From NCBI RefSeq assembly GCF_002954225.1, contig NZ_PPTH01000015.1, forward strand, positions 124,001-188,000: a stretch of DNA of 64,000 nucleotides, given 5' to 3'. The DNA comes from Arthrobacter ruber (lineage in GTDB: Bacteria > Actinomycetota > Actinomycetes > Actinomycetales > Micrococcaceae). Under the pieces are notes generated by a model, which was not told the DNA's origin, searched no databases, and saw nothing but the letters and a program-made list of their open reading frames with translations. How positions within the stretch are numbered: position 1 is the stretch's first letter; every line of letters begins with the position of its first letter. Made by a program: the position numbers and the translations under genes. Of this stretch, positions 1 to 64,000 are shown piece by piece.

Positions 1-1761
1 GCCACCTCGGTGCCCACAGTGGTCCGCTTCGGTGACCCGGCGTCAGCGGCAGTGCTGGTCCCGCGGACCGCCGACAGCCCCGCAGCCGACGGCTCCGCGT
101 TCGAGCGGCGCCCCGTGGCACTGCAGGACGTGGCGTCGTTCGTCTCGGAGCGGGGGAACCCCTCGAACCAGCAGGGCCTCGCGTCCGCCGAGGTGCTCCT
201 GCCCCGCCGGGTCCTGGCCGACGGCCTCGCGGTCATCGATTCCCCAGGTGTCGGCGGGCTCGAATCGGCCCACGCACTCACCACCCTGACCGCCCTGCCG
301 ACCGCCGACGCCATGATCCTCGTGTCCGACGCCTCCCAGGAGTACACCGAACCCGAGCTGCGGTTCCTCAAGCAGGCGCAGCGGATCGTCCCCAACGTCG
401 GGTGCGTGCTGTCCAAGACGGACCTCTACCCGCAGTGGCGCACGGTCGCCGACCTCGACGCCGCGCACCTCGCTTCCGCCGGCGTCGGGACCATCCCGCT
501 CATCCCGGTGTCCTCGGACCTCCGCCTCGTCGCCGCGCAGACCAACGACGCCGAGCTGAACCGGGAGTCCGGCTTCCCGGAGCTCGTCGCGTACCTCCGC
601 ACCGACGTCGTCGGCAAGGCGCAGGGCCTGCGCCGGCGGTCCGTGGCCTCGGACCTGCTGTCCGTCACCGAGCACCTGCGCCTGTCCGTGATCTCCGAGC
701 TCTCGGCGCTCCAGAATCCCGAGGGGGTCCCGGTACTCCTGGCCGAGCTCGAGGAGGCGAAGGAGAAGGCCGACCAGCAGCGCAAACGCTCGTCGCGCTG
801 GCAGACCACGCTCAACGATGGCGCGTCGGACCTCATCGCAGACATGGAGCACGATCTGCGCGACAGGCTCCGGTCCATCCAGCGCGAGGCGGAGATCGCC
901 ATCGACGCCGGCGATCCCGGGCCCATCTGGGACCAGTTCGCGGAGTGGCTGGAGCAGCGGGTGGCCTCGGCGGTCTCGGACACGTTCGTCTGGACGAGCG
1001 AGCGCTCGCAGTGGCTCGCCGAGCAGGTGGCCGAGCTGTTCGCCCTCGACGAGGTTCCCCTGCCCGTGCTGGAGGTCTCCAGCACCGACGGCGTCCTGGC
1101 GCCCGTCGAGGAGATCCCGTTCCTCGATCCGGGGAAGGTCAGCCCGGCGGGGAAGGTGCTGATCGGCATGCGCGGTTCCTACGGCGGTGTGCTGATGTTC
1201 GGCCTGCTCACCGGGATCATCGGCATGTCTCTCATCAACCCGCTCTCGGTGGGCGCCGGGCTGCTGCTGGGACGGAAGGCGTACCGCGAGGACAAGGAAG
1301 CGCGGCTCAAGCGACGCCAGAACGACGCCAAGAACCTCGTCCGGCGGCAGATGGACGACGTCGTCTTCCAGGTGGGCAAGCAGCTCAAGGACCGGCTGCG
1401 CCTGGTCCAGCGCGAGATCCGCGACCACTTCGGGGACATCGCGGAGGAACACCACCGCTCACTCGCCGACTCGGTGACCGCCGCCCAGCGCTCGGCGTCG
1501 ACCTACAAGCAGCAGCGGGACGGGCGCGTCACCGAGCTAAAGGCCCAGCTGGCCAGGATCGACCAGGTGAACGCGCAGGCCAAGCGGCTCCTGCCCAGGG
1601 TCGCGGGGGCCACAGCCCAGGACGGCGGGGTCCAGGTGTCCGAGGTCAAGGGTGGATCACAGGGGCCCGCTGTCCAGGGGGCAGGAACCGGCACGCCCGA
1701 CGCCGCGGCTCCCGCGGCCGGTGGCAGTCCGCGTCACGCGAAGGCGGCGGCGGGCGCGTGA
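1..1761 (+). CDS. Dynamin-like GTPase, IniA-like, 5' truncated by window edge
   Basis: The reading frame is open from base 1, so the true start and the GTP-binding P-loop lie upstream. Visible GTPase motifs are G3 (DSPGVGG, near codon 79) and G4 (SKTD, near codon 137). A long charged helical region follows. A hydrophobic stretch near bases 1186-1270 probably inserts into the membrane, as in bacterial dynamin-like proteins, and a second coiled-coil half comes after it. The tail is low-complexity and Ala/Gly-rich. Its stop overlaps the GTG of the next GTPase (GTGA), so the two are probably made together, like the mycobacterial IniA/IniC pair. The family assignment is good; the cellular role (membrane remodelling or envelope stress) is inferred from the family. 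Confidence 0.85.
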   Translation, partial: ATSVPTVVRFGDPASAAVLVPRTADSPAADGSAFERRPVALQDVASFVSERGNPSNQQGLASAEVLLPRRVLADGLAVIDSPGVGGLESAHALTTLTALPTADAMILVSDASQEYTEPELRFLKQAQRIVPNVGCVLSKTDLYPQWRTVADLDAAHLASAGVGTIPLIPVSSDLRLVAAQTNDAELNRESGFPELVAYLRTDVVGKAQGLRRRSVASDLLSVTEHLRLSVISELSALQNPEGVPVLLAELEEAKEKADQQRKRSSRWQTTLNDGASDLIADMEHDLRDRLRSIQREAEIAIDAGDPGPIWDQFAEWLEQRVASAVSDTFVWTSERSQWLAEQVAELFALDEVPLPVLEVSSTDGVLAPVEEIPFLDPGKVSPAGKVLIGMRGSYGGVLMFGLLTGIIGMSLINPLSVGAGLLLGRKAYREDKEARLKRRQNDAKNLVRRQMDDVVFQVGKQLKDRLRLVQREIRDHFGDIAEEHHRSLADSVTAAQRSASTYKQQRDGRVTELKAQLARIDQVNAQAKRLLPRVAGATAQDGGVQVSEVKGGSQGPAVQGAGTGTPDAAAPAAGGSPRHAKAAAGA

Positions 1762-3251
1762 CGGACACCAGCACGGTCGAGGGCCTCCTCCGCGAGGCCC
1801 TCGAGGTGTACGACGACGAGTCCGCGGTGTGCGCCGACCTCGAGACCTACGCCCGAAGACTGAGGGAACCGTTGCGGGTGGCGGTCGCGGGCATGGTCAA
1901 GGCGGGCAAGTCCACCCTGCTCAACGCGATCATCGGCGAGGAGATCGCGCCCACCGGCACGGGGGAGTGCACCCGCATCATCACCTGGTACCGGTACGCC
2001 CCGACGCCCAGGATCACCGTGCATCCCCTGGAGGGTGAGTCGCGACTGCTTCCGCTCACCCGGGAGCAGGGGCGGCTCGTGCTCGACCTCGGAGGACAGC
2101 CGGCCCACGAGGTGGAGCGGATCGTGGTCGAGTGGCCCGCGCAGAACCTGCGCGCCATGACGCTCATCGACACCCCGGGCATCGCCTCCCTCTCCGAGGA
2201 GGTGTCCGAGCGCAGCACGCAGTTCCTCACCCCTGAGGACACCCCGTCCGAGGCCGACGCCGTCATCTACCTCATGCGTCACCTCCACGGCTCCGACGTG
2301 AAGTTCCTCGAAGCCTTCCGCGACACGAGTGCCGCGAGCTCGGGGACGGTCAACGCGCTGGCGGTGCTGTCGAGGGCGGACGAGGTCGGCGCAGGGCGTA
2401 TCGATTCGCTGATCTCGGCCTCACGCATCGCCGACCGCTACCGGGCCGATCCGTCGCTGCGGTCCCTCGTGCTGGACGTCCTGCCGATCGCGGGCCTGCT
2501 GGCCCAGAGCTCCCGGACCCTGCGGCAGGCGGAGTACGAGGCCTTCGTGGCCCTGGCCGCGCTCGAACGGACGGAGCGGGAACGCATGCTGCTGTCCGCC
2601 GACCGGTTCGCCACCGGCTGCACAGCCCTGGGCCTGCCAGCGGAGGATGGGCGGCAGCTGCTCGAGCGTTTCGGACTGTTCGGGGTCCGGCTGGGCGCCG
2701 CCCTGGTGCGGGGTGGGGCGGGCAATGCCACGGCGCTGGCGCACGACCTCGCACGGCGCAGCGGGCTCGACCTCCTGCTGGCCCTCGTCACGAAGCAGTT
2801 CGACGCACGGTCCGCCACGCTGAGGACCAGGACGGCGCTCACCGGCCTGGAGGCGCTGGTGCGTAGCCACCCGAGGCCCGAGGCTGCCGGGCTCCTGGCA
2901 GGCATCGAGCGGGTCCGGGCGAATGCGCACGAGATCGACGAACTGCGCCTGCTGTCGGCGTTGCGCTCGGGCCAGGTGCCCCTGCCGTCGTCGGCCGCGC
3001 ACGACGCCGAGCGCCTCGTGGGCGGGTCGGGGGTCGCCCCGGCGGAACGACTGGCCCTTCCGGCGGATAGCGGGCCCGACGACGTGCGTGCGGCGGCGCT
3101 CGCGGAGCTCCAGCGGTGGCGCGTGCTCACCGAGAACCCGCTCCTGGACAGGGGCGCCCTGGAGGCCTGCCACGTCGTGACGCGGTCCTGCGAGGAACTC
3201 GTGGCGCGGGCGGGCGCTGCCGGGCAGGGTCGCGAGCTGGCGACCCACTGA
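1758..3251 (+). CDS. Dynamin-like GTPase, IniC-like
   Basis: This is a 497-aa protein read from a GTG that overlaps the upstream stop by 4 nt. Near the N terminus it has a complete GTPase signature: P-loop GMVKAGKST, G2 Thr in TGTGECT, G3 DTPGI and G4 SRAD. The rest is helical and has no clear membrane segment, which is how the mycobacterial IniC partner differs from IniA. The open frame extends much further upstream, but that part overlaps the first GTPase out of frame and looks like a shadow. The tandem arrangement suggests hetero-assembly of two dynamin-like proteins at the membrane. Confidence 0.83.
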   Translation: MTDTSTVEGLLREALEVYDDESAVCADLETYARRLREPLRVAVAGMVKAGKSTLLNAIIGEEIAPTGTGECTRIITWYRYAPTPRITVHPLEGESRLLPLTREQGRLVLDLGGQPAHEVERIVVEWPAQNLRAMTLIDTPGIASLSEEVSERSTQFLTPEDTPSEADAVIYLMRHLHGSDVKFLEAFRDTSAASSGTVNALAVLSRADEVGAGRIDSLISASRIADRYRADPSLRSLVLDVLPIAGLLAQSSRTLRQAEYEAFVALAALERTERERMLLSADRFATGCTALGLPAEDGRQLLERFGLFGVRLGAALVRGGAGNATALAHDLARRSGLDLLLALVTKQFDARSATLRTRTALTGLEALVRSHPRPEAAGLLAGIERVRANAHEIDELRLLSALRSGQVPLPSSAAHDAERLVGGSGVAPAERLALPADSGPDDVRAAALAELQRWRVLTENPLLDRGALEACHVVTRSCEELVARAGAAGQGRELATH

Positions 3252-3376
3252 CCGACGTCGGGTTCGGCCGGCTCGAGCTGCGCTCGTCAGGTCGTGCCCG
3301 GACCGGATGCCGGGCGGGCGCCCCGCGCGTGCAGGGTGCGCCGACCGGCGGTCAATGCATCAGATTGAGGTGTCCT

Positions 3377-3495
3377 GAACCAGCGCGAGACCGGCCGTGG
3401 GGCCACTGCACCAGGTGGTGTCGCCCGGACCGGTGCGAGGCCGGTCGGGGTCACTGGACCAGGTGGGGTCCCTTGAACCAGCGCGAGACCGGCGG
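3377..3495. repeat. Degenerate ~50-bp tandem repeat, three copies
   Basis: Copies begin near 3377, 3427 and 3475 with a period of about 50 bp. Each starts with a GAACCAGCGCGAGACCGG-like block, and the first two end in CACTG(C/G)ACCAGGTGG. The third copy lies inside the 3' end of the minus-strand membrane-protein gene (encoding SRWFK); the other two lie beyond its stop. Read on the minus strand, the outer copy still encodes a PVSRWF-like peptide, so the gene end appears to have been duplicated and left outside the coding frame. Nothing else coding is seen between 3252 and 3450. Confidence 0.6.
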
Positions 3496-3981
3496 CAGCA
3501 GCGTCAGCACCAGCGCGAGGAATGCCAGGGCGAGCTGCAGGACGGCCAGCTGAGGCACGGACTGGAATCCGCCGGCGTCGGTCTCTAGGAACGCCTGGAC
3601 GAGGAGCACGGCGCCGGCGTCGAGGACGAGGACCGTCGCGAGGGTCCAGCGGATCCAGCCACGTCCACGGAGCAGCGGCGGGACGAGCAGCGCCGTGATC
3701 AGCAGCACCGCGGCGAACACCCCGAGGGTTCCCCAGAAGGCGATCAGGGCTACCTGCTCGGCGTCCTCCACGGCTGCCTGGCTGTCGATGGTCAACGCGG
3801 TGTCCTGCAGGTCCGTCAGGAGGTTCTCCCGGTCGAGGACGGCCAGGACGATCGCCGCCACACCGGCCAACACTCCGAGCAGCCACAGACCGCCGGCTAT
3901 CCGGAGCAGTCGGGGCGGCTCCTGCTTCACCATCATGGGAGGCGGAACCGCGTTGGACATCTCTGGCCGGGGAGGACGCAT
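3451..3981 (-). CDS. Small four-helix membrane protein, unknown function
   Basis: A 176-aa protein with four predicted membrane helices, near residues 28-48, 80-103, 110-128 and 145-165, and a short proline-rich N-terminal tail. The loop between helices 1 and 2 is acidic and polar and is probably outside the cytoplasm. I do not recognise a named family. The start at 3981 is supported by a promoter whose predicted transcription start coincides with the ATG, i.e. a leaderless mRNA. An internal ATG at residue 8 is the alternative. The 3' end overlaps a tandem repeat. Confidence 0.7.
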   Translation of the reverse strand: MRPPRPEMSNAVPPPMMVKQEPPRLLRIAGGLWLLGVLAGVAAIVLAVLDRENLLTDLQDTALTIDSQAAVEDAEQVALIAFWGTLGVFAAVLLITALLVPPLLRGRGWIRWTLATVLVLDAGAVLLVQAFLETDAGGFQSVPQLAVLQLALAFLALVLTLLPPVSRWFKGPHLVQ

Positions 3982-3988
3982 GGTCGCT

Positions 3989-4017
3989 AATCTAGCCCTG
4001 CCGTGCGCGGCTCACAA
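3989..4017 (-). promoter_or_regulatory. Sigma-A-type promoter for leaderless transcript
   Basis: On the minus strand, -35 TTGTGA and -10 TAGATT are separated by 17 nt, and only 7 nt lie between the -10 element and the ATG at 3981. The message would therefore start at or next to the start codon. This is a textbook spacing and decides the start of the membrane protein. Confidence 0.6.
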
Positions 4018-4226
4018 CGCTTCCATGGCAAGACCGCTGGATCGATGCGCCCGCCGGCCGGGCGCCGAGGGAGACACGACGCGGGCATCGTGCTTCCTTT
4101 CTCAGGCTGTCGGGGGCCTGCAGCATCCGTCGTTCCAGGTTGTGGGCACAGCCACCAGCGTCCGCGGGTGGACCACGGGTCCGTTCCGCCAACGACGGCC
4201 CATAAGTCAGGAACGATGGAGGGTCG

Positions 4227-5051
4227 TCATCGGACCCGAGGACCGGCGAGGACCTTCAGCACCAGGGCAAGAAGCTCCTGGGGATAGAACATGACGTCCT
4301 CGTAGGTGAAGCGGAGGACGGTGTACCCCGAGGCGACGGCCGCGTTGTTCCTCAGCCTGTCGCGCCGCAACGATTGCCGGTCGGAGTGGTAGGCCGCACC
4401 GTCGATCTCGACCACCAGGAAGCCCTCGACGAGGAAGTCCACTCGGCCGACCCCTGGGATCTGCACCTGTGGGCGGACCTGGAGGCCCGCGCCCCGGAGG
4501 AGCAACCGTGCGACGACCTCGATCGCCGAATCCGCCGAGCACTCGACCTTCGCCAACGCGGCGCGTGCCTTCCCATTCCGGCGACCCCGTAGCCGCGCCT
4601 CGAGGACACCGCTGTCCAGGCGCCCGAGCCTCAGAGCACACTCGACCATGGCGACCGACTCCTCCTCGGGCCGGCACTGAAGCACGTGCACCAGCACATC
4701 GGCGAGCCCGACCACCGGAAGACGCTCATGCGCGGCCACTGACCGGGACCAATGGTTCACGCAGTCGGCGGCAGTCCTCTCCAGCCGACTCAGGTGCACC
4801 TCCGCCGGCTCGCGGACCCGCCACAGTCCGTAGTAGGTCGCAGCCGAGATGCAGGTGAGCCGGGCGTGCTCACGGACGGCTGTGACCAATTCGGGTGGGG
4901 TGTCCGGCAGTGCCAGCACTCCTCGGCGGATGCGCAGGGCGCGGCCGTCGTCCACCCCACGATTGATCTCCCATTGGGTGACCCCTCGTGAGCGCAGGAC
5001 GTGGGTGGGTGCCGCCCCTCCGAGAAATGCCAGCGTTGTTTCCAGCGTCAT
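4227..5051 (-). CDS. DUF559 (Vsr-like endonuclease fold) protein with AbiEi-like N-terminal domain
   Basis: A 274-aa protein if started at the ATG at 5051. The N-terminal third (LRSRGVTQWEINRGVDDG, then RRGVLAL) resembles the winged-helix part of AbiEi-type proteins. The C-terminal part has the DUF559 pattern GVGRVDFLVEG..VVEIDG, followed by YHSDRQSLRRDRLRNN and TVLRFTYEDV, the restriction-endonuclease-like fold with Asp and Glu-x-Asp acids. Such fusions are common single genes in Actinobacteria and their function is unclear. An upstream ATG at 5168 has a better ribosome site (AGGTGA) but would add an unconserved-looking N terminus. Longer versions run into the tRNA gene and are not credible. 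Confidence 0.7.
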   Translation of the reverse strand: MTLETTLAFLGGAAPTHVLRSRGVTQWEINRGVDDGRALRIRRGVLALPDTPPELVTAVREHARLTCISAATYYGLWRVREPAEVHLSRLERTAADCVNHWSRSVAAHERLPVVGLADVLVHVLQCRPEEESVAMVECALRLGRLDSGVLEARLRGRRNGKARAALAKVECSADSAIEVVARLLLRGAGLQVRPQVQIPGVGRVDFLVEGFLVVEIDGAAYHSDRQSLRRDRLRNNAAVASGYTVLRFTYEDVMFYPQELLALVLKVLAGPRVR

Positions 5052-5411
5052 CCCCGCAGTAGATGCCGGTTCGGTCAGAGGTGGGGCCCAGCAGCGCCGC
5101 ATGTGAACACGCGGGGCCGAGCAGGGACTGGGCATCGGTGCCCGGTCCAGCAGCCACCGTCGTTCCATGTTTTCGATCACCTGAGTGCGTGGCACACCGG
5201 AAACGAGCGGGACGCCCGGCCGGTCCGGCGCAAAAAGAAGGAACGACGGCGGGTGGTGGCGGGGCGACGGCGGCAGGGTGCAGGCGAGTGGCGGCAAGCC
5301 GGCGGCGAGGGGGTCGGCGGCGAGGGGCGGCCGGGTCGCCCCCTCCTTCCCGGCATGGCAAACTAGTACACCGTGCGTACATGCTCCGCCGGCGGCTGGG
5401 CGTGCTCGCGG

Positions 5412-5483
5412 TCCGCCCTGGTGTAACGGCAGCACCCCAGCCTTTGGAGCTGTGGAGTATAGGTTCGAATCCTATGGGCGGAA
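5412..5483 (+). tRNA. tRNA-Gln (anticodon TTG)
   Basis: A 72-nt cloverleaf. The acceptor arms TCCGCCC and GGGCGGA pair perfectly. The D arm is GTGT/GCAC. The anticodon loop CTTTGGA has TTG at 5444-5446. The T arm ATAGG-TTCGAAT-CCTAT is perfect and the discriminator is A. The bottom anticodon-stem pair (27:43) is a C-T mismatch. CCA is not encoded. The gene lies 71 nt upstream of glmU. Confidence 0.95.
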
Positions 5484-5554
5484 CAGGGACAGTCCTCGGC
5501 CGATCGGGTCAGGATCCCGGACCGCCGGTCGGCTAAAGCTAGGAGCGCTTCTTC

Positions 5555-7072
5555 ATGAGCAACCACGACGGATCGATCGCCGCTGCACACCCGCAGGAAG
5601 CGCAGGCAGCGCCCGCCGCGGTGATCGTCCTCGCCGCGGGCGCGGGCACCCGGATGAAGTCCCGTACCCCCAAGATCCTGCACGCCATCGGTGGCCTGTC
5701 CATGGTCGGCCACGCGCTGCATGCCGCCCGCGGCGTGAACCCCCGCGAGCTCGCCGTCGTCGTCCGCCACGAGCGTGACCGCGTCGCCGAGCACGTGGCC
5801 GTCCTCGACGCGGACGCCGTCCTCGTGGATCAGGACGACGTCCCTGGCACCGGCCGCGCCGTGCAGGTGGCCCTCGAGGCACTCGACGCACGCGCTCAGG
5901 AGCAGCTGACCGGCACCATCGTGGTGACGTACGGCGACGTCCCCCTGCTGACGCCCGAGACCCTGACCGAACTCGTCGCGGTCCACCAGGGCGACGGCAA
6001 CGCGGTCTCCGTCCTCACCGCCGTCCTGGACGACCCCACGGGCTACGGCCGCATCCAGCGGCATGACGACGGCACCGTGGTGGCGATCGTCGAGCACAAG
6101 GACGCCTCGCCCCAGCAGCATGCCATCCGGGAGGTCAACTCCGGCATCTACGCGTTCGACGCCGCCGTCCTGAGGGACGCCCTGACCCACGTGGACACCG
6201 CCAACGCCCAGGGCGAGATGTACCTCACGGACGTCGTCGCGATCGCCCGTGCAGGAGGAGGGCGTGTCGCCGCCGTCGTCCTCGCGGACCGCTGGCAGGT
6301 GGAGGGCGCCAACGACCGCGTGCAGCTGTCCGCGCTCGGCGCCGAACTGAACCGCCGCGTCGTGGAGGGGTGGATGCGCGCGGGCGTGACCGTCGTGGAC
6401 CCGGCCACCACGTGGATCGACTCCACCGTGGTCCTCGAGGAGGACGTCACGCTGCTGCCCAACACGCAGCTGCACGGCGGCACCCGGATCGCGAGGGACG
6501 CCGTTGTCGGACCCGACACCACCCTCACGGACGTCGCGGTCGGCGAGGCCGCCCACGTGGTGCGCACGCACGGCAGTGGCTCCCGCATCGGCGCCGGTGC
6601 CAGCGTGGGCCCCTTCACCTACCTCCGCCCGGGTACCGTCCTGGGCGAGGAGGGCAAGATCGGCGCGTTCTACGAGACCAAGAACGTGACGATCGGCCGT
6701 GGCTCCAAGCTCTCCCACCTGGGCTACGCGGGCGACGCCGAGATCGGCGAGTACACCAACATCGGCTGCGGCAACATCACGGCCAACTACGACGGCGTCA
6801 ACAAGCACCGCACCACCATCGGCTCGCACGTGCGCACCAGCTCCAACACCGTCTTCGTGGCCCCGGTGGCCGTGGGCGACGGCGCCTACACCGGTGCGGG
6901 CGCGATCGTCCGCCAGGACGTCCCCGCCGGTTCCCTCGCCCTGAGCGTGGCGCCCCAGCGGAACATCGACGGCTGGGTCGCGGAGAAACGACCGGATTCG
7001 GCGGCTGCAGCAGCTGCCACCCGCAGCACCACTCCTGAGAGCACAACCACAGAAGAGAGCACCCACGCATGA
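5555..7072 (+). CDS. glmU: Bifunctional GlmU: N-acetylglucosamine-1-phosphate uridyltransferase / glucosamine-1-phosphate acetyltransferase
   Basis: This 505-aa cytoplasmic enzyme makes UDP-GlcNAc for peptidoglycan and surface glycans: it acetylates GlcN-1-P, then uridylates it. The pyrophosphorylase signature LAAGAGTRMKSRTPKILH is near residues 26-43, with GTGRAVQ and TYGDVPLL following. The C-terminal half is a left-handed beta-helix of hexapeptide repeats containing GPFTYLRPG, ETKNV, HLGYAGDAEIG and NITANYDG. The start has AGGAG upstream. About 50 residues of Ala/Thr-rich tail extend beyond the E. coli length. The stop overlaps the prs start (ATGA). Confidence 0.97.
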   Translation: MSNHDGSIAAAHPQEAQAAPAAVIVLAAGAGTRMKSRTPKILHAIGGLSMVGHALHAARGVNPRELAVVVRHERDRVAEHVAVLDADAVLVDQDDVPGTGRAVQVALEALDARAQEQLTGTIVVTYGDVPLLTPETLTELVAVHQGDGNAVSVLTAVLDDPTGYGRIQRHDDGTVVAIVEHKDASPQQHAIREVNSGIYAFDAAVLRDALTHVDTANAQGEMYLTDVVAIARAGGGRVAAVVLADRWQVEGANDRVQLSALGAELNRRVVEGWMRAGVTVVDPATTWIDSTVVLEEDVTLLPNTQLHGGTRIARDAVVGPDTTLTDVAVGEAAHVVRTHGSGSRIGAGASVGPFTYLRPGTVLGEEGKIGAFYETKNVTIGRGSKLSHLGYAGDAEIGEYTNIGCGNITANYDGVNKHRTTIGSHVRTSSNTVFVAPVAVGDGAYTGAGAIVRQDVPAGSLALSVAPQRNIDGWVAEKRPDSAAAAAATRSTTPESTTTEESTHA

Positions 7073-8049
7073 GCGAGATCACCGCACGCGGCGAGAAGAA
7101 ACTCGTCCTCGCCTCCGGACGTGCCCACCCCGAACTGGCCGAGGAGATCGCGCAGTGGCTCGGCACCGAGCTCCTGCCTGTGTCCGCCTACGACTTCGCC
7201 AACGGTGAGATCTACGTGCGCTCGGGGGAGAGCGTGCGCGGGACGGACGTCTTCGTCATCCAGGCGCACCCTGCTCCGCTGAACAACTGGCTCATGGAGC
7301 AGCTGATCATGGTGGACTCCCTCAAGCGTGCCTCGGCCAAGCGCATCACCGTGGTCTCGCCGTTCTACCCGTACGCGCGCCAGGACAAGAAGGGCCGCGG
7401 CCGCGAGCCCATCTCCGCGCGCCTCGTGGCCGACCTCTACAAGACCGCCGGCGCCAACCGACTCATGTCCGTGGACCTGCACACCTCGCAGATCCAGGGC
7501 TTCTTCGACGGACCCGTGGACCATCTGATGGCCATCCCGCTCCTGGCGGACTACATCAGGTCACGGGTTGACGCCGACAACGTCACCGTGGTCTCCCCGG
7601 ACACCGGGCGCGTGCGCGTCGCGGAGCAGTGGGCCGAGCGCCTCGGCGGCGCACCGCTGGCCTTCGTGCACAAGAGCCGCGACCTCACCGTACCCAACCA
7701 GGCGGTCTCCAAGCAGGTGGTGGGCCAGGTGGAGGGACGAACCTGCGTGCTCATCGACGATATGATCGACACCGGCGGAACGATCTCCGGCGCCGTGCAG
7801 GTGCTGAAGAACGCCGGCGCCAAGGACGTCATCATCGCGGCAACGCATGCGGTCTTCTCGGACCCGGCGGCCCGACGCCTCGCCGAATCGGGTGCCCGCG
7901 AGGTGGTGGTCACCAATACGCTGCCCATCCCGTCGGAGAAGCGTTTCCCGCAGCTGACGGTGCTATCCATCGCGCCACTGATCGCCCGCGCGATCCGCGA
8001 GGTGTTCGACGACGGCTCGGTCACCAGCCTGTTCGACGGCAACGCCTGA
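7069..8049 (+). CDS. prs: Ribose-phosphate pyrophosphokinase
   Basis: A 326-aa enzyme that makes PRPP from ribose 5-phosphate and ATP for nucleotide, His and Trp synthesis. It has the ATP-binding flexible loop YPYARQDKKGRGREPISA, the SVDLH motif, and the PRPP-binding site VLIDDMIDTGGTI. The length is normal. It is translationally coupled to glmU by a 4-nt overlap, as in other Actinobacteria. In M. tuberculosis rplY and pth follow nearby; here they are 44 kb away. Confidence 0.97.
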   Translation: MSEITARGEKKLVLASGRAHPELAEEIAQWLGTELLPVSAYDFANGEIYVRSGESVRGTDVFVIQAHPAPLNNWLMEQLIMVDSLKRASAKRITVVSPFYPYARQDKKGRGREPISARLVADLYKTAGANRLMSVDLHTSQIQGFFDGPVDHLMAIPLLADYIRSRVDADNVTVVSPDTGRVRVAEQWAERLGGAPLAFVHKSRDLTVPNQAVSKQVVGQVEGRTCVLIDDMIDTGGTISGAVQVLKNAGAKDVIIAATHAVFSDPAARRLAESGAREVVVTNTLPIPSEKRFPQLTVLSIAPLIARAIREVFDDGSVTSLFDGNA

Positions 8050-8132
8050 CAGAGAACCGGCATGAGGGGTGAGTGATGCAGCACTCGCATGGCAGGTAAT
8101 AATTGCGGGATTAGCAAGTATCCTTACCGGAA

Positions 8133-8213
8133 CTACTCGGGTGTAGCGCGAGTAGGTGGCGTGGAACTCCAGTAAGTGCTACTCGTGTCGACAGTCGGCA
8201 GCCTTCCTAGGCT
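8133..8213 (+). promoter_or_regulatory. LuxR-type operator/promoter of the first luxR pair (candidate)
   Basis: The proximal box AGTA-AGTGC-TACT (8171-8183) is followed after exactly 24 nt by TAGGCT (8208-8213), a -10 candidate; predicted transcription start is about 8220. A distal perfect inverted repeat CTACTC-N11-GAGTAG (8133-8155) is centred 33 bp further upstream. No -35 hexamer is visible, as expected if an activator occupies that position. The same box, 24-nt gap and TAGNCT recur upstream of the flippase (49091) and gtrA (58903). This would make luxR1 autoregulated or cross-regulated. Confidence 0.6.
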
Positions 8214-8254
8214 CATGGGGAACCACACATTCTCCGAACCCTGGAAGTAGTCCG

Positions 8255-8329
8255 ATGGATCTGCACCTCCTTGGCATCACGATTACCTCGTCACTCCTCC
8301 CCGCCGAACGCACGGCGGTGCCACTATGA
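8255..8329 (+). CDS. Candidate 24-aa leader peptide coupled to luxR1
   Basis: A small ORF beginning MDLHLLGITI and ending RTAVPL. Its TGA overlaps the ATG of luxR1 (ATGA). It has its own ribosome site GGAAG seven nt before the ATG, whereas the luxR1 ATG at 8326 has none. Its start lies about 35 nt after the predicted transcription start, the same distance as the gene starts behind the other promoters of this type. I infer translational coupling or a regulatory leader. The peptide itself matches nothing I recognise. Confidence 0.5.
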   Translation: MDLHLLGITITSSLLPAERTAVPL

Positions 8330-10947
8330 GCCGGCTGGCAGAGGCTCCGTTCTTCGTGGGCCGGGAGGACGTCGTCGCCGCGGTCGAGGAAGCCCTGCTC
8401 TCCGCCGGGTCGGTCGGCGCGGTGCTCGTGGGTGACGCCGGCGTCGGCAAGACCGCCATCATGCAGCAGGCGCTGACGTCCCATGCCGCGGAGCTGCTCG
8501 TCATCCGCATCCGTGGCTCCAAGGGGTCCGCCCACCAGGCGTTCCGCCCGGTGAACTTCCTGCTCTCGGAGCTCGAGGCGGACGTGATGGACCACCCCGT
8601 GATGGTGCTCCAGGCGGTCTCCGGCCTGCTGAACTTCCAGGCACGAGGCCGGCGTGTGGTCCTCGCCGTCGACAACATCGAGTACCTCGATCCGTCCTCG
8701 GCGGCCCTGATCACGCAGCTGGTCCTCAACGGCACGGCCAGCGTGCTGCTGACCTCGCAGGACTTCACGGCCGCGGACCCCATGTTCGCCTCGCTCTGGC
8801 GTGAGGGTTCCCTGAAGCGTTTCGACCTCTCGCCCTTCACCACCGCCGAGGCCCGGGCTTTCCTCGAGGCCGAACTCGAGGGACCGGTCAGCGTGGAATG
8901 CGTGCACCTGCTCCTGACGATGAGCGGGGGTAACGCACGCTTCCTGCAGGCCGCCACCCGGGCCCTGCGCGGTCGCCGGATCGTCAAGCAGGACGGCACC
9001 TGGGTGCTCCTGCACGGCACCACCCCTGTGCCGACCGAGATCGCCGAGGCTGCGCTCGCCCTCGTGGAGGGCCTGCCGAGCGCAGAGCGCGACGTCGCCC
9101 ACACCCTGGCCCTCGCCGGTCGACTGCCCCTGGCGACCGCGCACGGCCTTGCGGGCAGCGCCGCCGTGGACAGCCTGCAGTCGGCGGGGCTCGTCGCCGT
9201 CCGGCACGGCATGCAGGAGTACGCGGAGCTCTCCAACGCGGTCCTGGCAGAGGGTGCCGCGGAGTCCCTCTCCGTGCAGCGCTCCCGCGAACTGTACGAG
9301 CGGCTGGCGGGGGACACCGCCCTGATGGGTGCCCTCGACCCCGAGCGGCACGCCCGCTGGCTGGTGCGGTGCCACGAGTCCGTCCCCACCGGGCTGTGCC
9401 TCGCCGCGGCGCGGTCGGCGCGCACTGCCGGCCGGTACTGCGACGCCGTCCTGTTCGCCGAGGTCCACGACCTGCACCGGTCCTCGGCCCCCGTCGCGGC
9501 TGAACGCATCTGGGCGCTCACGGACGCCGGCCGCTTCGAGGACGCGGCGAACGCCCTCTCACTCGCCATGCCGCTGCTGGAGAAGGCCGCACCGGCCGAC
9601 GCCGTGCAACTCCTCCTGGCCGACGCCGTGCTGCGCAACATCCTCGGCCTCAACGGCGAGGAACCCCTCGACTGCGCCGAGGAGCTCGTCAGCACACTGG
9701 AGGATACCGGTGAGCGAACCGCACTCGAGGCGGAGATCGTGATGACACGGGCGGAACTGGCGTCGCTGAACGGCGAGTTCGAGCGTTCCAGGGACCTGGT
9801 GCTGTCCCTGCAGGAAGCGCCCTACCCGCCCGGCCTCGACCGGAAGATCCGCACCGACGTGCTCCTGTGCGAGGCGTGGGCCATGCTGGAGAGCCAGCTG
9901 GACGCCCTCCAGCTCGCCGACGACATCGCCGACCGGCTGCGCCACGGCACGGTGAGCCACCGCACGCGGGAGGTGGCCTACCTCCGCCTCGCCGTGGTCT
10001 ACAGTGGCTCCGGCAGCTGGGCCAATGGCGCACGGCGCCTCGGGCTCGATGCCGGGGACAGCGAGGTGGCGCACCGCGGGTCCGCCGTGCAGCTCTCCCT
10101 GGGGCTCGTCCTCAGCCGGTACGGGCAGCCCGAGGACGCCCTGGGGCTCCTGACCCCGGCGTTCCGCCAGCTCAGGGTCAGCGATCCCCACCGTCTCCTG
10201 CCGGTCGCCGCCGCGGCGATCGCCTACTGCCACACCATGTCCCGGAACGTTCAGGACGCCATCCCCTTCCTCGTCCACGCGGAACCCGCCCCGGGCGTGC
10301 CCTGGACGGTGCGCCGGCTGGCGGCCCAGCTGCAGCTCACCAGCCTCGGACTGCGCGAGCCGAAGGCCACCGCTGCCCAGCAGCTGCAGGTCCTGGGGCA
10401 GAGGGACCGGGAGCGGGGAGCCTCGCTCTTCGAACTGTCGGCCTTCACGAGTTCGGTGCGCCTCGGCAACACCGGAGCGCTCGCAGAGCTTTCCGACGTC
10501 GCTGCCCGGGTGCAGGGACCGTTCGCCCGCCTCAGCGAGATGTTCGCCAAGGGCATCAGCCACCGCGACGCGGAGGTCCTGCTGCAGGCCATGGAACTGG
10601 CGGCGGCCAGTGGCGACCAGAACTTCGGTCGCGACGCCGCGCGGTCCGCCCTGAACGCGGCCCAGGCGCTGGGCAACAAGTCCACCGTGCGCGAGGTGCA
10701 GCAGAGGGCGCGGCAGGTCCTCGTCATCGAGACGGCCGGCGGCCCCATGTCGCAGCTGGACAGCCTCACGCCGCGCGAGAGCGAGATAGCGCAGCTGGCA
10801 GCAAGCGGCTACGCGAACCGGGAGATCGCCGAGATCATGTGCGTCTCCGTGCGGACCATCGAGGGCCATCTGTACCAGATCTACTCGAAACTGCACGTCT
10901 CCTCCCGGCTGCAGCTGGCCGAACTCCTACCCACTCCGCTGCAGTGA
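8326..10947 (+). CDS. Large ATPase-type LuxR family transcriptional regulator (luxR1)
   Basis: An 873-aa LAL/STAND-like regulator. The N-terminal AAA/NACHT-type ATPase has Walker A GDAGVGKT at residues 36-43 and Walker B VVLAVDN near 112. A long alpha-helical, TPR-like middle probably senses a ligand or protein. The C-terminal LuxR helix-turn-helix is LTPRESEIAQLAASGYANREIAEIM..VRTIEGHLYQIYSKL. It shares layout with the three other regulators at 10944, 53620 and 56136, with Walker A at nearly the same residue in all. It is co-translated with the next gene (GTGA overlap). It is probably a direct activator of surface-glycan genes nearby; the targets are inferred from shared boxes. Confidence 0.88.
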   Translation: MSRLAEAPFFVGREDVVAAVEEALLSAGSVGAVLVGDAGVGKTAIMQQALTSHAAELLVIRIRGSKGSAHQAFRPVNFLLSELEADVMDHPVMVLQAVSGLLNFQARGRRVVLAVDNIEYLDPSSAALITQLVLNGTASVLLTSQDFTAADPMFASLWREGSLKRFDLSPFTTAEARAFLEAELEGPVSVECVHLLLTMSGGNARFLQAATRALRGRRIVKQDGTWVLLHGTTPVPTEIAEAALALVEGLPSAERDVAHTLALAGRLPLATAHGLAGSAAVDSLQSAGLVAVRHGMQEYAELSNAVLAEGAAESLSVQRSRELYERLAGDTALMGALDPERHARWLVRCHESVPTGLCLAAARSARTAGRYCDAVLFAEVHDLHRSSAPVAAERIWALTDAGRFEDAANALSLAMPLLEKAAPADAVQLLLADAVLRNILGLNGEEPLDCAEELVSTLEDTGERTALEAEIVMTRAELASLNGEFERSRDLVLSLQEAPYPPGLDRKIRTDVLLCEAWAMLESQLDALQLADDIADRLRHGTVSHRTREVAYLRLAVVYSGSGSWANGARRLGLDAGDSEVAHRGSAVQLSLGLVLSRYGQPEDALGLLTPAFRQLRVSDPHRLLPVAAAAIAYCHTMSRNVQDAIPFLVHAEPAPGVPWTVRRLAAQLQLTSLGLREPKATAAQQLQVLGQRDRERGASLFELSAFTSSVRLGNTGALAELSDVAARVQGPFARLSEMFAKGISHRDAEVLLQAMELAAASGDQNFGRDAARSALNAAQALGNKSTVREVQQRARQVLVIETAGGPMSQLDSLTPRESEIAQLAASGYANREIAEIMCVSVRTIEGHLYQIYSKLHVSSRLQLAELLPTPLQ

Positions 10948-13655
10948 TCCCCCGTGAGGAGGGACAGGTTCCCCTCGTAGGTGTCGAGCGGATCCTGGGT
11001 CCCATAGTCCACACCCTGACCCACCCCGACCTGCACGGAGCGCTCGTCGTCGGCGAGACCGGTGTGGGCAAGAGCGCGGTGGCCCGCCGCCTGGTGCCGA
11101 TCATCGACGGCCACCAAAAACGGAGCTTCGTCATCCGCGCCACGGAGGGCCTGGCCGACGTCCCCTACGGGGCACTCGGCGCGTACCTCTCGCACGCCAC
11201 GCCGCAGGCGCTCGGATCCTCCCTGTCCGTCCTTCGGATCCTCGTCGCCTACCTGCGGGAGGCGTCCCAGGGGCGCGACGCCGTGGTGGTGGTCGATGAC
11301 GCCCAGTACCTCGACGACGACAGCAGCCACATCCTCACCCAGCTGGTGATCTCCCGCACCATCAAGGTGGTCCTCTTCTCCAACGGGATCGTCCCCCGCT
11401 CTGGCGAACTGTTCTCTCTCTACACCGATGGCTTCATCAGTCGCGTGGACATCACGGGCCTCACCGACGCCGACGTCGGCACGCTGAGCGAAGCGGTTCT
11501 GGGAGGGCCCATGACGCGGGGAGCGGAAGCCTACTTCGCGCGCCAGAGTGCCGGGAACCCGCTCATGCTGCGGGCACTGCTCAATCATTCCTTGACCACG
11601 GGGGAGATCATGAGGCGGGACGGCGTGTGGTGCCTCTCCGGTCGCTTCAGTCCGCCCGGTCCGCCGCTGATGGATCTTGCGAAGACACTGCTCCAGGGGC
11701 TCAGCGAGCAGGAACGCAACGCGTTCGAGGCCGTCGCTCTCAGTGGTGGTCTGAGTCCTGCACGGTTTGCCCGGGTCGAGGAGGACACCGTGGCCCAGCA
11801 GCTCCTGCGCCGCGGACTCCTGCGCCATCCGGGTGCACCCACCGGGCCCCTGCGCGTCACGCATCCCATGATGACGCGCATCATGCGGGCGCTGGTCCCG
11901 GCCGGTAGGAGTGCGGACCTGCGTCGCCAGGTCTTCGACGAGGACGTGGTGCTGCCCGCCCTGCAGGACGGGCGGATCGAGTACCTGAACTGGGCACTCG
12001 ACGCCGGTGTGACGGTCCCGGCCACGGTCCTGCTGGACGCCGCCAGGATCGCCGCATACGTCTCGCGTCCGGAGTCAGCGCTGCGCTTCGCGGGTGCCGC
12101 GCGGCCCGAGACCGGTGACGCCGCTGCGACGGTCGAGGAAGCACGGGTACGGCTGGTCCTGGGTGAGTACGCGGTGGCCATCGCGATGCTCGACCAGGTG
12201 CTGTCAGGTTCTGCCGCGCAAGGGCCGCTGGTGGACGCCGCCAGTCTCAAGGCGCTCGCCTGCGTGCGACGCGGCGACGCCCCCGGCATCGTGCACTCCA
12301 TCGCCGATGCCTGCGCGCAACGCCTGTATGCTGCTCCTTCAGAGCCGGACGACGGCAACCGGACGACGGCGGACAGCGCCGAGGCCGCACGGAAGGACCT
12401 GAGGCTCCTGCACGTGCTCGGCTGGGTCCTGGAGGGGCAGCTCTCCACAGGAGGCGGAGAATTGGACGCCCTCGATCGCTCGGTGTCCTTCGCGGATGTC
12501 GGGCCGGCCGCCCATGTGCCCGTGCTGGTGTCGATGTTCCGCGGCATCATCGAGGGAGCGTCCGGAGCCTGGGACTCCGCCCTCGCGGAGCTGCGATCCG
12601 CCCTCGACGAGGTGAACAGGTCCCAGGGGGACCTCGAGCACCTGCGGGCGCCCGTCGTCGCGCAGTATGCCGGCGCGCTCATCCACGCAGGCGACTTCTC
12701 CACGGCCACGCAGGTGCTGGACGAGTACCGCCGGGAACCCCTCGTGGACCTGAGCTACCTCAGCGGGGCCCTGCCCACACTGCAGGCGTTCGTGGAGGTA
12801 CGGCGGGGCCGTTTCCGTTCAGCGCTGCGCATCCTCGAGCCTGCGCTCGCGGCGCTCCGGCAGACGGACACCGAGATGCTGCTGCCCTACGCGCTCGGCG
12901 TCGCCGCCTGGGCGGCGTACTCGGTGGGGGAGAAGGACGCCGCGCGCGGCTTCGAGCAGGAGTTCAGCGCGGTGGCGACGACCGGCAGCCGCGCGCATCT
13001 GGTCCTCGGCCGTGCCTTCCTCGCTGCCGCGACCTCCGACGGCGCCGAGTCGGGCCGTGATCTGAACGCGCTCCGCGACGTCGCCGATACCGCCGAGTCC
13101 GCTCCTTTCCCCGCGTGCGAGAAGGATGTCCTGGAGTTGTTGGTGGAACTCGGGGACACGGCGAGCGCCTGGCGGCTTGCCGAGCTCGCGGACACTTTCG
13201 AGGGCGCGGAGGCGCAGGTGGTCTCGCAGTACGCGCATGCGCTGACGGCGGCGGACCCGGATGCGTTGCTCACGGCCGCGGACCATGCCGAGGCGCTCCA
13301 GAAGATACCGCTCGCTGCGGATGCCTCGGCCAGGGCAATGCGCCTGTACGCCGAGAAGGGGGATGTGAGGGCCAGGCGCGTGGCCCTGCGCGCCATGCGC
13401 CGGCGGCAGTCGCTCCTCGAGGGGATGCCGGTGCACGAGGAGGGCGACCTCCGCAGTGCCCACGAGCTGACGTCGCGTGAACGCGAGATCGCGAAGCTCG
13501 CGGCAGAGGGGGCCACCAACAGGGCGATCGCCCGGACCCTCGTTCTGTCCACGAGGACGGTCGAGGGGCATCTCTACCGGATCTACGGGAAGCTGGGCAT
13601 CACCACGCGGGAGGAATTGGCCGCCGAATTCGCCGGGGACCAGGAGCAGCACTGA
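10944..13655 (+). CDS. Large ATPase-type LuxR family transcriptional regulator (luxR2)
   Basis: A 903-aa paralogue of luxR1. I chose the GTG at 10944 because it overlaps the luxR1 stop (GTGA) and places Walker A GETGVGKS at residues 37-44, the same position as in the paralogues. Walker B is VVVVDDAQYLDDD. The C terminus has the LuxR helix-turn-helix LTSREREIAKLAAEGATNRAIARTL..TRTVEGHLYRIYGKLGI. No own ribosome site is visible, so translation depends on luxR1. Strict coupling of two different LuxR proteins suggests a heteromeric regulator; this is inference. Confidence 0.87.
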   Translation: MIPREEGQVPLVGVERILGPIVHTLTHPDLHGALVVGETGVGKSAVARRLVPIIDGHQKRSFVIRATEGLADVPYGALGAYLSHATPQALGSSLSVLRILVAYLREASQGRDAVVVVDDAQYLDDDSSHILTQLVISRTIKVVLFSNGIVPRSGELFSLYTDGFISRVDITGLTDADVGTLSEAVLGGPMTRGAEAYFARQSAGNPLMLRALLNHSLTTGEIMRRDGVWCLSGRFSPPGPPLMDLAKTLLQGLSEQERNAFEAVALSGGLSPARFARVEEDTVAQQLLRRGLLRHPGAPTGPLRVTHPMMTRIMRALVPAGRSADLRRQVFDEDVVLPALQDGRIEYLNWALDAGVTVPATVLLDAARIAAYVSRPESALRFAGAARPETGDAAATVEEARVRLVLGEYAVAIAMLDQVLSGSAAQGPLVDAASLKALACVRRGDAPGIVHSIADACAQRLYAAPSEPDDGNRTTADSAEAARKDLRLLHVLGWVLEGQLSTGGGELDALDRSVSFADVGPAAHVPVLVSMFRGIIEGASGAWDSALAELRSALDEVNRSQGDLEHLRAPVVAQYAGALIHAGDFSTATQVLDEYRREPLVDLSYLSGALPTLQAFVEVRRGRFRSALRILEPALAALRQTDTEMLLPYALGVAAWAAYSVGEKDAARGFEQEFSAVATTGSRAHLVLGRAFLAAATSDGAESGRDLNALRDVADTAESAPFPACEKDVLELLVELGDTASAWRLAELADTFEGAEAQVVSQYAHALTAADPDALLTAADHAEALQKIPLAADASARAMRLYAEKGDVRARRVALRAMRRRQSLLEGMPVHEEGDLRSAHELTSREREIAKLAAEGATNRAIARTLVLSTRTVEGHLYRIYGKLGITTREELAAEFAGDQEQH

Positions 13656-13736
13656 CGATCGGGCGGGCGGCAGGTAGTCGGGGGTGGGGAGCAAGTACTC
13701 CGATGCGGGTACACACGTAGACGGGGGTGAAAAGCA

Positions 13737-13779
13737 AGTTCCCTGTACTGGTGGTGGTCCCATCAGGATTCCGTAATGT
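13737..13779 (+). promoter_or_regulatory. LuxR-type box and -10 element driving a gene-less transcript (candidate)
   Basis: AGTT-CCCTG-TACT (13737-13749) is followed after exactly 24 nt by TAATGT (13774-13779). This is the same box-gap-hexamer geometry as at 8171, 49091 and 58903. Predicted transcription start is about 13786. Further GTAGT/AGTACT elements lie just upstream (13670-13730). The neighbouring genes converge on this interval, so no protein gene needs this promoter, which points to an RNA gene. Confidence 0.5.
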
Positions 13780-13785
13780 TGCTCG

Positions 13786-13918
13786 TGTTGGTGCAAGGCC
13801 GCACCAGCAGAAGGGCTTGTGCCCTCACCCGAATGGAAGCGGGTCCCGGAGTCGGGGCCAGCGGCATAGGAGTCTTCTTGAGACCGAGATTCCGTCCCCA
13901 GCTGCCGCTGGCCCCTTT
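13786..13918 (+). ncRNA. Candidate small regulatory RNA between convergent genes
   Basis: Starting at the predicted +1 there are three hairpins in a row. The first spans about 13786-13809 (core TGGTGC/GCACCA, about 9 bp with flanks). The second is 13812-13825 (AGGGC-TTGT-GCCCT). The third is a perfect 12-bp stem, GGGGCCAGCGGC at 13854-13865 with GCCGCTGGCCCC at 13904-13915, followed by TTTCT, which can act as a terminator despite a 38-nt loop. The interval 13656-14023 holds no convincing protein gene: a 35-codon ORF at 13833 lacks a ribosome site. Expected size is about 130 nt. Confidence 0.5.
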
Positions 13919-13954
13919 CTCCGGATTCAGGGCAACCTGACCGAAGTTTGATGA

Positions 13955-14006
13955 GGTAGTACGACGCCGGGCCGGAGCAATTGCTTCGGCCCGGCGTCGT
14001 AGTACC
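13955..14006. terminator. Strong hairpin, probable bidirectional terminator
   Basis: A perfect 15-bp stem TACGACGCCGGGCCG (13960-13974) pairs with 13987-14001 around the loop GAGCAATTGCTT. It is extended by four more pairs (GGTA/TACC) beyond one G-G mismatch. It lies 18 bp beyond the stop of the minus-strand LANTG gene and downstream of the candidate sRNA, so it can stop both transcripts. The T-tract is poor, as is usual in Actinobacteria. Confidence 0.8.
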
Positions 14007-14023
14007 CGAAACTACGAGGGGTG

Positions 14024-14677
14024 TTACGCCTCGACGGAGCGGCGGCGTGCAACAACGATGCTGCCGGCACCCAGGCCGAGTGCGCCGATGCCCGCTGCGC
14101 CCCAGAGGACCATGGCGGAATCGATACCGGTGTTGGCGAGGCCGCCCTTGGTCGCGGTGGTGCCCGTGGTGGTTCCGCCGGAGGTGCCCGTGGTGCCGCC
14201 CGTCGTACCGCCGGTGGTTCCCGTGCTGGTCGCGTAGTCGGAGTCGACGACGACGGTCTGCGAGATGGGAGCAGGGGAGCCGTCCACGGCCGCCGCGGTC
14301 AGCGTGTAAACGCCCTCCTCGGCGAGCGTGACGGTGGTGGAGAAGTTGCCAGCCCCATCGGCGTGCTTGATCTCGTCGAGGATGATCTGGTTGAGCACAA
14401 TGAGGCCGCCGCGGGCGGAGGCCGCTCCGCCGGCGCCGAAGCCGGCCGCTGACGGAGTGGCGTCGGTGCGGTCCACCGTGAAGCGAATCGCCTCGTTGGG
14501 CTCGAAAAGGCCACCGGGAATGCTGAAGGTGACAGACTCGCCAGGAGCAATAGTTCCGTCGCTGACGGTGGCGGTCTGGTTCGCCGGGTAGTCGGTCAGG
14601 GGAGCGGCCTGCGCCGCGCCTGCTCCCAGGAGGGTGATGGATCCGGCGATGGCCAGGATAGAGGCGGTCTTGCGCAT
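14024..14677 (-). CDS. LPXTG-type (LANTG) cell-wall-anchored surface protein
   Basis: A 217-aa exported protein. A Sec signal peptide (MRKTASILAIAGSITLLGAG, cleavage near AQA-AP) leads into a compact beta-rich domain with an adhesin-like feel (near residues 35-160). A Gly/Thr repeat linker follows (STGTTGGTTGGTTG type). The C terminus is a sorting signal: LANTG, a hydrophobic helix and RRRSVEA. A sortase should attach it to the cell wall; a class F sortase is encoded at 33802. The ATG at 14677 has GGGGAG upstream; the longer frame lacks a signal peptide at its start. The binding partner is unknown. Confidence 0.82.
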   Translation of the reverse strand: MRKTASILAIAGSITLLGAGAAQAAPLTDYPANQTATVSDGTIAPGESVTFSIPGGLFEPNEAIRFTVDRTDATPSAAGFGAGGAASARGGLIVLNQIILDEIKHADGAGNFSTTVTLAEEGVYTLTAAAVDGSPAPISQTVVVDSDYATSTGTTGGTTGGTTGTSGGTTTGTTATKGGLANTGIDSAMVLWGAAGIGALGLGAGSIVVARRRSVEA

Positions 14678-14774
14678 GGTGGCTCCCCAAAAGAAAGAAA
14701 AATGAGACGAGTAAAAAATCAGGCGAAGCGCTCGGGCGATCGTTCCCCAACTGCCCTGAGTCAACTTCCCACAC

Positions 14775-14841
14775 CCTATAGCAATAACGCGCCCTACTCG
14801 AATCTTGCGTATTTACTACGTATGCAGGAAGTACCTCTACT
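14775..14841 (-). promoter_or_regulatory. Promoter of the LANTG gene with clustered GTA-type repeats
   Basis: On the minus strand a -10 TATAGG (14780-14775) lies about 100 nt before the start codon. Upstream lie CGTA-N5-TACG (14808-14820) and AGTA-GAGG-TACT (14830-14841), plus further CTACT/GAGTAG pieces to about 14880. The AGTA...TACT element has a 4-nt spacer and lies 49 nt from the -10, so it departs from the strict 24-nt layout. It may be a variant site of the same LuxR regulators. The remainder of 14678-14956 shows nothing else. Confidence 0.4.
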
Positions 14842-14956
14842 CAGAAGGTAGCAACAAGAAGCAAGTAGCGGAAGACGTCAGAGGTCAAACCGGGCGATGT
14901 AACCCACTGTTAACCTGAGCCGCACAGGAGCGACCTGCAGAGACCTTTATGGTGGC

Positions 14957-16858
14957 TCAGCCGCAGGACTGCGAACCCTCGGTCGGTAGGAGCACCTCGG
15001 ACGGATCCTGCACCGTAGGCGTCACGTCGAGCACGGGCTCTGTCTCCTGCACCACCTTCGAGAAGTCCATCTCGAGGGTCACGGTCTCGCCCGGACCGAG
15101 CTCGCTGGTGAGAACGCCTACCGGTCGGTTGCCGTGCGCGAAGGACCCGATGGGCACATCGACGCCGTTGATTCGTGCCTGCTGCAGGAAGGACTGGGAG
15201 GGCCCATAACTGACGGTGCTGGTCTTCACGCGTCCCGGGTCAACACCGAAGGCACCGCCGCCGGTCACGTACTCGGGGAGACTCGTGGCGGCATCCATCG
15301 GCGCCGTATTGGTCAGCGTCACCTTGACTGTGACCTGTGAGTATCCGTTTCCCGGGCAGCTCTTGACGAGCTGGACGGTACGCCGCACGTAGTAGTCCAT
15401 CTTGGCGCCCGTGCCGTCGTTGAAGTACACACCGAAGGACGCCCCGCCGGCGGTAGGTCCGAGAGCCGCGCCGGCGAGCCCGGTTTGGGTCAGGAGGTCC
15501 TGTTCCTCAAACGAGGCAGACCACAGGTACAGACGTCCCTGCCCGGCACTGGTCACGAGCGCATCGATGAGCCGCTGACTGTCGCCCTGGGATGTGGTCA
15601 GCGCTTCGAACACCCGGGCGGCTACCGCTGCGAAGTAGGCATCCTGCAGGACCGGTCGTTCGATCTGCGCGTAGACGTCCGAGAGGAGCGTCGGCACCAC
15701 ATTCGTGGAGTCCAGCGCGGGGGGCAGCTGTGTGTCGGCCAGAAGGGCGTCCATGGCCGGATCGCCAAATCGCCCGAGCTCCACGGGGCCTGTGGCCCCG
15801 AGGATATTGGCCAGCACTACGGGATCAAGGGCTATCACTCCGTCAATGACGGCGCCCGGGTGGCGGTCCTGCCACATCCGCTGCGCTGTGGACGCCGCGG
15901 TGGGGAAGTCGGGCGTGAGGTTGGCGCTCTGCATGAACGTGGAGATGCGGGACGAGTAGATCTGTTCCTGGGCGGGGTCCACCTCGAGTGGCGGGTTAAA
16001 CCTCCCCAGTTCGGTAGCACTGCCCTGGTCGGTCAGGGAAATCCGTCCGTCATCAACGGTGAGCACGGCCAGCGCTCCAGGGATGCCGCCCGTCGCCCTG
16101 ATTTCGGCGCTGTTCTGCACCAGAACCAGGTAGTTCCGGGAACCGCCGGCCCCCAGCATGGAGGGAAGAAGTTGCCCGGCGCGCGAGGCGTCATTGATAG
16201 GCCCGCGCACTTCACCGAGTGCAGCGACGGCGTCCTGCAACGGACGGGCGATCTGCGGCAGTAGCTCCTCCTGATCGATCTCCTCAAGGCGGCCGTAGGA
16301 AAGGTCCACCGTCTTGGCTGCTGCTGCCAGGGTAGGAGCGATATCTGCGAGGGGAGCGGTATCGATACGCCCGTCAACGGGCGTGAGTGCATCCCAGTCC
16401 AGAGCGGCGAACTTGTCGACCATAGGAGCGACCGCGCGATTCACCAGGTCATCGGCGGACACCGTCACTTCGGACACTGCGCTGAAGTTCTGCCCGATGA
16501 ACGGCACGAGGGAGGCGGCTTTCCAGAGCGGATCGGTGCCGGCGGCACGAGCAGCAGCTGTATGCCCCTCAAGATCCGCCGTCACCGCGCTGGTCCGGTC
16601 GACGTCGCGCTCGACGACCGCCGCCTCAAGCTCCGGCAGGAGGGACATGCTGCTTTCCAGATTGCTCCGGATCTGCTGCGCACGGTAGGCCAGCCAACCA
16701 CCAACGACCGCCAGGACGACGAGCACGACGGCGGCGATCACCAGCAGTGTGCGCATCCACCTGCCGCGTTCGCCCTTCTGCGTGCGTGAAGCGCCCGCGG
16801 TAGGCCAAGGATGCTCGGTTTCGGGGGGGGCAGAGCTCGGCGACAATCGGTCAGTCAT
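14957..16858 (-). CDS. DUF4012 domain membrane-anchored extracellular protein
   Basis: A 633-aa protein with a short basic cytoplasmic tail, one membrane helix (near residues 36-56) and a large extracytoplasmic region containing the DUF4012 core: NYLVLVQNSAEIRATGGIPGALAVLTVDDGRI, then an LTPDFP segment. DUF4012 proteins are frequent in actinobacterial exopolysaccharide loci. Their biochemistry is not established, though the core resembles LytR-CpsA-Psr-adjacent proteins in context. It lies directly downstream of the priming transferase and is probably part of that minus-strand operon. Confidence 0.8.
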   Translation of the reverse strand: MTDRLSPSSAPPETEHPWPTAGASRTQKGERGRWMRTLLVIAAVVLVVLAVVGGWLAYRAQQIRSNLESSMSLLPELEAAVVERDVDRTSAVTADLEGHTAAARAAGTDPLWKAASLVPFIGQNFSAVSEVTVSADDLVNRAVAPMVDKFAALDWDALTPVDGRIDTAPLADIAPTLAAAAKTVDLSYGRLEEIDQEELLPQIARPLQDAVAALGEVRGPINDASRAGQLLPSMLGAGGSRNYLVLVQNSAEIRATGGIPGALAVLTVDDGRISLTDQGSATELGRFNPPLEVDPAQEQIYSSRISTFMQSANLTPDFPTAASTAQRMWQDRHPGAVIDGVIALDPVVLANILGATGPVELGRFGDPAMDALLADTQLPPALDSTNVVPTLLSDVYAQIERPVLQDAYFAAVAARVFEALTTSQGDSQRLIDALVTSAGQGRLYLWSASFEEQDLLTQTGLAGAALGPTAGGASFGVYFNDGTGAKMDYYVRRTVQLVKSCPGNGYSQVTVKVTLTNTAPMDAATSLPEYVTGGGAFGVDPGRVKTSTVSYGPSQSFLQQARINGVDVPIGSFAHGNRPVGVLTSELGPGETVTLEMDFSKVVQETEPVLDVTPTVQDPSEVLLPTEGSQSCG

Positions 16859-16891
16859 TCGGAAGGTCCTTCGGGCAGTAGGCGAGAGACG

Positions 16892-18421
16892 TTAGTAGGC
16901 GCCGTGGCGACTGACAACGGCCTTGAATGTACGCAGCAGGATGGTCAGGTCACCGAGAAACGACCAGTTCTCCACGTAATAGAGGTCGAGCCGAACGGTT
17001 TCATCCCAGGACAACAACGACCGGCCGCTGACTTGCCACAGCCCCGTCATACCGGGACGGACCAGCAGTCGGCGGTGCGCGCGGATGTCGTAGCGCTCAA
17101 CTTCGGCGGCCAAGGGTGGTCGGGGGCCTACCAGAGACATCGACCCTCCTAGAACGTTGAACAGCTGAGGCAACTCGTCGAGGCTGAACTTGCGCAGCAC
17201 GCGGCCCACCCTGGTGATGCGGGGGTCGTTCTTGAGCTTGAACAGGACCTCGTTGCCTTCGTGATTTTCCCGGAGCTGCTCCAGCTTCGCCTCTGCGTCC
17301 ACCACCATGGATCGGAACTTGTACATCTCGAAACGCTCGCCGGCTGTACCAACCCGCTCCTGCCGGAACAGAACGGGCCCTGGCGAGTCCAACCGCACGA
17401 GCAGGGCGAGCGCGGCCAAGAGGGGAGACACAGCGATGATTAGCATGGCGGCACCGAAAAGGTCGGTGGTGCGCTTGACGAAGCGCTGCCCATTCTCAAG
17501 GTTTGGCGTCGAGACGTGAATCAGAGGGAGACCGGCAACCGGCTGAGTATGAATGCGCGGCCCGGCAACGTCCGTTAGGGCAGGCGCCATGATGAGACGG
17601 ATGTTCAGGTCGGCAAGCGCCCAGCCGAGGGCCCTTATCGTTTCCGGCGGTAACTGCATGCTGCTCGAGAGAGCTACGGCGTCCGGATTAAATCCTTTGA
17701 TGTCGGCGACGATGTCATCGGCCTCGACAGCCCTCCCGACCACTGGCAAATCCAAAAGGTCTGCAGTGCTTGCGCCGGATTCGACTCCGGGGAGGTAAGC
17801 CCCTACTGGGATGTAGCCTGCCATCGGTTGCGCACGCAAGGATTCGGCAAGATGCCGCACTCCGCTCGAGCTGCCGATCACCAGCACGCGGAGCGAGCTG
17901 CGACCATGCTCGCGTTCTATGTGGAGAAAACGACGCACTATCGCGCGGGACGAGAGGAGCATGATGAGACCGGCCGGAAGGGCCACGCCGACGTATCCAC
18001 GAGCGGTGTCGAGCTGTAGCGCGTAGCTGACGATCGCTACGACCCCGAACAGGATGAGGGAGGCGCTGACCACCCGCTTGTACTCCTCCGTGCCGTGCCC
18101 CAACACGGTTGCCTCGCGGCTACCGCGCAGGGACAGCATGGCCCACCAGCCGGCAGCGAGGAGAAGAGAAAGGACCACGTAGGGTTGTTCACTCGCGCTC
18201 AGCCGTTCTGCTTTGGGAACCCCGAATCGGACGATCAACGCACCGACCGTCGCCCAGAGAACAACAGCGGCGTCGACGACGGCTAGCCGCCTCCCGTAAC
18301 GCGAAGTCCACGCGATATTCTCTTTGATTTCTGACACCAGCTCCCCATGCTCTGTGGCAGGCCGCACAGCGGCGACGTGCTGACTATTTGTTGTTAGTCG
18401 GAACTCCAAGGATCCGCTCAT
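16892..18421 (-). CDS. Undecaprenyl-phosphate sugar phosphotransferase (priming enzyme, WcaJ type)
   Basis: A 509-aa membrane enzyme that starts repeat-unit synthesis by moving a sugar-1-phosphate onto undecaprenyl phosphate. The N-terminal half has about four membrane helices and a CoA-binding-like cytosolic domain (LRVLVIGSSSGVRHLAESL). The C-terminal bacterial sugar transferase domain starts at FVKRTTDLFGA and shows KFRSMVVDAE, DELPQLFNVL, SLVGPRPPL and RPGMTGLWQVSGR. A GTG at 18337, with GGGGAG just upstream and no overlap with the BY-kinase, is an alternative start. The sugar is not predictable from the sequence. Confidence 0.92.
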   Translation of the reverse strand: MSGSLEFRLTTNSQHVAAVRPATEHGELVSEIKENIAWTSRYGRRLAVVDAAVVLWATVGALIVRFGVPKAERLSASEQPYVVLSLLLAAGWWAMLSLRGSREATVLGHGTEEYKRVVSASLILFGVVAIVSYALQLDTARGYVGVALPAGLIMLLSSRAIVRRFLHIEREHGRSSLRVLVIGSSSGVRHLAESLRAQPMAGYIPVGAYLPGVESGASTADLLDLPVVGRAVEADDIVADIKGFNPDAVALSSSMQLPPETIRALGWALADLNIRLIMAPALTDVAGPRIHTQPVAGLPLIHVSTPNLENGQRFVKRTTDLFGAAMLIIAVSPLLAALALLVRLDSPGPVLFRQERVGTAGERFEMYKFRSMVVDAEAKLEQLRENHEGNEVLFKLKNDPRITRVGRVLRKFSLDELPQLFNVLGGSMSLVGPRPPLAAEVERYDIRAHRRLLVRPGMTGLWQVSGRSLLSWDETVRLDLYYVENWSFLGDLTILLRTFKAVVSRHGAY

Positions 18422-19844
18422 CGAAGTCAGAGGGAGGAGTCTCGGTGGATCGCCGGGAAACTGGCTGTGCGTCGTTCATCGTGGCCGCGCTTACCGAATC
18501 GTACGAATAGTAGCTGTAGGCGTAAGCATCAGGTCCCTTGCTCGGCAGGAGATTGATGACGATTCCAAGCAGGTCCGCGTCCACCAGCTCGAGGTTCCCG
18601 AGGGCTTTCTGTAGGTCGGGCAGCCTCACCTTGGAGGAACCGACAACGACCACTACGCCGCCAACCTGCTGGGCGAGCACGGAGGCATCGGTGACGGGCA
18701 GCAGGGGAGGGGCATCAATGATGACCGCGTCGAACTTCTGCTCGAGCCGAGTGATCAGCTGCTTCATGGCGTCAGATCCCAGCAGCTCACTCGGGTTGGG
18801 CGGTATTTGCCCGGCCGTCAGGATGTACAGTTCGTCAGCTCCCCATGGCTGCAGTAGGTCTTCGATATCGGCCCGACCGATCAGGGCCGTGGTGAGACCA
18901 GCGTTGCGCTCAAGCCCGAGGTACTCATCCACACGCGGCCGTCGTAGGTCGGCGTCAACGAGGACGACTGACTGCCCGCCTTGAGCGATCGCGATTGCAA
19001 GATTGGTTGCGGTGGTGCTTTTGCCTTCGCCGGGGAGTGATGAGGTCACGAGAACTGCTCTGGATTTGTGGCTCACATGCGCAAACTGCAAATTCGTGCG
19101 GATTTGCCGGAAGGACTCGGCGCGAGGGCTTTGCGTTGGAGCTTGGGTCAAAAGCGGTTTCTTCTGCGCATCAGAGTCGAAGGAAACTCCGCCCAGGATA
19201 GGCGCATTTGTGGCAACCCGAACGTCTGATTCCCCACGTACCTTGTTATCGACGACATGCCGGAGAAACGCCGTGGTTCCGCCTAGAAGTAGCCCAATCA
19301 GGAGGCCCAACGCAAGATTGAGAGGAGTATTCGGTGCCGACGGCGATGAAGGTGCCGCCGCAGGCGTTATTACCGAGAGCTTCACCGGCGATGGCCCGCC
19401 GTTTGTGGGCCGCTCAAGCTCATCGACGGCCCTGATCGTGCTGTCGGCAACACCTTGAGCGATTGATGCGGCGAGTACTGGCGAATCGCTCGATGCAGAG
19501 ATGGACAAGATCACCGTATTCAGATCCGCTGAGGCCTCGACGTCCGCCGCAAGCTCGGCCCCCGTTAACGGGAGACCAAGTGTGTCGATCACTGGTTGAA
19601 GGACGGATGGCGTCGTGACCGTGTCGACATACGACTGGACGCGGGACTGAGTAAAGGTGTTGCCCTGCTGAAGCTCCTGTACAGAACCCGAGTTTTGTGT
19701 AGCAACAAATAACTGCGTTTGAGCCGTATAGGTAGGACTGATCGCGAGTGAGATTCCCCCCCCGACCAACAGGCCGATGAGAGCACATACAAGCACGTGC
19801 AGCCAACTGCGGCGAAGCACTCGCATGTAGTCGTTGAAATTCAA
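18384..19844 (-). CDS. Wzz/BY-kinase fusion: polysaccharide chain-length regulator with tyrosine autokinase
   Basis: A 486-aa protein with a Wzz domain between two membrane helices (near residues 15-35 and 175-195), then a cytoplasmic BY-kinase. The kinase has Walker A SSLPGEGKST (268-277), Walker A' VLVDADLRRP and Walker B VIIDAPP. The C-terminal tail has a tyrosine cluster (YAYSYYSYD) for autophosphorylation. It controls polymer length and export together with a phosphatase; the likely partner is the low-molecular-weight PTP at 26541. The start is a TTG with AGAGG seven nt upstream. It overlaps the next gene by 38 nt if the longer start of that gene is used. Confidence 0.92.
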   Translation of the reverse strand: MNFNDYMRVLRRSWLHVLVCALIGLLVGGGISLAISPTYTAQTQLFVATQNSGSVQELQQGNTFTQSRVQSYVDTVTTPSVLQPVIDTLGLPLTGAELAADVEASADLNTVILSISASSDSPVLAASIAQGVADSTIRAVDELERPTNGGPSPVKLSVITPAAAPSSPSAPNTPLNLALGLLIGLLLGGTTAFLRHVVDNKVRGESDVRVATNAPILGGVSFDSDAQKKPLLTQAPTQSPRAESFRQIRTNLQFAHVSHKSRAVLVTSSLPGEGKSTTATNLAIAIAQGGQSVVLVDADLRRPRVDEYLGLERNAGLTTALIGRADIEDLLQPWGADELYILTAGQIPPNPSELLGSDAMKQLITRLEQKFDAVIIDAPPLLPVTDASVLAQQVGGVVVVVGSSKVRLPDLQKALGNLELVDADLLGIVINLLPSKGPDAYAYSYYSYDSVSAATMNDAQPVSRRSTETPPSDFDERILGVPTNNK

Positions 19845-20439
19845 ATTGAGACCTCTCTAGCCGAAACCGGTCAACGCCAGCTTGCAGGGCGCATCTGCAT
19901 CCTATAGCGAGCGCGCCTCGGTCAGCCCTTCGACGCGGCGCGCCGGCCTTAAAGACACCGACACAAGGATTCGCCCTTTGATGGGGAGCGCGTCTAGACA
20001 GAGCTCCAACTACCTCGACTCACCGAGTGCGGCCGACTATAGCCGGCGCCCTGCACGGGTTTGGAGCGATGACTCAATCCACTTGGAGCAACAGCCGCCG
20101 TCACTTGGACATCGACCGAGGTCACATTCGAACCCGCTTCTGACGGGATCAGACCACTTGCACGCTCGGCTTCCGAGTGCCCCGGGGAACCCTCGGTGTG
20201 TGGGGTGTTTGGGTCTTCAAATTTCATTGCAGGTTGCTTCAGGGTACGCGCCAAATCTCGACAGGAGGAGCTGGGACGTCGGCTGCACGGTAGATGCACT
20301 TCCTGGCGGTAGCATCGGCAGGACGCCGGTATGACGCTTCCCGCCGGGTGGGACGTCAACGGAATGAAATCTGGGTGCACTAGAATCGGCCGGAATCGGC
20401 CGGAATCGTCGCTCGAGTCTCGAATGAAGTGGGAGCAGC
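19845..20439. other. 595-bp divergent intergenic region
   Basis: It separates the minus-strand wzz operon from the plus-strand glycosyltransferases. On the minus strand CTATAGG (TATAGG at 19906-19901) is a candidate -10 for the BY-kinase gene. On the plus strand TAGAAT near 20382 is a candidate -10 for the GT4. A short tandem repeat of AATCGGCCGG (about 2.5 copies) lies near 20386-20410. I see no coding potential and no AGTA-N5-TACY box. Confidence 0.4.
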
Positions 20440-21567
20440 ATGTCGCGTAAAGTTGCTATCTTAGGCACCAGGGGATATCCGAGCTTCTACGGCGGATTCG
20501 AAACCGCAGTTCGATTTATTGCCCCTCATCTGGCAGACCAAGGATGGGATGTTACAGTGTATGGGCGTCCGCACTCCATCACTCATAATTATCCGTATCG
20601 GGACGCACGCGTGCGGTCCAAACTGACCTTCGGGCTTGAGAAGAAATCCGCAAGCACTCTTTCGTACGGCCTCACCTCTATCGTTCACACGGCCTTCAAA
20701 AAACCGGAAATAGCCTTGATTATGAACGTGGCAAACGGCTTCTGGCTACCGATACTAAAAATTCGGAAAGTTCCAACCGTGGTCAACGTTGATGGAATCG
20801 AATGGAAGCGTGACAAGTGGGGCAAGGTCGCGAAATGGATTTTTCTGCAAGGCGCGCGAATGACTGCGAAGTACGCCGACACCCTAATATCCGATTCTGT
20901 CGAAATCCAGCGGATATGGAGGGAGGACTTTGGGCGGGAAAGTCATTACGTCCCCTACGGAGGAACACCGGGGCAGGGTAGGGCTGTTCCAGCAGAACTT
21001 CGCTCGAGGGGTTACATTCTGGTTGTCGCTCGCTTCGTTCCAGAAAACAGCATCCTTGAGTTCCTCGATGCAGCAAGCGAACTCGGCCAGCGTTGGCCGG
21101 TTGTGATTGTTGGGTCCTCCGGGTATAGCGGGCCAATCGAGGATCGGGTCAAGCACCTGGCGGCCACGCTCCCGCTTGTGACCTGGCTCGGTCACCTGAA
21201 TGATGATGAAAAGCTGAACTCGCTTTGGGAGCATGCCGGAGCCTACTTTCACGGACATAGCGTGGGCGGGACCAACCCTGCATTGGTTCAAGCGATGGCA
21301 TGTGGTGCGCCCGTCGTGGCACGGGACACTCCTTATAACCGAGAAGTACTCGGCCCCGCGGGTGTCTTAGTCGAACCGAATGTGGCAGAGATCGTGCGCG
21401 CAATCGACGACCTAATGACTGATCAGGCAAGACAGGCCGAGCTATCACGAACTGCGACTGCCGAAGCCGTTAGGAGGTTCGACTGGAATAGCATTGTCAG
21501 GTCCTACGAGACGCTTCTTGAGAACGGGATGCGAAAGTCCAGCACGTCGGGTGGTGCGTTGGCATGA
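20440..21567 (+). CDS. DUF1972-type rhamnosyltransferase-like GT4
   Basis: A 375-aa cytoplasmic GT-B glycosyltransferase. The N terminus, VAILGTRGYPSFYGGFETAVR, is the hallmark of DUF1972 enzymes such as bacterial beta-1,4-rhamnosyltransferases. The C-terminal GT4 donor domain has HGHSVGGTNPALVQAMACGAPVVA. The donor is probably dTDP-rhamnose, by family. The ATG has GGGAG upstream, and the stop overlaps the next ATG (ATGA). Codon use is clearly less GC-rich than in flanking DNA. Confidence 0.87.
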   Translation: MSRKVAILGTRGYPSFYGGFETAVRFIAPHLADQGWDVTVYGRPHSITHNYPYRDARVRSKLTFGLEKKSASTLSYGLTSIVHTAFKKPEIALIMNVANGFWLPILKIRKVPTVVNVDGIEWKRDKWGKVAKWIFLQGARMTAKYADTLISDSVEIQRIWREDFGRESHYVPYGGTPGQGRAVPAELRSRGYILVVARFVPENSILEFLDAASELGQRWPVVIVGSSGYSGPIEDRVKHLAATLPLVTWLGHLNDDEKLNSLWEHAGAYFHGHSVGGTNPALVQAMACGAPVVARDTPYNREVLGPAGVLVEPNVAEIVRAIDDLMTDQARQAELSRTATAEAVRRFDWNSIVRSYETLLENGMRKSSTSGGALA

Positions 21568-23432
21568 GCGTCCTTAGTGCGACCAGTCGGGTACCGCTCC
21601 CGAGTGTCTCCGCGGTGATTGTTCACCACAAAAGCTACAATTCGCTTCGGCACACATTGCACGACCTCAGCGAGCAATCTCTTGCTTGCGAGACCATCCT
21701 CATTGTTGACAACAGTGAGGAAGAGGATAGGAGGCAGGAACTCCAAGAAGGTTTGCCGCCACACACAAGCGTGCTCTTCACGCCGAACCGGGGCTATGGG
21801 GCCGCCGTAAATGCGGGAATTGCGAGTCTCGCCCGCGCTGCCGGCGGTGCCCCGGATCTGGTGTTAGTGCTAACTCATGAAACCAGAATGAGGAAGGACG
21901 CGTTGCTGCGTCTCGCCCAAGCGATGTCAGTCGATTCTCGAATAGCAGTCGCCGGACCAACTCTTCTGACCGGAGAGGGAGAGGAGCAGATTTGGTCGAC
22001 TGGAGGGAAAATTTCCCCGATCTTTGGCATGCCGAAGCATCACCAGACTCCGGTTCCTGATCACCAGAGTGCTCATGCCGCCCCGCCTGTCGACCGAAGT
22101 TGGCTTGACGGTGCCTGCCTTCTGTACCGATCTAGCGCACTATCGGGTTGTTCAATTGATGAAGATTACTTTCTTTATATGGAGGAGGTCGACCATCATT
22201 TACGACTGCGTCGTGAAGGGGGCAGAGTGGTCTGGGTGCCCGGCGCCGAGGCTTGGCAGGCGACGGGCGGAATGCCGCTTTACTACCTAGCTAGAAACTC
22301 GAGGTTATTCTTTAAGAGGCAGGGTCGGGATCTTCGGTCAAGAACGGTTCCCCTAGTGGTGAGCATTACAAGAGGGATGAAGCAAAGCGTGAAGCGTCAC
22401 AGTACACAGCCTTTACGGCAAGTGTTCGCAGGGCTCGTCACGCCCCTTCCTTCCGCCACACGCGACGGTGGCCGCACCGCAATTACTATCCACATAGTGA
22501 ACCCACTCGGGGCGGCGTTACGGCATTTTGAAGATGAACTGAGAGACGTGCTGGCGAATCAAGAAATTCATTTGTCTTCTGAATCGTTCCCAGAACCATC
22601 TCAGAGTAGCGAACGGCGCTGGAGATGGCTCCAGCGGCATGTCGGCGCCTTGATCGGCGCGAGGCAAGCTGACGCGGCTATCGTGATGTGGCCAGTACTT
22701 GGTTACTGGGATGTCCTTCTTGCCCAAGTCTTGTGCCGATCTCGCACGTTTCTAATATTCCATGACCCGGTGCCTCTGGTGCGCTCAGTGGGATATGGCA
22801 AACTTGCGCAGAAGATCGCAAACTTATGCTCCAAAGTCTCCATCATCTACATGAGTGAGCGAGCCGGCAAGGAGCTGAACGCTGCGGTTCCGCGCCTAGC
22901 TAAAATTTATCTACCTCACCCGATACTCGAGCCTGCAAGCGGCCTCACGCCTCGACCCGGTGATGAGAAAGTCGTTCGTGTGCTCGGACAGTACAAAATG
23001 GATCGGGATCTAGACGCTCTTCGGTCTATTGCCGCTAATACCAGCAACGTACGACTGGAGATAATGGGGCGCGGCTGGCCCTCCCTGCCTGGATGGGATG
23101 TCACGAGCCAATTCCTCACCGAGATCGAACTGGATCAGGCGGTGGCGAGCAGTTCCGTCGTCGTGGTGCCTTACAAGAGCTTCTTCCAGAGCGGCATCGC
23201 CATTCGCTGCATGGAGCACTCAACCCCCATCGTGGGGCCGGCTTCGAGCTCTCTTGCGGAGATGTATGGAAGCGATAGCAAGCTGCTAGTTCGGGCTGAT
23301 GGCGAGGGAGGATGGAGCAGTGCTCTCGATCATGCGCTAGAAGTAAGCGCTTCAGAAACGCACGAGCATGGCCGTCGGTGGCGGGACAAAGCGCGTCGGG
23401 CCTGGACTGTGTGGGCATCATCTGTTGGCTGA
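21564..23432 (+). CDS. GT2-GT4 fusion, two glycosyltransferase domains in one protein
   Basis: A 622-aa protein. Residues about 10-290 form a GT2 domain like WbbL-type rhamnosyltransferases (SAVIVHHKSYNSL, NRGYGAAVNAG, WLDGACLLYRSSAL..EDYFLYMEEVDHHLR). Residues about 315-620 form a GT4/GT-B-like module (FHDPVPLVRSVGYG, YMSERAG, VVPYKSFFQSGIAIRCMEHSTPIV). It probably adds two successive sugars to the lipid-linked repeat unit. It overlaps the preceding GT4 by 4 nt. The fused order and coupling suggest sequential action; acceptor and donors are unknown. Confidence 0.82.
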   Translation: MSVLSATSRVPLPSVSAVIVHHKSYNSLRHTLHDLSEQSLACETILIVDNSEEEDRRQELQEGLPPHTSVLFTPNRGYGAAVNAGIASLARAAGGAPDLVLVLTHETRMRKDALLRLAQAMSVDSRIAVAGPTLLTGEGEEQIWSTGGKISPIFGMPKHHQTPVPDHQSAHAAPPVDRSWLDGACLLYRSSALSGCSIDEDYFLYMEEVDHHLRLRREGGRVVWVPGAEAWQATGGMPLYYLARNSRLFFKRQGRDLRSRTVPLVVSITRGMKQSVKRHSTQPLRQVFAGLVTPLPSATRDGGRTAITIHIVNPLGAALRHFEDELRDVLANQEIHLSSESFPEPSQSSERRWRWLQRHVGALIGARQADAAIVMWPVLGYWDVLLAQVLCRSRTFLIFHDPVPLVRSVGYGKLAQKIANLCSKVSIIYMSERAGKELNAAVPRLAKIYLPHPILEPASGLTPRPGDEKVVRVLGQYKMDRDLDALRSIAANTSNVRLEIMGRGWPSLPGWDVTSQFLTEIELDQAVASSSVVVVPYKSFFQSGIAIRCMEHSTPIVGPASSSLAEMYGSDSKLLVRADGEGGWSSALDHALEVSASETHEHGRRWRDKARRAWTVWASSVG

Positions 23433-23512
23433 GGTTGGCGAGCGTTTGTGCGCAACGGAAGGTAGGCAGAACTCGGACATGATTATCACTACAACCGCCA
23501 CAGAGGACTACT

Positions 23513-25012
23513 TTGTCGAGGAGCGGTAAAACAGGCCACGGCGTGCTCTACAGCAGCATTGCCGGGATGGCGTCCTTGTGTGCCTCACTTGTATTGTTTC
23601 CGATTGCTCTATCGACGGTCGGCGCGCCGCTTTACGGGATGTGGCTCTTTGTTCTAGCAATTACTTCTTACTTAGCTTACGCGGATCTCGGTGTCGGGGG
23701 AGCGCTAGTACATTTCGGATCGAGGTCGCGAGGTGGCGACGCCTCGCTCCCAGTAGCTACATTGCTTTCGAGCGCGATCGTATGGTGTCTATCGATTTCG
23801 CTGCTCATGGCGCCAGTTGCCTATCTTATCTTCAATCATTATGTAGGAATTCAAAGCGAGAAGACCCACTTGTCTTCCGCCGATGCAGCAGTTTTGGTGG
23901 TATGCGGAGTCCTCGTTGTATGCCTCATGATTGTGCGTCCGTTTAGTAGCGCACTTCAAGGCGCCGGGATGCTTGTCCTTGAGCGCAAACTTCAGCTCAT
24001 AGGTGTTGCAGTTCGCATCGCGGGAACCCTGATCGCATGTACGGTGCTCGGGACTTTTTATGCACTTGTCATCGCGGAGACCATCGCTCTCGCGGTCCCT
24101 CCCTGTCTGGCCGCATGCATCCTGTTGAGGAACCATTGGCGGCATCTGAGATTTGACCGAAAGATGTTGTCAACTCTGGTGGAGATGCTTCAATACAGCG
24201 TTAGATCGTTCGTCGTTTCGCTGGCAGGAAACTCGATACTCCAGGGCGGGACATTGGTAGTCGGATTGGTGGCGGGACCAGCGCAAGTGTCCTATTACAA
24301 TGCGGCATTCCGTATTTACGCGGGAGTTCGCCAAATCAGCTCGTGGGCCGTTGAGCCGTTCAGGTCTTCGCTTAGCAGAACTTTCTATAAGTCAGCGAGT
24401 GAAGCGGAGGATTTGATTAGGACACTGATCAGGATGTCCACGTTGCTCGTGAGCTTCGGGTGCCTGTTCCTTATGTTCGGAGCAGCACCTCTGTTACGAT
24501 TATGGCTCGGAGAGGCGGTGCCGATTGACGCGGTGTCGTTTGTTCTGATCATTCTTCTTGGCGGGCTGATGCTGAACTCGCTTCACTCGGTGCTAATACT
24601 AGCTTCAGATACCGCTAACAAACCTGGCCTTTTCACTCGCGAACAAGTAACCTGGGCTGTCAGCTTTTTCGTGCTGGGATTCATCTTCGGCAACCTATGG
24701 GGAGCGGTAGGCGTGGCCGCAGCGTTGTCCTTGCCCTTGGTGATACTCGAGTTTTCCTACGTGCGCCGCGCCGAACAGATAACTCACCTTCGGGGGCGCG
24801 ATTGGTGGTGCTTCTGTATACTCCCGATAGTTGCACTGTTTGGGGGCGGCTCGCTGGTATCACTTATCCTCGTGGCGTATCTCCCGGGCACGGTTTGGAA
24901 CGGGTTCATGCCGTGTGTCGCTTTTGCTTTCTGTTCCGCGGTTCTAACTTACCTCCTTCGACGGCTTGTACCATTTCGCGAGTTCAGGACCCTGCTTGCG
25001 TCGAAGTTATAG
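23513..25012 (+). CDS. Wzx-like polysaccharide flippase
   Basis: A 499-aa integral membrane protein of the MATE/polysaccharide-transporter superfamily with about 12-14 helices. The N-terminal helix pair FPIALSTVGAPLYGMWLFVLAITSYLAYADLG is typical. It should flip the undecaprenyl-linked repeat unit. The start is a TTG with AGAGGA five nt upstream. It lies 80 nt after the GT fusion in the lower-GC block. It shows little resemblance to the other flippase at 49172, so the window probably serves two separate glycans. Confidence 0.85.
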   Translation: MSRSGKTGHGVLYSSIAGMASLCASLVLFPIALSTVGAPLYGMWLFVLAITSYLAYADLGVGGALVHFGSRSRGGDASLPVATLLSSAIVWCLSISLLMAPVAYLIFNHYVGIQSEKTHLSSADAAVLVVCGVLVVCLMIVRPFSSALQGAGMLVLERKLQLIGVAVRIAGTLIACTVLGTFYALVIAETIALAVPPCLAACILLRNHWRHLRFDRKMLSTLVEMLQYSVRSFVVSLAGNSILQGGTLVVGLVAGPAQVSYYNAAFRIYAGVRQISSWAVEPFRSSLSRTFYKSASEAEDLIRTLIRMSTLLVSFGCLFLMFGAAPLLRLWLGEAVPIDAVSFVLIILLGGLMLNSLHSVLILASDTANKPGLFTREQVTWAVSFFVLGFIFGNLWGAVGVAAALSLPLVILEFSYVRRAEQITHLRGRDWWCFCILPIVALFGGGSLVSLILVAYLPGTVWNGFMPCVAFAFCSAVLTYLLRRLVPFREFRTLLASKL

Positions 25013-25217
25013 CTCGAATTTTTCGGAGGCGGAATCTCTAGCAATCAATATCCTATATTGCCGTTGTGGGAGAGAGTTCGGTAGGTCGCAGATAAGTCGC
25101 ATTCAGGTTGCATTACCGGCTGTCGATCGCTGGCCCTGCACTCATAGCCTTGCAGTACGCCGTCTGCGCAATTCCACTCCAGCTAGGCTGCGCCGTCAGA
25201 AGTTAGGGTAGGGCCTA

Positions 25218-26219
25218 TTACAACGTTCTCTCGATCATTTCGCTTAGACTGAAAGCCATTTCTCTTGTGTTGTAGCGCTCTTCTACCGCGGTACGTCCCG
25301 CCGCACCTAGTTGGTTCGCGAGAGAAGCATCGTCAGTAAGTCGGAGCGCTGCAGAGGCGAGACTTGCGGCATCCTCAACAGGAGTTAGCAACCCGGTTTC
25401 GTTGTGATCGACATAGTGACCCATCCCGGCCGTCTCAGTTATCACAACGGGCCGGCCGCAAGCCATTGATTCCAGGGCCGCCGTCATGCCTGAGACATGC
25501 AGATTAGTGCCCGTCGCAATGACGACAGCGGTGGCTGACTGGTAGAGAGACCGAAGGTCTTTATGACCTACGCGCGGAATCTTCGTTACCCCAACGGGCG
25601 TCGGTAGCTGCGATGAAGTTTGCACGACGAGGGCCACGTCGGGACGAGCGGAAGCGATGATTTCGAATGCTGAAAACAGAGTTTTCATGTCACGGTCTCG
25701 GTCGGATCCCAAGCTGAACAACAGCGGTGAGCGAACAGGCTCGGCGGGCTGAAAAAAGTCCTTATCGACGCCGAACGTTAGCAATTCAATTGGCGGATGA
25801 TTTGGTCCAAGCCAGGATTTCACGAAGGGGACCTGCGCTGGGCTTAAAACCCATAATCGATCAAGTCTTCGAAGTGCAGGTCGGATGATTTGGTCTTTTG
25901 CTTTCGGCTTGTGACTCGCGAACCTGTCCGTGGCCCAAATAACACCAGCAAGTTTCACTTTCGCTTTGCTATGCAGCAGCATGCGTAGAGCGGTGTCTTC
26001 CTCCCAGGCGAGCGCAACGTCAACAACTTTCTTCCTTCGCGTCGAACTCAGGTTGGCTCTTGCTGCGAGGTTGGACAAGCGAGCGCTCGTCGCGCTGAGG
26101 TGACCCGCAAGTTGATTCAACCCGTAAGGCCACTTATCAGGCACCAGACCCTGTGCGTTCTGGAGTTCCCAACCCTTCGTGTCAAGGTGGGTGGGATAGT
26201 AAACTTCGACATCTCGCAC
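25218..26219 (-). CDS. GT4 family glycosyltransferase
   Basis: A 333-aa GT-B glycosyltransferase. The donor-binding half is clear: LLFSLGSDRDRDMKTLFSAFEI, VGHKDLRSLYQSATAVVIAT, and ALESMACGRPVVITETAGMGHYV with the EX7E-type glutamates. The N-terminal acceptor half is short for the family. Start GTG at 26219 with AGAGAGG upstream. It faces the flippase gene across a 205-bp interval (25013-25217) in which I see nothing. Substrate unknown. Confidence 0.82.
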   Translation of the reverse strand: MRDVEVYYPTHLDTKGWELQNAQGLVPDKWPYGLNQLAGHLSATSARLSNLAARANLSSTRRKKVVDVALAWEEDTALRMLLHSKAKVKLAGVIWATDRFASHKPKAKDQIIRPALRRLDRLWVLSPAQVPFVKSWLGPNHPPIELLTFGVDKDFFQPAEPVRSPLLFSLGSDRDRDMKTLFSAFEIIASARPDVALVVQTSSQLPTPVGVTKIPRVGHKDLRSLYQSATAVVIATGTNLHVSGMTAALESMACGRPVVITETAGMGHYVDHNETGLLTPVEDAASLASAALRLTDDASLANQLGAAGRTAVEERYNTREMAFSLSEMIERTL

Positions 26220-26540
26220 GCAAGGCCTCTCTGGTGAACTATGCAGAAGAGGCTCGTAAGAGGTTCTTCTACTTTACGTTCGCATAATAGCGCTCCTACA
26301 ACTGTAGCCTGCGTGAACGTTGCCAGGGACGGAGGTGCTGCCTGAACGGTGCAGGGGTTTTGGGGTTATGCAAGCTGATCATTGTATCAAAATCGATTAT
26401 GCAGCTGTTCAACTGTGCTTCCTATTTTGTAGAATTGCGACCGACCTAGAGATTCAGCGCAGGGCTGCGTCTCCGTCGTCGAGCAGTGCGACGGACAATC
26501 CACTGAATATACCTCGCAGGACGTTTTCGTCGTAGAGAAG
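26220..26540. other. 321-bp interval without a recognised gene
   Basis: The base composition is AT-rich relative to the window. I see no ORF with family resemblance, no AGTA-N5-TACY box and no strong hairpin. It presumably carries the promoter of the minus-strand GT4. Confidence 0.3.
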
Positions 26541-27119
26541 CTACCGTACGGTGTTGCGTTCGAAGTTGAGTAGGGCAGTAACCGCCGGGTGTATCTCGTC
26601 GAACATCTGCGCATGTACGGCTGCATCTTTGTAGTAGGGATCCACTACATCGTCCATTCTAGCGTCAACTGCATTTGCTGTGCGAAGTCGGCGACTCTGA
26701 TGAACAGCAGTGGTCCAACGGGCTATTGATTCCAGTTTATCCTCGCGTTTGATGTTTGGGAGGATTCGTGCCAGTTCTCGGAGCGTATAGGTCTTGCGCA
26801 AAGCGGAAGGCGCGATGTTCACGATTTCACTGCGATGTTCGCGGGTCAAGGCTAAGATCAGGTCTTGTTCGGCAATCAATTCAGTGGTTATTTGCTTGGC
26901 GGAGAACTCGCTGGTTTCGATCGCCATTGTTTGGAGTGTGGAGGCGACGCTACTTTCAATCGGGAGTCCTACGAGAGCTCTGGTTCCTGCACTGTTCACG
27001 CGGAATGTATTCGGAGCAATTGCATCTAGTCCTGACTGAAGCATTTTCTCTACTGCAGGAGATCGGCAAATATTTCCTGTGCATACGGTGAGAATGTTGA
27101 ACCATTGCTGATCTGACAT
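26541..27119 (-). CDS. Low-molecular-weight protein tyrosine phosphatase
   Basis: A 192-aa enzyme with the P-loop VCTGNICRSP (Cys13, Arg19) and the general-acid Asp in DDVVDPYYKD. The family dephosphorylates BY-kinases of polysaccharide export (Wzb/Ptp type). The probable substrate is the tyrosine tail of the BY-kinase at 18384, although the two genes are not adjacent. Start ATG with GGAG five nt upstream. Base composition follows the lower-GC block. Confidence 0.92.
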   Translation of the reverse strand: MSDQQWFNILTVCTGNICRSPAVEKMLQSGLDAIAPNTFRVNSAGTRALVGLPIESSVASTLQTMAIETSEFSAKQITTELIAEQDLILALTREHRSEIVNIAPSALRKTYTLRELARILPNIKREDKLESIARWTTAVHQSRRLRTANAVDARMDDVVDPYYKDAAVHAQMFDEIHPAVTALLNFERNTVR

Positions 27120-27644
27120 TAGCGCTCCGTTCGTTGTTGGTAATCACTCAGTGAGGTGGTCGAAATTCCCTGATCGATTTTTAGGGTCTTGCTCGGTCTC
27201 GGCGTGTTGTGGGCAGCGCTGGTCTAGGTTCCGTCAGCCCAGTGGCGCGATGATTAGAAGTATATCGACTTCTATTTGCTGACGGTACTTCCCTAGTGGG
27301 CAGCGGCTCAAATAGGAGCGAGAATTATGCTTTTCCGCGATGTTGGGAATGCAAGGCGGGATCTGAGGCCGGTGCGAACAAGCAAGCGGTCGCTCGGCAT
27401 ACTCGGTTGCCTACTCGTGTTTTCATCTTCAAACGAGGGGAGAGCCGCTGTGCGACGAGGGTTTGGTTCGCGCCGTAATCTGACACGTCTACCGTGTCGG
27501 TGAGCGTAAACAGGACAGCGCCAATGCGTTCCCGGTTCGAGAAGCGCCGGGGAGATAAAGGATTATATCTCGCGTGAGCAGCGAAGGAGCGAGTTTCATT
27601 CACCTCGTAATCGTGGTTCTAGCTAGGGCTATAGCGGCTGCAGG
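27120..27644. other. Gene-poor stretch at the edge of the decayed zone
   Basis: It contains the inverted repeat AGAAGT-N6-ACTTCT near 27256-27273, upstream of the phosphatase on the minus strand, and a TATACT that could be its -10 element. No ORF here resembles a protein. Together with the next kilobase it forms the longest non-coding interval of the window (27120-28567). Confidence 0.4.
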
Positions 27645-28040
27645 CGTGCCGATTCCCTTGTAATTCCATCCCGCCGCTCGCCAGGCCCCGCCATCCAACA
27701 CGTTGCGTCCGTCAAGAAAGTTCCCGGTGTGCACGAGCTTGGCAGTCTTGTTCGGGTGTGAGGGCTCGGTATACGTTCCATTCCGTCAGTAGAAGGATCG
27801 CGTCTGCGCCGGACAGCGCACCATGTAAAGGTTGATCGTATACGGGCTCTGGAAAGCGGCTGGCACCCTCGACGGCCTGTGGGTCGGCGACGATAGTGTT
27901 GCTCCCCTGAGCTGCAACTGCGCGGCGATATTCAACGCAGGGGAGTCGTTTACGTCGGCGGTGTCAGGCTCGAATGCGGTCCACAGAACGGTTATGCGCT
28001 TGCCTAAAACCGAGCCGGCACTAGCGACGCTCTCGTGATC
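27645..28040 (-). pseudogene. Decayed C-terminal fragment of a UDP-glucose dehydrogenase gene
   Basis: Base by base this stretch follows the 3' third of the intact ugd at 32357 (compare CACGTTGCGTCCGTC near 27700 with the same string near 32420, and CATTCCGTCAG in both). On the minus strand pieces of protein remain in different frames, for example GKRITVLWTAFEPD and NDSPALNIAAQLQL, matching GKRITVLGAAFKPD and RDSPALNIAAQLQL of ugd. Frameshifts, a deletion of about 30 codons and missing N-terminal domains make it non-functional. Differences are spread evenly, so it is an old or foreign copy. Confidence 0.8.
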
Positions 28041-28133
28041 GCCGAGATGACCGCGTGGCTCAACGCCTTGCTCGCAGCTACGCCCGCGACGACCGGCAAT
28101 GTCGTCGCCCGGAACCCCATGGGCACTAAGTCC

Positions 28134-28349
28134 TCAGCCATTTACAGAGGAATCGCGGCCTGTCCAGCCCCTGCCCGGGTTCACGGGCTCGACACCACCG
28201 GGTGGTGGGTAGCCGCAGACAGCGTGGACAACACTCACCCGTGGGGGTATGTCAATCAGCACGGTCACACCTCGACTGGCCGCGGGCGCGCAAGCGTTCC
28301 TCGCTTCATTGAAAGCGCCTTCGAGCAATGAGTTCCTCGACAACGGCAC
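28134..28349 (-). pseudogene. Possible remnant of a thiamine-diphosphate enzyme
   Basis: A minus-strand frame reads LLEGAFNEARNA..GVTVLIDIPPRV. This recalls the segment EAFHIA..RPGPVLVDIPKDV of acetolactate-synthase-like enzymes. The rest of the frame does not continue the family and the flanks are non-coding. I call it only a possible gene remnant next to the ugd remnant. From 28350 to 28567 I see nothing. Confidence 0.2.
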
Positions 28350-28567
28350 AGAGTGGGTTGCGGTTCAACCGAGAACGGAGGCGAGCGGTGAATATCTACG
28401 TAGTCCGTCTAGCGCAGCGCGCTGCGTAGATACCGTCGATCACAAGTGCCACGCCGGGAAAAGCAAACAGCACATCTCGACTAGTTGATATATCCATGAA
28501 GCACATCGCCGCAAGTATCTACAGAACGATTGACACACCGAACGCATGCTCTCGCAGGGAAACAGTC

Positions 28568-29932
28568 TCACCAGCCAACGGGGGCACCGACCCTGCCGAG
28601 TTCTGGTTCTGCCGGAGCAGATTGCCCTTCTTGAGTTTCGCTCGTGTCCCCGGCAAGAGCCGCGGCCAATCCCACCACCATCCACACTGCCACTTGGTAC
28701 TGAGTAATCATCGCGACGGTGGCGATTACTGGAAGCTGACCGATGAGGGCGACTTCAGCGAATGAAGCGCGGCCCCGAACGAGCCGGAGACTCATCACTG
28801 CGAACGGGAAGATAACGAGGGCCATCGCGATCCAACCAAAGCCAAGCCCGACCGCCATAAATGCGTTGTCAATCGACCCATAGATTCCGTACTGCCCCGA
28901 TCCCGAAGCATCAGCCATGTAGCTATGCGCCCTGCCTATCGGTGCCAGTGTGCCGATGAGGCGGGTAAGGAGATTTACCCGGTAGCTTGAACTGTTCGTC
29001 ACTTCTGACCCGGCCTCGTCCGATACGGCCATAAAGCTGATAGCTGTGAACATGCCAAGGATCGTGGCAAAGATGAACAGGAATGCGCGTTGCCCTGCCC
29101 GAAGATTCTTGGCGGTCAGGAGTGCCAAAATAAGGGTTAGCCCAGCGGCAAGCATTGCCCCCCTGCTCAAGGTTGTGGCTACCCCTACAAGGATGAGGCT
29201 GAGCAAGACCAGCTTGTTTCGTGTCTTCAGGCCAGACGAGAGCAAGAAGGGGATGGCCAGGGCTAGGGACCCGCCGAGAGCGATGGAGTGCCCGAACGCC
29301 CATTCGCTTCGAGACTCGCCAGCTCGCGTCTGAATTGGGGCCCAGAGTTCGGCCAAGGAGTTCATGCCAGCTAAGCCTACGAACGGATGCCAACCAAACA
29401 ATTTCTCGATTATTGCCAAGAGTCCGACAACTCCAAAGGTGATCCCTACCGAGGTCTTTACAAAGCGGATTCCTGCTTTCTCGCACACGAACCGCCCAAC
29501 AAGGTACCCGGCAACCCACAGCGTAAGCATAGATATGAATGCGCTGATGCTGGACTTTCCCGACGATGACCCGAACGCCACCCCGAACGCCGCGAGGACT
29601 AGGAGTGCGCTAACGCACAAATCTGCCTTATTCGGCTCCCACCTCGTACCAACCAGCAAGCAGCTCAAAGCGACGAAGGAAGAAACCGTGGTGACGGGAG
29701 CAAACACCCCGGCCACACCGATGCCGATCCAGCACGGCACCGCGGACACTGTCAGAAGCCAGAACAGGAAGCCGAGCTTAGGGTGGCGCGGGAAGACCAT
29801 GAGCGCCACTACCGGTCCGATTAGTGCAAGCGCGGCAATCGGCCCAAAGTAGAGCGCAGAAGCTCCCACGCACGTCGCTACTACTGAGCCGAGCAGCCAC
29901 AGCAGCGCGCTACGGTCCCCCAAAATCTTCAT
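28568..29932 (-). CDS. O-antigen ligase/Wzy-like polysaccharide polymerase
   Basis: A 454-aa membrane protein with about 12 helices and one large extracytoplasmic loop after residue 330 (SYRVNLLTRLIGTLAPIGRAHSYMADA). It resembles the O-antigen ligase/polymerase family, which joins repeat units outside the membrane. The signature TLSRGAMLAAG lies just before the last helices. I start it at the ATG at 29932 (KILGDRSALLW); a GTG/ATG-type start at 29962 would add ten residues. It completes a Wzx/Wzy-type set with the flippase at 23513. Confidence 0.8.
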   Translation of the reverse strand: MKILGDRSALLWLLGSVVATCVGASALYFGPIAALALIGPVVALMVFPRHPKLGFLFWLLTVSAVPCWIGIGVAGVFAPVTTVSSFVALSCLLVGTRWEPNKADLCVSALLVLAAFGVAFGSSSGKSSISAFISMLTLWVAGYLVGRFVCEKAGIRFVKTSVGITFGVVGLLAIIEKLFGWHPFVGLAGMNSLAELWAPIQTRAGESRSEWAFGHSIALGGSLALAIPFLLSSGLKTRNKLVLLSLILVGVATTLSRGAMLAAGLTLILALLTAKNLRAGQRAFLFIFATILGMFTAISFMAVSDEAGSEVTNSSSYRVNLLTRLIGTLAPIGRAHSYMADASGSGQYGIYGSIDNAFMAVGLGFGWIAMALVIFPFAVMSLRLVRGRASFAEVALIGQLPVIATVAMITQYQVAVWMVVGLAAALAGDTSETQEGQSAPAEPELGRVGAPVGW

Positions 29933-30069
29933 GCTTCCGATCCTAATGTGGACCGCACTCAACGCCCCGCATACACAGCTGTGCGGCCTAGTCAGTGCAG
30001 TTTCCTACCCGCCACAAATGCTTGCAATCAAGACGGAGCTGAAGAAGGCGTACGCGGCGCTGCACTGGG

Positions 30070-30252
30070 TCAGCCTACGTTTCCGCCGTAATGGGATGAG
30101 GTTGAGATCTGGGCGCGGCCCACGACGTCGAAAATAACGTCATGTTCCGTGGCCGTTACTTCCATCGCTTCTTTGGCCATTACCAATGCGTCCTCAGGCT
30201 CCACGTTGTAGGTCATGGCGATAGCAGTCAGTCCTGCGAGTGAGTTCCCCAT
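30070..30252 (-). CDS. Short ORF, doubtful
   Basis: A 60-codon ORF containing LTAIAMTYNVEPEDALVMAKEAMEV, which looks protein-like and amphipathic. It has only a poorly spaced GGAG before the ATG. I recognise no family. It may be a genuine small protein or the tail of a lost gene. It sits in the otherwise empty interval 29933-30332. Confidence 0.25.
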   Translation of the reverse strand: MGNSLAGLTAIAMTYNVEPEDALVMAKEAMEVTATEHDVIFDVVGRAQISTSSHYGGNVG

Positions 30253-30332
30253 GCTCCAGATTCTACCCGCGACAAATTTCTAAGCGCACCTGCGCCTGGC
30301 TCGAGCTTGCGGCTGAACTGGTCGGCGAGGGC

Positions 30333-31334
30333 CTAGTCGAAGTAGGAGTCCACCAGGGCTTCGGCTTCTTTGACGCTTGGGGCGTAGTGTACGCCGGGCA
30401 TGCGCCCCAAGTAGTCGCCGATGATGGCGCTGATCTTCCCGTTGGCGTTGTCCATCGCGATCACCGGCTTGCCCATGAGTGCAGCCAGCACTGTGGCGTG
30501 AAGCCGGTTGGTGACGATCAGTCGACCTTTGCCCAGGATCGCCACGGCTTGCCGGACGTTATTGCTGGCGATCGCTACGTATGCGCGTCGCTGGACGGGG
30601 TAAAGGGGGATTGCAAGGACAGGAATCCGCTTGGTGATCGCTCCCGGGATGTGGAGCAATTTGTCGAAGAATTTGCGCAGGCCACGCAGGCCCCAGTCAA
30701 GGTCGATGTGGCTTTCCACGGGATGCATGTTGAACCGCTCATTACCTTCGAGGGACTCAGAATCATTGCGCCGCAGCACAACTACATCAAGGTGCCCGCG
30801 CCGCCCATCCACTTCCCCGTACCCGAACGCCATATCCGGGCAGAACAGGACGTTCGCGCTCGGGAACAACTCCCGCGTGCGCCGCACGCCATTATGATCG
30901 CGGATGAGCAGGGTCAGGTCGGGGTGCGCGTTGAGCACGGCCTGCGCTTGCTGAAGGAGCGGACCCTCCTGAAAGTCGATGCCCTGCGGAAGTTGAATAA
31001 TCTGCCGCTCCGGAAAGTCGCTAACGACGCGTTCCCGCAGGGCCTGCATGTACTCCCAGCGATCCCCAAAATTGCCGCCACCTTGAATCAGAATCGGCCC
31101 ATTGGGCACGAGCGCCCGGAGGTGCGCAGGGTTGTATCGGCTTCCGTCTGCGATGTAGTCGACATGTACTCCGAGCCGGTCGAGGTACCGCGACTGCCCG
31201 AGGAAGATAAGGGCGTCGCCCGAGTTCTCGTGGTTTGGAAAGTCTACAAGTGCGACTCTCTGGCCTTCTACCAACAGCCCGGAAAGAACAGCCATCGTCT
31301 CGTCCTGGATTTCATCCAGTGCCCCCACAGTCAT
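30333..31334 (-). CDS. Polysaccharide pyruvyl transferase family protein
   Basis: A 333-aa GT-B-like enzyme of the CsaB/EpsI/WcaK family, which puts a ketal pyruvate on a surface sugar using phosphoenolpyruvate. It shows VALVDFPNHENSGDALIFLG near the N terminus, LIQGGGNFGDRWEY, LLIRDHNGV, CPDMAFGYG and the C-terminal VTNRLHATVLAALMGKPVIAMDN. The start at 31334 is chosen because upstream residues do not match the family. It probably modifies the Wzy-type polymer, adding negative charge. Confidence 0.88.
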   Translation of the reverse strand: MTVGALDEIQDETMAVLSGLLVEGQRVALVDFPNHENSGDALIFLGQSRYLDRLGVHVDYIADGSRYNPAHLRALVPNGPILIQGGGNFGDRWEYMQALRERVVSDFPERQIIQLPQGIDFQEGPLLQQAQAVLNAHPDLTLLIRDHNGVRRTRELFPSANVLFCPDMAFGYGEVDGRRGHLDVVVLRRNDSESLEGNERFNMHPVESHIDLDWGLRGLRKFFDKLLHIPGAITKRIPVLAIPLYPVQRRAYVAIASNNVRQAVAILGKGRLIVTNRLHATVLAALMGKPVIAMDNANGKISAIIGDYLGRMPGVHYAPSVKEAEALVDSYFD

Positions 31335-31597
31335 GCCCCAAGCATAAGCTGCCGATGAATCCGGCTTAGCGCAGCGATGCGCTGCGGCTAGGTATTGCGC
31401 ATGCCGCGCCACTCGCCGTCGAAGCAAGGCAGCTGACTGGGCATGACCGTGTCAATGCAGCAGAGCTGCCACGCCGTGCTCCCTTACAGGAGGTCTGACC
31501 GCGCGTTTGCCGCAATTCAGGGACGTAGTTGAGCAGGCGATTGTAAGACAGCCGATCGGCATGAAGGCGTTGTGTGCGGGAGGCTAACTGACCGATA

Positions 31598-31741
31598 ACT
31601 GCTGATCTCGCACTCAGGGACTTCGGCACCGTGGAGTAGAAGGAACTGCCGTTCCTCCTCGATGACGCCGCCGACGCCGTCAAGCTCCTCATCCGCTACG
31701 GCCTGACGGCTGCTCAACAAAAGTTCCACGCCCCGGCGTAG
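31598..31741 (+). pseudogene. C-terminal fragment of a peptidyl-tRNA hydrolase gene
   Basis: In one frame the stretch reads ADLALRDFGTVE-stop-KELPFLLDDAADAV, then KLLIRYG..QQKFHAPA-stop. The intact pth at 52761 ends with ADFVLKDFSTVEKKDLPFL, then LLIRDS..QQKFHAPA. Only the last 47 codons are present and a Lys codon has become TAG. It is a non-coding scar of pth about 21 kb from the true gene. The rest of 31335-31827 shows nothing. Confidence 0.9.
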
Positions 31742-31827
31742 GCAGACGGGGCCATCAAATCGAAGCCGCGCTGCTATCACAAGAACACTGAGCTCAGCAT
31801 CATCGACTGTGTCCGCAGAGTCGTGTC

Positions 31828-32208
31828 CTAGGGCGACCGTTCCCGGCGCCCCGCCGTAAGCAGCGCGCAAGCCGTGAGGGCGCCCACCAGCGCACCGAGG
31901 GTGTTGGCGACGACGTCGTACGGGGTCGCAAACCGCTGGGGGAGCAGGAGGAACTGCGTGGCCTCGATGAGCGTGGAGAGGGCGAAGCTCACGGCGGGGG
32001 CCCACCAGCGCAGGCGGGGCGGAGTCAGCAGGAACCAGAACAGGCCCAGCGGCACGAACATCAGAATATTGGCCGAGAACTCCACCACGCTGTATGTGAC
32101 GAACGTCGGCAGGCCGTGCTCATGCAGGAAGTTCAGCGCCCGCCGCAGAGCCTCTGCCCCGCCGCGGTCCACCGGCGTCGGCCACAGGACGATGAGCGCA
32201 ACCGCCAC
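31828..32208 (-). CDS. VanZ-like membrane protein, start unclear
   Basis: At least 126 aa with about three to four membrane helices. The VanZ-family pattern is visible: NILMFVPLGLFWFLL, STLIEATQFLLLPQRFATPYDVVANTLGALVG. The first standard start in frame is GTG 32208, but the hydrophobic first helix (IVRALCALWLVAVALIVLWP) begins before it, and the frame stays open to a TGA at 32322 without ATG, GTG or TTG. Either a CTG/ATT start is used or the 5' end is damaged. VanZ-like proteins are linked to glycopeptide resistance or envelope functions; the role here is unknown. Confidence 0.65.
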   Translation of the reverse strand: MAVALIVLWPTPVDRGGAEALRRALNFLHEHGLPTFVTYSVVEFSANILMFVPLGLFWFLLTPPRLRWWAPAVSFALSTLIEATQFLLLPQRFATPYDVVANTLGALVGALTACALLTAGRRERSP

Positions 32209-32356
32209 GAGCCACAGTGCGCACAGCGCGCGGACGATAGATCGCGGTGGCTTGGACGGAGTCGCTGCGGTGCTCAGAATTGTCCTAACGGCTGAAGCGA
32301 CGTGAGGTACCAGTATGCGTCAGCCGCCCGGGCGTTGATCCGTCCCGCGCCACCTC

Positions 32357-33670
32357 TCAGGATCGACCGACTCCCTTGTAGTTCCAGCCGGCTGCACGCC
32401 AGGCCCGGCTGTCGAGCACGTTGCGTCCGTCGAGGATGTTCCTCGTCCGCACCAGTCTGGCCGCGTGTTCGGGCGCGAGGCCCTTGTACTCGTCCCATTC
32501 CGTCAGCAGGAGCAGCGCGTCGGCCTCGGTGATCGCTTCGTCGAGGTCTCGCTCGTAGGTCAGTTCGGGAAAGCGGACCTGGGCGCCGTCGATGGCCTGC
32601 GGGTCGGTGACCGTCACGGCGGCGCCCTGGAGCTGGAGTTGGGCGGCGATGTTCAGGGCGGGGGAGTCGCGGACGTCGTCGCTGTCGGGTTTGAAGGCCG
32701 CGCCCAGCACGGTGATGCGCTTGCCCAGCAGGGAACCGTCGAGCAGGGTGCGCGTCAATTCCACGGCCCGCATCCGTCGTCGGACATTGATGTCGTCCAC
32801 TTCCCGCAGGAAGGTCAGGGCCTGGTCCGCTCCGAGCTCGCCCGCGCGGGCCATGAAGGCCCGGATGTCCTTGGGCAGGCAGCCGCCACCAAAGCCGATG
32901 CCGGCGTTGAGGAATCGACGGCCGATCCGCTCGTCCATGCCGATCGCGTCGGCCAGGACGGTGACGTCCGCACCGGTGACTTCACAGACCTCCGCCATGG
33001 CGTTGATGAAGGAGATCTTCGTGGCCAGGAAGGAGTTCGCGGCGGACTTCACGAGCTCAGCGGTGGCGTAGTCGGTCACCAGGCGCCGGGTGCCCAGGGC
33101 CAGCGGTGCGCTGTATACCTCGTCGAGGACAGCGGTGGCCCGCTCACCGGGCCCCCCGTCGGGCACCCCGTAGACGAAACGGTCCGGTGCGAGCGTGTCC
33201 TTGACCGCGAAGCCCTCGCGCAGGAACTCGGGATTCCACGCCAGCACGGCGTCCGGGTGCCGCCCGGCGAGGTCCTCGGCCAACCGCGCAGCCGTCCCGA
33301 CTGGGACCGTGGACTTGCCGACCACCACATTGCCGGGCTCGAGCGAATCCAGCAGCGCGGCGAAGGCGCCGTCCACGTGGCGCAGGTCCGCGGCGTACTC
33401 GCCCTTGCGCTGCGGGGTGCCCACGCACAGGAAGTGCACCTGGGCGCCTTGGGCGTCGGCCATCTCGGTGCTGAACTTCAGCCGCCCGGCCGCCAGGACC
33501 TCCTCGAGGAGCTCGGGCAGGCCCGGTTCGAAGAACGGGACCCGACCGGCCTGCAACTCGCCGATCTTCCACGGGTCCACGTCGATACCGACCACCTCAT
33601 GGCCCAGCTTCGCCATGCACGCGGCGTGGACCGCCCCCAGATAGCCGCAACCGATCACCGAAACGCGCAC
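32357..33670 (-). CDS. ugd: UDP-glucose 6-dehydrogenase
   Basis: A 437-aa NAD-dependent enzyme that oxidises UDP-glucose to UDP-glucuronate for acidic glycans. The N-terminal Rossmann motif is VIGCGYLGAVHAACMAKLGH. STVPVGT, WNPEFLREG and KSAANSFLATKISFINAMA follow, then the catalytic Cys region GIGFGGGCLPKDI and the C-terminal VLGAAFKPDSDDVRDSPAL. Start GTG at 33670 with GAAGGGGAA upstream. A decayed paralogue fragment lies at 27645. Confidence 0.96.
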   Translation of the reverse strand: MRVSVIGCGYLGAVHAACMAKLGHEVVGIDVDPWKIGELQAGRVPFFEPGLPELLEEVLAAGRLKFSTEMADAQGAQVHFLCVGTPQRKGEYAADLRHVDGAFAALLDSLEPGNVVVGKSTVPVGTAARLAEDLAGRHPDAVLAWNPEFLREGFAVKDTLAPDRFVYGVPDGGPGERATAVLDEVYSAPLALGTRRLVTDYATAELVKSAANSFLATKISFINAMAEVCEVTGADVTVLADAIGMDERIGRRFLNAGIGFGGGCLPKDIRAFMARAGELGADQALTFLREVDDINVRRRMRAVELTRTLLDGSLLGKRITVLGAAFKPDSDDVRDSPALNIAAQLQLQGAAVTVTDPQAIDGAQVRFPELTYERDLDEAITEADALLLLTEWDEYKGLAPEHAARLVRTRNILDGRNVLDSRAWRAAGWNYKGVGRS

Positions 33671-33801
33671 GCTGATTCCCCTTCCGAGAGCCACCCAGAC
33701 GTGAGCGACTCTAGGTGGGCAGGAAGAAGTCCTGCCCGGGCAAAGGATGAGCAGGCCTTAACGCTCGATGAACGCTGGCCGACGGGTACGGCACGGTGGT
33801 G

Positions 33802-34455
33802 CTACTCCGGCAGCGCCGTGGCGAACACGATCATGTTGCGCGTCCAGTGCCCGCGTGCTGGGTCGTACTCGCCGTCGCACGTGATGAGCCGGAGCTGGGC
33901 ATCCGGTGTGGGTCCGTAGATCTCCTCGGTGGGGAAGGAGTCGGTACGCTCGGCGGAGATGGTGCGGTTGACGGCGAAGTCGTCGGTGCTCCCGTCCGCC
34001 TGGGTGACGGTCACCGTGTCCCCGGGCTCGAGGTTCCCGAGATCCACGAAGACGGCAGGCCCGTCGGGGGCGGTGAGGTGTCCTGCGATGACGGACGGAC
34101 CGCGTACTCCCGGGACGGGACTGCGGTCGTACCAGCCCGCCGCCTGCCAGTCGACGGGTGGCTGCAGTTCGGCGGCGGCGTCCAGGGACAGCACCTCCAG
34201 CGGAGCGTCGACGTCGATGGCGGGGATGCTGATCCGCACGGGTGCCGCCTCGGGGGAGACAGCAGTATCAGCCGGCGCCGAGGGATCCTGGATCTTCCCG
34301 GCGGACGCCGCCAAGGCCGCGGAGGGAGCGGGAGCCGGACTGTCGGGTTGCCCGCCCTCGGGTGTGGATGGAGCCGCGCAGCCGCCCACGAGCAGTGCTG
34401 CCCCCAGCAGGCACGTGGCAGTCCGCAGGGAGATCCGGCTGGTCTTCGATGTCAA
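33802..34455 (-). CDS. Class F sortase
   Basis: A 217-aa exported transpeptidase. The N terminus is a lipoprotein-like signal (LLVGGC, Cys26) followed by an Ala/Pro-rich linker. The sortase core shows RISIPAIDVDAPLE, the catalytic His in VIAGHL (126), the catalytic Cys in LITCDG (193) and the Arg region RGHWTRN (206). Class F enzymes are typical of Actinobacteria and often neighbour DUF4397 proteins, as here. A candidate substrate is the LANTG protein at 14024; the pairing is inferred. Confidence 0.9.
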   Translation of the reverse strand: MTSKTSRISLRTATCLLGAALLVGGCAAPSTPEGGQPDSPAPAPSAALAASAGKIQDPSAPADTAVSPEAAPVRISIPAIDVDAPLEVLSLDAAAELQPPVDWQAAGWYDRSPVPGVRGPSVIAGHLTAPDGPAVFVDLGNLEPGDTVTVTQADGSTDDFAVNRTISAERTDSFPTEEIYGPTPDAQLRLITCDGEYDPARGHWTRNMIVFATALPE

Positions 34456-34494
34456 GGGAGGTACCTGGTTTCTTCGTGTCTCTGCCGCAACGGG

Positions 34495-35640
34495 TCAGTT
34501 TCGCAGCGGTGGGCAACCACCGAGGGTGTCGGTCTCGAGCATGAGCCGCCCGAGTGCGGTCCATGCGGCGCCGTAGTAGGTGCTGTACTGCTGCGCCAGC
34601 CGGCTGGCCCTGTCGAGGTCCTCGGCGGAGGTGGACGTATCTCCCGCCGACGCGGAGGCGGCCGCCCGGGCCAGGTACGCGAGGGGATGCTCGTCGGTGT
34701 TGAGGGCAGTTCCGCCGAGATCGAGCGCCGCCGGCAGCTGGTCGTCCCGCGTCAGCGGTTGGACTAGCTGTGCGGCGAGTTGCCGGTCCTCGTCGCGGCA
34801 CGACTCGGCGAAGCGGATGGGCAAGCGGGCGGCGTCGTAGCTGTAGCGCACGTCCTGGTCCATCCCCGTGGCGCCCGGCATGGCGTTGACCGCTCCCGCT
34901 GCAGTGACCTGCGCCCAGTCCGGTGGCAGCGGACTCTTCGCCAGGAGCGCGGCCGTGACTTCCGTGCCGCCCGTCACCAGCTCCGTCCACCGTTCGTCCC
35001 CGGTGCTGTCGGCGAGGACGCCGAAGGCGACGGGTGATGCGTAGGACGGGTTGTAGGGGTAGTCGGGGCCGGTGGCAGCCCAGACCCCGGGGAGCAGTAT
35101 CCGCCCCAGGGGAGTGGGCGCCGTCATGGAGTCCATGATCGCTCCCGCCAGCGAGTTGCCCGCTTCGGTGAATTCCGGACGGTCGAAGTGGGTTCCGGCC
35201 AGCACCAGGGCCCGCGCCGCATCGACGTCGGCGTCGGACGCCGGTTCGCTGTCCACGATCCCGCCGTCCTGCCATCGCCAGGCGAGGAGGCCGTCGTCGC
35301 GCATCAGGTTGGTCTGCGTCCATCGCCAGATGGACTCGAAGCCCTCCTCGTCGTCGGCGCCGAGGGCGATGAGCAGGCCGTACGCCTGGCCTTCGCTGAC
35401 AGTGTCCCCGCCCTGGTCCCGGCGTACCACGCGGCCGTCGTCGACCCAGTTCTCCAGGAAGTCCGTTGCCGCTTCCTCGGCGGTCAGGATGTCCTCCGCG
35501 ACCGGGCCGTCATCGGTGGTCTCCGGCGTCGAGCTCTTGGTGAACGGGAGCAGGCCGGTGGACCAGAGCGCGATCACGACCGTGGCCGCGAGTGCCGCCG
35601 TACCGCACGCGATGATCCACGCCAGGGTCCCTCGTCTCAC
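34495..35640 (-). CDS. Membrane-anchored GH8-like glycosyl hydrolase (BcsZ-type)
   Basis: A 381-aa protein with one N-terminal membrane helix (IIACGTAALAATVVIALW) and an extracellular (alpha/alpha)6-type catalytic domain. Features of the family: TVSEGQAYGLLIAL (Glu of the catalytic pair), DGLLAWRWQDG, SDADVDAARALVLAG (catalytic Asp) and YNPSYASPVAFG. BcsZ-like enzymes trim beta-glucans during synthesis. It lies in the same operon as a BcsA-like synthase. The GTG start overlaps the DUF4397 stop (GTGA) with no ribosome site of its own, so translation is coupled. Confidence 0.82.
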   Translation of the reverse strand: MRRGTLAWIIACGTAALAATVVIALWSTGLLPFTKSSTPETTDDGPVAEDILTAEEAATDFLENWVDDGRVVRRDQGGDTVSEGQAYGLLIALGADDEEGFESIWRWTQTNLMRDDGLLAWRWQDGGIVDSEPASDADVDAARALVLAGTHFDRPEFTEAGNSLAGAIMDSMTAPTPLGRILLPGVWAATGPDYPYNPSYASPVAFGVLADSTGDERWTELVTGGTEVTAALLAKSPLPPDWAQVTAAGAVNAMPGATGMDQDVRYSYDAARLPIRFAESCRDEDRQLAAQLVQPLTRDDQLPAALDLGGTALNTDEHPLAYLARAAASASAGDTSTSAEDLDRASRLAQQYSTYYGAAWTALGRLMLETDTLGGCPPLRN

Positions 35641-36599
35641 GGGCGGCGCCGGACGGGTACCGGCAGGAGCCCCTGCGATGCACCGCGCGCCACGACGACG
35701 ACGGCGGCCAGGCCGGCCGCGACGAGAGGCGCGACGTGCCACGGACTTGCGGAACCGGTTGCAGCGCTGTCCCGGGGGCCCGCGGAGAGGGGCGCGGATC
35801 CTGTGTTGGTGCCGCCCACGGGGGTGTCGGTGACCGTGGCGCTGTCGGAGATGGGCTTGATCGTGAGTCCACCGGACGCGTTGTCGAGCACGAGCAGCGT
35901 GTTCACGCTGCCGGGGAGGAGATCGACGGTCGCCAGGCTGCGCTCCCCGTTCTTGAAGAGCTGCAGTTCCCACGGGCCCGCGTCGACCGTCGCATAGCCG
36001 GTGACCTGTCCACTCTTCGCGCCGACCGCGATCGGGTCGCCCATGATGGTCTGGATGTCCACCGTCTCGGCGAGAGTGCTCGCCTGGAGGACACGGATCC
36101 GGGCCCGGCCGTCCTCGGGCGCGGTGAGGTCGTCGACGATGACCTTGGCCGTCAGATCCGCGTTCTTCCCCAGCACGGCGAGGGTGACCGGCTGGTTCTC
36201 CTGGACGGTGATGAGCTGGCTCAGGGCCGGATCGGTATCAGGAGCGCTGTCCGCGGGCGTCATGTCCACCACGAAGGTTCCGGCCGGCAGCCGGAGGTAC
36301 TCGGAGACGTCCCCGTAGGCCACATCCTCCAGCTCGAACAGGACCTCACCCCCGGCGACGGCGGTGAGCTCGACGTCGACGGTCTTGGTGTCGGGGGAGA
36401 GATGGGCGACCCTCGCCCAGCCTCCGGATGTCTGCGGCTCCTCGGCTGCCACGGCCGGGGCGGCCGAGACGGCGCCGTACATCGCCGCGGCGACGACGAC
36501 GGCGAGCATCCCTCTGGTGGTGCGCAGGCGGGTGGTCCGTGCCGCCGGCTGCGTGCCCGAGGCGGCGTGGTCCGGGGAGTCCTGGGTGTGAGCGGTCAT
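35637..36599 (-). CDS. DUF4397 surface protein
   Basis: A 320-aa exported protein. The signal peptide (GMLAVVVAAAMYGAVSAAPAVA) is preceded by a 30-residue basic tail. Two DUF4397 beta-sandwich repeats follow (ARVAHLSPDTKTVDVEL..AYGDVSEYLRLPAGTFVV, and ARIRVLQASTLAETVDI). A Ser/Thr/Gly linker and a C-terminal membrane helix with basic end complete it. No clear LPXTG is present. Often found beside class F sortases. The ATG at 36599 has AGGA upstream. Function unknown; probably envelope-associated. Confidence 0.83.
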   Translation of the reverse strand: MTAHTQDSPDHAASGTQPAARTTRLRTTRGMLAVVVAAAMYGAVSAAPAVAAEEPQTSGGWARVAHLSPDTKTVDVELTAVAGGEVLFELEDVAYGDVSEYLRLPAGTFVVDMTPADSAPDTDPALSQLITVQENQPVTLAVLGKNADLTAKVIVDDLTAPEDGRARIRVLQASTLAETVDIQTIMGDPIAVGAKSGQVTGYATVDAGPWELQLFKNGERSLATVDLLPGSVNTLLVLDNASGGLTIKPISDSATVTDTPVGGTNTGSAPLSAGPRDSAATGSASPWHVAPLVAAGLAAVVVVARGASQGLLPVPVRRRP

Positions 36600-36666
36600 A
36601 GTGATCGTCCTGAACGGTAGAGGGGAATGGTGGATGCGGCCGGAGCCGGGACGGAGCGGAGGGCGG

Positions 36667-38682
36667 TCACTGGGCGGGCAGGACGTCGGTCGGTGCGTCG
36701 ACCGAGAAGGTCGAGAGCACGCCCGTGTCCGTCTGGACCGCCGACTGCACGGCGAAGGCACCACCGAGGTTCTCGAACCATGCCTGGTGATCGGCGGCTG
36801 CGGCTGTGCCCGGAGCCAGCGCCCCGCCGTCGGACTCGGTGATCAGCACCTGCCGGCGGACCGTCCCGTCCTCGCCTGCTACGGGAGGGAAGGACACGGA
36901 GAGCGAGTCGTCGAGCGCGGCACGGCGGCTGAGCGCCGCGACGATCCGCGTGTCGACCTGCCCCGAGACCAGCTGTGCCCGGGCGTCGTCGTCGAGACGG
37001 AGGGTGGGGTTCTGCACGAGCTCGGCACCCAGCGAGGCACGGCGTGCGGCCAGCTGGTCCTCCTGCTCGGTGTGCACGGCGATGCCCTCGGGGTGAATGC
37101 GGCGCACGTCGACCTGCTGCGACCCCACACCGAAGGACGCCACGACGGCGGAGTTGGTGAGCGCGCCGTTGACCTGCGGGAACTGCTCCGCGGAGGTGCG
37201 CATCGAATCGGTGGTGACGATGTAGTCCGAATCCCGCCACCCGTTGGGCGACGCATCCATCACGTCCGCGTCGGTGTCCATCTTGTAGTACCAGATCACG
37301 TTGTCGCGCTCGAAGCCGCTGCGCACGAGGTCCACCCAGAGGGCGTCGTCGACGATCATCCGATCCTCCTCGGGGACATGCGCCTCGAGCCAGGCCTGTG
37401 CCTGGACGGTCGGCTCGTCGAGGTCTGAGAACAGGAAGCCCCGGAGCTGGTTGGCCCAGAGCGGGACAGCGACGAGGGTGGTGATCACGGCGGCTGCCAC
37501 CACGGCACCGCCTGCGACTCGGTGGGCCCCCGAGCCGCGTCGCAGCGCGGAGGCCGCCTTGCCGACCACACCCGCGATCAGGAGTGCGGCGAACGGCAGG
37601 AGCATGATGATGTAGGGCACCGGCAGGTAGCTGCCCGGCCGGAACATGAAGGCCACGAGGGCCAGCACCAGCACTGCATACGGGCGCAGCTTGGTGATGA
37701 AGAGACCGGCGATCGCGGCGGCAGCGCCGGCCGCGATGAACACCGGGTCCAGCTGCCACCACATGCCCAGGGTTCGGCTGAGCTGGCTCTCGGGATCGGC
37801 GAGGGATCCGCTCGAGGCACGCGACGAGAGCTGGAAGGCCACACCCTCGAAGAGGCTGACACGGTTCGGTCCGGGAACCAGTTCTCCCTTGACCGTCGCG
37901 AACAGGATGTATCCGAAGCCGACCAGTGCGAGCATCGTCGTCGCGACCGCCAGCGTGTAGCGCCGGGTGGCCGGCCACGCGGACCGGTACATGACGAAGG
38001 CCAGCAGCGGCAGGGCCAGCAGGTAGGTCTCCTTGGTCAGCACCGCGATACCGAACATCACTGCTGCGCTGACGAATCCCGCCAGCTGGTGCCTGCGGCT
38101 CGTGGCGAGGACCAGGGCACCCAGGAGCCACGGGGTGGCGACGTTGTCCAGGTACACGGTGCGGTGGAACTGCAGGGCCAGCGGGGACAGGGCGAACAGG
38201 AGCGCGGCTCCCGACGCCGCGGTACGGCTCAGGCCGATCCTGCGGCCGAGCAGCCAGAGCAGGCCGACACTGATGACGGTCGCCACGAGGACGGCCTCAC
38301 GGCCGGCCATCACGGCGGTGTCCCAGCGCTCGAAGGCGCCGGTGAGCTGGGCGTACCCGGCCAGCTGGATCCACCCCAGGGGCGGATGGTCGTACCAGTA
38401 GGTGTAGTGGGCCAACTCGCCGAGGTGCACGATGGCCCAAGCCTGGGCCACGTAGGTGCCCTCGTCGTCGATGCGCTGGGGAGACCCTGCCATGTTCCAT
38501 GCCTGGACGACGCCGGCGAGGAGCAGCACGGGAACGAGGAAGAGGGGCGCGCGTCCGTGGACGCGCATCCAGCGCTGGCGGGCCGATTGGCGCGATCGCC
38601 TGGCGGGTGGCTGCTCGATCGGACGGACCGGTGGCGGCGAGGAGCGCTCCACGGTGGGGGAGCGGTGGATGGTGCTGGTCAT
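36667..38682 (-). CDS. GT39-like (PMT/ArnT) membrane glycosyltransferase
   Basis: A 671-aa protein with a basic N-terminal tail, about 11-12 membrane helices and a C-terminal extracytoplasmic domain of about 230 residues. The catalytic-loop signature after helix 1 is RIDDEGTYVAQAWAI, and WYDHPPLGWIQLAGY follows, as in lipid-linked-sugar dependent GT-C enzymes. It should use a polyprenyl-phosphate sugar outside the membrane. Its ATG overlaps the upstream GT2 stop (ATGA). The acceptor is unknown; DUF4397 protein or a glucan are candidates. Confidence 0.85.
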   Translation of the reverse strand: MTSTIHRSPTVERSSPPPVRPIEQPPARRSRQSARQRWMRVHGRAPLFLVPVLLLAGVVQAWNMAGSPQRIDDEGTYVAQAWAIVHLGELAHYTYWYDHPPLGWIQLAGYAQLTGAFERWDTAVMAGREAVLVATVISVGLLWLLGRRIGLSRTAASGAALLFALSPLALQFHRTVYLDNVATPWLLGALVLATSRRHQLAGFVSAAVMFGIAVLTKETYLLALPLLAFVMYRSAWPATRRYTLAVATTMLALVGFGYILFATVKGELVPGPNRVSLFEGVAFQLSSRASSGSLADPESQLSRTLGMWWQLDPVFIAAGAAAAIAGLFITKLRPYAVLVLALVAFMFRPGSYLPVPYIIMLLPFAALLIAGVVGKAASALRRGSGAHRVAGGAVVAAAVITTLVAVPLWANQLRGFLFSDLDEPTVQAQAWLEAHVPEEDRMIVDDALWVDLVRSGFERDNVIWYYKMDTDADVMDASPNGWRDSDYIVTTDSMRTSAEQFPQVNGALTNSAVVASFGVGSQQVDVRRIHPEGIAVHTEQEDQLAARRASLGAELVQNPTLRLDDDARAQLVSGQVDTRIVAALSRRAALDDSLSVSFPPVAGEDGTVRRQVLITESDGGALAPGTAAAADHQAWFENLGGAFAVQSAVQTDTGVLSTFSVDAPTDVLPAQ

Positions 38683-40214
38683 GTGGTGGCTCCCTGGGTG
38701 CTGATGCGCGGGGCGGCGGAGGAGGCGGCAACACCCACGAGTTCGCGCTCGTGTGCCGGGGCTTCGGTCGGCGTGCGGTGTGCGCCGGTGTGCTCTGTCT
38801 TCTCCCAGGAGTTCTCGCCCTTGAGCTGGCGGTAGACCGCCCGGACCGCGGCGGCGGCCAGGAAGACCTGGTAGGGGAACGTGCCGAGGACGAGCCGGAC
38901 GTAGTCGCGGACCCGCACCTTCTTGCCGTAGAGACGCCCGAACTCACTGAGTCCGGCCGCTTCGGCCGCCAGCGTGACGATGGTGGGACCGAGCGGGAGG
39001 AACGTGATCAGGGCGACGATGACGGGAACCTTCGCGAAGAGCACCAGGGCGATCGAGACGGGGATGAGCAGGCCGGTCGCGGCCTGCAGGAAGGGCATCG
39101 CCAGGATGTAGCGGGCGAACAGGCGCTGGCGGGTGGTGGGCAGCTTGCGCCACTCGCCCTTGCCCAGCACCTGCAGGAACCCCTGGTTCCATCGTGTCCG
39201 CTGCTTGAACAGGGACTTCAGCGTGCCCGGCGTCTCCTCCCGGGTGACGACCTCGGGGCTGTACGCCACGGCCACCGTGGCTCCCTGGCTGGAGAGCCGA
39301 ACACCGACCTCGCAGTCCTCGGCGAGGCAGTCGGCGTCCCAGCCGTCCGACCACTCGAGCCAGGTGCGCCGGATGAACACGGTGTTCCCGCCGAGGGGGA
39401 TGAACTTGGCATTGGCGTGGAAGTGCAGCCGGGAGCGGAACCAGAAGTAGTACTCGAGCACGTTGCGCAGCGACCACCACGTGGTCTCGAAGTTCATGAG
39501 CTGCACGCCACCCTGCACCACGTCGGCGCCGGTCTCGGTGAAGCGCGAGTCGACGAGCGAGAGGAGCCGGGGGTGGACGTCGTCCTCCGCGTCGAAGACC
39601 CCGATGACCGAGCCGCGCGCCGACTTCAGGGCGAGGTTCAGGGCCTTCGGCTTGTTCTTGGGGACCGAGGAATCGACGACGACCCTGATGAGGTGCGGAT
39701 GCCGGTCCGCGGCGGCGCGGGCCACCGCTTCCGTGCCGGGATCGTCATGCCCGACGATCGCGATGATCTCGAAGTCCGGGTGGTCCTGCTGGGCCAGCTT
39801 GTCCAGGGTCTGCCCCATGACCTCCTCCTCGTGCCTGCCCGGCACGAGGAGCGTGAAGGACTCGGCCGCCGGCCGCGGTGTCCTGGAGAATCCCGTGCGC
39901 TGGAGGCTGTCGCGGGAGCGCCAGGCGTGAAGCATCCACCACAGGGTGGTGACCGCAATGATGGTCAGGAGGATCGCGACCACGATCATGGTGCTGTAAC
40001 CGATCCACTCCCACATGGACCAGTCGGGAAGGATCGATCGGGCCTGCTCCTCCGACACGCCTCCGCCGGTCTCGACTCCTCGGTTGGGAGCCACCTCAGG
40101 AGTCGGGGATTCCTCAGGGATGGGGGTCAGCAGGGGAGCGGGCTCCACAGCTGCTTCGTCGAGTGTTTCGGTACTCGGGTTCAATCGGGCCTTCTCTGCG
40201 CTTCGGGACGTCAA
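38679..40214 (-). CDS. BcsA-like processive GT2 glycosyltransferase
   Basis: A 511-aa membrane enzyme of the cellulose-synthase/hyaluronan-synthase type. One helix (near 70-95) precedes the cytoplasmic GT2 domain with LLVPGRHEEE, DAEDDVHP (DxD), the acidic CLAEDCEVG and QRTRWNQGF (QxxRW). Three to four helices follow. No PilZ domain is seen, so c-di-GMP control is not apparent. With a GH8-like hydrolase downstream it probably makes a beta-glucan-like polymer. The listed start is TTG; a second TTG at 40184 with AAGG upstream is equally possible. Confidence 0.88.
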   Translation of the reverse strand: MTSRSAEKARLNPSTETLDEAAVEPAPLLTPIPEESPTPEVAPNRGVETGGGVSEEQARSILPDWSMWEWIGYSTMIVVAILLTIIAVTTLWWMLHAWRSRDSLQRTGFSRTPRPAAESFTLLVPGRHEEEVMGQTLDKLAQQDHPDFEIIAIVGHDDPGTEAVARAAADRHPHLIRVVVDSSVPKNKPKALNLALKSARGSVIGVFDAEDDVHPRLLSLVDSRFTETGADVVQGGVQLMNFETTWWSLRNVLEYYFWFRSRLHFHANAKFIPLGGNTVFIRRTWLEWSDGWDADCLAEDCEVGVRLSSQGATVAVAYSPEVVTREETPGTLKSLFKQRTRWNQGFLQVLGKGEWRKLPTTRQRLFARYILAMPFLQAATGLLIPVSIALVLFAKVPVIVALITFLPLGPTIVTLAAEAAGLSEFGRLYGKKVRVRDYVRLVLGTFPYQVFLAAAAVRAVYRQLKGENSWEKTEHTGAHRTPTEAPAHERELVGVAASSAAPRISTQGATT

Positions 40215-40621
40215 CAGGACACCCGATCAGCAATGGCACCGCGGCGGCGGATGACTGATCGGAGGGGCGGTCGATCTCAGAAAAGAACGGGCCCGGATCG
40301 CTGAGGACGACGCCGGCCGGGCCATGACCCGGAACGGTGGGGCTCCCGGACAACCGCACGCGGTTGCCCGGATGTCGGCGGCGCGTTGGGGGTACTCCAG
40401 TCTCACGAGAGCACAACGCCGCTGACCCGTTCAGGGGGACCACGCAAGCTTGATGGAGTAGGTGCACGGCTCCATCTGCTGCTATCGGCGTTGAAGGCAG
40501 TGCGTCGATCCGGGAAGCTACGTCCCTGCGAACAGGGGGTGTAGGGCTTTTCCCTCGTCTTCAACGATAGGGAGAGCACGGCTAACTCTCACGAAACTGC
40601 CGTACCTGTCTCTTTACGCGT

Positions 40622-40705
40622 ACTACTTGGAAGTACTCGGGAGCTACTGGTCCACCGGCAGCATCGTGCAGCGCATATCCTGCCCGTAAGCAGATGTTCT
40701 AGGCT
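40622..40705 (+). promoter_or_regulatory. Cluster of GTACT repeats with TAGGCT -10 upstream of beta-helix gene
   Basis: TACTT-GG-AAGTA (40624-40635) is a perfect inverted repeat, followed by AGTACT and GAGCTACT (40632-40648). TAGGCT (40700-40705) repeats the CTAGGCTC string of the 8208 and 58940 promoters, but the nearest box is 51 nt away, not 24. It may be a variant of the same regulon. The rest of the 40215-40850 interval shows no further gene or hairpin of note. Confidence 0.4.
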
Positions 40706-40850
40706 CCTGGCAGGGCCCCCGGGATACTCGGTGGCCCGCCATGAGCAGGCAGGGTCCGGCCCAGGGCGGGACGAGTGCCGTCTGTCACAGGCTGCAGTGC
40801 TGCATAGTAGGGAGTGGGATCCTGCCGGACAGGCGCTGATTCCTCCTGTG

Positions 40851-41867
40851 ATGGAAGGGACGAGGACCGTGAGGTGCACGGCGACGGGTAGTACAGCCAC
40901 CACGGTCCGCCGTGTCCCGGCTCCCGCAGCCGGTTCCTCTGCGGACTCCGCGCCCACCATCCAGGGCGCCATCGACGCCGCTCACCGACGTGGCGGAGAG
41001 GTGGTCCAGCTCTCGGGGGGCACCTATCTGCTCTCGCGACCCCTCATGCTCCTCGACGGTGTCACCCTCAGGGGAGAGGGCGCCACGAGCACGCGTGTCA
41101 AGGCCGGTCCGCAATTCCTGGCGGAGACGGGACCCTTCGGAGGCCATCCCCTGATCACCACGAACGGCGCCACGGGGGTCACCATCTCGGACCTCACCGC
41201 GGACCACAGTGGCGACACCCTCGACGGCAACACGACGAACCGGCTCGACGAATACCTGATCGACGTGCGGTACTCCCGTAACGCCGTCGTCCAGCGCGTG
41301 ACGACCGTGAACCCGTTCACCTATTCCATCGCCGTCGTGGCGAGCACCGACTTCTGCATCCTGGGCAACGCCACCTCCGTCGCCACGAACGGCACGTACG
41401 ACCAACTCGACGGCATCCACATCCTGGACTCGGGCTTCGGTGTGGTGCAGGGCAATACGGTGGACCAGGGGACGGGCACCGACGGCGACGACGGCCTGGT
41501 GGCGCACAGCATCGGCGACCCTGTACACGACGTCGCCTACCTGGACAACACGGTGCGCGGTGGCCGCCACGGATCCGCCATGCAGATCGCCGTGGGGGAG
41601 GCCGGTGCGTACAACCTCACGATCAGGAACAACCGGTTCTGGGGGTCCACCAGTGGCCTCATCACCGGCTACTACGGAGGCACCGGGCCCGTGACCGGTG
41701 TGGAGGTGCGGGACAACCACTTCGAGGACAACAGCGGGCCGTCCGTCGACTTCTACGGCAACCTCGAGGGCATCGTGCTCAGTGGCAACACCGCCTCGCG
41801 CAGCGGTGCTTTCACGGTGGTCGACGGGTTCGGCGACCGCGTGGACGACCAAGGCAACAGCTACTGA
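40851..41867 (+). CDS. Right-handed beta-helix (pectate-lyase-like) protein, no signal peptide visible
   Basis: About 338 aa. The body is a parallel beta-helix with pectate-lyase/polysaccharide-lyase-like repeats: VVQLSGGTYLLSRPLMLLDGVTLRG, GVTISDLTADHSG, NPFTYSIAVV, YDQLDGIHILDSG, IRNNRFWG. It is a clear paralogue of the protein at 50662 along its whole length, from a shared CTATGS motif on. The paralogue has an N-terminal membrane/signal helix that is missing here in all frames. Start is uncertain: 40851 (ATG) fits codon use better than GTG 40731. It may bind or cleave the local glycan. Confidence 0.7.
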   Translation: MEGTRTVRCTATGSTATTVRRVPAPAAGSSADSAPTIQGAIDAAHRRGGEVVQLSGGTYLLSRPLMLLDGVTLRGEGATSTRVKAGPQFLAETGPFGGHPLITTNGATGVTISDLTADHSGDTLDGNTTNRLDEYLIDVRYSRNAVVQRVTTVNPFTYSIAVVASTDFCILGNATSVATNGTYDQLDGIHILDSGFGVVQGNTVDQGTGTDGDDGLVAHSIGDPVHDVAYLDNTVRGGRHGSAMQIAVGEAGAYNLTIRNNRFWGSTSGLITGYYGGTGPVTGVEVRDNHFEDNSGPSVDFYGNLEGIVLSGNTASRSGAFTVVDGFGDRVDDQGNSY

Positions 41868-41877
41868 ACCGTCGGCG

Positions 41878-42669
41878 CTACACCAGGGCGGCGTAATACG
41901 TCTCGGGCACGGCGGGGATCTCGCCGTCCGGGAACAGGGCGGCCGCCTGCGTGCCGTACCCCCTGATCATCGCCTCCTTGGCTGCCAACTCCTGGTCGAA
42001 GGTGCCGCTCTCCAGGACGTTCTCGCGGACGAACCGCTCGTCGAGCGGGAAGGACATGCTGTACGGGAAGTCCGCGTAGTAGACCACCCTGTCCGGGAAG
42101 GAACTGCCCACCATGCGGGTGATCAGGTGATCGACGTGCCGACCGGTGCCGAGGGGGCAGAAGAGCAACTCCGCCTTCGTCTGCTGCAACAGATCACCCA
42201 CCTGCGCGCGGAGATCCGCGATCAGGGCGCGGTCGCCCCGGGAGATCCGACCGAGCGCTATGTCGAACCGGTAGGTGGGGTAGCGGTACACCAGTTCCGG
42301 CAGGAACCGCTTGACGAGCTGCGAGCCCGGAGTCGGGTGCCGCAGTCGGAAGAGAGCATCCGCCAGGCCCAGATGCACGTACCGCACACCCAGCTCCTCG
42401 AGCACCTGCCGGTCCTCCACCTTGCGGGCGGCGAACAGGGTATCGGCATCCGGTGCCCTGCACTGGCCGACGAAAGTCCTGGCGGCGCGGGTATGCGGAG
42501 GGGCCGTCGTCTCCGTGAAGATGGTCGCCACAGTGACGTCCCTCGCTCGCGAGCTCTCCTTGATGAGGGCGCCGCAGGACAGCACTGCGTCGTCGAGGTG
42601 GGGGGAGAGGAACAGCCAGGGGTCGTTGCTGAGCAGGGATCTCTGGAGGCGGGGTAGGTTCGTGAGCAC
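41878..42669 (-). CDS. PIG-L family deacetylase
   Basis: A 263-aa zinc-dependent deacetylase. The metal motif FLSPHLDDAVLSCGALI (His-x-Asp-Asp) lies near residue 20, and a distal His is in GTGRHVDHLIT. The family removes acetyl from GlcNAc-containing glycolipids or glycans. It is the last gene of a minus-strand glycan operon that begins at 47757. Start GTG at 42669. It converges with the beta-helix gene, with ten bases between stops. Confidence 0.87.
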   Translation of the reverse strand: MLTNLPRLQRSLLSNDPWLFLSPHLDDAVLSCGALIKESSRARDVTVATIFTETTAPPHTRAARTFVGQCRAPDADTLFAARKVEDRQVLEELGVRYVHLGLADALFRLRHPTPGSQLVKRFLPELVYRYPTYRFDIALGRISRGDRALIADLRAQVGDLLQQTKAELLFCPLGTGRHVDHLITRMVGSSFPDRVVYYADFPYSMSFPLDERFVRENVLESGTFDQELAAKEAMIRGYGTQAAALFPDGEIPAVPETYYAALV

Positions 42670-42709
42670 ACCGAGGCCTTTCGGGAAGAGGATCGGACGA
42701 GTTCCGCGG

Positions 42710-43831
42710 TCAAGCCGGTACGGGTATCCCTACCGCAGCTCGGTAGATGTCCGCCTGCCGCCGCGACTGGACATCCCAGTCGAAGTTGCGGGCGAAGGCA
42801 CGCCCACGGCGTCCGGCGTCGACCAGGGCCGCCTCATCGGAGTAACGCCGCACCAGCTCCGCGGCGAGCGCCTCCGTGTCGAACGGCTCCACCTGCCATC
42901 CGCATCCGGCGGGCACGACCTCACGGAGGCACGGGATGTCGAAGATCATCACGGGAGTACCGCTCGCAAGGGCTTCGACGGCGACGAGCCCGAACGTCTC
43001 GTGGCGGGAGGGTACGACGACGAGGCGTGCCGAGCGCATGAGGGCCAGCTTGTGCTCGCCGGAGACCCAGCCCACCAGCTCCACCGAACTCCCGAGCCCG
43101 AGGGAGGCAATGAGACGTTCGATCTTCTCGGTGTCCGGGCCCGATCCCGCGATGATCAGTTTGTCCCCGATCTGCCGGGCAGCTGTCGCCCACGCCGCGA
43201 GCAGCAGGTCGAGGCCCTTGAGGTGCAGCTCCAGCCGTCCCACGAACAGGACGTGCCGGCCCAGTCCGATCTCACCCTCGAGCGACTCAGGGCTGATCCC
43301 GTTTCCGACCACGTCCACCGAGGCCGCAGGATTGAGTGCGGCGAGCTTGCTCGCCGTGCCCTGGGAGACCGCGATGAGGCTGTGGTGGGAGCGGACGCCG
43401 AGGCGTTCGAGCCAGTGCAGCGGGAGCTTGTACTGCCGTGCCTTGTCGCGCGCGTGAAGCCATTGCACCATCCCCACGGTGGGCCTGCCCGCCCAGAGGG
43501 GAGCTGCCATCGTGGAGAACGGCGCGAAGAAATCCTCGACGACGAGGTCGGCGTCCTGCCGGCGCCGTCGCGTCTCCAAAGGGAGCCGGACGATGTAGCC
43601 CAGGAGCCGGGTGAGCCTGTTGCGTCCCTGCCCGATACCGACGGGCACGTAGCGCACGCCGTCCTGTACCCGCTCCCGGGCGCCGGGGTAGGTGGTGGTC
43701 AGCACCGTCACATCGAAGCCGAGGGCTGCCAGGCGCCGGTTGATCTGGTGCGTGCGCACCGACCCACCCCCTGCTCCCGGCATGAGGGGGTCCTCGAAGC
43801 CGAGATGGAGCACCCGCAGATCTGCAGCCAC
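42710..43831 (-). CDS. GT4 family glycosyltransferase
   Basis: A 373-aa GT-B enzyme. The acceptor side shows HLGFEDPLMPGAGGGSVRTHQI; the donor side HVLFVGRLELHLKGLDLLLAAW, KLIIAGSGP, and HETFGLVAVEALASGTPVMIFD with the EX7E pattern. I chose GTG 43831, which has AGGTAGGA just upstream, over the longer frame. It lies 4 bases after the stop of the preceding gene. Mannosyl- or glucosyltransferase activity is likely by family only. Confidence 0.87.
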   Translation of the reverse strand: MAADLRVLHLGFEDPLMPGAGGGSVRTHQINRRLAALGFDVTVLTTTYPGARERVQDGVRYVPVGIGQGRNRLTRLLGYIVRLPLETRRRRQDADLVVEDFFAPFSTMAAPLWAGRPTVGMVQWLHARDKARQYKLPLHWLERLGVRSHHSLIAVSQGTASKLAALNPAASVDVVGNGISPESLEGEIGLGRHVLFVGRLELHLKGLDLLLAAWATAARQIGDKLIIAGSGPDTEKIERLIASLGLGSSVELVGWVSGEHKLALMRSARLVVVPSRHETFGLVAVEALASGTPVMIFDIPCLREVVPAGCGWQVEPFDTEALAAELVRRYSDEAALVDAGRRGRAFARNFDWDVQSRRQADIYRAAVGIPVPA

Positions 43832-43835
43832 GGTC

Positions 43836-45428
43836 CTACCTCTCGGTCTCGAAGGTCGCGGCGGGGGAGCCGATGTCGTCCGCCGCACCCTGGGCCAGGA
43901 CGGCGTCGTCGACCCACCACACGACCGTCATGCCGTTGGTGGGCCCTGCAGCGGAGAAGACCGGGTCAGCGTTGGCCTTGAGCCACTCGAGCATCTCGGG
44001 ACGCGCATAGCCGTACCCGAGAGAGGTGGGGAGATCCTGGGTGATGATGTAGTTGGCACCCGCCTCCTGCATGAGCGGGGCGGAAGGCCATACGCCGACA
44101 CGTGGATCGTCGTCGAAGGCGACCTCACCGGTGCTGTTCGACACGCTGATCAACGCGTCGGCGGGCAGATTCTCCTGCATCCAGGTGCGGACCTGCACGA
44201 AGCCGTTGTCGACGGTGACCAGGGCGCGGATGCCGAGTGCGCCCGCAAGGGCCACGAAAGCGACGGCGAAGAGAATCACCGGTGTGCGCCAGCGTGCGCG
44301 TCGTTCGACGAGCTCCACGGCACAGACCCCGGCGCTCAGGGCGCCGACGAACAGAACAGGGTAGCCGTACTGCTCCTCGAGCGTGCCGAAGGCTGCACTG
44401 TAGACCCCGAACATGCCCAGCACGAGGGCGGTGAGACCGATCAGCCGCCTGCTCGCGACCTTGCTGAAGCACAGGATCACGCCGGTGACCGGCCCGATGG
44501 CCAGCAGCAGGTACGAGGTCCCGAACTGCCCGAGCTGATCGAGGAGCCGGCCGATGAGGCTCGGTGATCCCTCCTCGTTGAAGCCCGTGGTCTGCTCGAT
44601 CCCGATCATGCGACGGATGCCGTTGGTCTTCGCCCACACCCATGCATCGAGAAGCCCGTTCACGGCCAAGAAGATGAGGTAGACCGTGTAGGGCACGGCG
44701 GTGGCGGTCAGGATCCGCAGGGCATCCCGTAGCGGGAGGGTGCGCCGCCACAGCGCGGCGGCCAGCACAGGGGCGACCGTCGCGAGGACGTAGACGTCCT
44801 TGGTCAGTACGGCGTAGCCCAGCAGCAGGCCGGCAGCGAGTTGTTTCGCGACGCGGTACCGGCTCCGGGGCCTGATCATCACCGCGACGATGATCAGCAG
44901 GCCCGCCAGCGCAGCGGCCATCCCGAGTGTCTCGAGGAAGACACGGCTGTTGTTGCGGAGCACGAACGGTTCGACGGCCAGCACTCCGGCAGTGGCCCAG
45001 GCCGCGACGGGATTCCCGACGCGCCAGACGAGAAGGAAGGCCAGTCCGATGGATAACGCACCGATCACCGCGTTCAGCCATCGCAGCTGCAGCACGAGGT
45101 CCATGCTGTTGCCCTCGATACCGAACAGGTTGATGACGGCGGCCTCGGCCAGGAAATACCCCGGCGGGTGCAGGAAGAACGGCCCATCAGGCAGGGTCGG
45201 GACGGACCCCAGGCTGACCGAATGCCCCAGGCTTGCGTAGAGCATCTCGTCCAGCCAGAGTTCGAACCCCCGGACCAGGCCGACGGCGCGGGCCGCGAAG
45301 GCGGCGAGCACGACCACGACGGAGCCGACCAGCGCCGCTGGCGTCAGCCGCGGCCCGCCAGGCATGAAGTGACGGCCCGGAGGTGCCTCATCGCCGATGT
45401 CTTCGGCCCGCAGGAGCGAGGTGCTCAC
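43836..45428 (-). CDS. GT39-like membrane glycosyltransferase
   Basis: A 530-aa protein with about 11 membrane helices. The first loop carries LWLDEMLYASLGHSV and FFLHPPGYFLAEAAVI, the Asp-Glu and HPPG signature of PMT/ArnT-like GT-C enzymes. A C-terminal extracytoplasmic tail of about 110 residues follows. It should transfer a sugar from a polyprenyl-phosphate donor; the GT2 at 46936 resembles the enzyme that makes such donors. Its GTG overlaps the upstream stop (GTGA), so the long upstream extension of the frame is rejected. Confidence 0.85.
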   Translation of the reverse strand: MSTSLLRAEDIGDEAPPGRHFMPGGPRLTPAALVGSVVVVLAAFAARAVGLVRGFELWLDEMLYASLGHSVSLGSVPTLPDGPFFLHPPGYFLAEAAVINLFGIEGNSMDLVLQLRWLNAVIGALSIGLAFLLVWRVGNPVAAWATAGVLAVEPFVLRNNSRVFLETLGMAAALAGLLIIVAVMIRPRSRYRVAKQLAAGLLLGYAVLTKDVYVLATVAPVLAAALWRRTLPLRDALRILTATAVPYTVYLIFLAVNGLLDAWVWAKTNGIRRMIGIEQTTGFNEEGSPSLIGRLLDQLGQFGTSYLLLAIGPVTGVILCFSKVASRRLIGLTALVLGMFGVYSAAFGTLEEQYGYPVLFVGALSAGVCAVELVERRARWRTPVILFAVAFVALAGALGIRALVTVDNGFVQVRTWMQENLPADALISVSNSTGEVAFDDDPRVGVWPSAPLMQEAGANYIITQDLPTSLGYGYARPEMLEWLKANADPVFSAAGPTNGMTVVWWVDDAVLAQGAADDIGSPAATFETER

Positions 45429-46939
45429 GGCGTGCCGAGGTCGGACGTCGGGAAGGACCCCGGGTCGGGCTGTTGCGCGGGGCCAGGAGCGTTGGTGTCG
45501 ACACCGGGCGTCTCTGCCGGGCCGGAACTGGGCGGGAGTGCAGGACCGGCGAGAACACCGCTGCGGTTCGCGAGCGTGACCTCGGCGTCGAAGATGCCGA
45601 GCCGGTGCAGCACACTGCGGGCGTCGGTCTCGTCGCAGCCGTGCAGCAGGGCGCAGATCTCGTCGCCGTCCTCGACCACCTCGTCCGTGGCACGCAGAGC
45701 CTGGTAGGGGTCGAACCGCGCCGGGCTCCGGAAGCGGGCATGCGCCGCCATGTCCGAGCGCGCGCGGCGGCGCTGCACCCGGAAGTCGCCGGTGAACCCG
45801 CTCTCCTCCACGAGAACACCTGCCAGGAGAGCCGCGCTGCGATCCCAGGTGAAACGTGCGGCCCACGCACGGCAGGCATTGGTGATCGTCCTCGCCGTCG
45901 TGAGGTCGCTCACGGCATCGATCGCCTTGACCATCGCTGTGCCGAAGTCCTTCGCGTCGTCGACGAGCCACCCCGTCTCACCGTCCACCACGGAATCGCG
46001 AATACCCGGAACCCTCAGCGCGACGCACGGCACGCCCCACGCGTTCGCCTCGATGACGGAACAGCCCCAGCCCTCGGCTGCGGATGTCGACGCCGTGATC
46101 CACGCGCGGCTCAGGAGGGCGTCCCGCACCTCGTTCGGCTGGTATCCATGGAAGGTGACGGCCGACAGCAGCCCGAGGTCGGCGGCGATCTTCTGCAGCC
46201 GCGCGCGTTCCGGCCCGTCGCCGACGATGTTCACTCGAAGGCGTGGAATCGCCTCGGCAGCAACGGCGATCTGACCCAGCAGGAGATCGATCCGCTTGTG
46301 GGGGACGAGCCGACTGACGACCGTGATGGTGGGGTCCGGATCGCGTGGGCCGACCTCCTCCGGCGGCTGCGTGGTTCCGTTGGGCACCACGAAGATGGGA
46401 CTCGTGTAACCCAGCCGCCGGCGCAGTTCCATGCGGGTGGACGGGGACACGGCGGCGATCGAGCGCTTTCCGTAGACCAGGCGGGCGGCGTCCTTCTCGA
46501 GGAAGCGTCCCACCGTGGCGAGCGGGCTGGAGAAGCGCGTGGCGAACTGGTCCTGATGCACGTGATGAATCACCTGCACGATCGGCATCGCGCGCCGCAG
46601 GAACAGGGGGGAGAAGAACGGGATGCCGTTCTGGCAGTCGATCACGCCGTCGAAGCTCTGGCCGCTCCGCAGCAGCCACAGCGCGGCAGTCGGGTAGAGA
46701 CTCAGATCACCGCCGGAACGAATAACGTTGATGCCGTCGATGATTTCGTGGGCGGTCTGCCCCGGTCCGCGACCGGTCACCCAGGTGATGAGCGCACCTG
46801 CACGAGCCCAGCGGACCGCGATCTGGTGCATGTACTGTTCCGCACCGCCGGCCTGCGGGTGCTGGACGTCTCTCCAGTTGAGGACCAGGAGGTGCTTGCC
46901 GGCGAGGCGTTCTATCGGCGTGGGGTAGGAGCCCATCAT
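45425..46939 (-). CDS. GT4 family glycosyltransferase with long C-terminal tail
   Basis: A 504-aa protein. N terminus LLVLNWRDVQHPQAGGAEQYMHQ is typical of GT4 enzymes of actinobacterial glycan operons. The donor domain has ITVVSRLVPHKRIDLLLGQIA, VNIVGDGPERARLQ and SAAEGWGCSVIEANAWGVPCVAL. About 100 residues beyond the GT fold form a polar tail with a Pro-rich end. Start ATG at 46939 overlaps the stop of the preceding gene. Confidence 0.86.
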   Translation of the reverse strand: MMGSYPTPIERLAGKHLLVLNWRDVQHPQAGGAEQYMHQIAVRWARAGALITWVTGRGPGQTAHEIIDGINVIRSGGDLSLYPTAALWLLRSGQSFDGVIDCQNGIPFFSPLFLRRAMPIVQVIHHVHQDQFATRFSSPLATVGRFLEKDAARLVYGKRSIAAVSPSTRMELRRRLGYTSPIFVVPNGTTQPPEEVGPRDPDPTITVVSRLVPHKRIDLLLGQIAVAAEAIPRLRVNIVGDGPERARLQKIAADLGLLSAVTFHGYQPNEVRDALLSRAWITASTSAAEGWGCSVIEANAWGVPCVALRVPGIRDSVVDGETGWLVDDAKDFGTAMVKAIDAVSDLTTARTITNACRAWAARFTWDRSAALLAGVLVEESGFTGDFRVQRRRARSDMAAHARFRSPARFDPYQALRATDEVVEDGDEICALLHGCDETDARSVLHRLGIFDAEVTLANRSGVLAGPALPPSSGPAETPGVDTNAPGPAQQPDPGSFPTSDLGTP

Positions 46940-47757
46940 GACACCCGCTGCATATGCAGGACAGCGCCGAAGCTCGCGATGCCGTCCCGGATAGGCCGGA
47001 AGGTGGACGCCGGCCCGTCCGTCCAAGCGACAGGAAGTTCGAGGATCCGCCCCCCGGCGTGCTGGATCCTCTGCAGGAGTTCCACGTCGAAGGCGAACCC
47101 CATCGTCCGGCATTCCACGAGCGCGCGCTTCGCTGCACCCGTTTCGAAGAACTTGAAACCGCACTGTGTGTCGGCGATACCCTGCACCATCCGGCGCGTC
47201 ATCAGGCGGAACGCGGTGCCACCTACCCTCCGCCCCAGGTGTTGCGGTTGCACGAAGGTCGATCCCGGGACGTGGCGCGAGGCGATGACCGCGGATGCGC
47301 CTGCCTCGAGGTACGTCATCGCATCAGTGAGCGTGGAGATCGGTGTGGCGAGGTCGGCATCGAGGAACCCGGCGAAGTGCGCGCGGCTGCTCAGCAGGCC
47401 GCGGCGGACCGCGGCCCCCTTGCCGGGCTGGGCGCAGCCCATCAGCCGTATATCCACGGCATCCGACGCACGGGCGATTCTCGCCACCACGGCACTGGTC
47501 TCGTCGACGCTCCCGTTGTCCACCACGACGATCCTCGAGGACCACGGCTGGGACGCGAGGAAGTCCGCGGTTGCCCGCAACGTGGTCGGGATGCGCTCGG
47601 CCTCGTTGTAGGCGGGGATGATCACTTCCAGATCCACGGGACGGCGGGGAGCCGCGGTGAAGACCGGGTGGGCCGTCGACCGCCGGTCACCAATGGGTGG
47701 CCGCGTCTCGACGGGATGGGATTGGGCCTCGCGGACAAGACGCGTTCCTGTCTCCAC
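46936..47757 (-). CDS. GT2, polyprenyl-phosphate sugar synthase-like
   Basis: A 273-aa GT-A enzyme like dolichyl/polyprenyl-phosphate mannose or glucose synthases. It shows LEVIIPAYNEAERIPTTL, VVVDNGSVDET, GKGAAVRRGL, the metal-binding DADLATP and TQCGFKFF. It has no C-terminal membrane helices. The start is GTG 47757 with a perfect GAGGAG four nt upstream, not the TTG 12 nt earlier. It opens the operon 47757-41878. It probably supplies the lipid-linked sugar for the GT39-like enzyme two genes on. Confidence 0.87.
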   Translation of the reverse strand: METGTRLVREAQSHPVETRPPIGDRRSTAHPVFTAAPRRPVDLEVIIPAYNEAERIPTTLRATADFLASQPWSSRIVVVDNGSVDETSAVVARIARASDAVDIRLMGCAQPGKGAAVRRGLLSSRAHFAGFLDADLATPISTLTDAMTYLEAGASAVIASRHVPGSTFVQPQHLGRRVGGTAFRLMTRRMVQGIADTQCGFKFFETGAAKRALVECRTMGFAFDVELLQRIQHAGGRILELPVAWTDGPASTFRPIRDGIASFGAVLHMQRVS

Positions 47758-47796
47758 GGATCTCCTCAAGTCGCAGCTCCTTCAGGAGCGGACCCT

Positions 47797-47839
47797 GTCC
47801 TAAGGGCAGGCATCCGCACCACCGAAGGTAGTAGCGGCC
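47797..47839 (-). promoter_or_regulatory. Half-site LuxR-type box with -10, promoter of the second glycan operon (candidate)
   Basis: On the minus strand GGCC-GCTAC-TACC (47839-47827) precedes TAGGAC (47802-47797) by exactly 24 nt. Only the downstream TACC half fits the AGTA-N5-TACY consensus. Predicted start is about 47790, giving a 33-nt leader that begins with the small hairpin GCTCCT-GA-AGGAGC. The remainder of 47770-47971 shows further GTAG/GTACT elements and no gene. Confidence 0.4.
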
Positions 47840-47971
47840 ACGGGAGGAGGCACGGGTAGGGGATACCTCATTTGACCACCCGGGTACTCGGACGGCCGCG
47901 GAGTCATACCTCAGCAGTCTTCACGGGCCGAGAGGACGAAGGGCGGTGCATCCTGCGTCGCGGCACCGGGG

Positions 47972-48958
47972 CTAGCTGGTCGTGTCCTGCTGCCGACGGT
48001 TCCGGAGTTGCGCCCAGCGGCGGCGCGCACCAAGCACGAGTCGTTTCGCCCGATAGAAGAGCTGGGGGGACAGGGCCATCAGGCGTTGCTTGACGGCGCG
48101 CTGCGCCGTGTCACGAACGCGCCGCGCCAACGGAGGTGTTCCGTAGCTCTCCACGAGCTGCAGGTGGGTGGCGTAGTACCACTTGTAGGACTCGGTGCCC
48201 AGCAGCAGATCGAAACTGCGGTGCCCCAGCCGGTAGCTGTGCTCCAGCAGGCGCATCCGCAGCTCAGTACCGACCCCGTTGACCGCAAACGCGGGATCGT
48301 AGGCCGAGACGACATCGAGGAAGTCTCCCTGCCACACGAACCCGGTGTCCACGGCCACGCACCGGCCCTCCAGTCGCAGGGTGGAGACGATGAGATGGCC
48401 GTCCCGGTGCATGGCCTTGAGCATCAGCAGGGCCCGGGGGTCCTCGAGTGTCTCGTGGCCGCCCTCGTACTGGCCGATCTTCCACCCGATGCACGAATCC
48501 AGTGCCGCGGGGTCCCGGTCATCGAAGGTGAACACCGGGTCGCCGAACGCTTCGGTCATCCTCCGGAGTTTCCTGCGGCGGGCCGTGGAATTGTTCTTGC
48601 TCCTCCCGCCGAGGAGGGCGAGGTAGTCCTCCCAGGTGCTGAAGCGTTCCCAGAGGATCAGCGGTGCCGGCTCCTGCGCGAACAGGGGAAGAGAGGACTC
48701 GGGATCGCGGTCCTGCAGGGCGATCACCGAGGTCACGAGCCTGGGCAGGTAGGAGACGGTGCCCTGCGAGGGCCCCCCGGTCGGGAAGGGTTTGACGTAG
48801 TCGTAGAACGGGCCATCGGTGATGGGCCTGCCCCCGTCGATCTCGACCAGCCGCACCTGCTGCCCTTTGATGGCGTACGTCCTGAACGCGTAAGTGCTTG
48901 CCCCGTGGTAGTCCCGGGCAAGCGCCGTCAGGAAAGCGTCGGATGCGAAGAAGTCCAT
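47972..48958 (-). CDS. GNAT-fold acyltransferase of the FemAB/CelD-like group
   Basis: A 328-aa cytoplasmic protein. The C-terminal half has the acetyltransferase-6 pattern: VSAYDPAFAVNGVGTELRMRLLEHSYRLGHRSFDLLLGTESYKWYYA. The N-terminal half is a second, degenerate GNAT-like domain. Such proteins accompany polysaccharide genes and may acylate a sugar or an amino sugar. ATG 48958 has AGAGGA nine nt upstream; the extra 34 residues of the longer frame look non-coding. A minus-strand TATACT at 49030-49025 is a candidate -10. Confidence 0.75.
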   Translation of the reverse strand: MDFFASDAFLTALARDYHGASTYAFRTYAIKGQQVRLVEIDGGRPITDGPFYDYVKPFPTGGPSQGTVSYLPRLVTSVIALQDRDPESSLPLFAQEPAPLILWERFSTWEDYLALLGGRSKNNSTARRRKLRRMTEAFGDPVFTFDDRDPAALDSCIGWKIGQYEGGHETLEDPRALLMLKAMHRDGHLIVSTLRLEGRCVAVDTGFVWQGDFLDVVSAYDPAFAVNGVGTELRMRLLEHSYRLGHRSFDLLLGTESYKWYYATHLQLVESYGTPPLARRVRDTAQRAVKQRLMALSPQLFYRAKRLVLGARRRWAQLRNRRQQDTTS

Positions 48959-49090
48959 GCCTATCGTCCTCTGAGTGCGGTGATCAGGGAGTCCGGTGCT
49001 GCGCTTGAGACCTCCAGCGCGCTCAGTATAGGGCTCGGCGCGCACCGGCTCCGGTATCACCCCACCAAGTAGTAGCGGGGCGGGGAAGCG

Positions 49091-49133
49091 AGTAGACGGT
49101 ACTGGTGTCAGTCCGTCGGTGCCTCCGTAGTCT
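49091..49133 (+). promoter_or_regulatory. LuxR-type operator/promoter of the flippase gene (candidate)
   Basis: AGTA-GACGG-TACT (49091-49103) is followed after exactly 24 nt by TAGTCT (49128-49133). Predicted start is about 49140, 32 nt before the TTG at 49172. A second GTAGTAGCGG element lies upstream at 49068. Geometry is identical to the 8171 and 58903 promoters. Confidence 0.6.
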
Positions 49134-49171
49134 GGCGTAGGTCGTGCGTGAACGCCTCTGGAGGGAACCTC

Positions 49172-50677
49172 TTGACGATCGGTCCGATCCCCGAACTACA
49201 GGCAGGGTTGACGCTTCCCGCAGGTGCCACGGAGCACGCGGGCGGAAGCCCCCGCGTGGCGCACTACGGCGTACTGCTGTCCGCAGGTGCAGGACTCGTC
49301 GGTGTGCTGAGCTACGTGATCACGCTGATCATGGCGTATGCCCTGGCACCCGCCGACTTCAGCCGGTTCGCCGCTGCCCAGATGATGCTGGGGATGGTCG
49401 GCATTGTCACGTCGGCCCTGGTCCCCCTGCCTCTGTCGCAGGCAGTGACCGCGCATCCGCCGGGCTCGGAGCAGCGACGTGACGCCATCGCGTTCGCGGT
49501 GACGGTGTCGGTGGGCGTCGGTCTCGTGGCCGCCCTGGTCACGGGGGCGGTCGCTGCAGGTCTCGGTTCCGGATCGACGGCAGCCTTCGTCGCCCTCTCC
49601 ACCCTGGTGCTGTTCATCGGGGCGGCGCCGTCCGGGTGGATCCAGGGGGAGTTGCGTTTCGTCCGGTACACCGTCAAGTCGGTGGGTGAGGTCCTCATCC
49701 GGTTGGTGTTCTCGATCCTCGTCGTGGTGTTCGCCTGGGGCGCCCCCGGTGCTGTCCTCGGGTTCGCCATGGGCGGGCTGGCCCTGCTGGTCACGCCGCG
49801 GTCCTTCCTCCGGGACGTCACGTGGCGCCCGCGGGTGATGCGTCAGAGATGGCGCTGGGCCGAGACGTCGGACATAGCGTCGACGCTGTGCGTCGTGTCG
49901 GTGCTCGTCGGGATCGACGTCGTCCTCGTGGCATTCCTCGACGGCGGCTCCACCGCTGCCGCCGGCCTGCAGGCCCTGGCGTCCATCGCGAAGGCCCCCG
50001 TGTACGTCGCAGCCGGCACCGTCATCGTGGTGTTCCCGTTGCTGCGCCGCCCGGGGGTCGACAGCGTCCTCATCCTCACCGATGCGTTGCGGTCCTTCGG
50101 GCGGCTCGCGCTCGTGGCCTGCGCCGTCATCGCTACGGCTCCGCACGACCTGGTGGCGCTCGTCCTGCCAGAGCGGTACCACTCGTCGTTGGGCCTCCTG
50201 CCCTGGCTCGCACTGTCAGGGCTCGGCTACGCCGCAGTGACGGTCCTGGCAACGGTCCTGCTCGCACTGCGCGCCTACCGGCGGTGCCAACTGGGGCTGG
50301 CGGTGGCGTCGGTGCTGATCCTCGGCGGCTTGTTCGCGGGCTGGGCGTTGGGAGGTGTCGAGGGTATCGCGATCGGGTGCGCGGTGGGTGCCCTCACGGC
50401 AGCCGGGGCCCTGACGATGTTCGCAGCGCCGATCCTCCCGCCGGCTTCCGGCCCCATGGCGATCAGGGGGTTGGCCATCGCCGGAGGCTTTGCGTTGGTG
50501 CTCAAACTGGCCGCCGGGCTGCCCCTCATGTGGCTGCTGCTCGTCCTGCTCACCGGGCTGGTGGTCCTGGCCCAGCTACGGAAGAACAATCCCCTGGAGA
50601 AGCTGCGCGTATGGCAGCGATCCCTGACCCCGCGTTCGGGCCGGCACACGGCACGGCGGCGTCAACAGCGTTCCTGA
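49172..50677 (+). CDS. MATE/polysaccharide-type flippase, second set
   Basis: A 501-aa membrane protein with about 12-14 helices and no extramembrane domain. The N-terminal helices GAGLVGVLSYVITLIMAYALAPADFSRFAAAQMML match Wzx/MurJ-superfamily exporters. TTG 49172 has a perfect GGAGGG six nt upstream; GTG 49148 is an alternative but would lie only 8 nt after the predicted transcription start. It presumably exports the glycan made by the adjacent operon. Its 3' end overlaps the convergent beta-helix gene by 16 nt. Confidence 0.83.
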   Translation: MTIGPIPELQAGLTLPAGATEHAGGSPRVAHYGVLLSAGAGLVGVLSYVITLIMAYALAPADFSRFAAAQMMLGMVGIVTSALVPLPLSQAVTAHPPGSEQRRDAIAFAVTVSVGVGLVAALVTGAVAAGLGSGSTAAFVALSTLVLFIGAAPSGWIQGELRFVRYTVKSVGEVLIRLVFSILVVVFAWGAPGAVLGFAMGGLALLVTPRSFLRDVTWRPRVMRQRWRWAETSDIASTLCVVSVLVGIDVVLVAFLDGGSTAAAGLQALASIAKAPVYVAAGTVIVVFPLLRRPGVDSVLILTDALRSFGRLALVACAVIATAPHDLVALVLPERYHSSLGLLPWLALSGLGYAAVTVLATVLLALRAYRRCQLGLAVASVLILGGLFAGWALGGVEGIAIGCAVGALTAAGALTMFAAPILPPASGPMAIRGLAIAGGFALVLKLAAGLPLMWLLLVLLTGLVVLAQLRKNNPLEKLRVWQRSLTPRSGRHTARRRQQRS

Positions 50678-51738
50678 TTACTCTCGAGCAAGTTCCCGGC
50701 GCCCTCCCCGACCCTCACCGGTCCGCTGTTGCAGATCGAGTTGCCCTCGATCCGGATGTTCTCCAAATCGCCGTGGAAAGCGACGGAATCACCGTCGTTG
50801 TCGAGGAACGTGTTGCCGAGCACCGAGATGTTGTGGACCGACTGCGTCCCGCCGTCGTAGTACCCGGTGCGGATACCCGAGGGGGACCCCCAGAAGCGGT
50901 TGTTCACGATGGTGATGTCGCGGATCTCATGTCCGGACACCGCGAGCTGCATACCGGCGCCGTGCGATCCCCCTCGGACATCGTTGCCACGGTAGACGAC
51001 ATCGTAGACGTCGGCGCCGATGGTCTGGGCCACCAGTCCGTCGTCGCCGTCGGCGCCCCGGCGCTGGTCGATGATGTTGCCGATCACATCCCCTGAGTGG
51101 GAGTCCGTGATGTGGACGCCGTCCAGCTGGTTGTATCTGCCCGACGAGTCGGCGACCGTCGAGTTGCCGCGGACACAGAAGTCCTGACTGCCGACCACCG
51201 CTATCGAGTAGGTGAAGGGATTCCTCGTCGAGACGCCCTCCACCACGGCGTTCACGGAGTGCCGGACATCGATGAGGTACTCCTTGAGCCGCCCGTCGAT
51301 GGGTTCCTCGAAAAGGTATCCGCTGTGGTCCGCGGTCAGATCCGCGATGGTGACGTCACGCGCTCCCTCGGTGGTGATGAGGGGGTGCCCGCCGAGCGGT
51401 CCCTTGGTGTCGAGGAAACGGCTCGACGCCTTCAGGACGGTCGACGGTCCGGTGCCCCTGAGCTCCACGTTGTGCCCGAGCCGCAGTGGGCGGTGGACAT
51501 CGAACCGTCCCGCAGGCAGCTGCACGATCCCGCCGCCCTGACGGGCGGCGGCATCGAGTGCGTCCTGAATCGCTGCAGAGTCCTGCGCCCTGGATGGGTC
51601 CAGTTGCACGGTATTCGAGGCATAACTGCCGGTGGCAGTGCATCCGTCGCTCTCGGCCTCGTTCGACGCTGCGGCGTTGACCACGATACCCGCCGCGACG
51701 ACCACGAGCAGGGCTCCGACGACACGGTAGGTCCTCAT
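50662..51738 (-). CDS. Exported right-handed beta-helix (pectate-lyase-like) protein
   Basis: A 358-aa protein. An N-terminal hydrophobic helix (VVGALLVVVAAGIVVNAAAS) acts as signal or anchor. The rest is a parallel beta-helix with the same landmarks as the paralogue at 40851: CTATGS, GGHPLITTEGARDVTIADLTADHSG, EYLIDVRHSVNAVV, NPFTYSIAVV, YNQLDGVHITDS, DGDDGLVAQ, NNRFWG. No catalytic set can be named. It may be a glycan lyase, epimerase or binding protein. The two paralogues bracket the second glycan cassette. Confidence 0.82.
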   Translation of the reverse strand: MRTYRVVGALLVVVAAGIVVNAAASNEAESDGCTATGSYASNTVQLDPSRAQDSAAIQDALDAAARQGGGIVQLPAGRFDVHRPLRLGHNVELRGTGPSTVLKASSRFLDTKGPLGGHPLITTEGARDVTIADLTADHSGYLFEEPIDGRLKEYLIDVRHSVNAVVEGVSTRNPFTYSIAVVGSQDFCVRGNSTVADSSGRYNQLDGVHITDSHSGDVIGNIIDQRRGADGDDGLVAQTIGADVYDVVYRGNDVRGGSHGAGMQLAVSGHEIRDITIVNNRFWGSPSGIRTGYYDGGTQSVHNISVLGNTFLDNDGDSVAFHGDLENIRIEGNSICNSGPVRVGEGAGNLLESNQERC

Positions 51739-52095
51739 GAGTGCGACGTCGACGATCGGGCCCGGAAGCCCGACGATCGGGGACGTGCCGGGTCGCGAGC
51801 AGTACGCATGCGCGCCTCCTGAGGGATTCGGACAGGTGGGCCGTGTCGGTCGACAGCTTAACGCAAAGTGCTGTGCGTTCGTCCCTGTCGGCGGTCCTGT
51901 AGGATTGGGGGCGATGCCTAGGCGAGGGAGCGGGCCGGATGAGTCCGGTCGTACTCCGTGATCGACGGTGGCTAGTGACTTTTTCTGGTTTCTAGACGAC
52001 TGCCCGATGCGCGTGTTCTCTCCGCCCGGCTTTTGTCCCAGTGCTCACGCGAAACGCGGCGAGCCGTCATCGTTGTCATCGTTCAGGAGAAAACC
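51739..52095. other. Intergenic region with probable rplY promoter
   Basis: TAGGAT (51900-51905) with TTCGTC 16 nt upstream is a plausible promoter for rplY-pth and leaves a leader of about 185 nt. A direct repeat CGACGATCGGG (two copies, 51750-51781) lies just upstream of the minus-strand beta-helix gene. I find no AGTA-N5-TACY box with a matching -10 here, so rplY seems outside the proposed LuxR regulon. Confidence 0.4.
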
Positions 52096-52746
52096 ATGTC
52101 CGAGCAGAGGCTCCCCGCCCACGTCCGCACCGAGTTCGGCAAGGGCTCGGCCCGCCAGGCCCGCCGCGCCAACATGATCCCCGCCGTGGTGTACGGGCAC
52201 GGCGCGGACCCCATCCACGTGCTGCTGCCCGCCAAGGCGACCACCCTGGCCGTGCGTACCCCCAACGCCCTGCTGACACTCGAGATCGACGGCCAGGACC
52301 ACCTGGCCCTGGTCAAGGACATCCAGCGCAACCAGCTCAAGCGCATCGTGGAGCACCTCGACCTCCTCACGGTTCGCCGCGGCGAGAAGGTCCAGGTCGA
52401 CGTCGCGATCCACGTCGAGGGCGAGCCCGCCGCCGACGCCGTTCCCAACCTCGAATCCAACACGGTCCTGGTCGAGGCCGAGGCAACGCACCTGCCCGAA
52501 ACCCTCACTGTCAGCATCGAGGGCCGCGAGGTCGGACAGCACGTCCACGCTTCCGACATCGTCCTGCCCCAGGGCGTGACCCTCCTCGTCGAGGCCGACA
52601 CCCTGATCGTGAACCTCGCCGCCGAGGAAGAGCAGGACCTCGGCGAGACCCCCGAGACCGACGCCGACGTCGAGGGCACCTCCGAAGGCGCCACCGCGGC
52701 CGACGCCGACGCGGACGCCGTCATCACCGACGCCGACGAGCAGTAA
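52096..52746 (+). CDS. rplY: 50S ribosomal protein L25/Ctc
   Basis: A 216-aa two-domain (Ctc-type) L25 that binds 5S rRNA. The N-terminal L25 domain reads EFGKGSARQARRANMIPAVVYGHG..HLALVKDIQRNQLKRIVEHLDLL. The C-terminal TL5/CTC domain follows and the protein ends in an acidic Asp/Glu/Ala tail. ATG 52096 has AGGAG upstream; the longer frame is spurious. It lies 14 nt before pth. Confidence 0.96.
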   Translation: MSEQRLPAHVRTEFGKGSARQARRANMIPAVVYGHGADPIHVLLPAKATTLAVRTPNALLTLEIDGQDHLALVKDIQRNQLKRIVEHLDLLTVRRGEKVQVDVAIHVEGEPAADAVPNLESNTVLVEAEATHLPETLTVSIEGREVGQHVHASDIVLPQGVTLLVEADTLIVNLAAEEEQDLGETPETDADVEGTSEGATAADADADAVITDADEQ

Positions 52747-52760
52747 GCAGGACCCGCACG

Positions 52761-53345
52761 GTGTCCACTGACACCTGGCTCGTAGCCGGGCTCGGGAATC
52801 CCGGGCCCGGCTACGCCGGCAACCGCCACAACGTGGGCCAGATGGTCCTGGATCTGCTGGCCGGCCGGATGGGCGGCCGTTTCACCTCCTCCAAGGCTCA
52901 GGCCGTCACGCTCGAGGGTCGCCTGGGCATCGGAGGCCCCCGTCTGGTCCTGGTCAAACCGCTGACCTATATGAACCTCACCGGTGGCCCGGTTTCCGCG
53001 CTCGCACGCTTCCATGACGTCGCACCGAATCATGTGATCGCGGTGCACGACGAGATCGACATCCCCTTCAACACCCTCAAGCTCAAACTCGGCGGGGGAG
53101 AGGGCGGACACAACGGGCTCCGGGACATCAGCCGGGCCCTGGGCACGAAGGACTACCACCGGGTCCGCGTCGGGGTCGGGCGTCCGCCCGGACGTCAGGA
53201 CCCCGCGGACTTCGTCCTCAAGGACTTCTCGACGGTCGAGAAGAAAGACCTGCCCTTCCTGATCGACGACGCCGCCGACGCCATCGAACTCCTCATCCGC
53301 GACAGCCTCCTGACCGCACAACAGAAGTTCCACGCCCCCGCGTGA
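52761..53345 (+). CDS. pth: Peptidyl-tRNA hydrolase
   Basis: A 194-aa enzyme that releases peptides from drop-off peptidyl-tRNA. Motifs: GLGNPGPGYAGNRHNVG (with the catalytic His), KPLTYMNLTGGPV, HDEIDIPFNTLKLKLGGGEGGHNGLRDI and YHRVRVGVGRPP. GTG start with AGGA upstream. It forms an operon with rplY. A decayed copy of its last 47 codons lies at 31598. Confidence 0.96.
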   Translation: MSTDTWLVAGLGNPGPGYAGNRHNVGQMVLDLLAGRMGGRFTSSKAQAVTLEGRLGIGGPRLVLVKPLTYMNLTGGPVSALARFHDVAPNHVIAVHDEIDIPFNTLKLKLGGGEGGHNGLRDISRALGTKDYHRVRVGVGRPPGRQDPADFVLKDFSTVEKKDLPFLIDDAADAIELLIRDSLLTAQQKFHAPA

Positions 53346-53465
53346 GACGCGCGGCAGAACCTTCACCACATGGTGCGAGCGCCTCTGTCGGCTCCATGTA
53401 GCCCACTTCCCTTGTGTGGTGAACAGCGGGAAAGTACGAGAGCGCGAAGGCTGTCTGTCGAAGGA

Positions 53466-53506
53466 AGTAGCCCGAGAGGCGAAAGCAGGTACTCATCGAG
53501 TAGTAT
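53466..53506 (+). promoter_or_regulatory. GTA-type repeat cluster upstream of the second luxR pair
   Basis: AAGTAG (53465-53470) is followed by TACTC-ATC-GAGTA (53490-53502), a perfect inverted repeat, and TAGTAT (53501-53506). The half-site words match the proposed LuxR box, but the N5 spacer and 24-nt distance to a TANNNT do not hold. It is either a variant site or a differently arranged promoter for luxR3-luxR4. The rest of 53346-53619 shows nothing. Confidence 0.35.
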
Positions 53507-53619
53507 TCGGCCTTATTACCGTACTGATCGACGACTCGTCGAGAAGGCCGAAATGCTTGATCCCGCCAGCACGCTGCACAGGGACAGGTTCTGGCTCAGC
53601 AGAGGGACAAGGGGGGTCC

Positions 53620-56136
53620 GTGAGCGACGACTACGCGGGCACCTGGCCGCTGCTCCAGCGCTCCGAGGAGGTCGCGGCCGTCCTGACGGGCCTCGCGACG
53701 CCTGGCAGGGCCGGTACGCTGATCGTCGGCTCACCCGGTGTGGGCAAGACGGCGATCGCTCGCGCGGCGGCAGCGCAGCTCGAGGACAGCTCCCACGTGG
53801 TCCTCATCCGTGGATCGGCCGCCATGACCGCCACGCCATACGGCGCCCTCACTGTTCTCCTGATGGACGCCGATCCCGCCGGCAGCCTCGAGTCCCTTCC
53901 GATGCTGCAGTCCCTGCAGACCGCATTGCTATTACGTGCCCGCAACCGCCCTGTGATCCTCGTGGTGGACAATGTGCAGCACCTCGACGAACCGTCTGCC
54001 CGGGTGCTGTCCTACCTCGCCGAAGTGGGGGCGGCACGCCTGCTCGTGGCCTGCGACGGACCTAGCGCGGCTGGTGCGCGCTTCTTCGACCTCTGGCGCA
54101 GAGGCCGGCTGGTCCGCGTGGACGTGGCACCGCTGAGCTTCGGGGGGACGCGTGCGCTCCTCGAGCAGTTGCTGGAGGGCCCGCTCACTGCCACGGTCGC
54201 CGTCGAGCTATGGCGCGCGAGCCACGGCAACGCTCGCTACCTCCAGGCTGCCGTGCGCGCCAGCGTAGCCTCGGGCATCCTCACCCGCGCGCCCGAGGCA
54301 TGGATATGGCATGCCACGGAGGATGGTTCGCATCTGCAGGCGAGGGGTGACACTTCCGCTGCACTCGGCGCGTTGCCGGCTTTGTCCGAGGGCGCCGAAG
54401 CAACACTGCACGTCGTCGCCGTCGCCGGTCCCGTGCCACTGGACGCGCTCCTGCCCCTCTGGGGTGCGGCAGTGGTGGACGAGCTCGAGCAGGCGGGGAT
54501 CTGCGCGCTCGACCCCTACCCGCCGCATGCCGTCGGGGTGGTGAACACCGTACTCGGCGACCGCGTACGTTCCGCACTTGCCGCCAACCCGCTGCCGGTC
54601 TTCCTCGAGCAGCTCAACGCGCTCGACGTCGGGGGCCTCCTCCCGGCGCCGTCGCGCATGAGTCTGCTGCGCTGGATCCTCGACGCAGGGGTACCGGTAC
54701 CGGGAACCTACCTCCGCGCCGCGGCATGCACCGCCAACGATGCCGGCGATCCGGTCCTTGCCCTCCGAGCCGCCGCGCACCTGACCGACGTGGACGCCGC
54801 AACCCTTGAACGGGTTCGCGTATGCCTGAGAGAGCGGCGCTTCAGCGAAGGACGCGCCGTGCTGAAGCACGCCCTGGAGGGTGGGCCGTCGACGGACCCT
54901 TCAGATGCAGCCACCGAGGCCCGCTCGCTCGCTATCGAGGCGGCGGTGCACGAGGGACGCCACGGCGACGTCCTGGCACTCGCGAAGGCGACGGACGAGG
55001 AGCCGTTGCTCGACGAGGGCCGCGACGACCCGCTGGCTGTCGAACGGGCCGCGCGGATCGTCCTGGCCAGGAGCCTCACGGGGACAGGCCCAGGGGCCAA
55101 GAGGTCGCTCGCTCGGCTCCGCGGGACCGAGCTGCCGGTGCCCACGGGTACCGCGACGCGCATGCTGCAGGAGAACGGCTTCGCGGCACTCGTCCACGAG
55201 GGGTACCTCGAGGACGCGCTGCTCCTCACGGGTGCTTCCGCGCTGGTCGCCGGTCGATGGCAGGATCCCGCGGTCCCCGACGCCCTCACAGGGGCGGCGC
55301 TTGCTGCGTTCGGACAGGCAGAGGCCGCGGTCGCGGTCATCGTGCCTGCCGTCGAGCAGTTGCGCGTCGACAACCGGAGCAGTCTGCTGCCCCTCGCCGA
55401 GGCTGCCAGGACCTACGCCGCTGCCCTGCTGCGCCGGGAGGATGCGTCCACCGACGCGGGCGTCACAGCCCCGGCAGGGTCCCCGGACACTGCCACGGCG
55501 GAGGGCTTGCCGTGGGCTTACCGCTCGGCCATCTGCCTGCTCTCCACTCTGTCAGATTCTTTGCTCGCCGACAGCGAGGTTGCTGCCCGCCGCTTCGCGG
55601 TCCTCGCCAACGGGCAGCGGGCGGCCGGCAACCACGGGGTGGAACTGAGCCTGCGAATGCACGCTGTCCGCCTCGGCCAGCAGTCCCAGGCCCCGCTGCT
55701 GCTGGACCTCGCCCGTCGCATGGACACGCCGCTCGCCGAGGCGTGTGAGCTACTGGCACAGGGGGTCGCGGCACGGGATCCACGCATACTGCTGCAGACC
55801 GCGGAGGTGGCGTTCGAGATCGGGCATCTGGACCTGGCGGGCTCTGCGGCCCTGATGTCCATGCGCCTCCACGAAACCGATGACGAGCCCCTGCATTTCA
55901 TCCGGGCTGAGCAGATCTTCCGGCGAACTCATGTGCCCAGGAAGAATGCGAGCGCCCGCCGTATCCTGACCGACCGGGAGCGTGCCTTCGCCCGCATGGC
56001 GGCGCACGGCGCCTCGAACAAGGAGGTGGCTGCCATCCACCACCTCTCCGTGCGCACGGTGGAGGGCCACATCCTGAAGGCCATGGCAAAGCTCGGCATC
56101 TCCAGCCGTAAGCAGCTCGCAACGGTGTTCACCTGA
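53620..56136 (+). CDS. Large ATPase-type LuxR family transcriptional regulator (luxR3)
   Basis: An 838-aa paralogue of luxR1/2. GTG 53620 has GGGGGG upstream and puts Walker A GSPGVGKT at 37-44, as in luxR2 and luxR4; the longer frame has an unrelated basic N terminus. Walker B is VILVVDNVQHLDEPSA. The C-terminal helix-turn-helix LTDRERAFARMAAHGASNKEVAAIHHLSVRTVEGHILKAMAKLGIS is the most divergent of the four: the usual HLYRIY is HILKAM. Its stop overlaps the start of luxR4 (TGATG). This divergence may mean altered DNA binding or a partner role. Confidence 0.87.
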   Translation: MSDDYAGTWPLLQRSEEVAAVLTGLATPGRAGTLIVGSPGVGKTAIARAAAAQLEDSSHVVLIRGSAAMTATPYGALTVLLMDADPAGSLESLPMLQSLQTALLLRARNRPVILVVDNVQHLDEPSARVLSYLAEVGAARLLVACDGPSAAGARFFDLWRRGRLVRVDVAPLSFGGTRALLEQLLEGPLTATVAVELWRASHGNARYLQAAVRASVASGILTRAPEAWIWHATEDGSHLQARGDTSAALGALPALSEGAEATLHVVAVAGPVPLDALLPLWGAAVVDELEQAGICALDPYPPHAVGVVNTVLGDRVRSALAANPLPVFLEQLNALDVGGLLPAPSRMSLLRWILDAGVPVPGTYLRAAACTANDAGDPVLALRAAAHLTDVDAATLERVRVCLRERRFSEGRAVLKHALEGGPSTDPSDAATEARSLAIEAAVHEGRHGDVLALAKATDEEPLLDEGRDDPLAVERAARIVLARSLTGTGPGAKRSLARLRGTELPVPTGTATRMLQENGFAALVHEGYLEDALLLTGASALVAGRWQDPAVPDALTGAALAAFGQAEAAVAVIVPAVEQLRVDNRSSLLPLAEAARTYAAALLRREDASTDAGVTAPAGSPDTATAEGLPWAYRSAICLLSTLSDSLLADSEVAARRFAVLANGQRAAGNHGVELSLRMHAVRLGQQSQAPLLLDLARRMDTPLAEACELLAQGVAARDPRILLQTAEVAFEIGHLDLAGSAALMSMRLHETDDEPLHFIRAEQIFRRTHVPRKNASARRILTDRERAFARMAAHGASNKEVAAIHHLSVRTVEGHILKAMAKLGISSRKQLATVFT

Positions 56137-58775
56137 TGACCGGGGACACGATGGCCCGCGACCTGCTCGCGGGGCGGAAAAATCAGCTCGCGCGCGTGGC
56201 CGGAGCGCTCGGTGATCCCTCGATCTCCGGCATCCTGCTCCTGGGCGAGGCCGGGATCGGCAAGACCACCCTCGCGGCCGCTGCCGTCGCGGGCATCGTT
56301 CCGGGAGCCCAGGTGTTGCACATCCGCGGCAGCACCGCGCTTCGCGGCGTACCTTACGGGGCCCTGTCATCGTGGCTCACCGGTCTGCCGGCCGAGGACA
56401 TGGAGGAGTTCGTCATCGTCCTACGGCGCGTGGTGCAGGCGCTCGATAGGATCTCGCGGCCCGGCAGCAGCCTGCCGCTGCTCGTGATCGACGACGCCCA
56501 CGACCTCGATGTGAACTCCATGACGTTGATCGCGCAGCTGCTCGGCATGCGTAGGGCGCGGGCGCTGTTCCTCGCCCGGCAGACACCCGGACTGCCCCAG
56601 GGCCTGCACGAACTGGTCGCCGACGGCATCGTGGTGAGCGTGCCCGTCGAGCCGCTGACCCTCGTCGATATCGAGGAGTTGTGCATCGCGCTCCTCGACG
56701 GACCCGTGGCAGCAGCCCTCGTGCACGCCGTGAAGCACCTGACGCTCGGCAACCCTCTCCTCGTGCGTCTCTTCGTGAGGGACGGACTGACCCGGGAGTT
56801 CATCACCAAGGACGCCGGCGTGTGGCAGATCACCCGGCACCTGCCGCCCTTGAGCAAACAACTCTCCGACCTCGTGCACGCCGACCTCCAGGTGCTGGAC
56901 GATGACCAGCGCGAGGCGATGGAGCTCCTGGCCGTTGCCGGGCCTGTTCCCGGAGACGAAGCACGGGAGCTCATCGACTACGGCGTGCTGCAGCGCCTGC
57001 TGGGCGGCTCCTGGGCCAAGGTGCAGGAAGACGGCACACTGGTACCCGGGCACCCGATGCACGGTGAGGCGCTGCGCACCACCATCCCCACCGCGCGCCG
57101 GGTCCTGCTGCAGCGCAGCGCCCTCCACGCCGCTACAGCCCCACCTCGCGACGTCGGGGAGGTCCTCCGCCGGGCGTCGCTGGCCCTCGACGCAGGGGAG
57201 GCGATCGATGACGAGATCCTCCTGGCCGCCGCCACCAGCGCCAACCGATCCGGTAACAGCACCCTCGCCGTACGAGCGCTCCGCGCCATGCGCTCGCCGG
57301 AACTCGACGGGCGCCGCCTCGTCGAACTGGCATGGGCGCATGCCGACGACGGCCTGCTCGACGAGGCGCTCGACCTCGTCGACGAGGCCTTTGAAGCTTC
57401 CGCATCGCCGGCCGTCCTGCAGGAGGGCACTCTCCTCGCGCTGAGGGTGAGGACGCGCCGGGGCGAGCCCGCCGCCGTCCTCCACGGGGACGCCGACCGC
57501 TGGGAGCGCCTGCTCCGGCAGGCCGGGGCGGCACCGTCGGACCTTCTGGGCGTCACGGTCGGTCGCGGCCTGATCGCGCTGGCCACCGACGGCGCTGACT
57601 TCGACGCCGTGGCGGTCCAGCGGGCTGCTGACGAAGCCGATGCTCCCGTCCGGATCGCGGCGCTGCTGGCGCTCGCGGCGTCCTCGATCGAGACTGGCCG
57701 GCCCGTCGAGGGCGCCCGCCTCGTCCGGCAGGCGCAGGCACTCACGGACACGCACCCCGACGCACTCGCGCGGCAGGGCCAAGCGGTGTGTCTCGAACTC
57801 CTGGCCCTGGTCACAGGGGGGGAGTGGGAGCAAGCACGAGCTGTCGTCACGGTGCACCACCGGCGGGAGATGCGCCGTACCTCGTACCTCGCCGGATGGC
57901 TCGACCTGATCGACGGCGTGCAGGCGCTGCGGGAGGGTCGCTTCCCGATGGCGAGATCCCGACTCCATGCGGCCGTGCAGATCCTGCACGGCACCGAACA
58001 CCTCCACCTGCTGCCATGGATCGAGGGGCTGGCCGCCTACGCGGCGCTTCTCGACGGTGACCGGCAGCAAGCGGCCCTGCTGGTGGAACAGGGCGCCGCG
58101 GCATCAGGAGGATCACGGCTTGCGCGGCGGCTGGGCCAGGTGTATTCGGAATCCGTGAAGTCGGTCCTCGACACCGACCGCCAGAGCATCACCGGACTCG
58201 TGAGCCTGGCGGACGAGGCCGAGAGCGCCGGGCTGCTGCTCGTTGCCGCAACGGCACTCGACCAGGCCCTCGTGTTGGGCGACCGCTCCGTCCTCGGCCG
58301 TCTCGCAGATCTCACAGGATCCTTCGACGGCCGTGAGCACACGCTGCTGCACGCGTTCGCCCGGGCCGCTGCGGATGCTGATGCCGAACAGCTGGTCGAG
58401 GCCGGTGACGAGGCTCTGACCGCCGGCTACCGGCCACTTGCGGCCGCATGCTTCGTGCACGCGCGGGAGGTGTACGAGAAGCAAAGGGATTCTGCCGCCG
58501 TGCGCCGCGCCCAGAAGAAACTGGCCACAGCGAGTGCGGGGGTCGAGGGGCCTGCCACCACGCGTGCCGTCCGTCTCCCCTCGGCTGTCCAGCTGACACC
58601 GCGGGAAGCCACCATCGTGACCCTCGTGCTGCAGGGGCAGACCAACAAGCAGATCGCCGAGCGCGCCGGGACATCGGTCCGCACCGTGGAAGGCCACCTG
58701 TACCGCATCTTCATGAAGTTCGGCATCAGCAGGCGCGAGGACCTCCACCTGTTCGCCGAGGGCTCCTCCACCTGA
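56136..58775 (+). CDS. Large ATPase-type LuxR family transcriptional regulator (luxR4)
   Basis: An 879-aa paralogue. Walker A GEAGIGKT is at 37-44 and Walker B is LLVIDDAHDLDVNS. Long TPR-like helices follow. The C-terminal helix-turn-helix is LTPREATIVTLVLQGQTNKQIAERAGTSVRTVEGHLYRIFMKFGIS. It is coupled to luxR3 by a one-base TGATG overlap. The gtrA gene downstream carries the conserved box, so one target may lie next door. Confidence 0.87.
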   Translation: MTGDTMARDLLAGRKNQLARVAGALGDPSISGILLLGEAGIGKTTLAAAAVAGIVPGAQVLHIRGSTALRGVPYGALSSWLTGLPAEDMEEFVIVLRRVVQALDRISRPGSSLPLLVIDDAHDLDVNSMTLIAQLLGMRRARALFLARQTPGLPQGLHELVADGIVVSVPVEPLTLVDIEELCIALLDGPVAAALVHAVKHLTLGNPLLVRLFVRDGLTREFITKDAGVWQITRHLPPLSKQLSDLVHADLQVLDDDQREAMELLAVAGPVPGDEARELIDYGVLQRLLGGSWAKVQEDGTLVPGHPMHGEALRTTIPTARRVLLQRSALHAATAPPRDVGEVLRRASLALDAGEAIDDEILLAAATSANRSGNSTLAVRALRAMRSPELDGRRLVELAWAHADDGLLDEALDLVDEAFEASASPAVLQEGTLLALRVRTRRGEPAAVLHGDADRWERLLRQAGAAPSDLLGVTVGRGLIALATDGADFDAVAVQRAADEADAPVRIAALLALAASSIETGRPVEGARLVRQAQALTDTHPDALARQGQAVCLELLALVTGGEWEQARAVVTVHHRREMRRTSYLAGWLDLIDGVQALREGRFPMARSRLHAAVQILHGTEHLHLLPWIEGLAAYAALLDGDRQQAALLVEQGAAASGGSRLARRLGQVYSESVKSVLDTDRQSITGLVSLADEAESAGLLLVAATALDQALVLGDRSVLGRLADLTGSFDGREHTLLHAFARAAADADAEQLVEAGDEALTAGYRPLAAACFVHAREVYEKQRDSAAVRRAQKKLATASAGVEGPATTRAVRLPSAVQLTPREATIVTLVLQGQTNKQIAERAGTSVRTVEGHLYRIFMKFGISRREDLHLFAEGSST

Positions 58776-58804
58776 CACGACCCGGTAGTCCTCCGGATCG
58801 TGTC
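58774..58804 (+). terminator. Hairpin terminator overlapping the luxR4 stop
   Basis: GACACGA-C-CCGG (58774-58785), loop TAGTCCT, CCGG-A-TCGTGTC (58793-58804): an 11-bp stem with one internal mismatch. No T-tract follows. It separates luxR3-luxR4 from the gtrA promoter. Confidence 0.6.
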
Positions 58805-58902
58805 CCTGCCCCCCAGGCGCGCCCGCACGCGCCGACGTCACGGGAGCCGGGTACCAGCCGACCATCCCTGAGTAGAACCGCACGGACAGGCGATCCATGT
58901 GC

Positions 58903-58945
58903 AGTAGCCGCTACCCGTTCCTCCTCGTGCAGCCGATCCTAGGCT
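58903..58945 (+). promoter_or_regulatory. LuxR-type operator/promoter of gtrA-like gene (candidate)
   Basis: AGTA-GCCGC-TACC (58903-58915, containing the perfect GTAG-CCG-CTAC) is followed after exactly 24 nt by TAGGCT (58940-58945), in the same CCTAGGCTC context as at 8206-8214. Predicted start about 58952, 36 nt before the ATG. Confidence 0.6.
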
Positions 58946-58987
58946 CCCGGCAGGAGCTTGTTTGCCGCACACAACTCAGGGGGTCTC

Positions 58988-59626
58988 ATGTTCAACGCCG
59001 CACTCCGTCCGATCGCACTGGTCGTCCGCCTCGTGCGGCGGACCGGCGGGTCACGGCTGGGACGGCCGGCCCTGTTCGCCATGGTGGGCGGCATCGGCAC
59101 GGTCCTGAACCTGCTCATCATGGGCATACTCCTGGCCCTCGGCGTCCACTACGTAGCCGCGTCCCTGGTCGCAGCCGAGCTGACCATTCTCTCGAACTTC
59201 TTCATGCAGGAGAAGCTGGTGTTCGCCGAGGAGAGGCACACGGCCAGGACGCTGCGGCACCGGTTCGTCGCGTCGGTCGGATTCAACAATATCGAGGCCC
59301 TGCTGCGGATGCCCCTGCTCATGCTGCTCGTGGAGGTCCTGGCTTTCAACAGCCTGGTGGCCCAGGCGGGAGCGCTCGCCTGCGCCTTCGTGGTCCGCTA
59401 CCTGTTCCACGCCAAGGTGGTCTACCGGCACCGGCCCGCCGACCCGCAAGCCCCCGAACCCGTGGCCGCGGCGGCAGCTGCCGCCATCGTCCTCGCCGAC
59501 CTGCGTGCACCGGAGGAACCCGCCGTCGGCAATGCCTCCTCGCCGCACCCGACCGGGTCGGGTCATCCTGCTGTCCCGCGACCCGTGCCGCTGCTGGAAC
59601 GCGTGGTCAGGACCGCGAAGACATGA
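58988..59626 (+). CDS. GtrA family membrane protein
   Basis: A 212-aa protein with four membrane helices (LFAMVGGIGTVLNLLIMGILLAL, YVAASLVAAELTILSNFF, ALLRMPLLMLLVEVLAF, LVAQAGALACAFVVRYLF), the GtrA pattern, and a hydrophilic C-terminal tail. GtrA-like proteins are thought to move polyprenyl-phosphate sugars across the membrane. That fits supply of donor for the GT39-like enzymes. ATG 58988 has AGGGGG upstream. Confidence 0.85.
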   Translation: MFNAALRPIALVVRLVRRTGGSRLGRPALFAMVGGIGTVLNLLIMGILLALGVHYVAASLVAAELTILSNFFMQEKLVFAEERHTARTLRHRFVASVGFNNIEALLRMPLLMLLVEVLAFNSLVAQAGALACAFVVRYLFHAKVVYRHRPADPQAPEPVAAAAAAAIVLADLRAPEEPAVGNASSPHPTGSGHPAVPRPVPLLERVVRTAKT

Positions 59627-59748
59627 CGGATCAACGGCGGGTACTTAGGACGGGCTGGGATGCCGTGAATCGCCCGCGGTGGCAGGATTAGATCAGAGAA
59701 TCCTTGCGTAATTTTCGCGAGGCCTGCTGACCCATCCGAGGAGTACCC

Positions 59749-61065
59749 GTGCCCGTCGTCGAAACGCCCGTCACGCTCACCCCGTCCGACGCCGGGCTCA
59801 CCGACGCCGAGGTGCACCGCATCCGCAACGACTTCCCGATCCTCGGCACCGAGATCAACGGCAAGCCGCTGATCTACCTCGACTCCGGCGCCACCTCCCA
59901 GAACCCCGTGAGCGTGATGGAGGCGGAGCAGGAGTTCTACGAGCAGCGCAACGCCGCCGTGCACCGCGGTGCGCACACGCTCGCCGTCGAGGCCACCGAC
60001 GCCTACGAGGACGCACGCACCGCCGTCGCCCGCTTCATCGGCGCCCGCACCAGCGAGCTCGTCTGGACCTCCAACGCCACCGAGGGCATCAACCTCGTGG
60101 CCTACGCGATGTCCAACGCGGCCGCCGGCCGCGGGGGAGAGGCGGCGCGCCGCTTCGCCGTCGGACCCGGCGAGAACATCGTGGTCACCGAGATGGAACA
60201 CCACGCGAACCTCATCCCCTGGCAGGAACTCGCCGCCCGCACCGGCGCCGAGCTGCGCTTCCTGCCCGTGGACGACGACGGTGCCCTGCGGCTCGAGGAC
60301 GCGGCAGGCGTGATCACGCCGGCCACCCGGCTCGTGGCGTTCTCGCATGCCTCCAACGTGCTCGGCACCATCAACCCGGTGGACGAGCTCGTGCGGCTCG
60401 CGCGGTCCGTCGGCGCGCTCACCCTGCTCGACGCATGCCAGTCCGTACCGCACATCCCGGTGGACGTGAAGGCCCTCGACGTCGACTTCCTGGTGTTCTC
60501 CGGCCACAAGATGCTCGGCCCCACCGGGATCGGCGCCCTGTACGGGAGGGCGGAGCTGCTGAACGCCATGCCGCCCTTCCTCACCGGGGGCTCCATGATC
60601 ACCACCGTGACCATGGAGCGCGCCGAGTACCTGCCGTCCCCGAACCGCTTCGAGGCGGGGACGCAGCGCATCTCCCAGGCCGTGGCCCTCGGCGCCGCGG
60701 CGAACTACCTCTCCGAGACGGGCATGGGACGCATCGAGGCGTGGGAGACGGCTCTCGGGGCACGACTCGTCGAGGGCCTGGAAGCGATCGACGGCATCCG
60801 CGTCCTCGGGCCGCGCGCGGGCATGCCACGGATCGGCCTCGCCGCGTTCGACGTCGACGGCGTGCACGCCCATGACGTGGGGCAGTTCCTCGACGACCGC
60901 GGCATCGCCGTGCGTGTGGGCCACCACTGCGCGCAGCCGCTCCATCGGCGCCTGGGCCTGACCGCCACCACGCGCGCCAGCACCTACCTGTACACCACCA
61001 CGGACGAGGTGGACGCGTTCCTCGACGCGGCCGCCCAGGTCCGCCCTTTCTTCGGAGCGAAGTAG
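59749..61065 (+). CDS. sufS: SufS-type cysteine desulfurase
   Basis: A 438-aa PLP enzyme that mobilises sulfur from cysteine for Fe-S assembly. It has the group II layout: NDFPIL, YLDSGATSQNP, HRGAHTLAVEATDAYE, NATEGINLVAYA, the PLP-lysine in FSGHKMLGPTGIGALYG, and the catalytic Cys in RVGHHCAQPLH. GTG start with GAGGAG upstream. The stop abuts the sufU ATG directly. The rest of the Suf system is not in the window. Confidence 0.93.
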   Translation: MPVVETPVTLTPSDAGLTDAEVHRIRNDFPILGTEINGKPLIYLDSGATSQNPVSVMEAEQEFYEQRNAAVHRGAHTLAVEATDAYEDARTAVARFIGARTSELVWTSNATEGINLVAYAMSNAAAGRGGEAARRFAVGPGENIVVTEMEHHANLIPWQELAARTGAELRFLPVDDDGALRLEDAAGVITPATRLVAFSHASNVLGTINPVDELVRLARSVGALTLLDACQSVPHIPVDVKALDVDFLVFSGHKMLGPTGIGALYGRAELLNAMPPFLTGGSMITTVTMERAEYLPSPNRFEAGTQRISQAVALGAAANYLSETGMGRIEAWETALGARLVEGLEAIDGIRVLGPRAGMPRIGLAAFDVDGVHAHDVGQFLDDRGIAVRVGHHCAQPLHRRLGLTATTRASTYLYTTTDEVDAFLDAAAQVRPFFGAK

Positions 61066-61518
61066 ATGAGCACCGGCCTCGAACAGCTGTACCAGCAGAT
61101 CATCCTCGACCACGCGAAGGCCCGGCACGGCTCGCCCCTGCAGGAGTACCTTGGTGCGGGCAGGGCGGGTGAGTCCCACCAGCTCAACCCCGTCTGCGGT
61201 GACGAGATCACCCTGCGGGCGGGGGTGGCCGAGGGCAACGTCACGTCCGTGACCTGGGACGGTGCCGGCTGCGCCATCTCCATGGCGTCTGCGTCCGTGC
61301 TCACAGACCTGGTGCAGGGGCTGCCGCGGGACGAGGTCCTCTCGCTCATCGATGCGTTCCGCGAGGTCCTGCGGTCGCGTGGCCGGATCGAGGCGGACGA
61401 GGAGGTGCTCGGGGACGCAGCCGCGTTCTCCGGCGTCTCGCGGTTCCCGGCCCGGGTGAAGTGCGCCATGCTCGCGTGGGTGGCGCTCGAGGAGTCCCTG
61501 CTGGCGGCCAACGCCTAG
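61066..61518 (+). CDS. sufU: SufU-type zinc-dependent sulfurtransferase
   Basis: A 150-aa partner of SufS that accepts sulfur from it. Zinc ligands are conserved: Cys44 and Asp46 in NPVCGDE, Cys69 in GAGCAIS and Cys133 in VKCAMLAW. The SufU-specific insertion between GCAIS and VKC is present. It directly follows sufS without a gap. Confidence 0.94.
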   Translation: MSTGLEQLYQQIILDHAKARHGSPLQEYLGAGRAGESHQLNPVCGDEITLRAGVAEGNVTSVTWDGAGCAISMASASVLTDLVQGLPRDEVLSLIDAFREVLRSRGRIEADEEVLGDAAAFSGVSRFPARVKCAMLAWVALEESLLAANA

Positions 61519-61556
61519 CCCGCACAGCCTCGCGGGGCGGGCCCAGCATCCGGGTT

Positions 61557-61582
61557 CATACGTGCGTAATCACGCACGTATG
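61557..61582. promoter_or_regulatory. ArsR-family operator between -35 and -10 of the MFS gene
   Basis: A perfect inverted repeat with 11-bp arms CATACGTGCGT (61557-61567) and ACGCACGTATG (61572-61582), spacer AATC. It overlaps TATGCT (61579-61584), a -10 candidate, so a bound dimer would block the promoter. The cognate repressor is most likely the ArsR protein encoded at 62892, the last gene of the same transcript. Confidence 0.75.
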
Positions 61583-61618
61583 CTGGTGCGACCTGCTCCT
61601 GCACCCGACGGGCCCGTC

Positions 61619-62902
61619 ATGCTCTCTGTCCTGCGCCACCCGGCGTACCGTTCCCTCTTCACCGCGCAGGTCGTCGCCCTGCTCGGGACCGGTCTGCTGA
61701 CGGTGGCCCTGGGCCTGCTGGCCTTCGACCTGGCCGGCGGGCAGGCAGGCGCGGTCCTGGGCACCGCCCTGACCATCAAGATGGTCGCCTACGTGTTCGT
61801 GGCCCCACTGATGGCTGCGCTGGTCGAGCGGCTGCCGCGCAAGGGCGTCCTCGTGGGCGCGGACCTGGTACGCGCAGCGATCGCCCTGAGTCTGCCGTTC
61901 ATCGACCAGGTGTGGCAGATCTACGTGCTGGTGTTCATCCTGCAGTCGGCGTCAGCGACGTTCACGCCGGCGTTCCAGGCGCTGATCCCCGTGGTCCTGA
62001 AGGAGGAGCGGGACTACACGAAGGCACTGTCATTGTCCCGGGTCGCGTACGACCTCGAATCCCTCGCCAGCCCGCTGCTGGCAGCATCCCTGCTGGGCGT
62101 GATGTCCTACCAGAACCTGTTCGTGGGGACGATGGCGGGGTTCCTCGTCTCGGCGGCGATGGTCCTCACCACGAGGCTGCCGGTGATTCCCCCCTCGCAG
62201 CACCAGGGGTCCCTGCTGCAGCGCACCACCCTCGGCACCCGTGTCTTCCTGCGGGAACCGTCGCTGCGCGGGTTGATGGCGCTGGACCTCGTCGTGGCGA
62301 GCGCCACAGCACTCGTCCTGGTCAACACGGTGGTCTTCGCCCGGGATCTCTTCCCGGGATCGAACACGGATGTCGCGCTCGCCCTGGCCTGCTACGGGGC
62401 GGGTTCCATGCTCGTCGCCGTCGTCGCGCCCCGGGTCCTGGAGCGGACCCCGGACCGTACGTTCATGCTCGTCGGCGGCAGCATCCTGCCCCTGGGCCTG
62501 TTCGGGGCAGCGCGCATCGCGGAGACCGCCGACTCCTGGACACTGCTCCTCGGCCTCTGGGTCCTCCTCGGCATCGGGACCTCCATGGTCAGTACCCCGT
62601 CCTCACGCCTCCTGCGGCGGGTCGCCTCCGACGACACCCGCAGCTACCTCTTCACCGCCCAGTTCTCCCTCTCCCACGCCTGCTTCCTCCTCGCCTACCC
62701 CGTGGCGGGATGGGTGGGTGCCGCAGCCGGCCAAACCGCAGCCGCCCTGGTCCTGAGCGTCGTCGCACTGGCAGGCTTCCTCACCGCGCTCGCCGTGTGG
62801 CCTGCCCGGGACAGCACGGCGCCCGCGGCAACGACGGCGGCACCGACAGCGGCACCGACGGCGGCACCGGGAGCCAGCGGAGGCCCCGGGGGTGACGGGT
62901 AG
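61619..62902 (+). CDS. MFS transporter
   Basis: A 427-aa transporter with about 11-12 helices, starting HPAYRSLFTAQVVALLGTGLLTVALGLLAF. An LVERLPRKGVLVGADLVRA loop lies between helices 2 and 3 (MFS motif A-like). The ATG at 61619 follows the operator. The C-terminal tail is Ala/Thr-Pro rich. It is coupled to an ArsR gene with a Zn/Ni/Co-type binding motif, so metal efflux is plausible but not proven by the transporter sequence itself. Confidence 0.83.
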   Translation: MLSVLRHPAYRSLFTAQVVALLGTGLLTVALGLLAFDLAGGQAGAVLGTALTIKMVAYVFVAPLMAALVERLPRKGVLVGADLVRAAIALSLPFIDQVWQIYVLVFILQSASATFTPAFQALIPVVLKEERDYTKALSLSRVAYDLESLASPLLAASLLGVMSYQNLFVGTMAGFLVSAAMVLTTRLPVIPPSQHQGSLLQRTTLGTRVFLREPSLRGLMALDLVVASATALVLVNTVVFARDLFPGSNTDVALALACYGAGSMLVAVVAPRVLERTPDRTFMLVGGSILPLGLFGAARIAETADSWTLLLGLWVLLGIGTSMVSTPSSRLLRRVASDDTRSYLFTAQFSLSHACFLLAYPVAGWVGAAAGQTAAALVLSVVALAGFLTALAVWPARDSTAPAATTAAPTAAPTAAPGASGGPGGDG

Positions 62903-63362
62903 CGTAGGAGCACGACGGGCGGCAGGGACACGAGGGGAGGTGGCGGACATCGACGAGCGGCACACGAACCGGGGTGGCACTTCCCCGCAGGGAGCGGTCG
63001 CGCCTGCGGCCCGGTCAGCAGGCGCTGCGCCGAGCCTGGTCCATCCGGGCGAGCCGGACGCACGCCGCCTCGAGGCGGGCGCGGCGACCTTCCGCATGCT
63101 CGCCGATCCCACCCGGCTCCATCTCCTCTGGTTGCTCACGCGCGGACCGGCCGACGTCGGCACCCTGGTCGGGGCGACGGGCGCGAACCGCACTGCCGTC
63201 AGCCAGCACCTGGCCAAGCTCCGGCTCTCGGGCCTGGTGTCCACACGGAAGGAGGCCCGCAACGTGGTGTACAGCATCATCGACGGGCACCTGGCCCGGC
63301 TCGTCCTCGAGGGCATGAACCACGCGGACCACCGCGTGACGGGCGAGCCGGTCCACGAGTAG
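62892..63362 (+). CDS. ArsR/SmtB-family metalloregulator with alpha5-type site
   Basis: A 156-aa winged-helix repressor (FRMLADPTRLHLLWLL..NRTAVSQHLAKLRLSGLVSTRKEARNVVYSI). The last helix carries Asp131, His133, His144 and His147. This D-x-H-x10-H-x2-H spacing is that of the CzrA/SmtB alpha5 metal site (Zn, Co, Ni). The alpha3 cysteine motif of arsenic or cadmium sensors is absent. It overlaps the MFS stop by 11 nt; an internal GTG at 62940 is an alternative start. It should repress the upstream MFS gene until metal binds. Confidence 0.88.
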   Translation: MTGSVGARRAAGTRGEVADIDERHTNRGGTSPQGAVAPAARSAGAAPSLVHPGEPDARRLEAGAATFRMLADPTRLHLLWLLTRGPADVGTLVGATGANRTAVSQHLAKLRLSGLVSTRKEARNVVYSIIDGHLARLVLEGMNHADHRVTGEPVHE

Positions 63363-63486
63363 GACCCCATGCGGCGGGCGACCGGGCGCAAGCGGAATCT
63401 GTGGGGCCTTCTTGCTATTCTTTCCAGCTGAACGGTGTTAAGAAGCCAGCGCCGTCCCAGCGCGCTACGAATGGGTGCCGCCGCAG

Positions 63487-64000
63487 ATGCATACACCCCC
63501 CGAGGAAGATTCCCCCACGGACCGACGGTTCGTCCCGTCGGTCGAGCTCTTCGAGCACTCGCCCACCGGCACGTTCCAGTACTACTTCGACACCGACGTC
63601 TTCCACTGGTCCGACGAGATGTTCGCCATCCACGGCTACGAGCCGGGCGAAGTGGTTCCTACCCTCGAACTCGGCATGAGCCACTTCCTGCCCGAGCTGC
63701 GCGAGCAGGCTGCCGCTTACTGGGCGGAGGCCCAGCTGATCAGCGGCCCCCGGTCCACCTACCTCACCCTGCTCGACGCGCGCGGAGCCCAGCGTCAGGT
63801 GCTGATCGTCGGAGACCAGATCCAGCACGAAAACGCCGTGATCGGCGTGTGGGGGATCATGATCGATGTGACCAGTTCCGTCCGTGTGGACTCCCACCGG
63901 CTCGCCAACGAGGCCGTGGCGGCGTCGGTGCTGGGACGCGGTGTGATCGAGCAGGCCAAGGGCATCCTCATCGGGCAGACGGGTGTCACCGCCGACCAGG
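63487..64000 (+). CDS. PAS-ANTAR domain RNA-binding regulator, cut by window edge
   Basis: The frame is open from ATG 63487 to the end (171 codons). Residues about 15-125 form a PAS-like domain (GTFQYYFDTDVFHWSDEMFAIHGYEPGEV). ANTAR begins at ANEAVAASVLGRGVIEQAKGILIGQTGVTAD and is cut off. ANTAR proteins act as antiterminators in many Actinobacteria. No strong ribosome site is seen. The signal is unknown. Confidence 0.85.
   Translation, partial: MHTPPEEDSPTDRRFVPSVELFEHSPTGTFQYYFDTDVFHWSDEMFAIHGYEPGEVVPTLELGMSHFLPELREQAAAYWAEAQLISGPRSTYLTLLDARGAQRQVLIVGDQIQHENAVIGVWGIMIDVTSSVRVDSHRLANEAVAASVLGRGVIEQAKGILIGQTGVTADQ

What the first reader, a model, noticed from the sequence alone, without database searches (positions are those of the whole stretch)
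8171..58945. One operator-promoter module, AGTA-N5-TACY-N24-TANNNT, recurs at four or five dispersed genes
Read directly: AGTA-AGTGC-TACT..TAGGCT (8171-8213), AGTT-CCCTG-TACT..TAATGT (13737-13779), AGTA-GACGG-TACT..TAGTCT (49091-49133) and AGTA-GCCGC-TACC..TAGGCT (58903-58945). A minus-strand half-site version is at 47839-47797. In each the gap between box and hexamer is exactly 24 nt, so the box centre lies near -43, the class II position of LuxR-type activators. Predicted leaders before the start codons (leader-peptide start at 8255) are 32-36 nt. The window holds four LuxR paralogues, so they are the natural binders. If true, this defines a new regulon joining glycan export, GtrA, regulators and an sRNA.
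Basis: partly seen in the sequence, partly recalled or inferred. Interest (0 to 1): 0.9.

Follow-up and report, generated by a model that had tools for sequence, protein, structure and literature searches.

The report
Shared promoter and small-RNA regulon
A repeated on-switch for sugar-coat genes in a soil actinobacterium also precedes a small RNA that matched no known family, whose loop is complementary to the start sites of many messages of the same switch in related bacteria, which suggests a two-layer control circuit.

Summary
Four plus-strand modules lie at the stated coordinates with an exact 24-nt gap; the fifth is better placed 28 nt away. A matrix built from other genomes ranks these five top in the window; chance gives about 0.02 hits at that level.

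The module is a conserved promoter of an Arthrobacter-like genus. The better consensus is CGAGTA-N5-TACTCGTG-N20-TANNNT, a 6-5-6 palindrome near -43, the layout reported for the LAL activator MalT of Actinoplanes. It precedes LAL genes, exopolysaccharide genes, GtrA and a small RNA, and 14 of 20 chosen LAL genes of other genera.

The small RNA is a covarying hairpin without an Rfam match (15 of 20 pairs double-changed), in 90 of 197 family genomes, 82 of them with a LuxR1-like LAL. Its loop GAGACC and strand CCCAGC complement GGTCTC and GCTGGG, the commonest non-overlapping hexamers of module mRNA leaders.

Best reading: LAL activators drive targets plus a small RNA that pairs with their start regions. 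Binding, expression and direction are untested; in the window itself the pairing evidence is thin, and in some relatives the hairpin may act in cis.

The parts
8171..8213 (+). Module 1 (LuxR1): box 8171-8183, hexamer TAGGCT 8208-8213; extra direct half-site CGAGTA at 8149-8154
   Evidence: 17 of the 18 aligned LuxR1-like promoters of the genus have the module
8255..8329 (+). Leader ORF of 24 codons whose TGA overlaps the LuxR1 ATG (ATGA)
   Evidence: such an overlap in 6 of 17 promoters, the window's included
8326..10947 (+). LuxR1, LAL-type regulator (AAA_16 ATPase plus GerE HTH)
10944..13655 (+). LuxR2, second LAL regulator of the pair (start codon uncertain)
13737..13779 (+). Module 2, promoter of the small RNA
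   Evidence: same position after LuxR2 in relatives
13786..14000 (+). Small RNA gene, predicted start to end of a terminator-like inverted repeat (13961-14000; no T run in this genome)
13855..13914 (+). Conserved covarying hairpin of the small RNA; loop CUUGAGACC, single strand with UCCCCAGC
47825..47867 (-). Module 3 (minus strand), before two glycosyltransferase genes
45425..47769 (-). GT2 (46936-47769) and GT4 (45425-47164) glycosyltransferases
49091..49133 (+). Module 4
49172..50677 (+). Protein of 501 aa without Pfam or NCBIfam match, downstream of module 4
53416..58775 (+). LuxR3 and LuxR4, second LAL pair (53416-56136, 56136-58775)
58903..58945 (+). Module 5 (GtrA)
58982..58990 (+). GGTCTCATG: complement of the sRNA loop, overlapping the GtrA start codon
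58988..59626 (+). GtrA-family membrane protein
19847..19853 (-). GGTCTCA just before the TTG start of the Wzz/BY-kinase gene (18384-19844, minus), a candidate sRNA target without a module
   Evidence: p=0.01; same site in L052

Best explanation
The module is an activator-dependent promoter. A LAL (MalT-like LuxR) protein of the locus binds the palindrome CGAGTA-N5-TACTCG, centred about 43 nt upstream of the transcription start and overlapping the position of a -35 element, and recruits RNA polymerase to a TANNNT -10 element at a fixed distance. It drives LAL genes themselves (autoregulation), exopolysaccharide and other glycan genes, GtrA, and one to several copies of a hairpin small RNA. The RNA exposes UGAGACC in its loop and UCCCCAGC in an internal single strand. 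These pair with GGUCUC(A) at, and GCUGGG upstream of, the start codons of transcripts from the same promoters, and of some other glycan genes such as Wzz/BY-kinase, and most likely block translation initiation: a feed-forward or feedback brake. Shown by sequence statistics: conserved module, fixed spacing, sRNA structure, complementary motifs. Inferred: the binder, expression, pairing in cells, and direction of the effect.
For: Matrix from outside the window's clade: window sites are the top five. LuxR1-like promoters: 17 of 18 aligned keep GTA-N5-YACTCGTG-N20-TA (one with GCA); with the 12 less similar fetched loci, 20 of 30 have a matrix hit of 11.5 or more. Relatives' clusters plus window, 744,277 bases: 78 hits against 7 in the reversed control (matrix fitted to these hits). 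Other genera: 14 of 20 chosen LAL upstream regions score 10 or more, 0 of 100 resampled. sRNA: 99.5% of cells paired, 15 of 20 pairs double-changed, 0 of 500 shuffles. 46 of 61 distinct sRNA copies have a module within 400 nt upstream, 2 of 61 downstream. sRNA in 34 of 35 same-genus and 90 of 197 family genomes, and in no genome outside the family in the samples. LAL and sRNA 82/8/6/101. GGTCTC in 16 of 42 non-redundant leaders without a hairpin downstream, against 1.9 expected, the commonest of 4096 hexamers; GCTGGG 12 against 0.9; 0-5 and 1-3 of 42 at other offsets. RNAduplex p<=0.05 in 27 of 66 leaders. Actinoplanes MalT: TCATCC-5nt-GGATGA, 3' end 34.4 nt from the start.
Against: No binding, expression or start-site data. 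In the window only GtrA among the four mRNA modules has an exact GGTCTCA, and none of the four leaders pairs with the window's sRNA better than shuffles (p 0.46-0.59). Five genomes have the sRNA loop CCCCAGACU, yet two leaders there (L144, L146) keep GGTCTCG; further copies with UGAGACU were found in three of those genomes. In 10 of 38 modules followed by a hairpin, leader GGTCTC and hairpin lie on the same transcript about 210-240 nt apart, so pairing could be in cis. GGTCTC before ATG is not enriched across whole clusters (11th of 90 permutations by count). 8 genomes have the sRNA without a LAL hit at the cut-off and 6 the reverse; kinship was not corrected for. 15 of 61 sRNA copies show no module upstream. 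10 of 30 LuxR1-like loci of the genus and 6 of 20 in other genera lack the module.
Confidence: 0.7

Rival explanations
1. The module is the promoter of an alternative (ECF-like) sigma factor, TACTCGTG being its -35 and TANNNT its -10, with no activator.
For: The right arm TACTCGTG is more conserved than the left arm in this genus, and hits drop when the hexamer is shifted (79 at the true spacing, 7 to 28 at shifts of -3 to +5).
Against: The box is a complete palindrome in some other-genus loci (CGAGTA-N5-TACTCG in L159, L161, L191), LuxR1-like promoters carry an extra direct half-site 20 bp upstream in 15 of 18 aligned, and the geometry equals that of an activator, Actinoplanes MalT.
Confidence: 0.1
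2. The module is activator-bound, but by a regulator other than the LAL proteins of the locus.
For: No binding data; a SARP-like (BTAD) gene is itself a module target in a relative (L144).
Against: LAL and sRNA co-occur across 197 genomes, modules lie upstream of LAL genes in 6 of 8 other genera sampled, and a LAL operator of this geometry is known.
Confidence: 0.15
3. The sRNA is real but GGTCTC in the leaders has another role, such as a protein site or part of the start region, and does not pair with it.
For: Weak pairing in the window itself; two leaders keep GGTCTCG although the main sRNA loop differs.
Against: Two separate unpaired segments of the sRNA are complementary to the two commonest non-overlapping leader hexamers, in the order a duplex needs, and enrichment is confined to the leader.
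Confidence: 0.2
4. The hairpin is mainly a cis element: leader GGUCUC and hairpin loop GAGACC of one transcript pair and control its own translation or termination, and separate sRNA genes are secondary.
For: In 10 modules (sugar-transferase leaders of seven loci among them) the hairpin lies about 210-240 nt downstream of the hexamer, after a leader with GGTCTC.
Against: 28 of 38 hairpin-bearing modules have no GGTCTC in the first 75 nt, and 16 of 42 leaders with GGTCTC have no hairpin within 400 nt; several copies look like short transcripts of their own, one with a U-tract.
Confidence: 0.15
5. The modules are chance matches in a GC-rich genome.
Confidence: 0.01

Closest known systems
MalT-controlled large genomic region of Actinoplanes sp. 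SE50/110 (PMC7567727; abstract and passages seen)
   Same: LuxR (MalT-like) genes inside the region; one palindrome with 6-nt arms and a 5-nt spacer at 17 transcription starts, overlapping -35, 3' end 34.4 +/- 1.0 nt from the start (about 35 predicted here); motif also found in relatives
   Different: Half-site TCATCC/GGATGA against CGAGTA/TACTCG; maltose-linked region against exopolysaccharide; no sRNA mentioned in the passages seen
TpdR and the tetramethylpyrazine-inducible promoter, Rhodococcus jostii (PMC6099782; passages seen)
   Same: LAL activator in an actinobacterium; repeats overlapping -35, with an upstream direct copy
   Different: 15-bp direct repeats and 7-bp inverted repeats; a catabolic promoter
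SCO6993, LAL repressor of Streptomyces coelicolor (PMC9628970; passages seen)
   Same: LAL protein binding short palindromes, including its own promoter
   Different: Negative regulator; the authors could not predict a consensus site
sRNAs of a regulon that act on messages (for example the sigma-E sRNAs MicA and RybB; recalled, not looked up)
   Same: sRNA made by the regulon, pairing near start codons of messages
   Different: Here one promoter box precedes both the sRNA and most candidate targets, in a group recalled to lack Hfq; no published description of this sRNA was found

Membership tests
LAL (MalT-like) LuxR regulators | About 900 aa with an N-terminal Walker-type ATPase domain | tested here: met
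   873 aa; AAA_16 at 10-137; G36, G39, G41, K42, T43 invariant in 16 aligned proteins
LAL (MalT-like) LuxR regulators | C-terminal GerE/LuxR helix-turn-helix | tested here: met
   PF00196 in all four paralogues, E 1.5e-12 or better
MalT proper (NCBIfam NF003420 equivalog) | Score above the curated cut-off of 537 bits | tested here: not met
   26.4 bits for LuxR1 and 24.2 for LuxR2, helix-turn-helix region only
Operator geometry of Actinoplanes MalT | 6-5-6 palindrome overlapping -35 at a fixed distance from the start | tested here: met
   CGAGTA-N5-TACTCG, 24 nt from YACT to the hexamer (paper); arm sequence differs, and in this genus the left arm is often incomplete
Class II activator-dependent promoter | Activator site centred near -42 with a measured transcription start | not testable with these tools
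   -43 if the start lies 7 nt after the hexamer; in four relatives the sRNA hairpin begins 8 to 10 nt after the hexamer
Trans-acting small RNA | Own promoter, conserved structure, terminator | tested here: met
   Module upstream of 46 of 61 copies; 15 of 20 pairs double-changed; U-tract seen downstream in some copies only, in the window an inverted repeat without a T run
Trans-acting small RNA | Complementarity to target start regions | tested here: inconclusive
   Strong in relatives (27 of 66 leaders; hexamer ranking); weak for the window's own module leaders; cis pairing possible in some
Trans-acting small RNA | Expression and effect on targets | not testable with these tools
   No RNA data in reach
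Any Rfam 15 family | Score above the gathering threshold | tested here: not met
   Only a tRNA in the window; none in 16 sRNA loci

The most novel reading that the evidence does not exclude
A new sRNA family of the window's taxonomic family (Micrococcaceae by recall), displayed as GAGACC-looped hairpins (sometimes two in one transcript), is driven by LAL activators together with exopolysaccharide genes and pairs at two points, loop and internal strand, with a GCUGGG...GGUCUC tag placed in the leaders of several unrelated genes of the same regulon. Promoter and leader would together form one portable two-layer regulatory cassette, working in bacteria recalled to lack Hfq.
Probability: 0.55. Interest if true: 0.88.

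Novelty: new variant of a known kind. Interest (0 to 1): 0.78.

Why it matters
LAL regulators are recalled to be common in actinobacteria, while few have a defined operator. This gives one that can be tested directly, with a sequence, a geometry, and candidate binders encoded beside it. It also ties the operator to a strongly covarying small-RNA family without an Rfam match and to a leader tag complementary to it, which would make small-RNA control of exopolysaccharide in Arthrobacter-like bacteria testable.

Tried and rejected
Chance origin: rejected. Literal AGTA-N5-TACY as the definition: too narrow and too loose; 19 of its 23 strand-oriented genome hits lack TANNNT at +24. Whole-cluster enrichment of GGTCTC before ATG: not found, so the claim is limited to module leaders. 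Strict loop-to-leader covariation: not supported in the five CCCCAGACU genomes. Conserved leader peptide before LuxR1: its stop overlaps the LuxR1 start in only 6 of 17 promoters (window included) and no such ORF was found in 6. Structure of LuxR1: tool unavailable. Paper searches that listed no description of the module or the sRNA: (open-licence papers only; of the listed papers three were opened, and only passages of them seen).

Rows dropped and choices: 18 of 30 fetched LuxR1-like loci were aligned (L017-L034); the other 12 were scanned later. A first leader count (GGTCTC 20 of 47, GCTGGG 13 of 47) used a hand-made split between mRNA and sRNA modules; on checking, 11 modules counted there as mRNA have a hairpin downstream, so it was redone with the covariance model (16 and 12 of 42), and the report uses the second. 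The duplex test was not redone: its 66 leaders include those 11, and it used one genus-majority sRNA segment. Leaders of related genes remain partly dependent after the 60% identity filter. L068 was left out of the first sRNA alignment (13 of 14 loci) because its first TGAGACC is not the hairpin loop. The 20 regions were chosen from the best LAL hits of 8 other genera, 8 of the 20 from one genus.
Full report
What is there. The window lies in a 3.66-Mb genome (G000:C11:124001-188000) of an Arthrobacter-like genus: a named relative with 81% identity to LuxR1 in the best segment is Arthrobacter sp. B0490. Between glmU-prs and the peptidyl-tRNA hydrolase gene lies a glycan region with Wzz/BY-kinase, a priming sugar transferase, glycosyltransferases, a Wzy_C match below its cut-off, a Polysacc_synt protein, a pyruvyl transferase and a UDP-sugar dehydrogenase. 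One LAL pair lies just after prs and a second just after the hydrolase.

Observation. The four plus-strand modules are as described, with a 24-nt gap. The minus-strand site is better placed at 47867-47825. Exact AGTAN5TACY occurs at 16 places in the genome, 23 strand-oriented hits; 4 of the 23 have TANNNT at +24, three of them in the window.

Conservation in the genus. Thirty LuxR1-like loci were fetched. Of the 18 most similar, window included, 17 keep arm, spacer, YACTCGTG and TANNNT at the same distance (one with GCA for GTA); 15 of 18 also have a GTAR direct repeat 20 bp upstream of the proximal GTA, and two more have it shifted by one. Of the 12 less similar, 3 have a matrix hit of 11.5 or more within 500 nt upstream (25.6, 25.6, 12.9) and 9 do not. 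An iterated matrix over the window and relatives' clusters (744,277 bases) finds 78 hits at 11.5 or more, one more in L007, against 7 in the reversed sequences; shifting the hexamer by -3 to +5 leaves 7 to 28. These controls favour the matrix, which was fitted to the hits. Hits lie before LAL genes, the priming sugar transferase, glycosyltransferases and an intergenic RNA. A matrix from 72 sites outside the window's clade puts the five window sites on top; the only resampled hit at 16 or more scored 21.1. A profile search of 57 genomes reached E<=0.001 in 31 of 35 same-genus genomes, many of which supplied its training sites, and in 0 of 22 from other families, best 0.046.

Other genera. Twenty LAL upstream regions chosen from the best hits in 8 other genera: 14 score 10 or more with the genus-trained matrix (6 of the 8 genera), against 0 of 100 resampled sequences; 9 of those 14 also carry GGTCTC 30 to 70 nt after the hexamer; 6 of 20 lack the module. 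In seven sRNA loci of other genera a box lies upstream of the sRNA in all seven, as the best hit on that strand in five and the second best in two; no control was run, scores are modest (5.7 to 15.7), the hexamer is unclear in several, and one best hit (L164) is the same site as L189. The palindrome is complete in L159, L161 (position 1754) and L191.

The small RNA. Module 13737 is followed not by a gene but by a hairpin conserved in sequence and structure: in 13 genus sequences 20 pairs, none broken, 4 with double changes. A covariance model from these found 66 copies in the loci first searched (56 distinct): 99.5% of cells paired, 15 of 20 pairs with double changes, 0 of 500 shuffles as good on pairing, double changes or covariation, 3 of 500 on further pair types. 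The alignment was fitted to the structure and the sequences are related, so the shuffle counts are not probabilities; sliding the partners by 1 to 3 columns drops pairing to 33-61%. It is in 34 of 35 same-genus genomes and 0 of 22 from other families, in 90 of 197 family genomes and 17 of 32 genera, and in 11 of 198 genomes of an order sample, all 11 in the family. No Rfam family matches; weak hits in the window are below their gathering scores. Of 61 distinct copies with enough flank, 46 have a module within 400 nt upstream and 15 do not; downstream, 2 of 61. In four relatives the hairpin starts 8 to 10 nt after the hexamer, as a transcript starting about 7 nt after it would, and one is followed by a hairpin and U-tract. 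A second copy in this genome (G000:C11:113899-113965, outside the window) shows two GAGACC loops and a module-like site with a 25-nt gap that the fixed-gap matrix misses. GAGACC is kept in 49 of 59 distinct copies and CCCAGC in 41.

Link to the leaders. In the 13 first sequences the loop UGAGACC and the strand UCCCCAGC are invariant and unpaired. Of 93 modules scoring 23 or more, 38 have a hairpin within 400 nt downstream; the other 55 give 42 non-redundant leaders. In these, of 4096 hexamers, GGTCTC is the commonest (16 against 1.9 expected), the overlapping GTCTCA next, then GCTGGG (12 against 0.9); GAAGAA is also frequent (9 against 1.0). At other offsets GGTCTC is in 0-5 and GCTGGG in 1-3 of 42. 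The earlier hand-made split gave 20 and 13 of 47, and AGGAGG 2 against 1.5. The GGTCTC leaders belong to several gene kinds: LAL, a SARP-like gene (one of the similar ones scanned), a DUF4352 gene, GtrA, priming-transferase leaders. Predicted duplexes beat shuffles at p<=0.05 in 27 of 66 leaders (hand-made split, one genus-majority sRNA segment). In the window GtrA has GGTCTCATG; LuxR1, 49172 and 46936 do not, and none of the four is significant; Wzz/BY-kinase, without a module, has GGTCTCAATTTG and p=0.01, and its relative in L052 has GGTCTCAACTTG. In 10 modules, sugar-transferase leaders among them, leader GGTCTC and hairpin follow each other on one transcript, so pairing in cis is possible there.

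Who binds. Across 197 family genomes 82 have both a LuxR1-like LAL (E<=1e-25) and the sRNA, 8 the sRNA alone, 6 the LAL alone, 101 neither (kinship uncorrected). Actinoplanes MalT, a LuxR-family activator, uses TCATCC-5nt-GGATGA with its 3' end 34.4 nt from the start (PMC7567727, abstract and passages); here the 3' end would be about 35 nt away. TpdR (PMC6099782) and SCO6993 (PMC9628970) were seen in passages only. LAL binding is therefore likely, not shown.

Confidence by step: module real 0.97; LAL binder 0.8; sRNA real 0.93; pairing in trans with GGUCUC leaders 0.7; inhibition rather than activation 0.6 (inference from the position at the start codon). The family name Micrococcaceae and the statements on Hfq and sigma-E sRNAs are recalled.

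Noticed in passing
G000:C11:113718-113965 (locus L119, 10 kb before the window): Second sRNA copy of this genome: two hairpins in tandem, both with UGAGACC loops, and a module-like site with a 25-nt gap.
   Followed up: partly
L060:14664, L061:15338, L062:15305, L066:17572, L067:19170, L068:1939, L071:4892, L084:14815: Sugar-transferase-type leaders of relatives: module, GGTCTC before a short ORF, then an sRNA-type hairpin about 210-220 nt after the hexamer, which may act in cis.
   Followed up: partly
window 8255-8329: 24-codon leader ORF whose stop overlaps the LuxR1 start (ATGA), suggesting translational coupling; such an overlap in 6 of 17 promoters, no such ORF in 6.
   Followed up: partly
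window 49012-49006, minus strand: GGTCTCAAGC downstream of a TATACT in the presumed leader of the GNAT gene 47972-49060; pairing with the sRNA not significant (p=0.32).
   Followed up: partly
L007:1936 (-), G000:C12:57432: Candidate extra module (AGTAG-N4-TACTCGTG, CAAGCT at +24) before a GT2 glycosyltransferase gene elsewhere in the genome; profile E 0.15.
   Followed up: partly
L008:1958 (-), G000:C13:34531: Candidate extra module AGTAGGGCTTACTGGTT with TACGTT at a 25-nt gap.
   Followed up: no
L127, L128, L130, L137, L138: Relatives of the second sRNA also show a further GAGACC loop upstream of the modelled hairpin.
   Followed up: no
L156, L158: An sRNA-type hairpin lies about 100-150 nt upstream of a module whose leader has GGTCTC.
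   Followed up: no
L144-L147: In four genomes of the genus a module with a GGTCTCG leader precedes similar genes; the one scanned (L144) is a SARP-like (BTAD) regulator.
   Followed up: partly
window 5412-5483: tRNA gene on the plus strand just before glmU.
   Followed up: no
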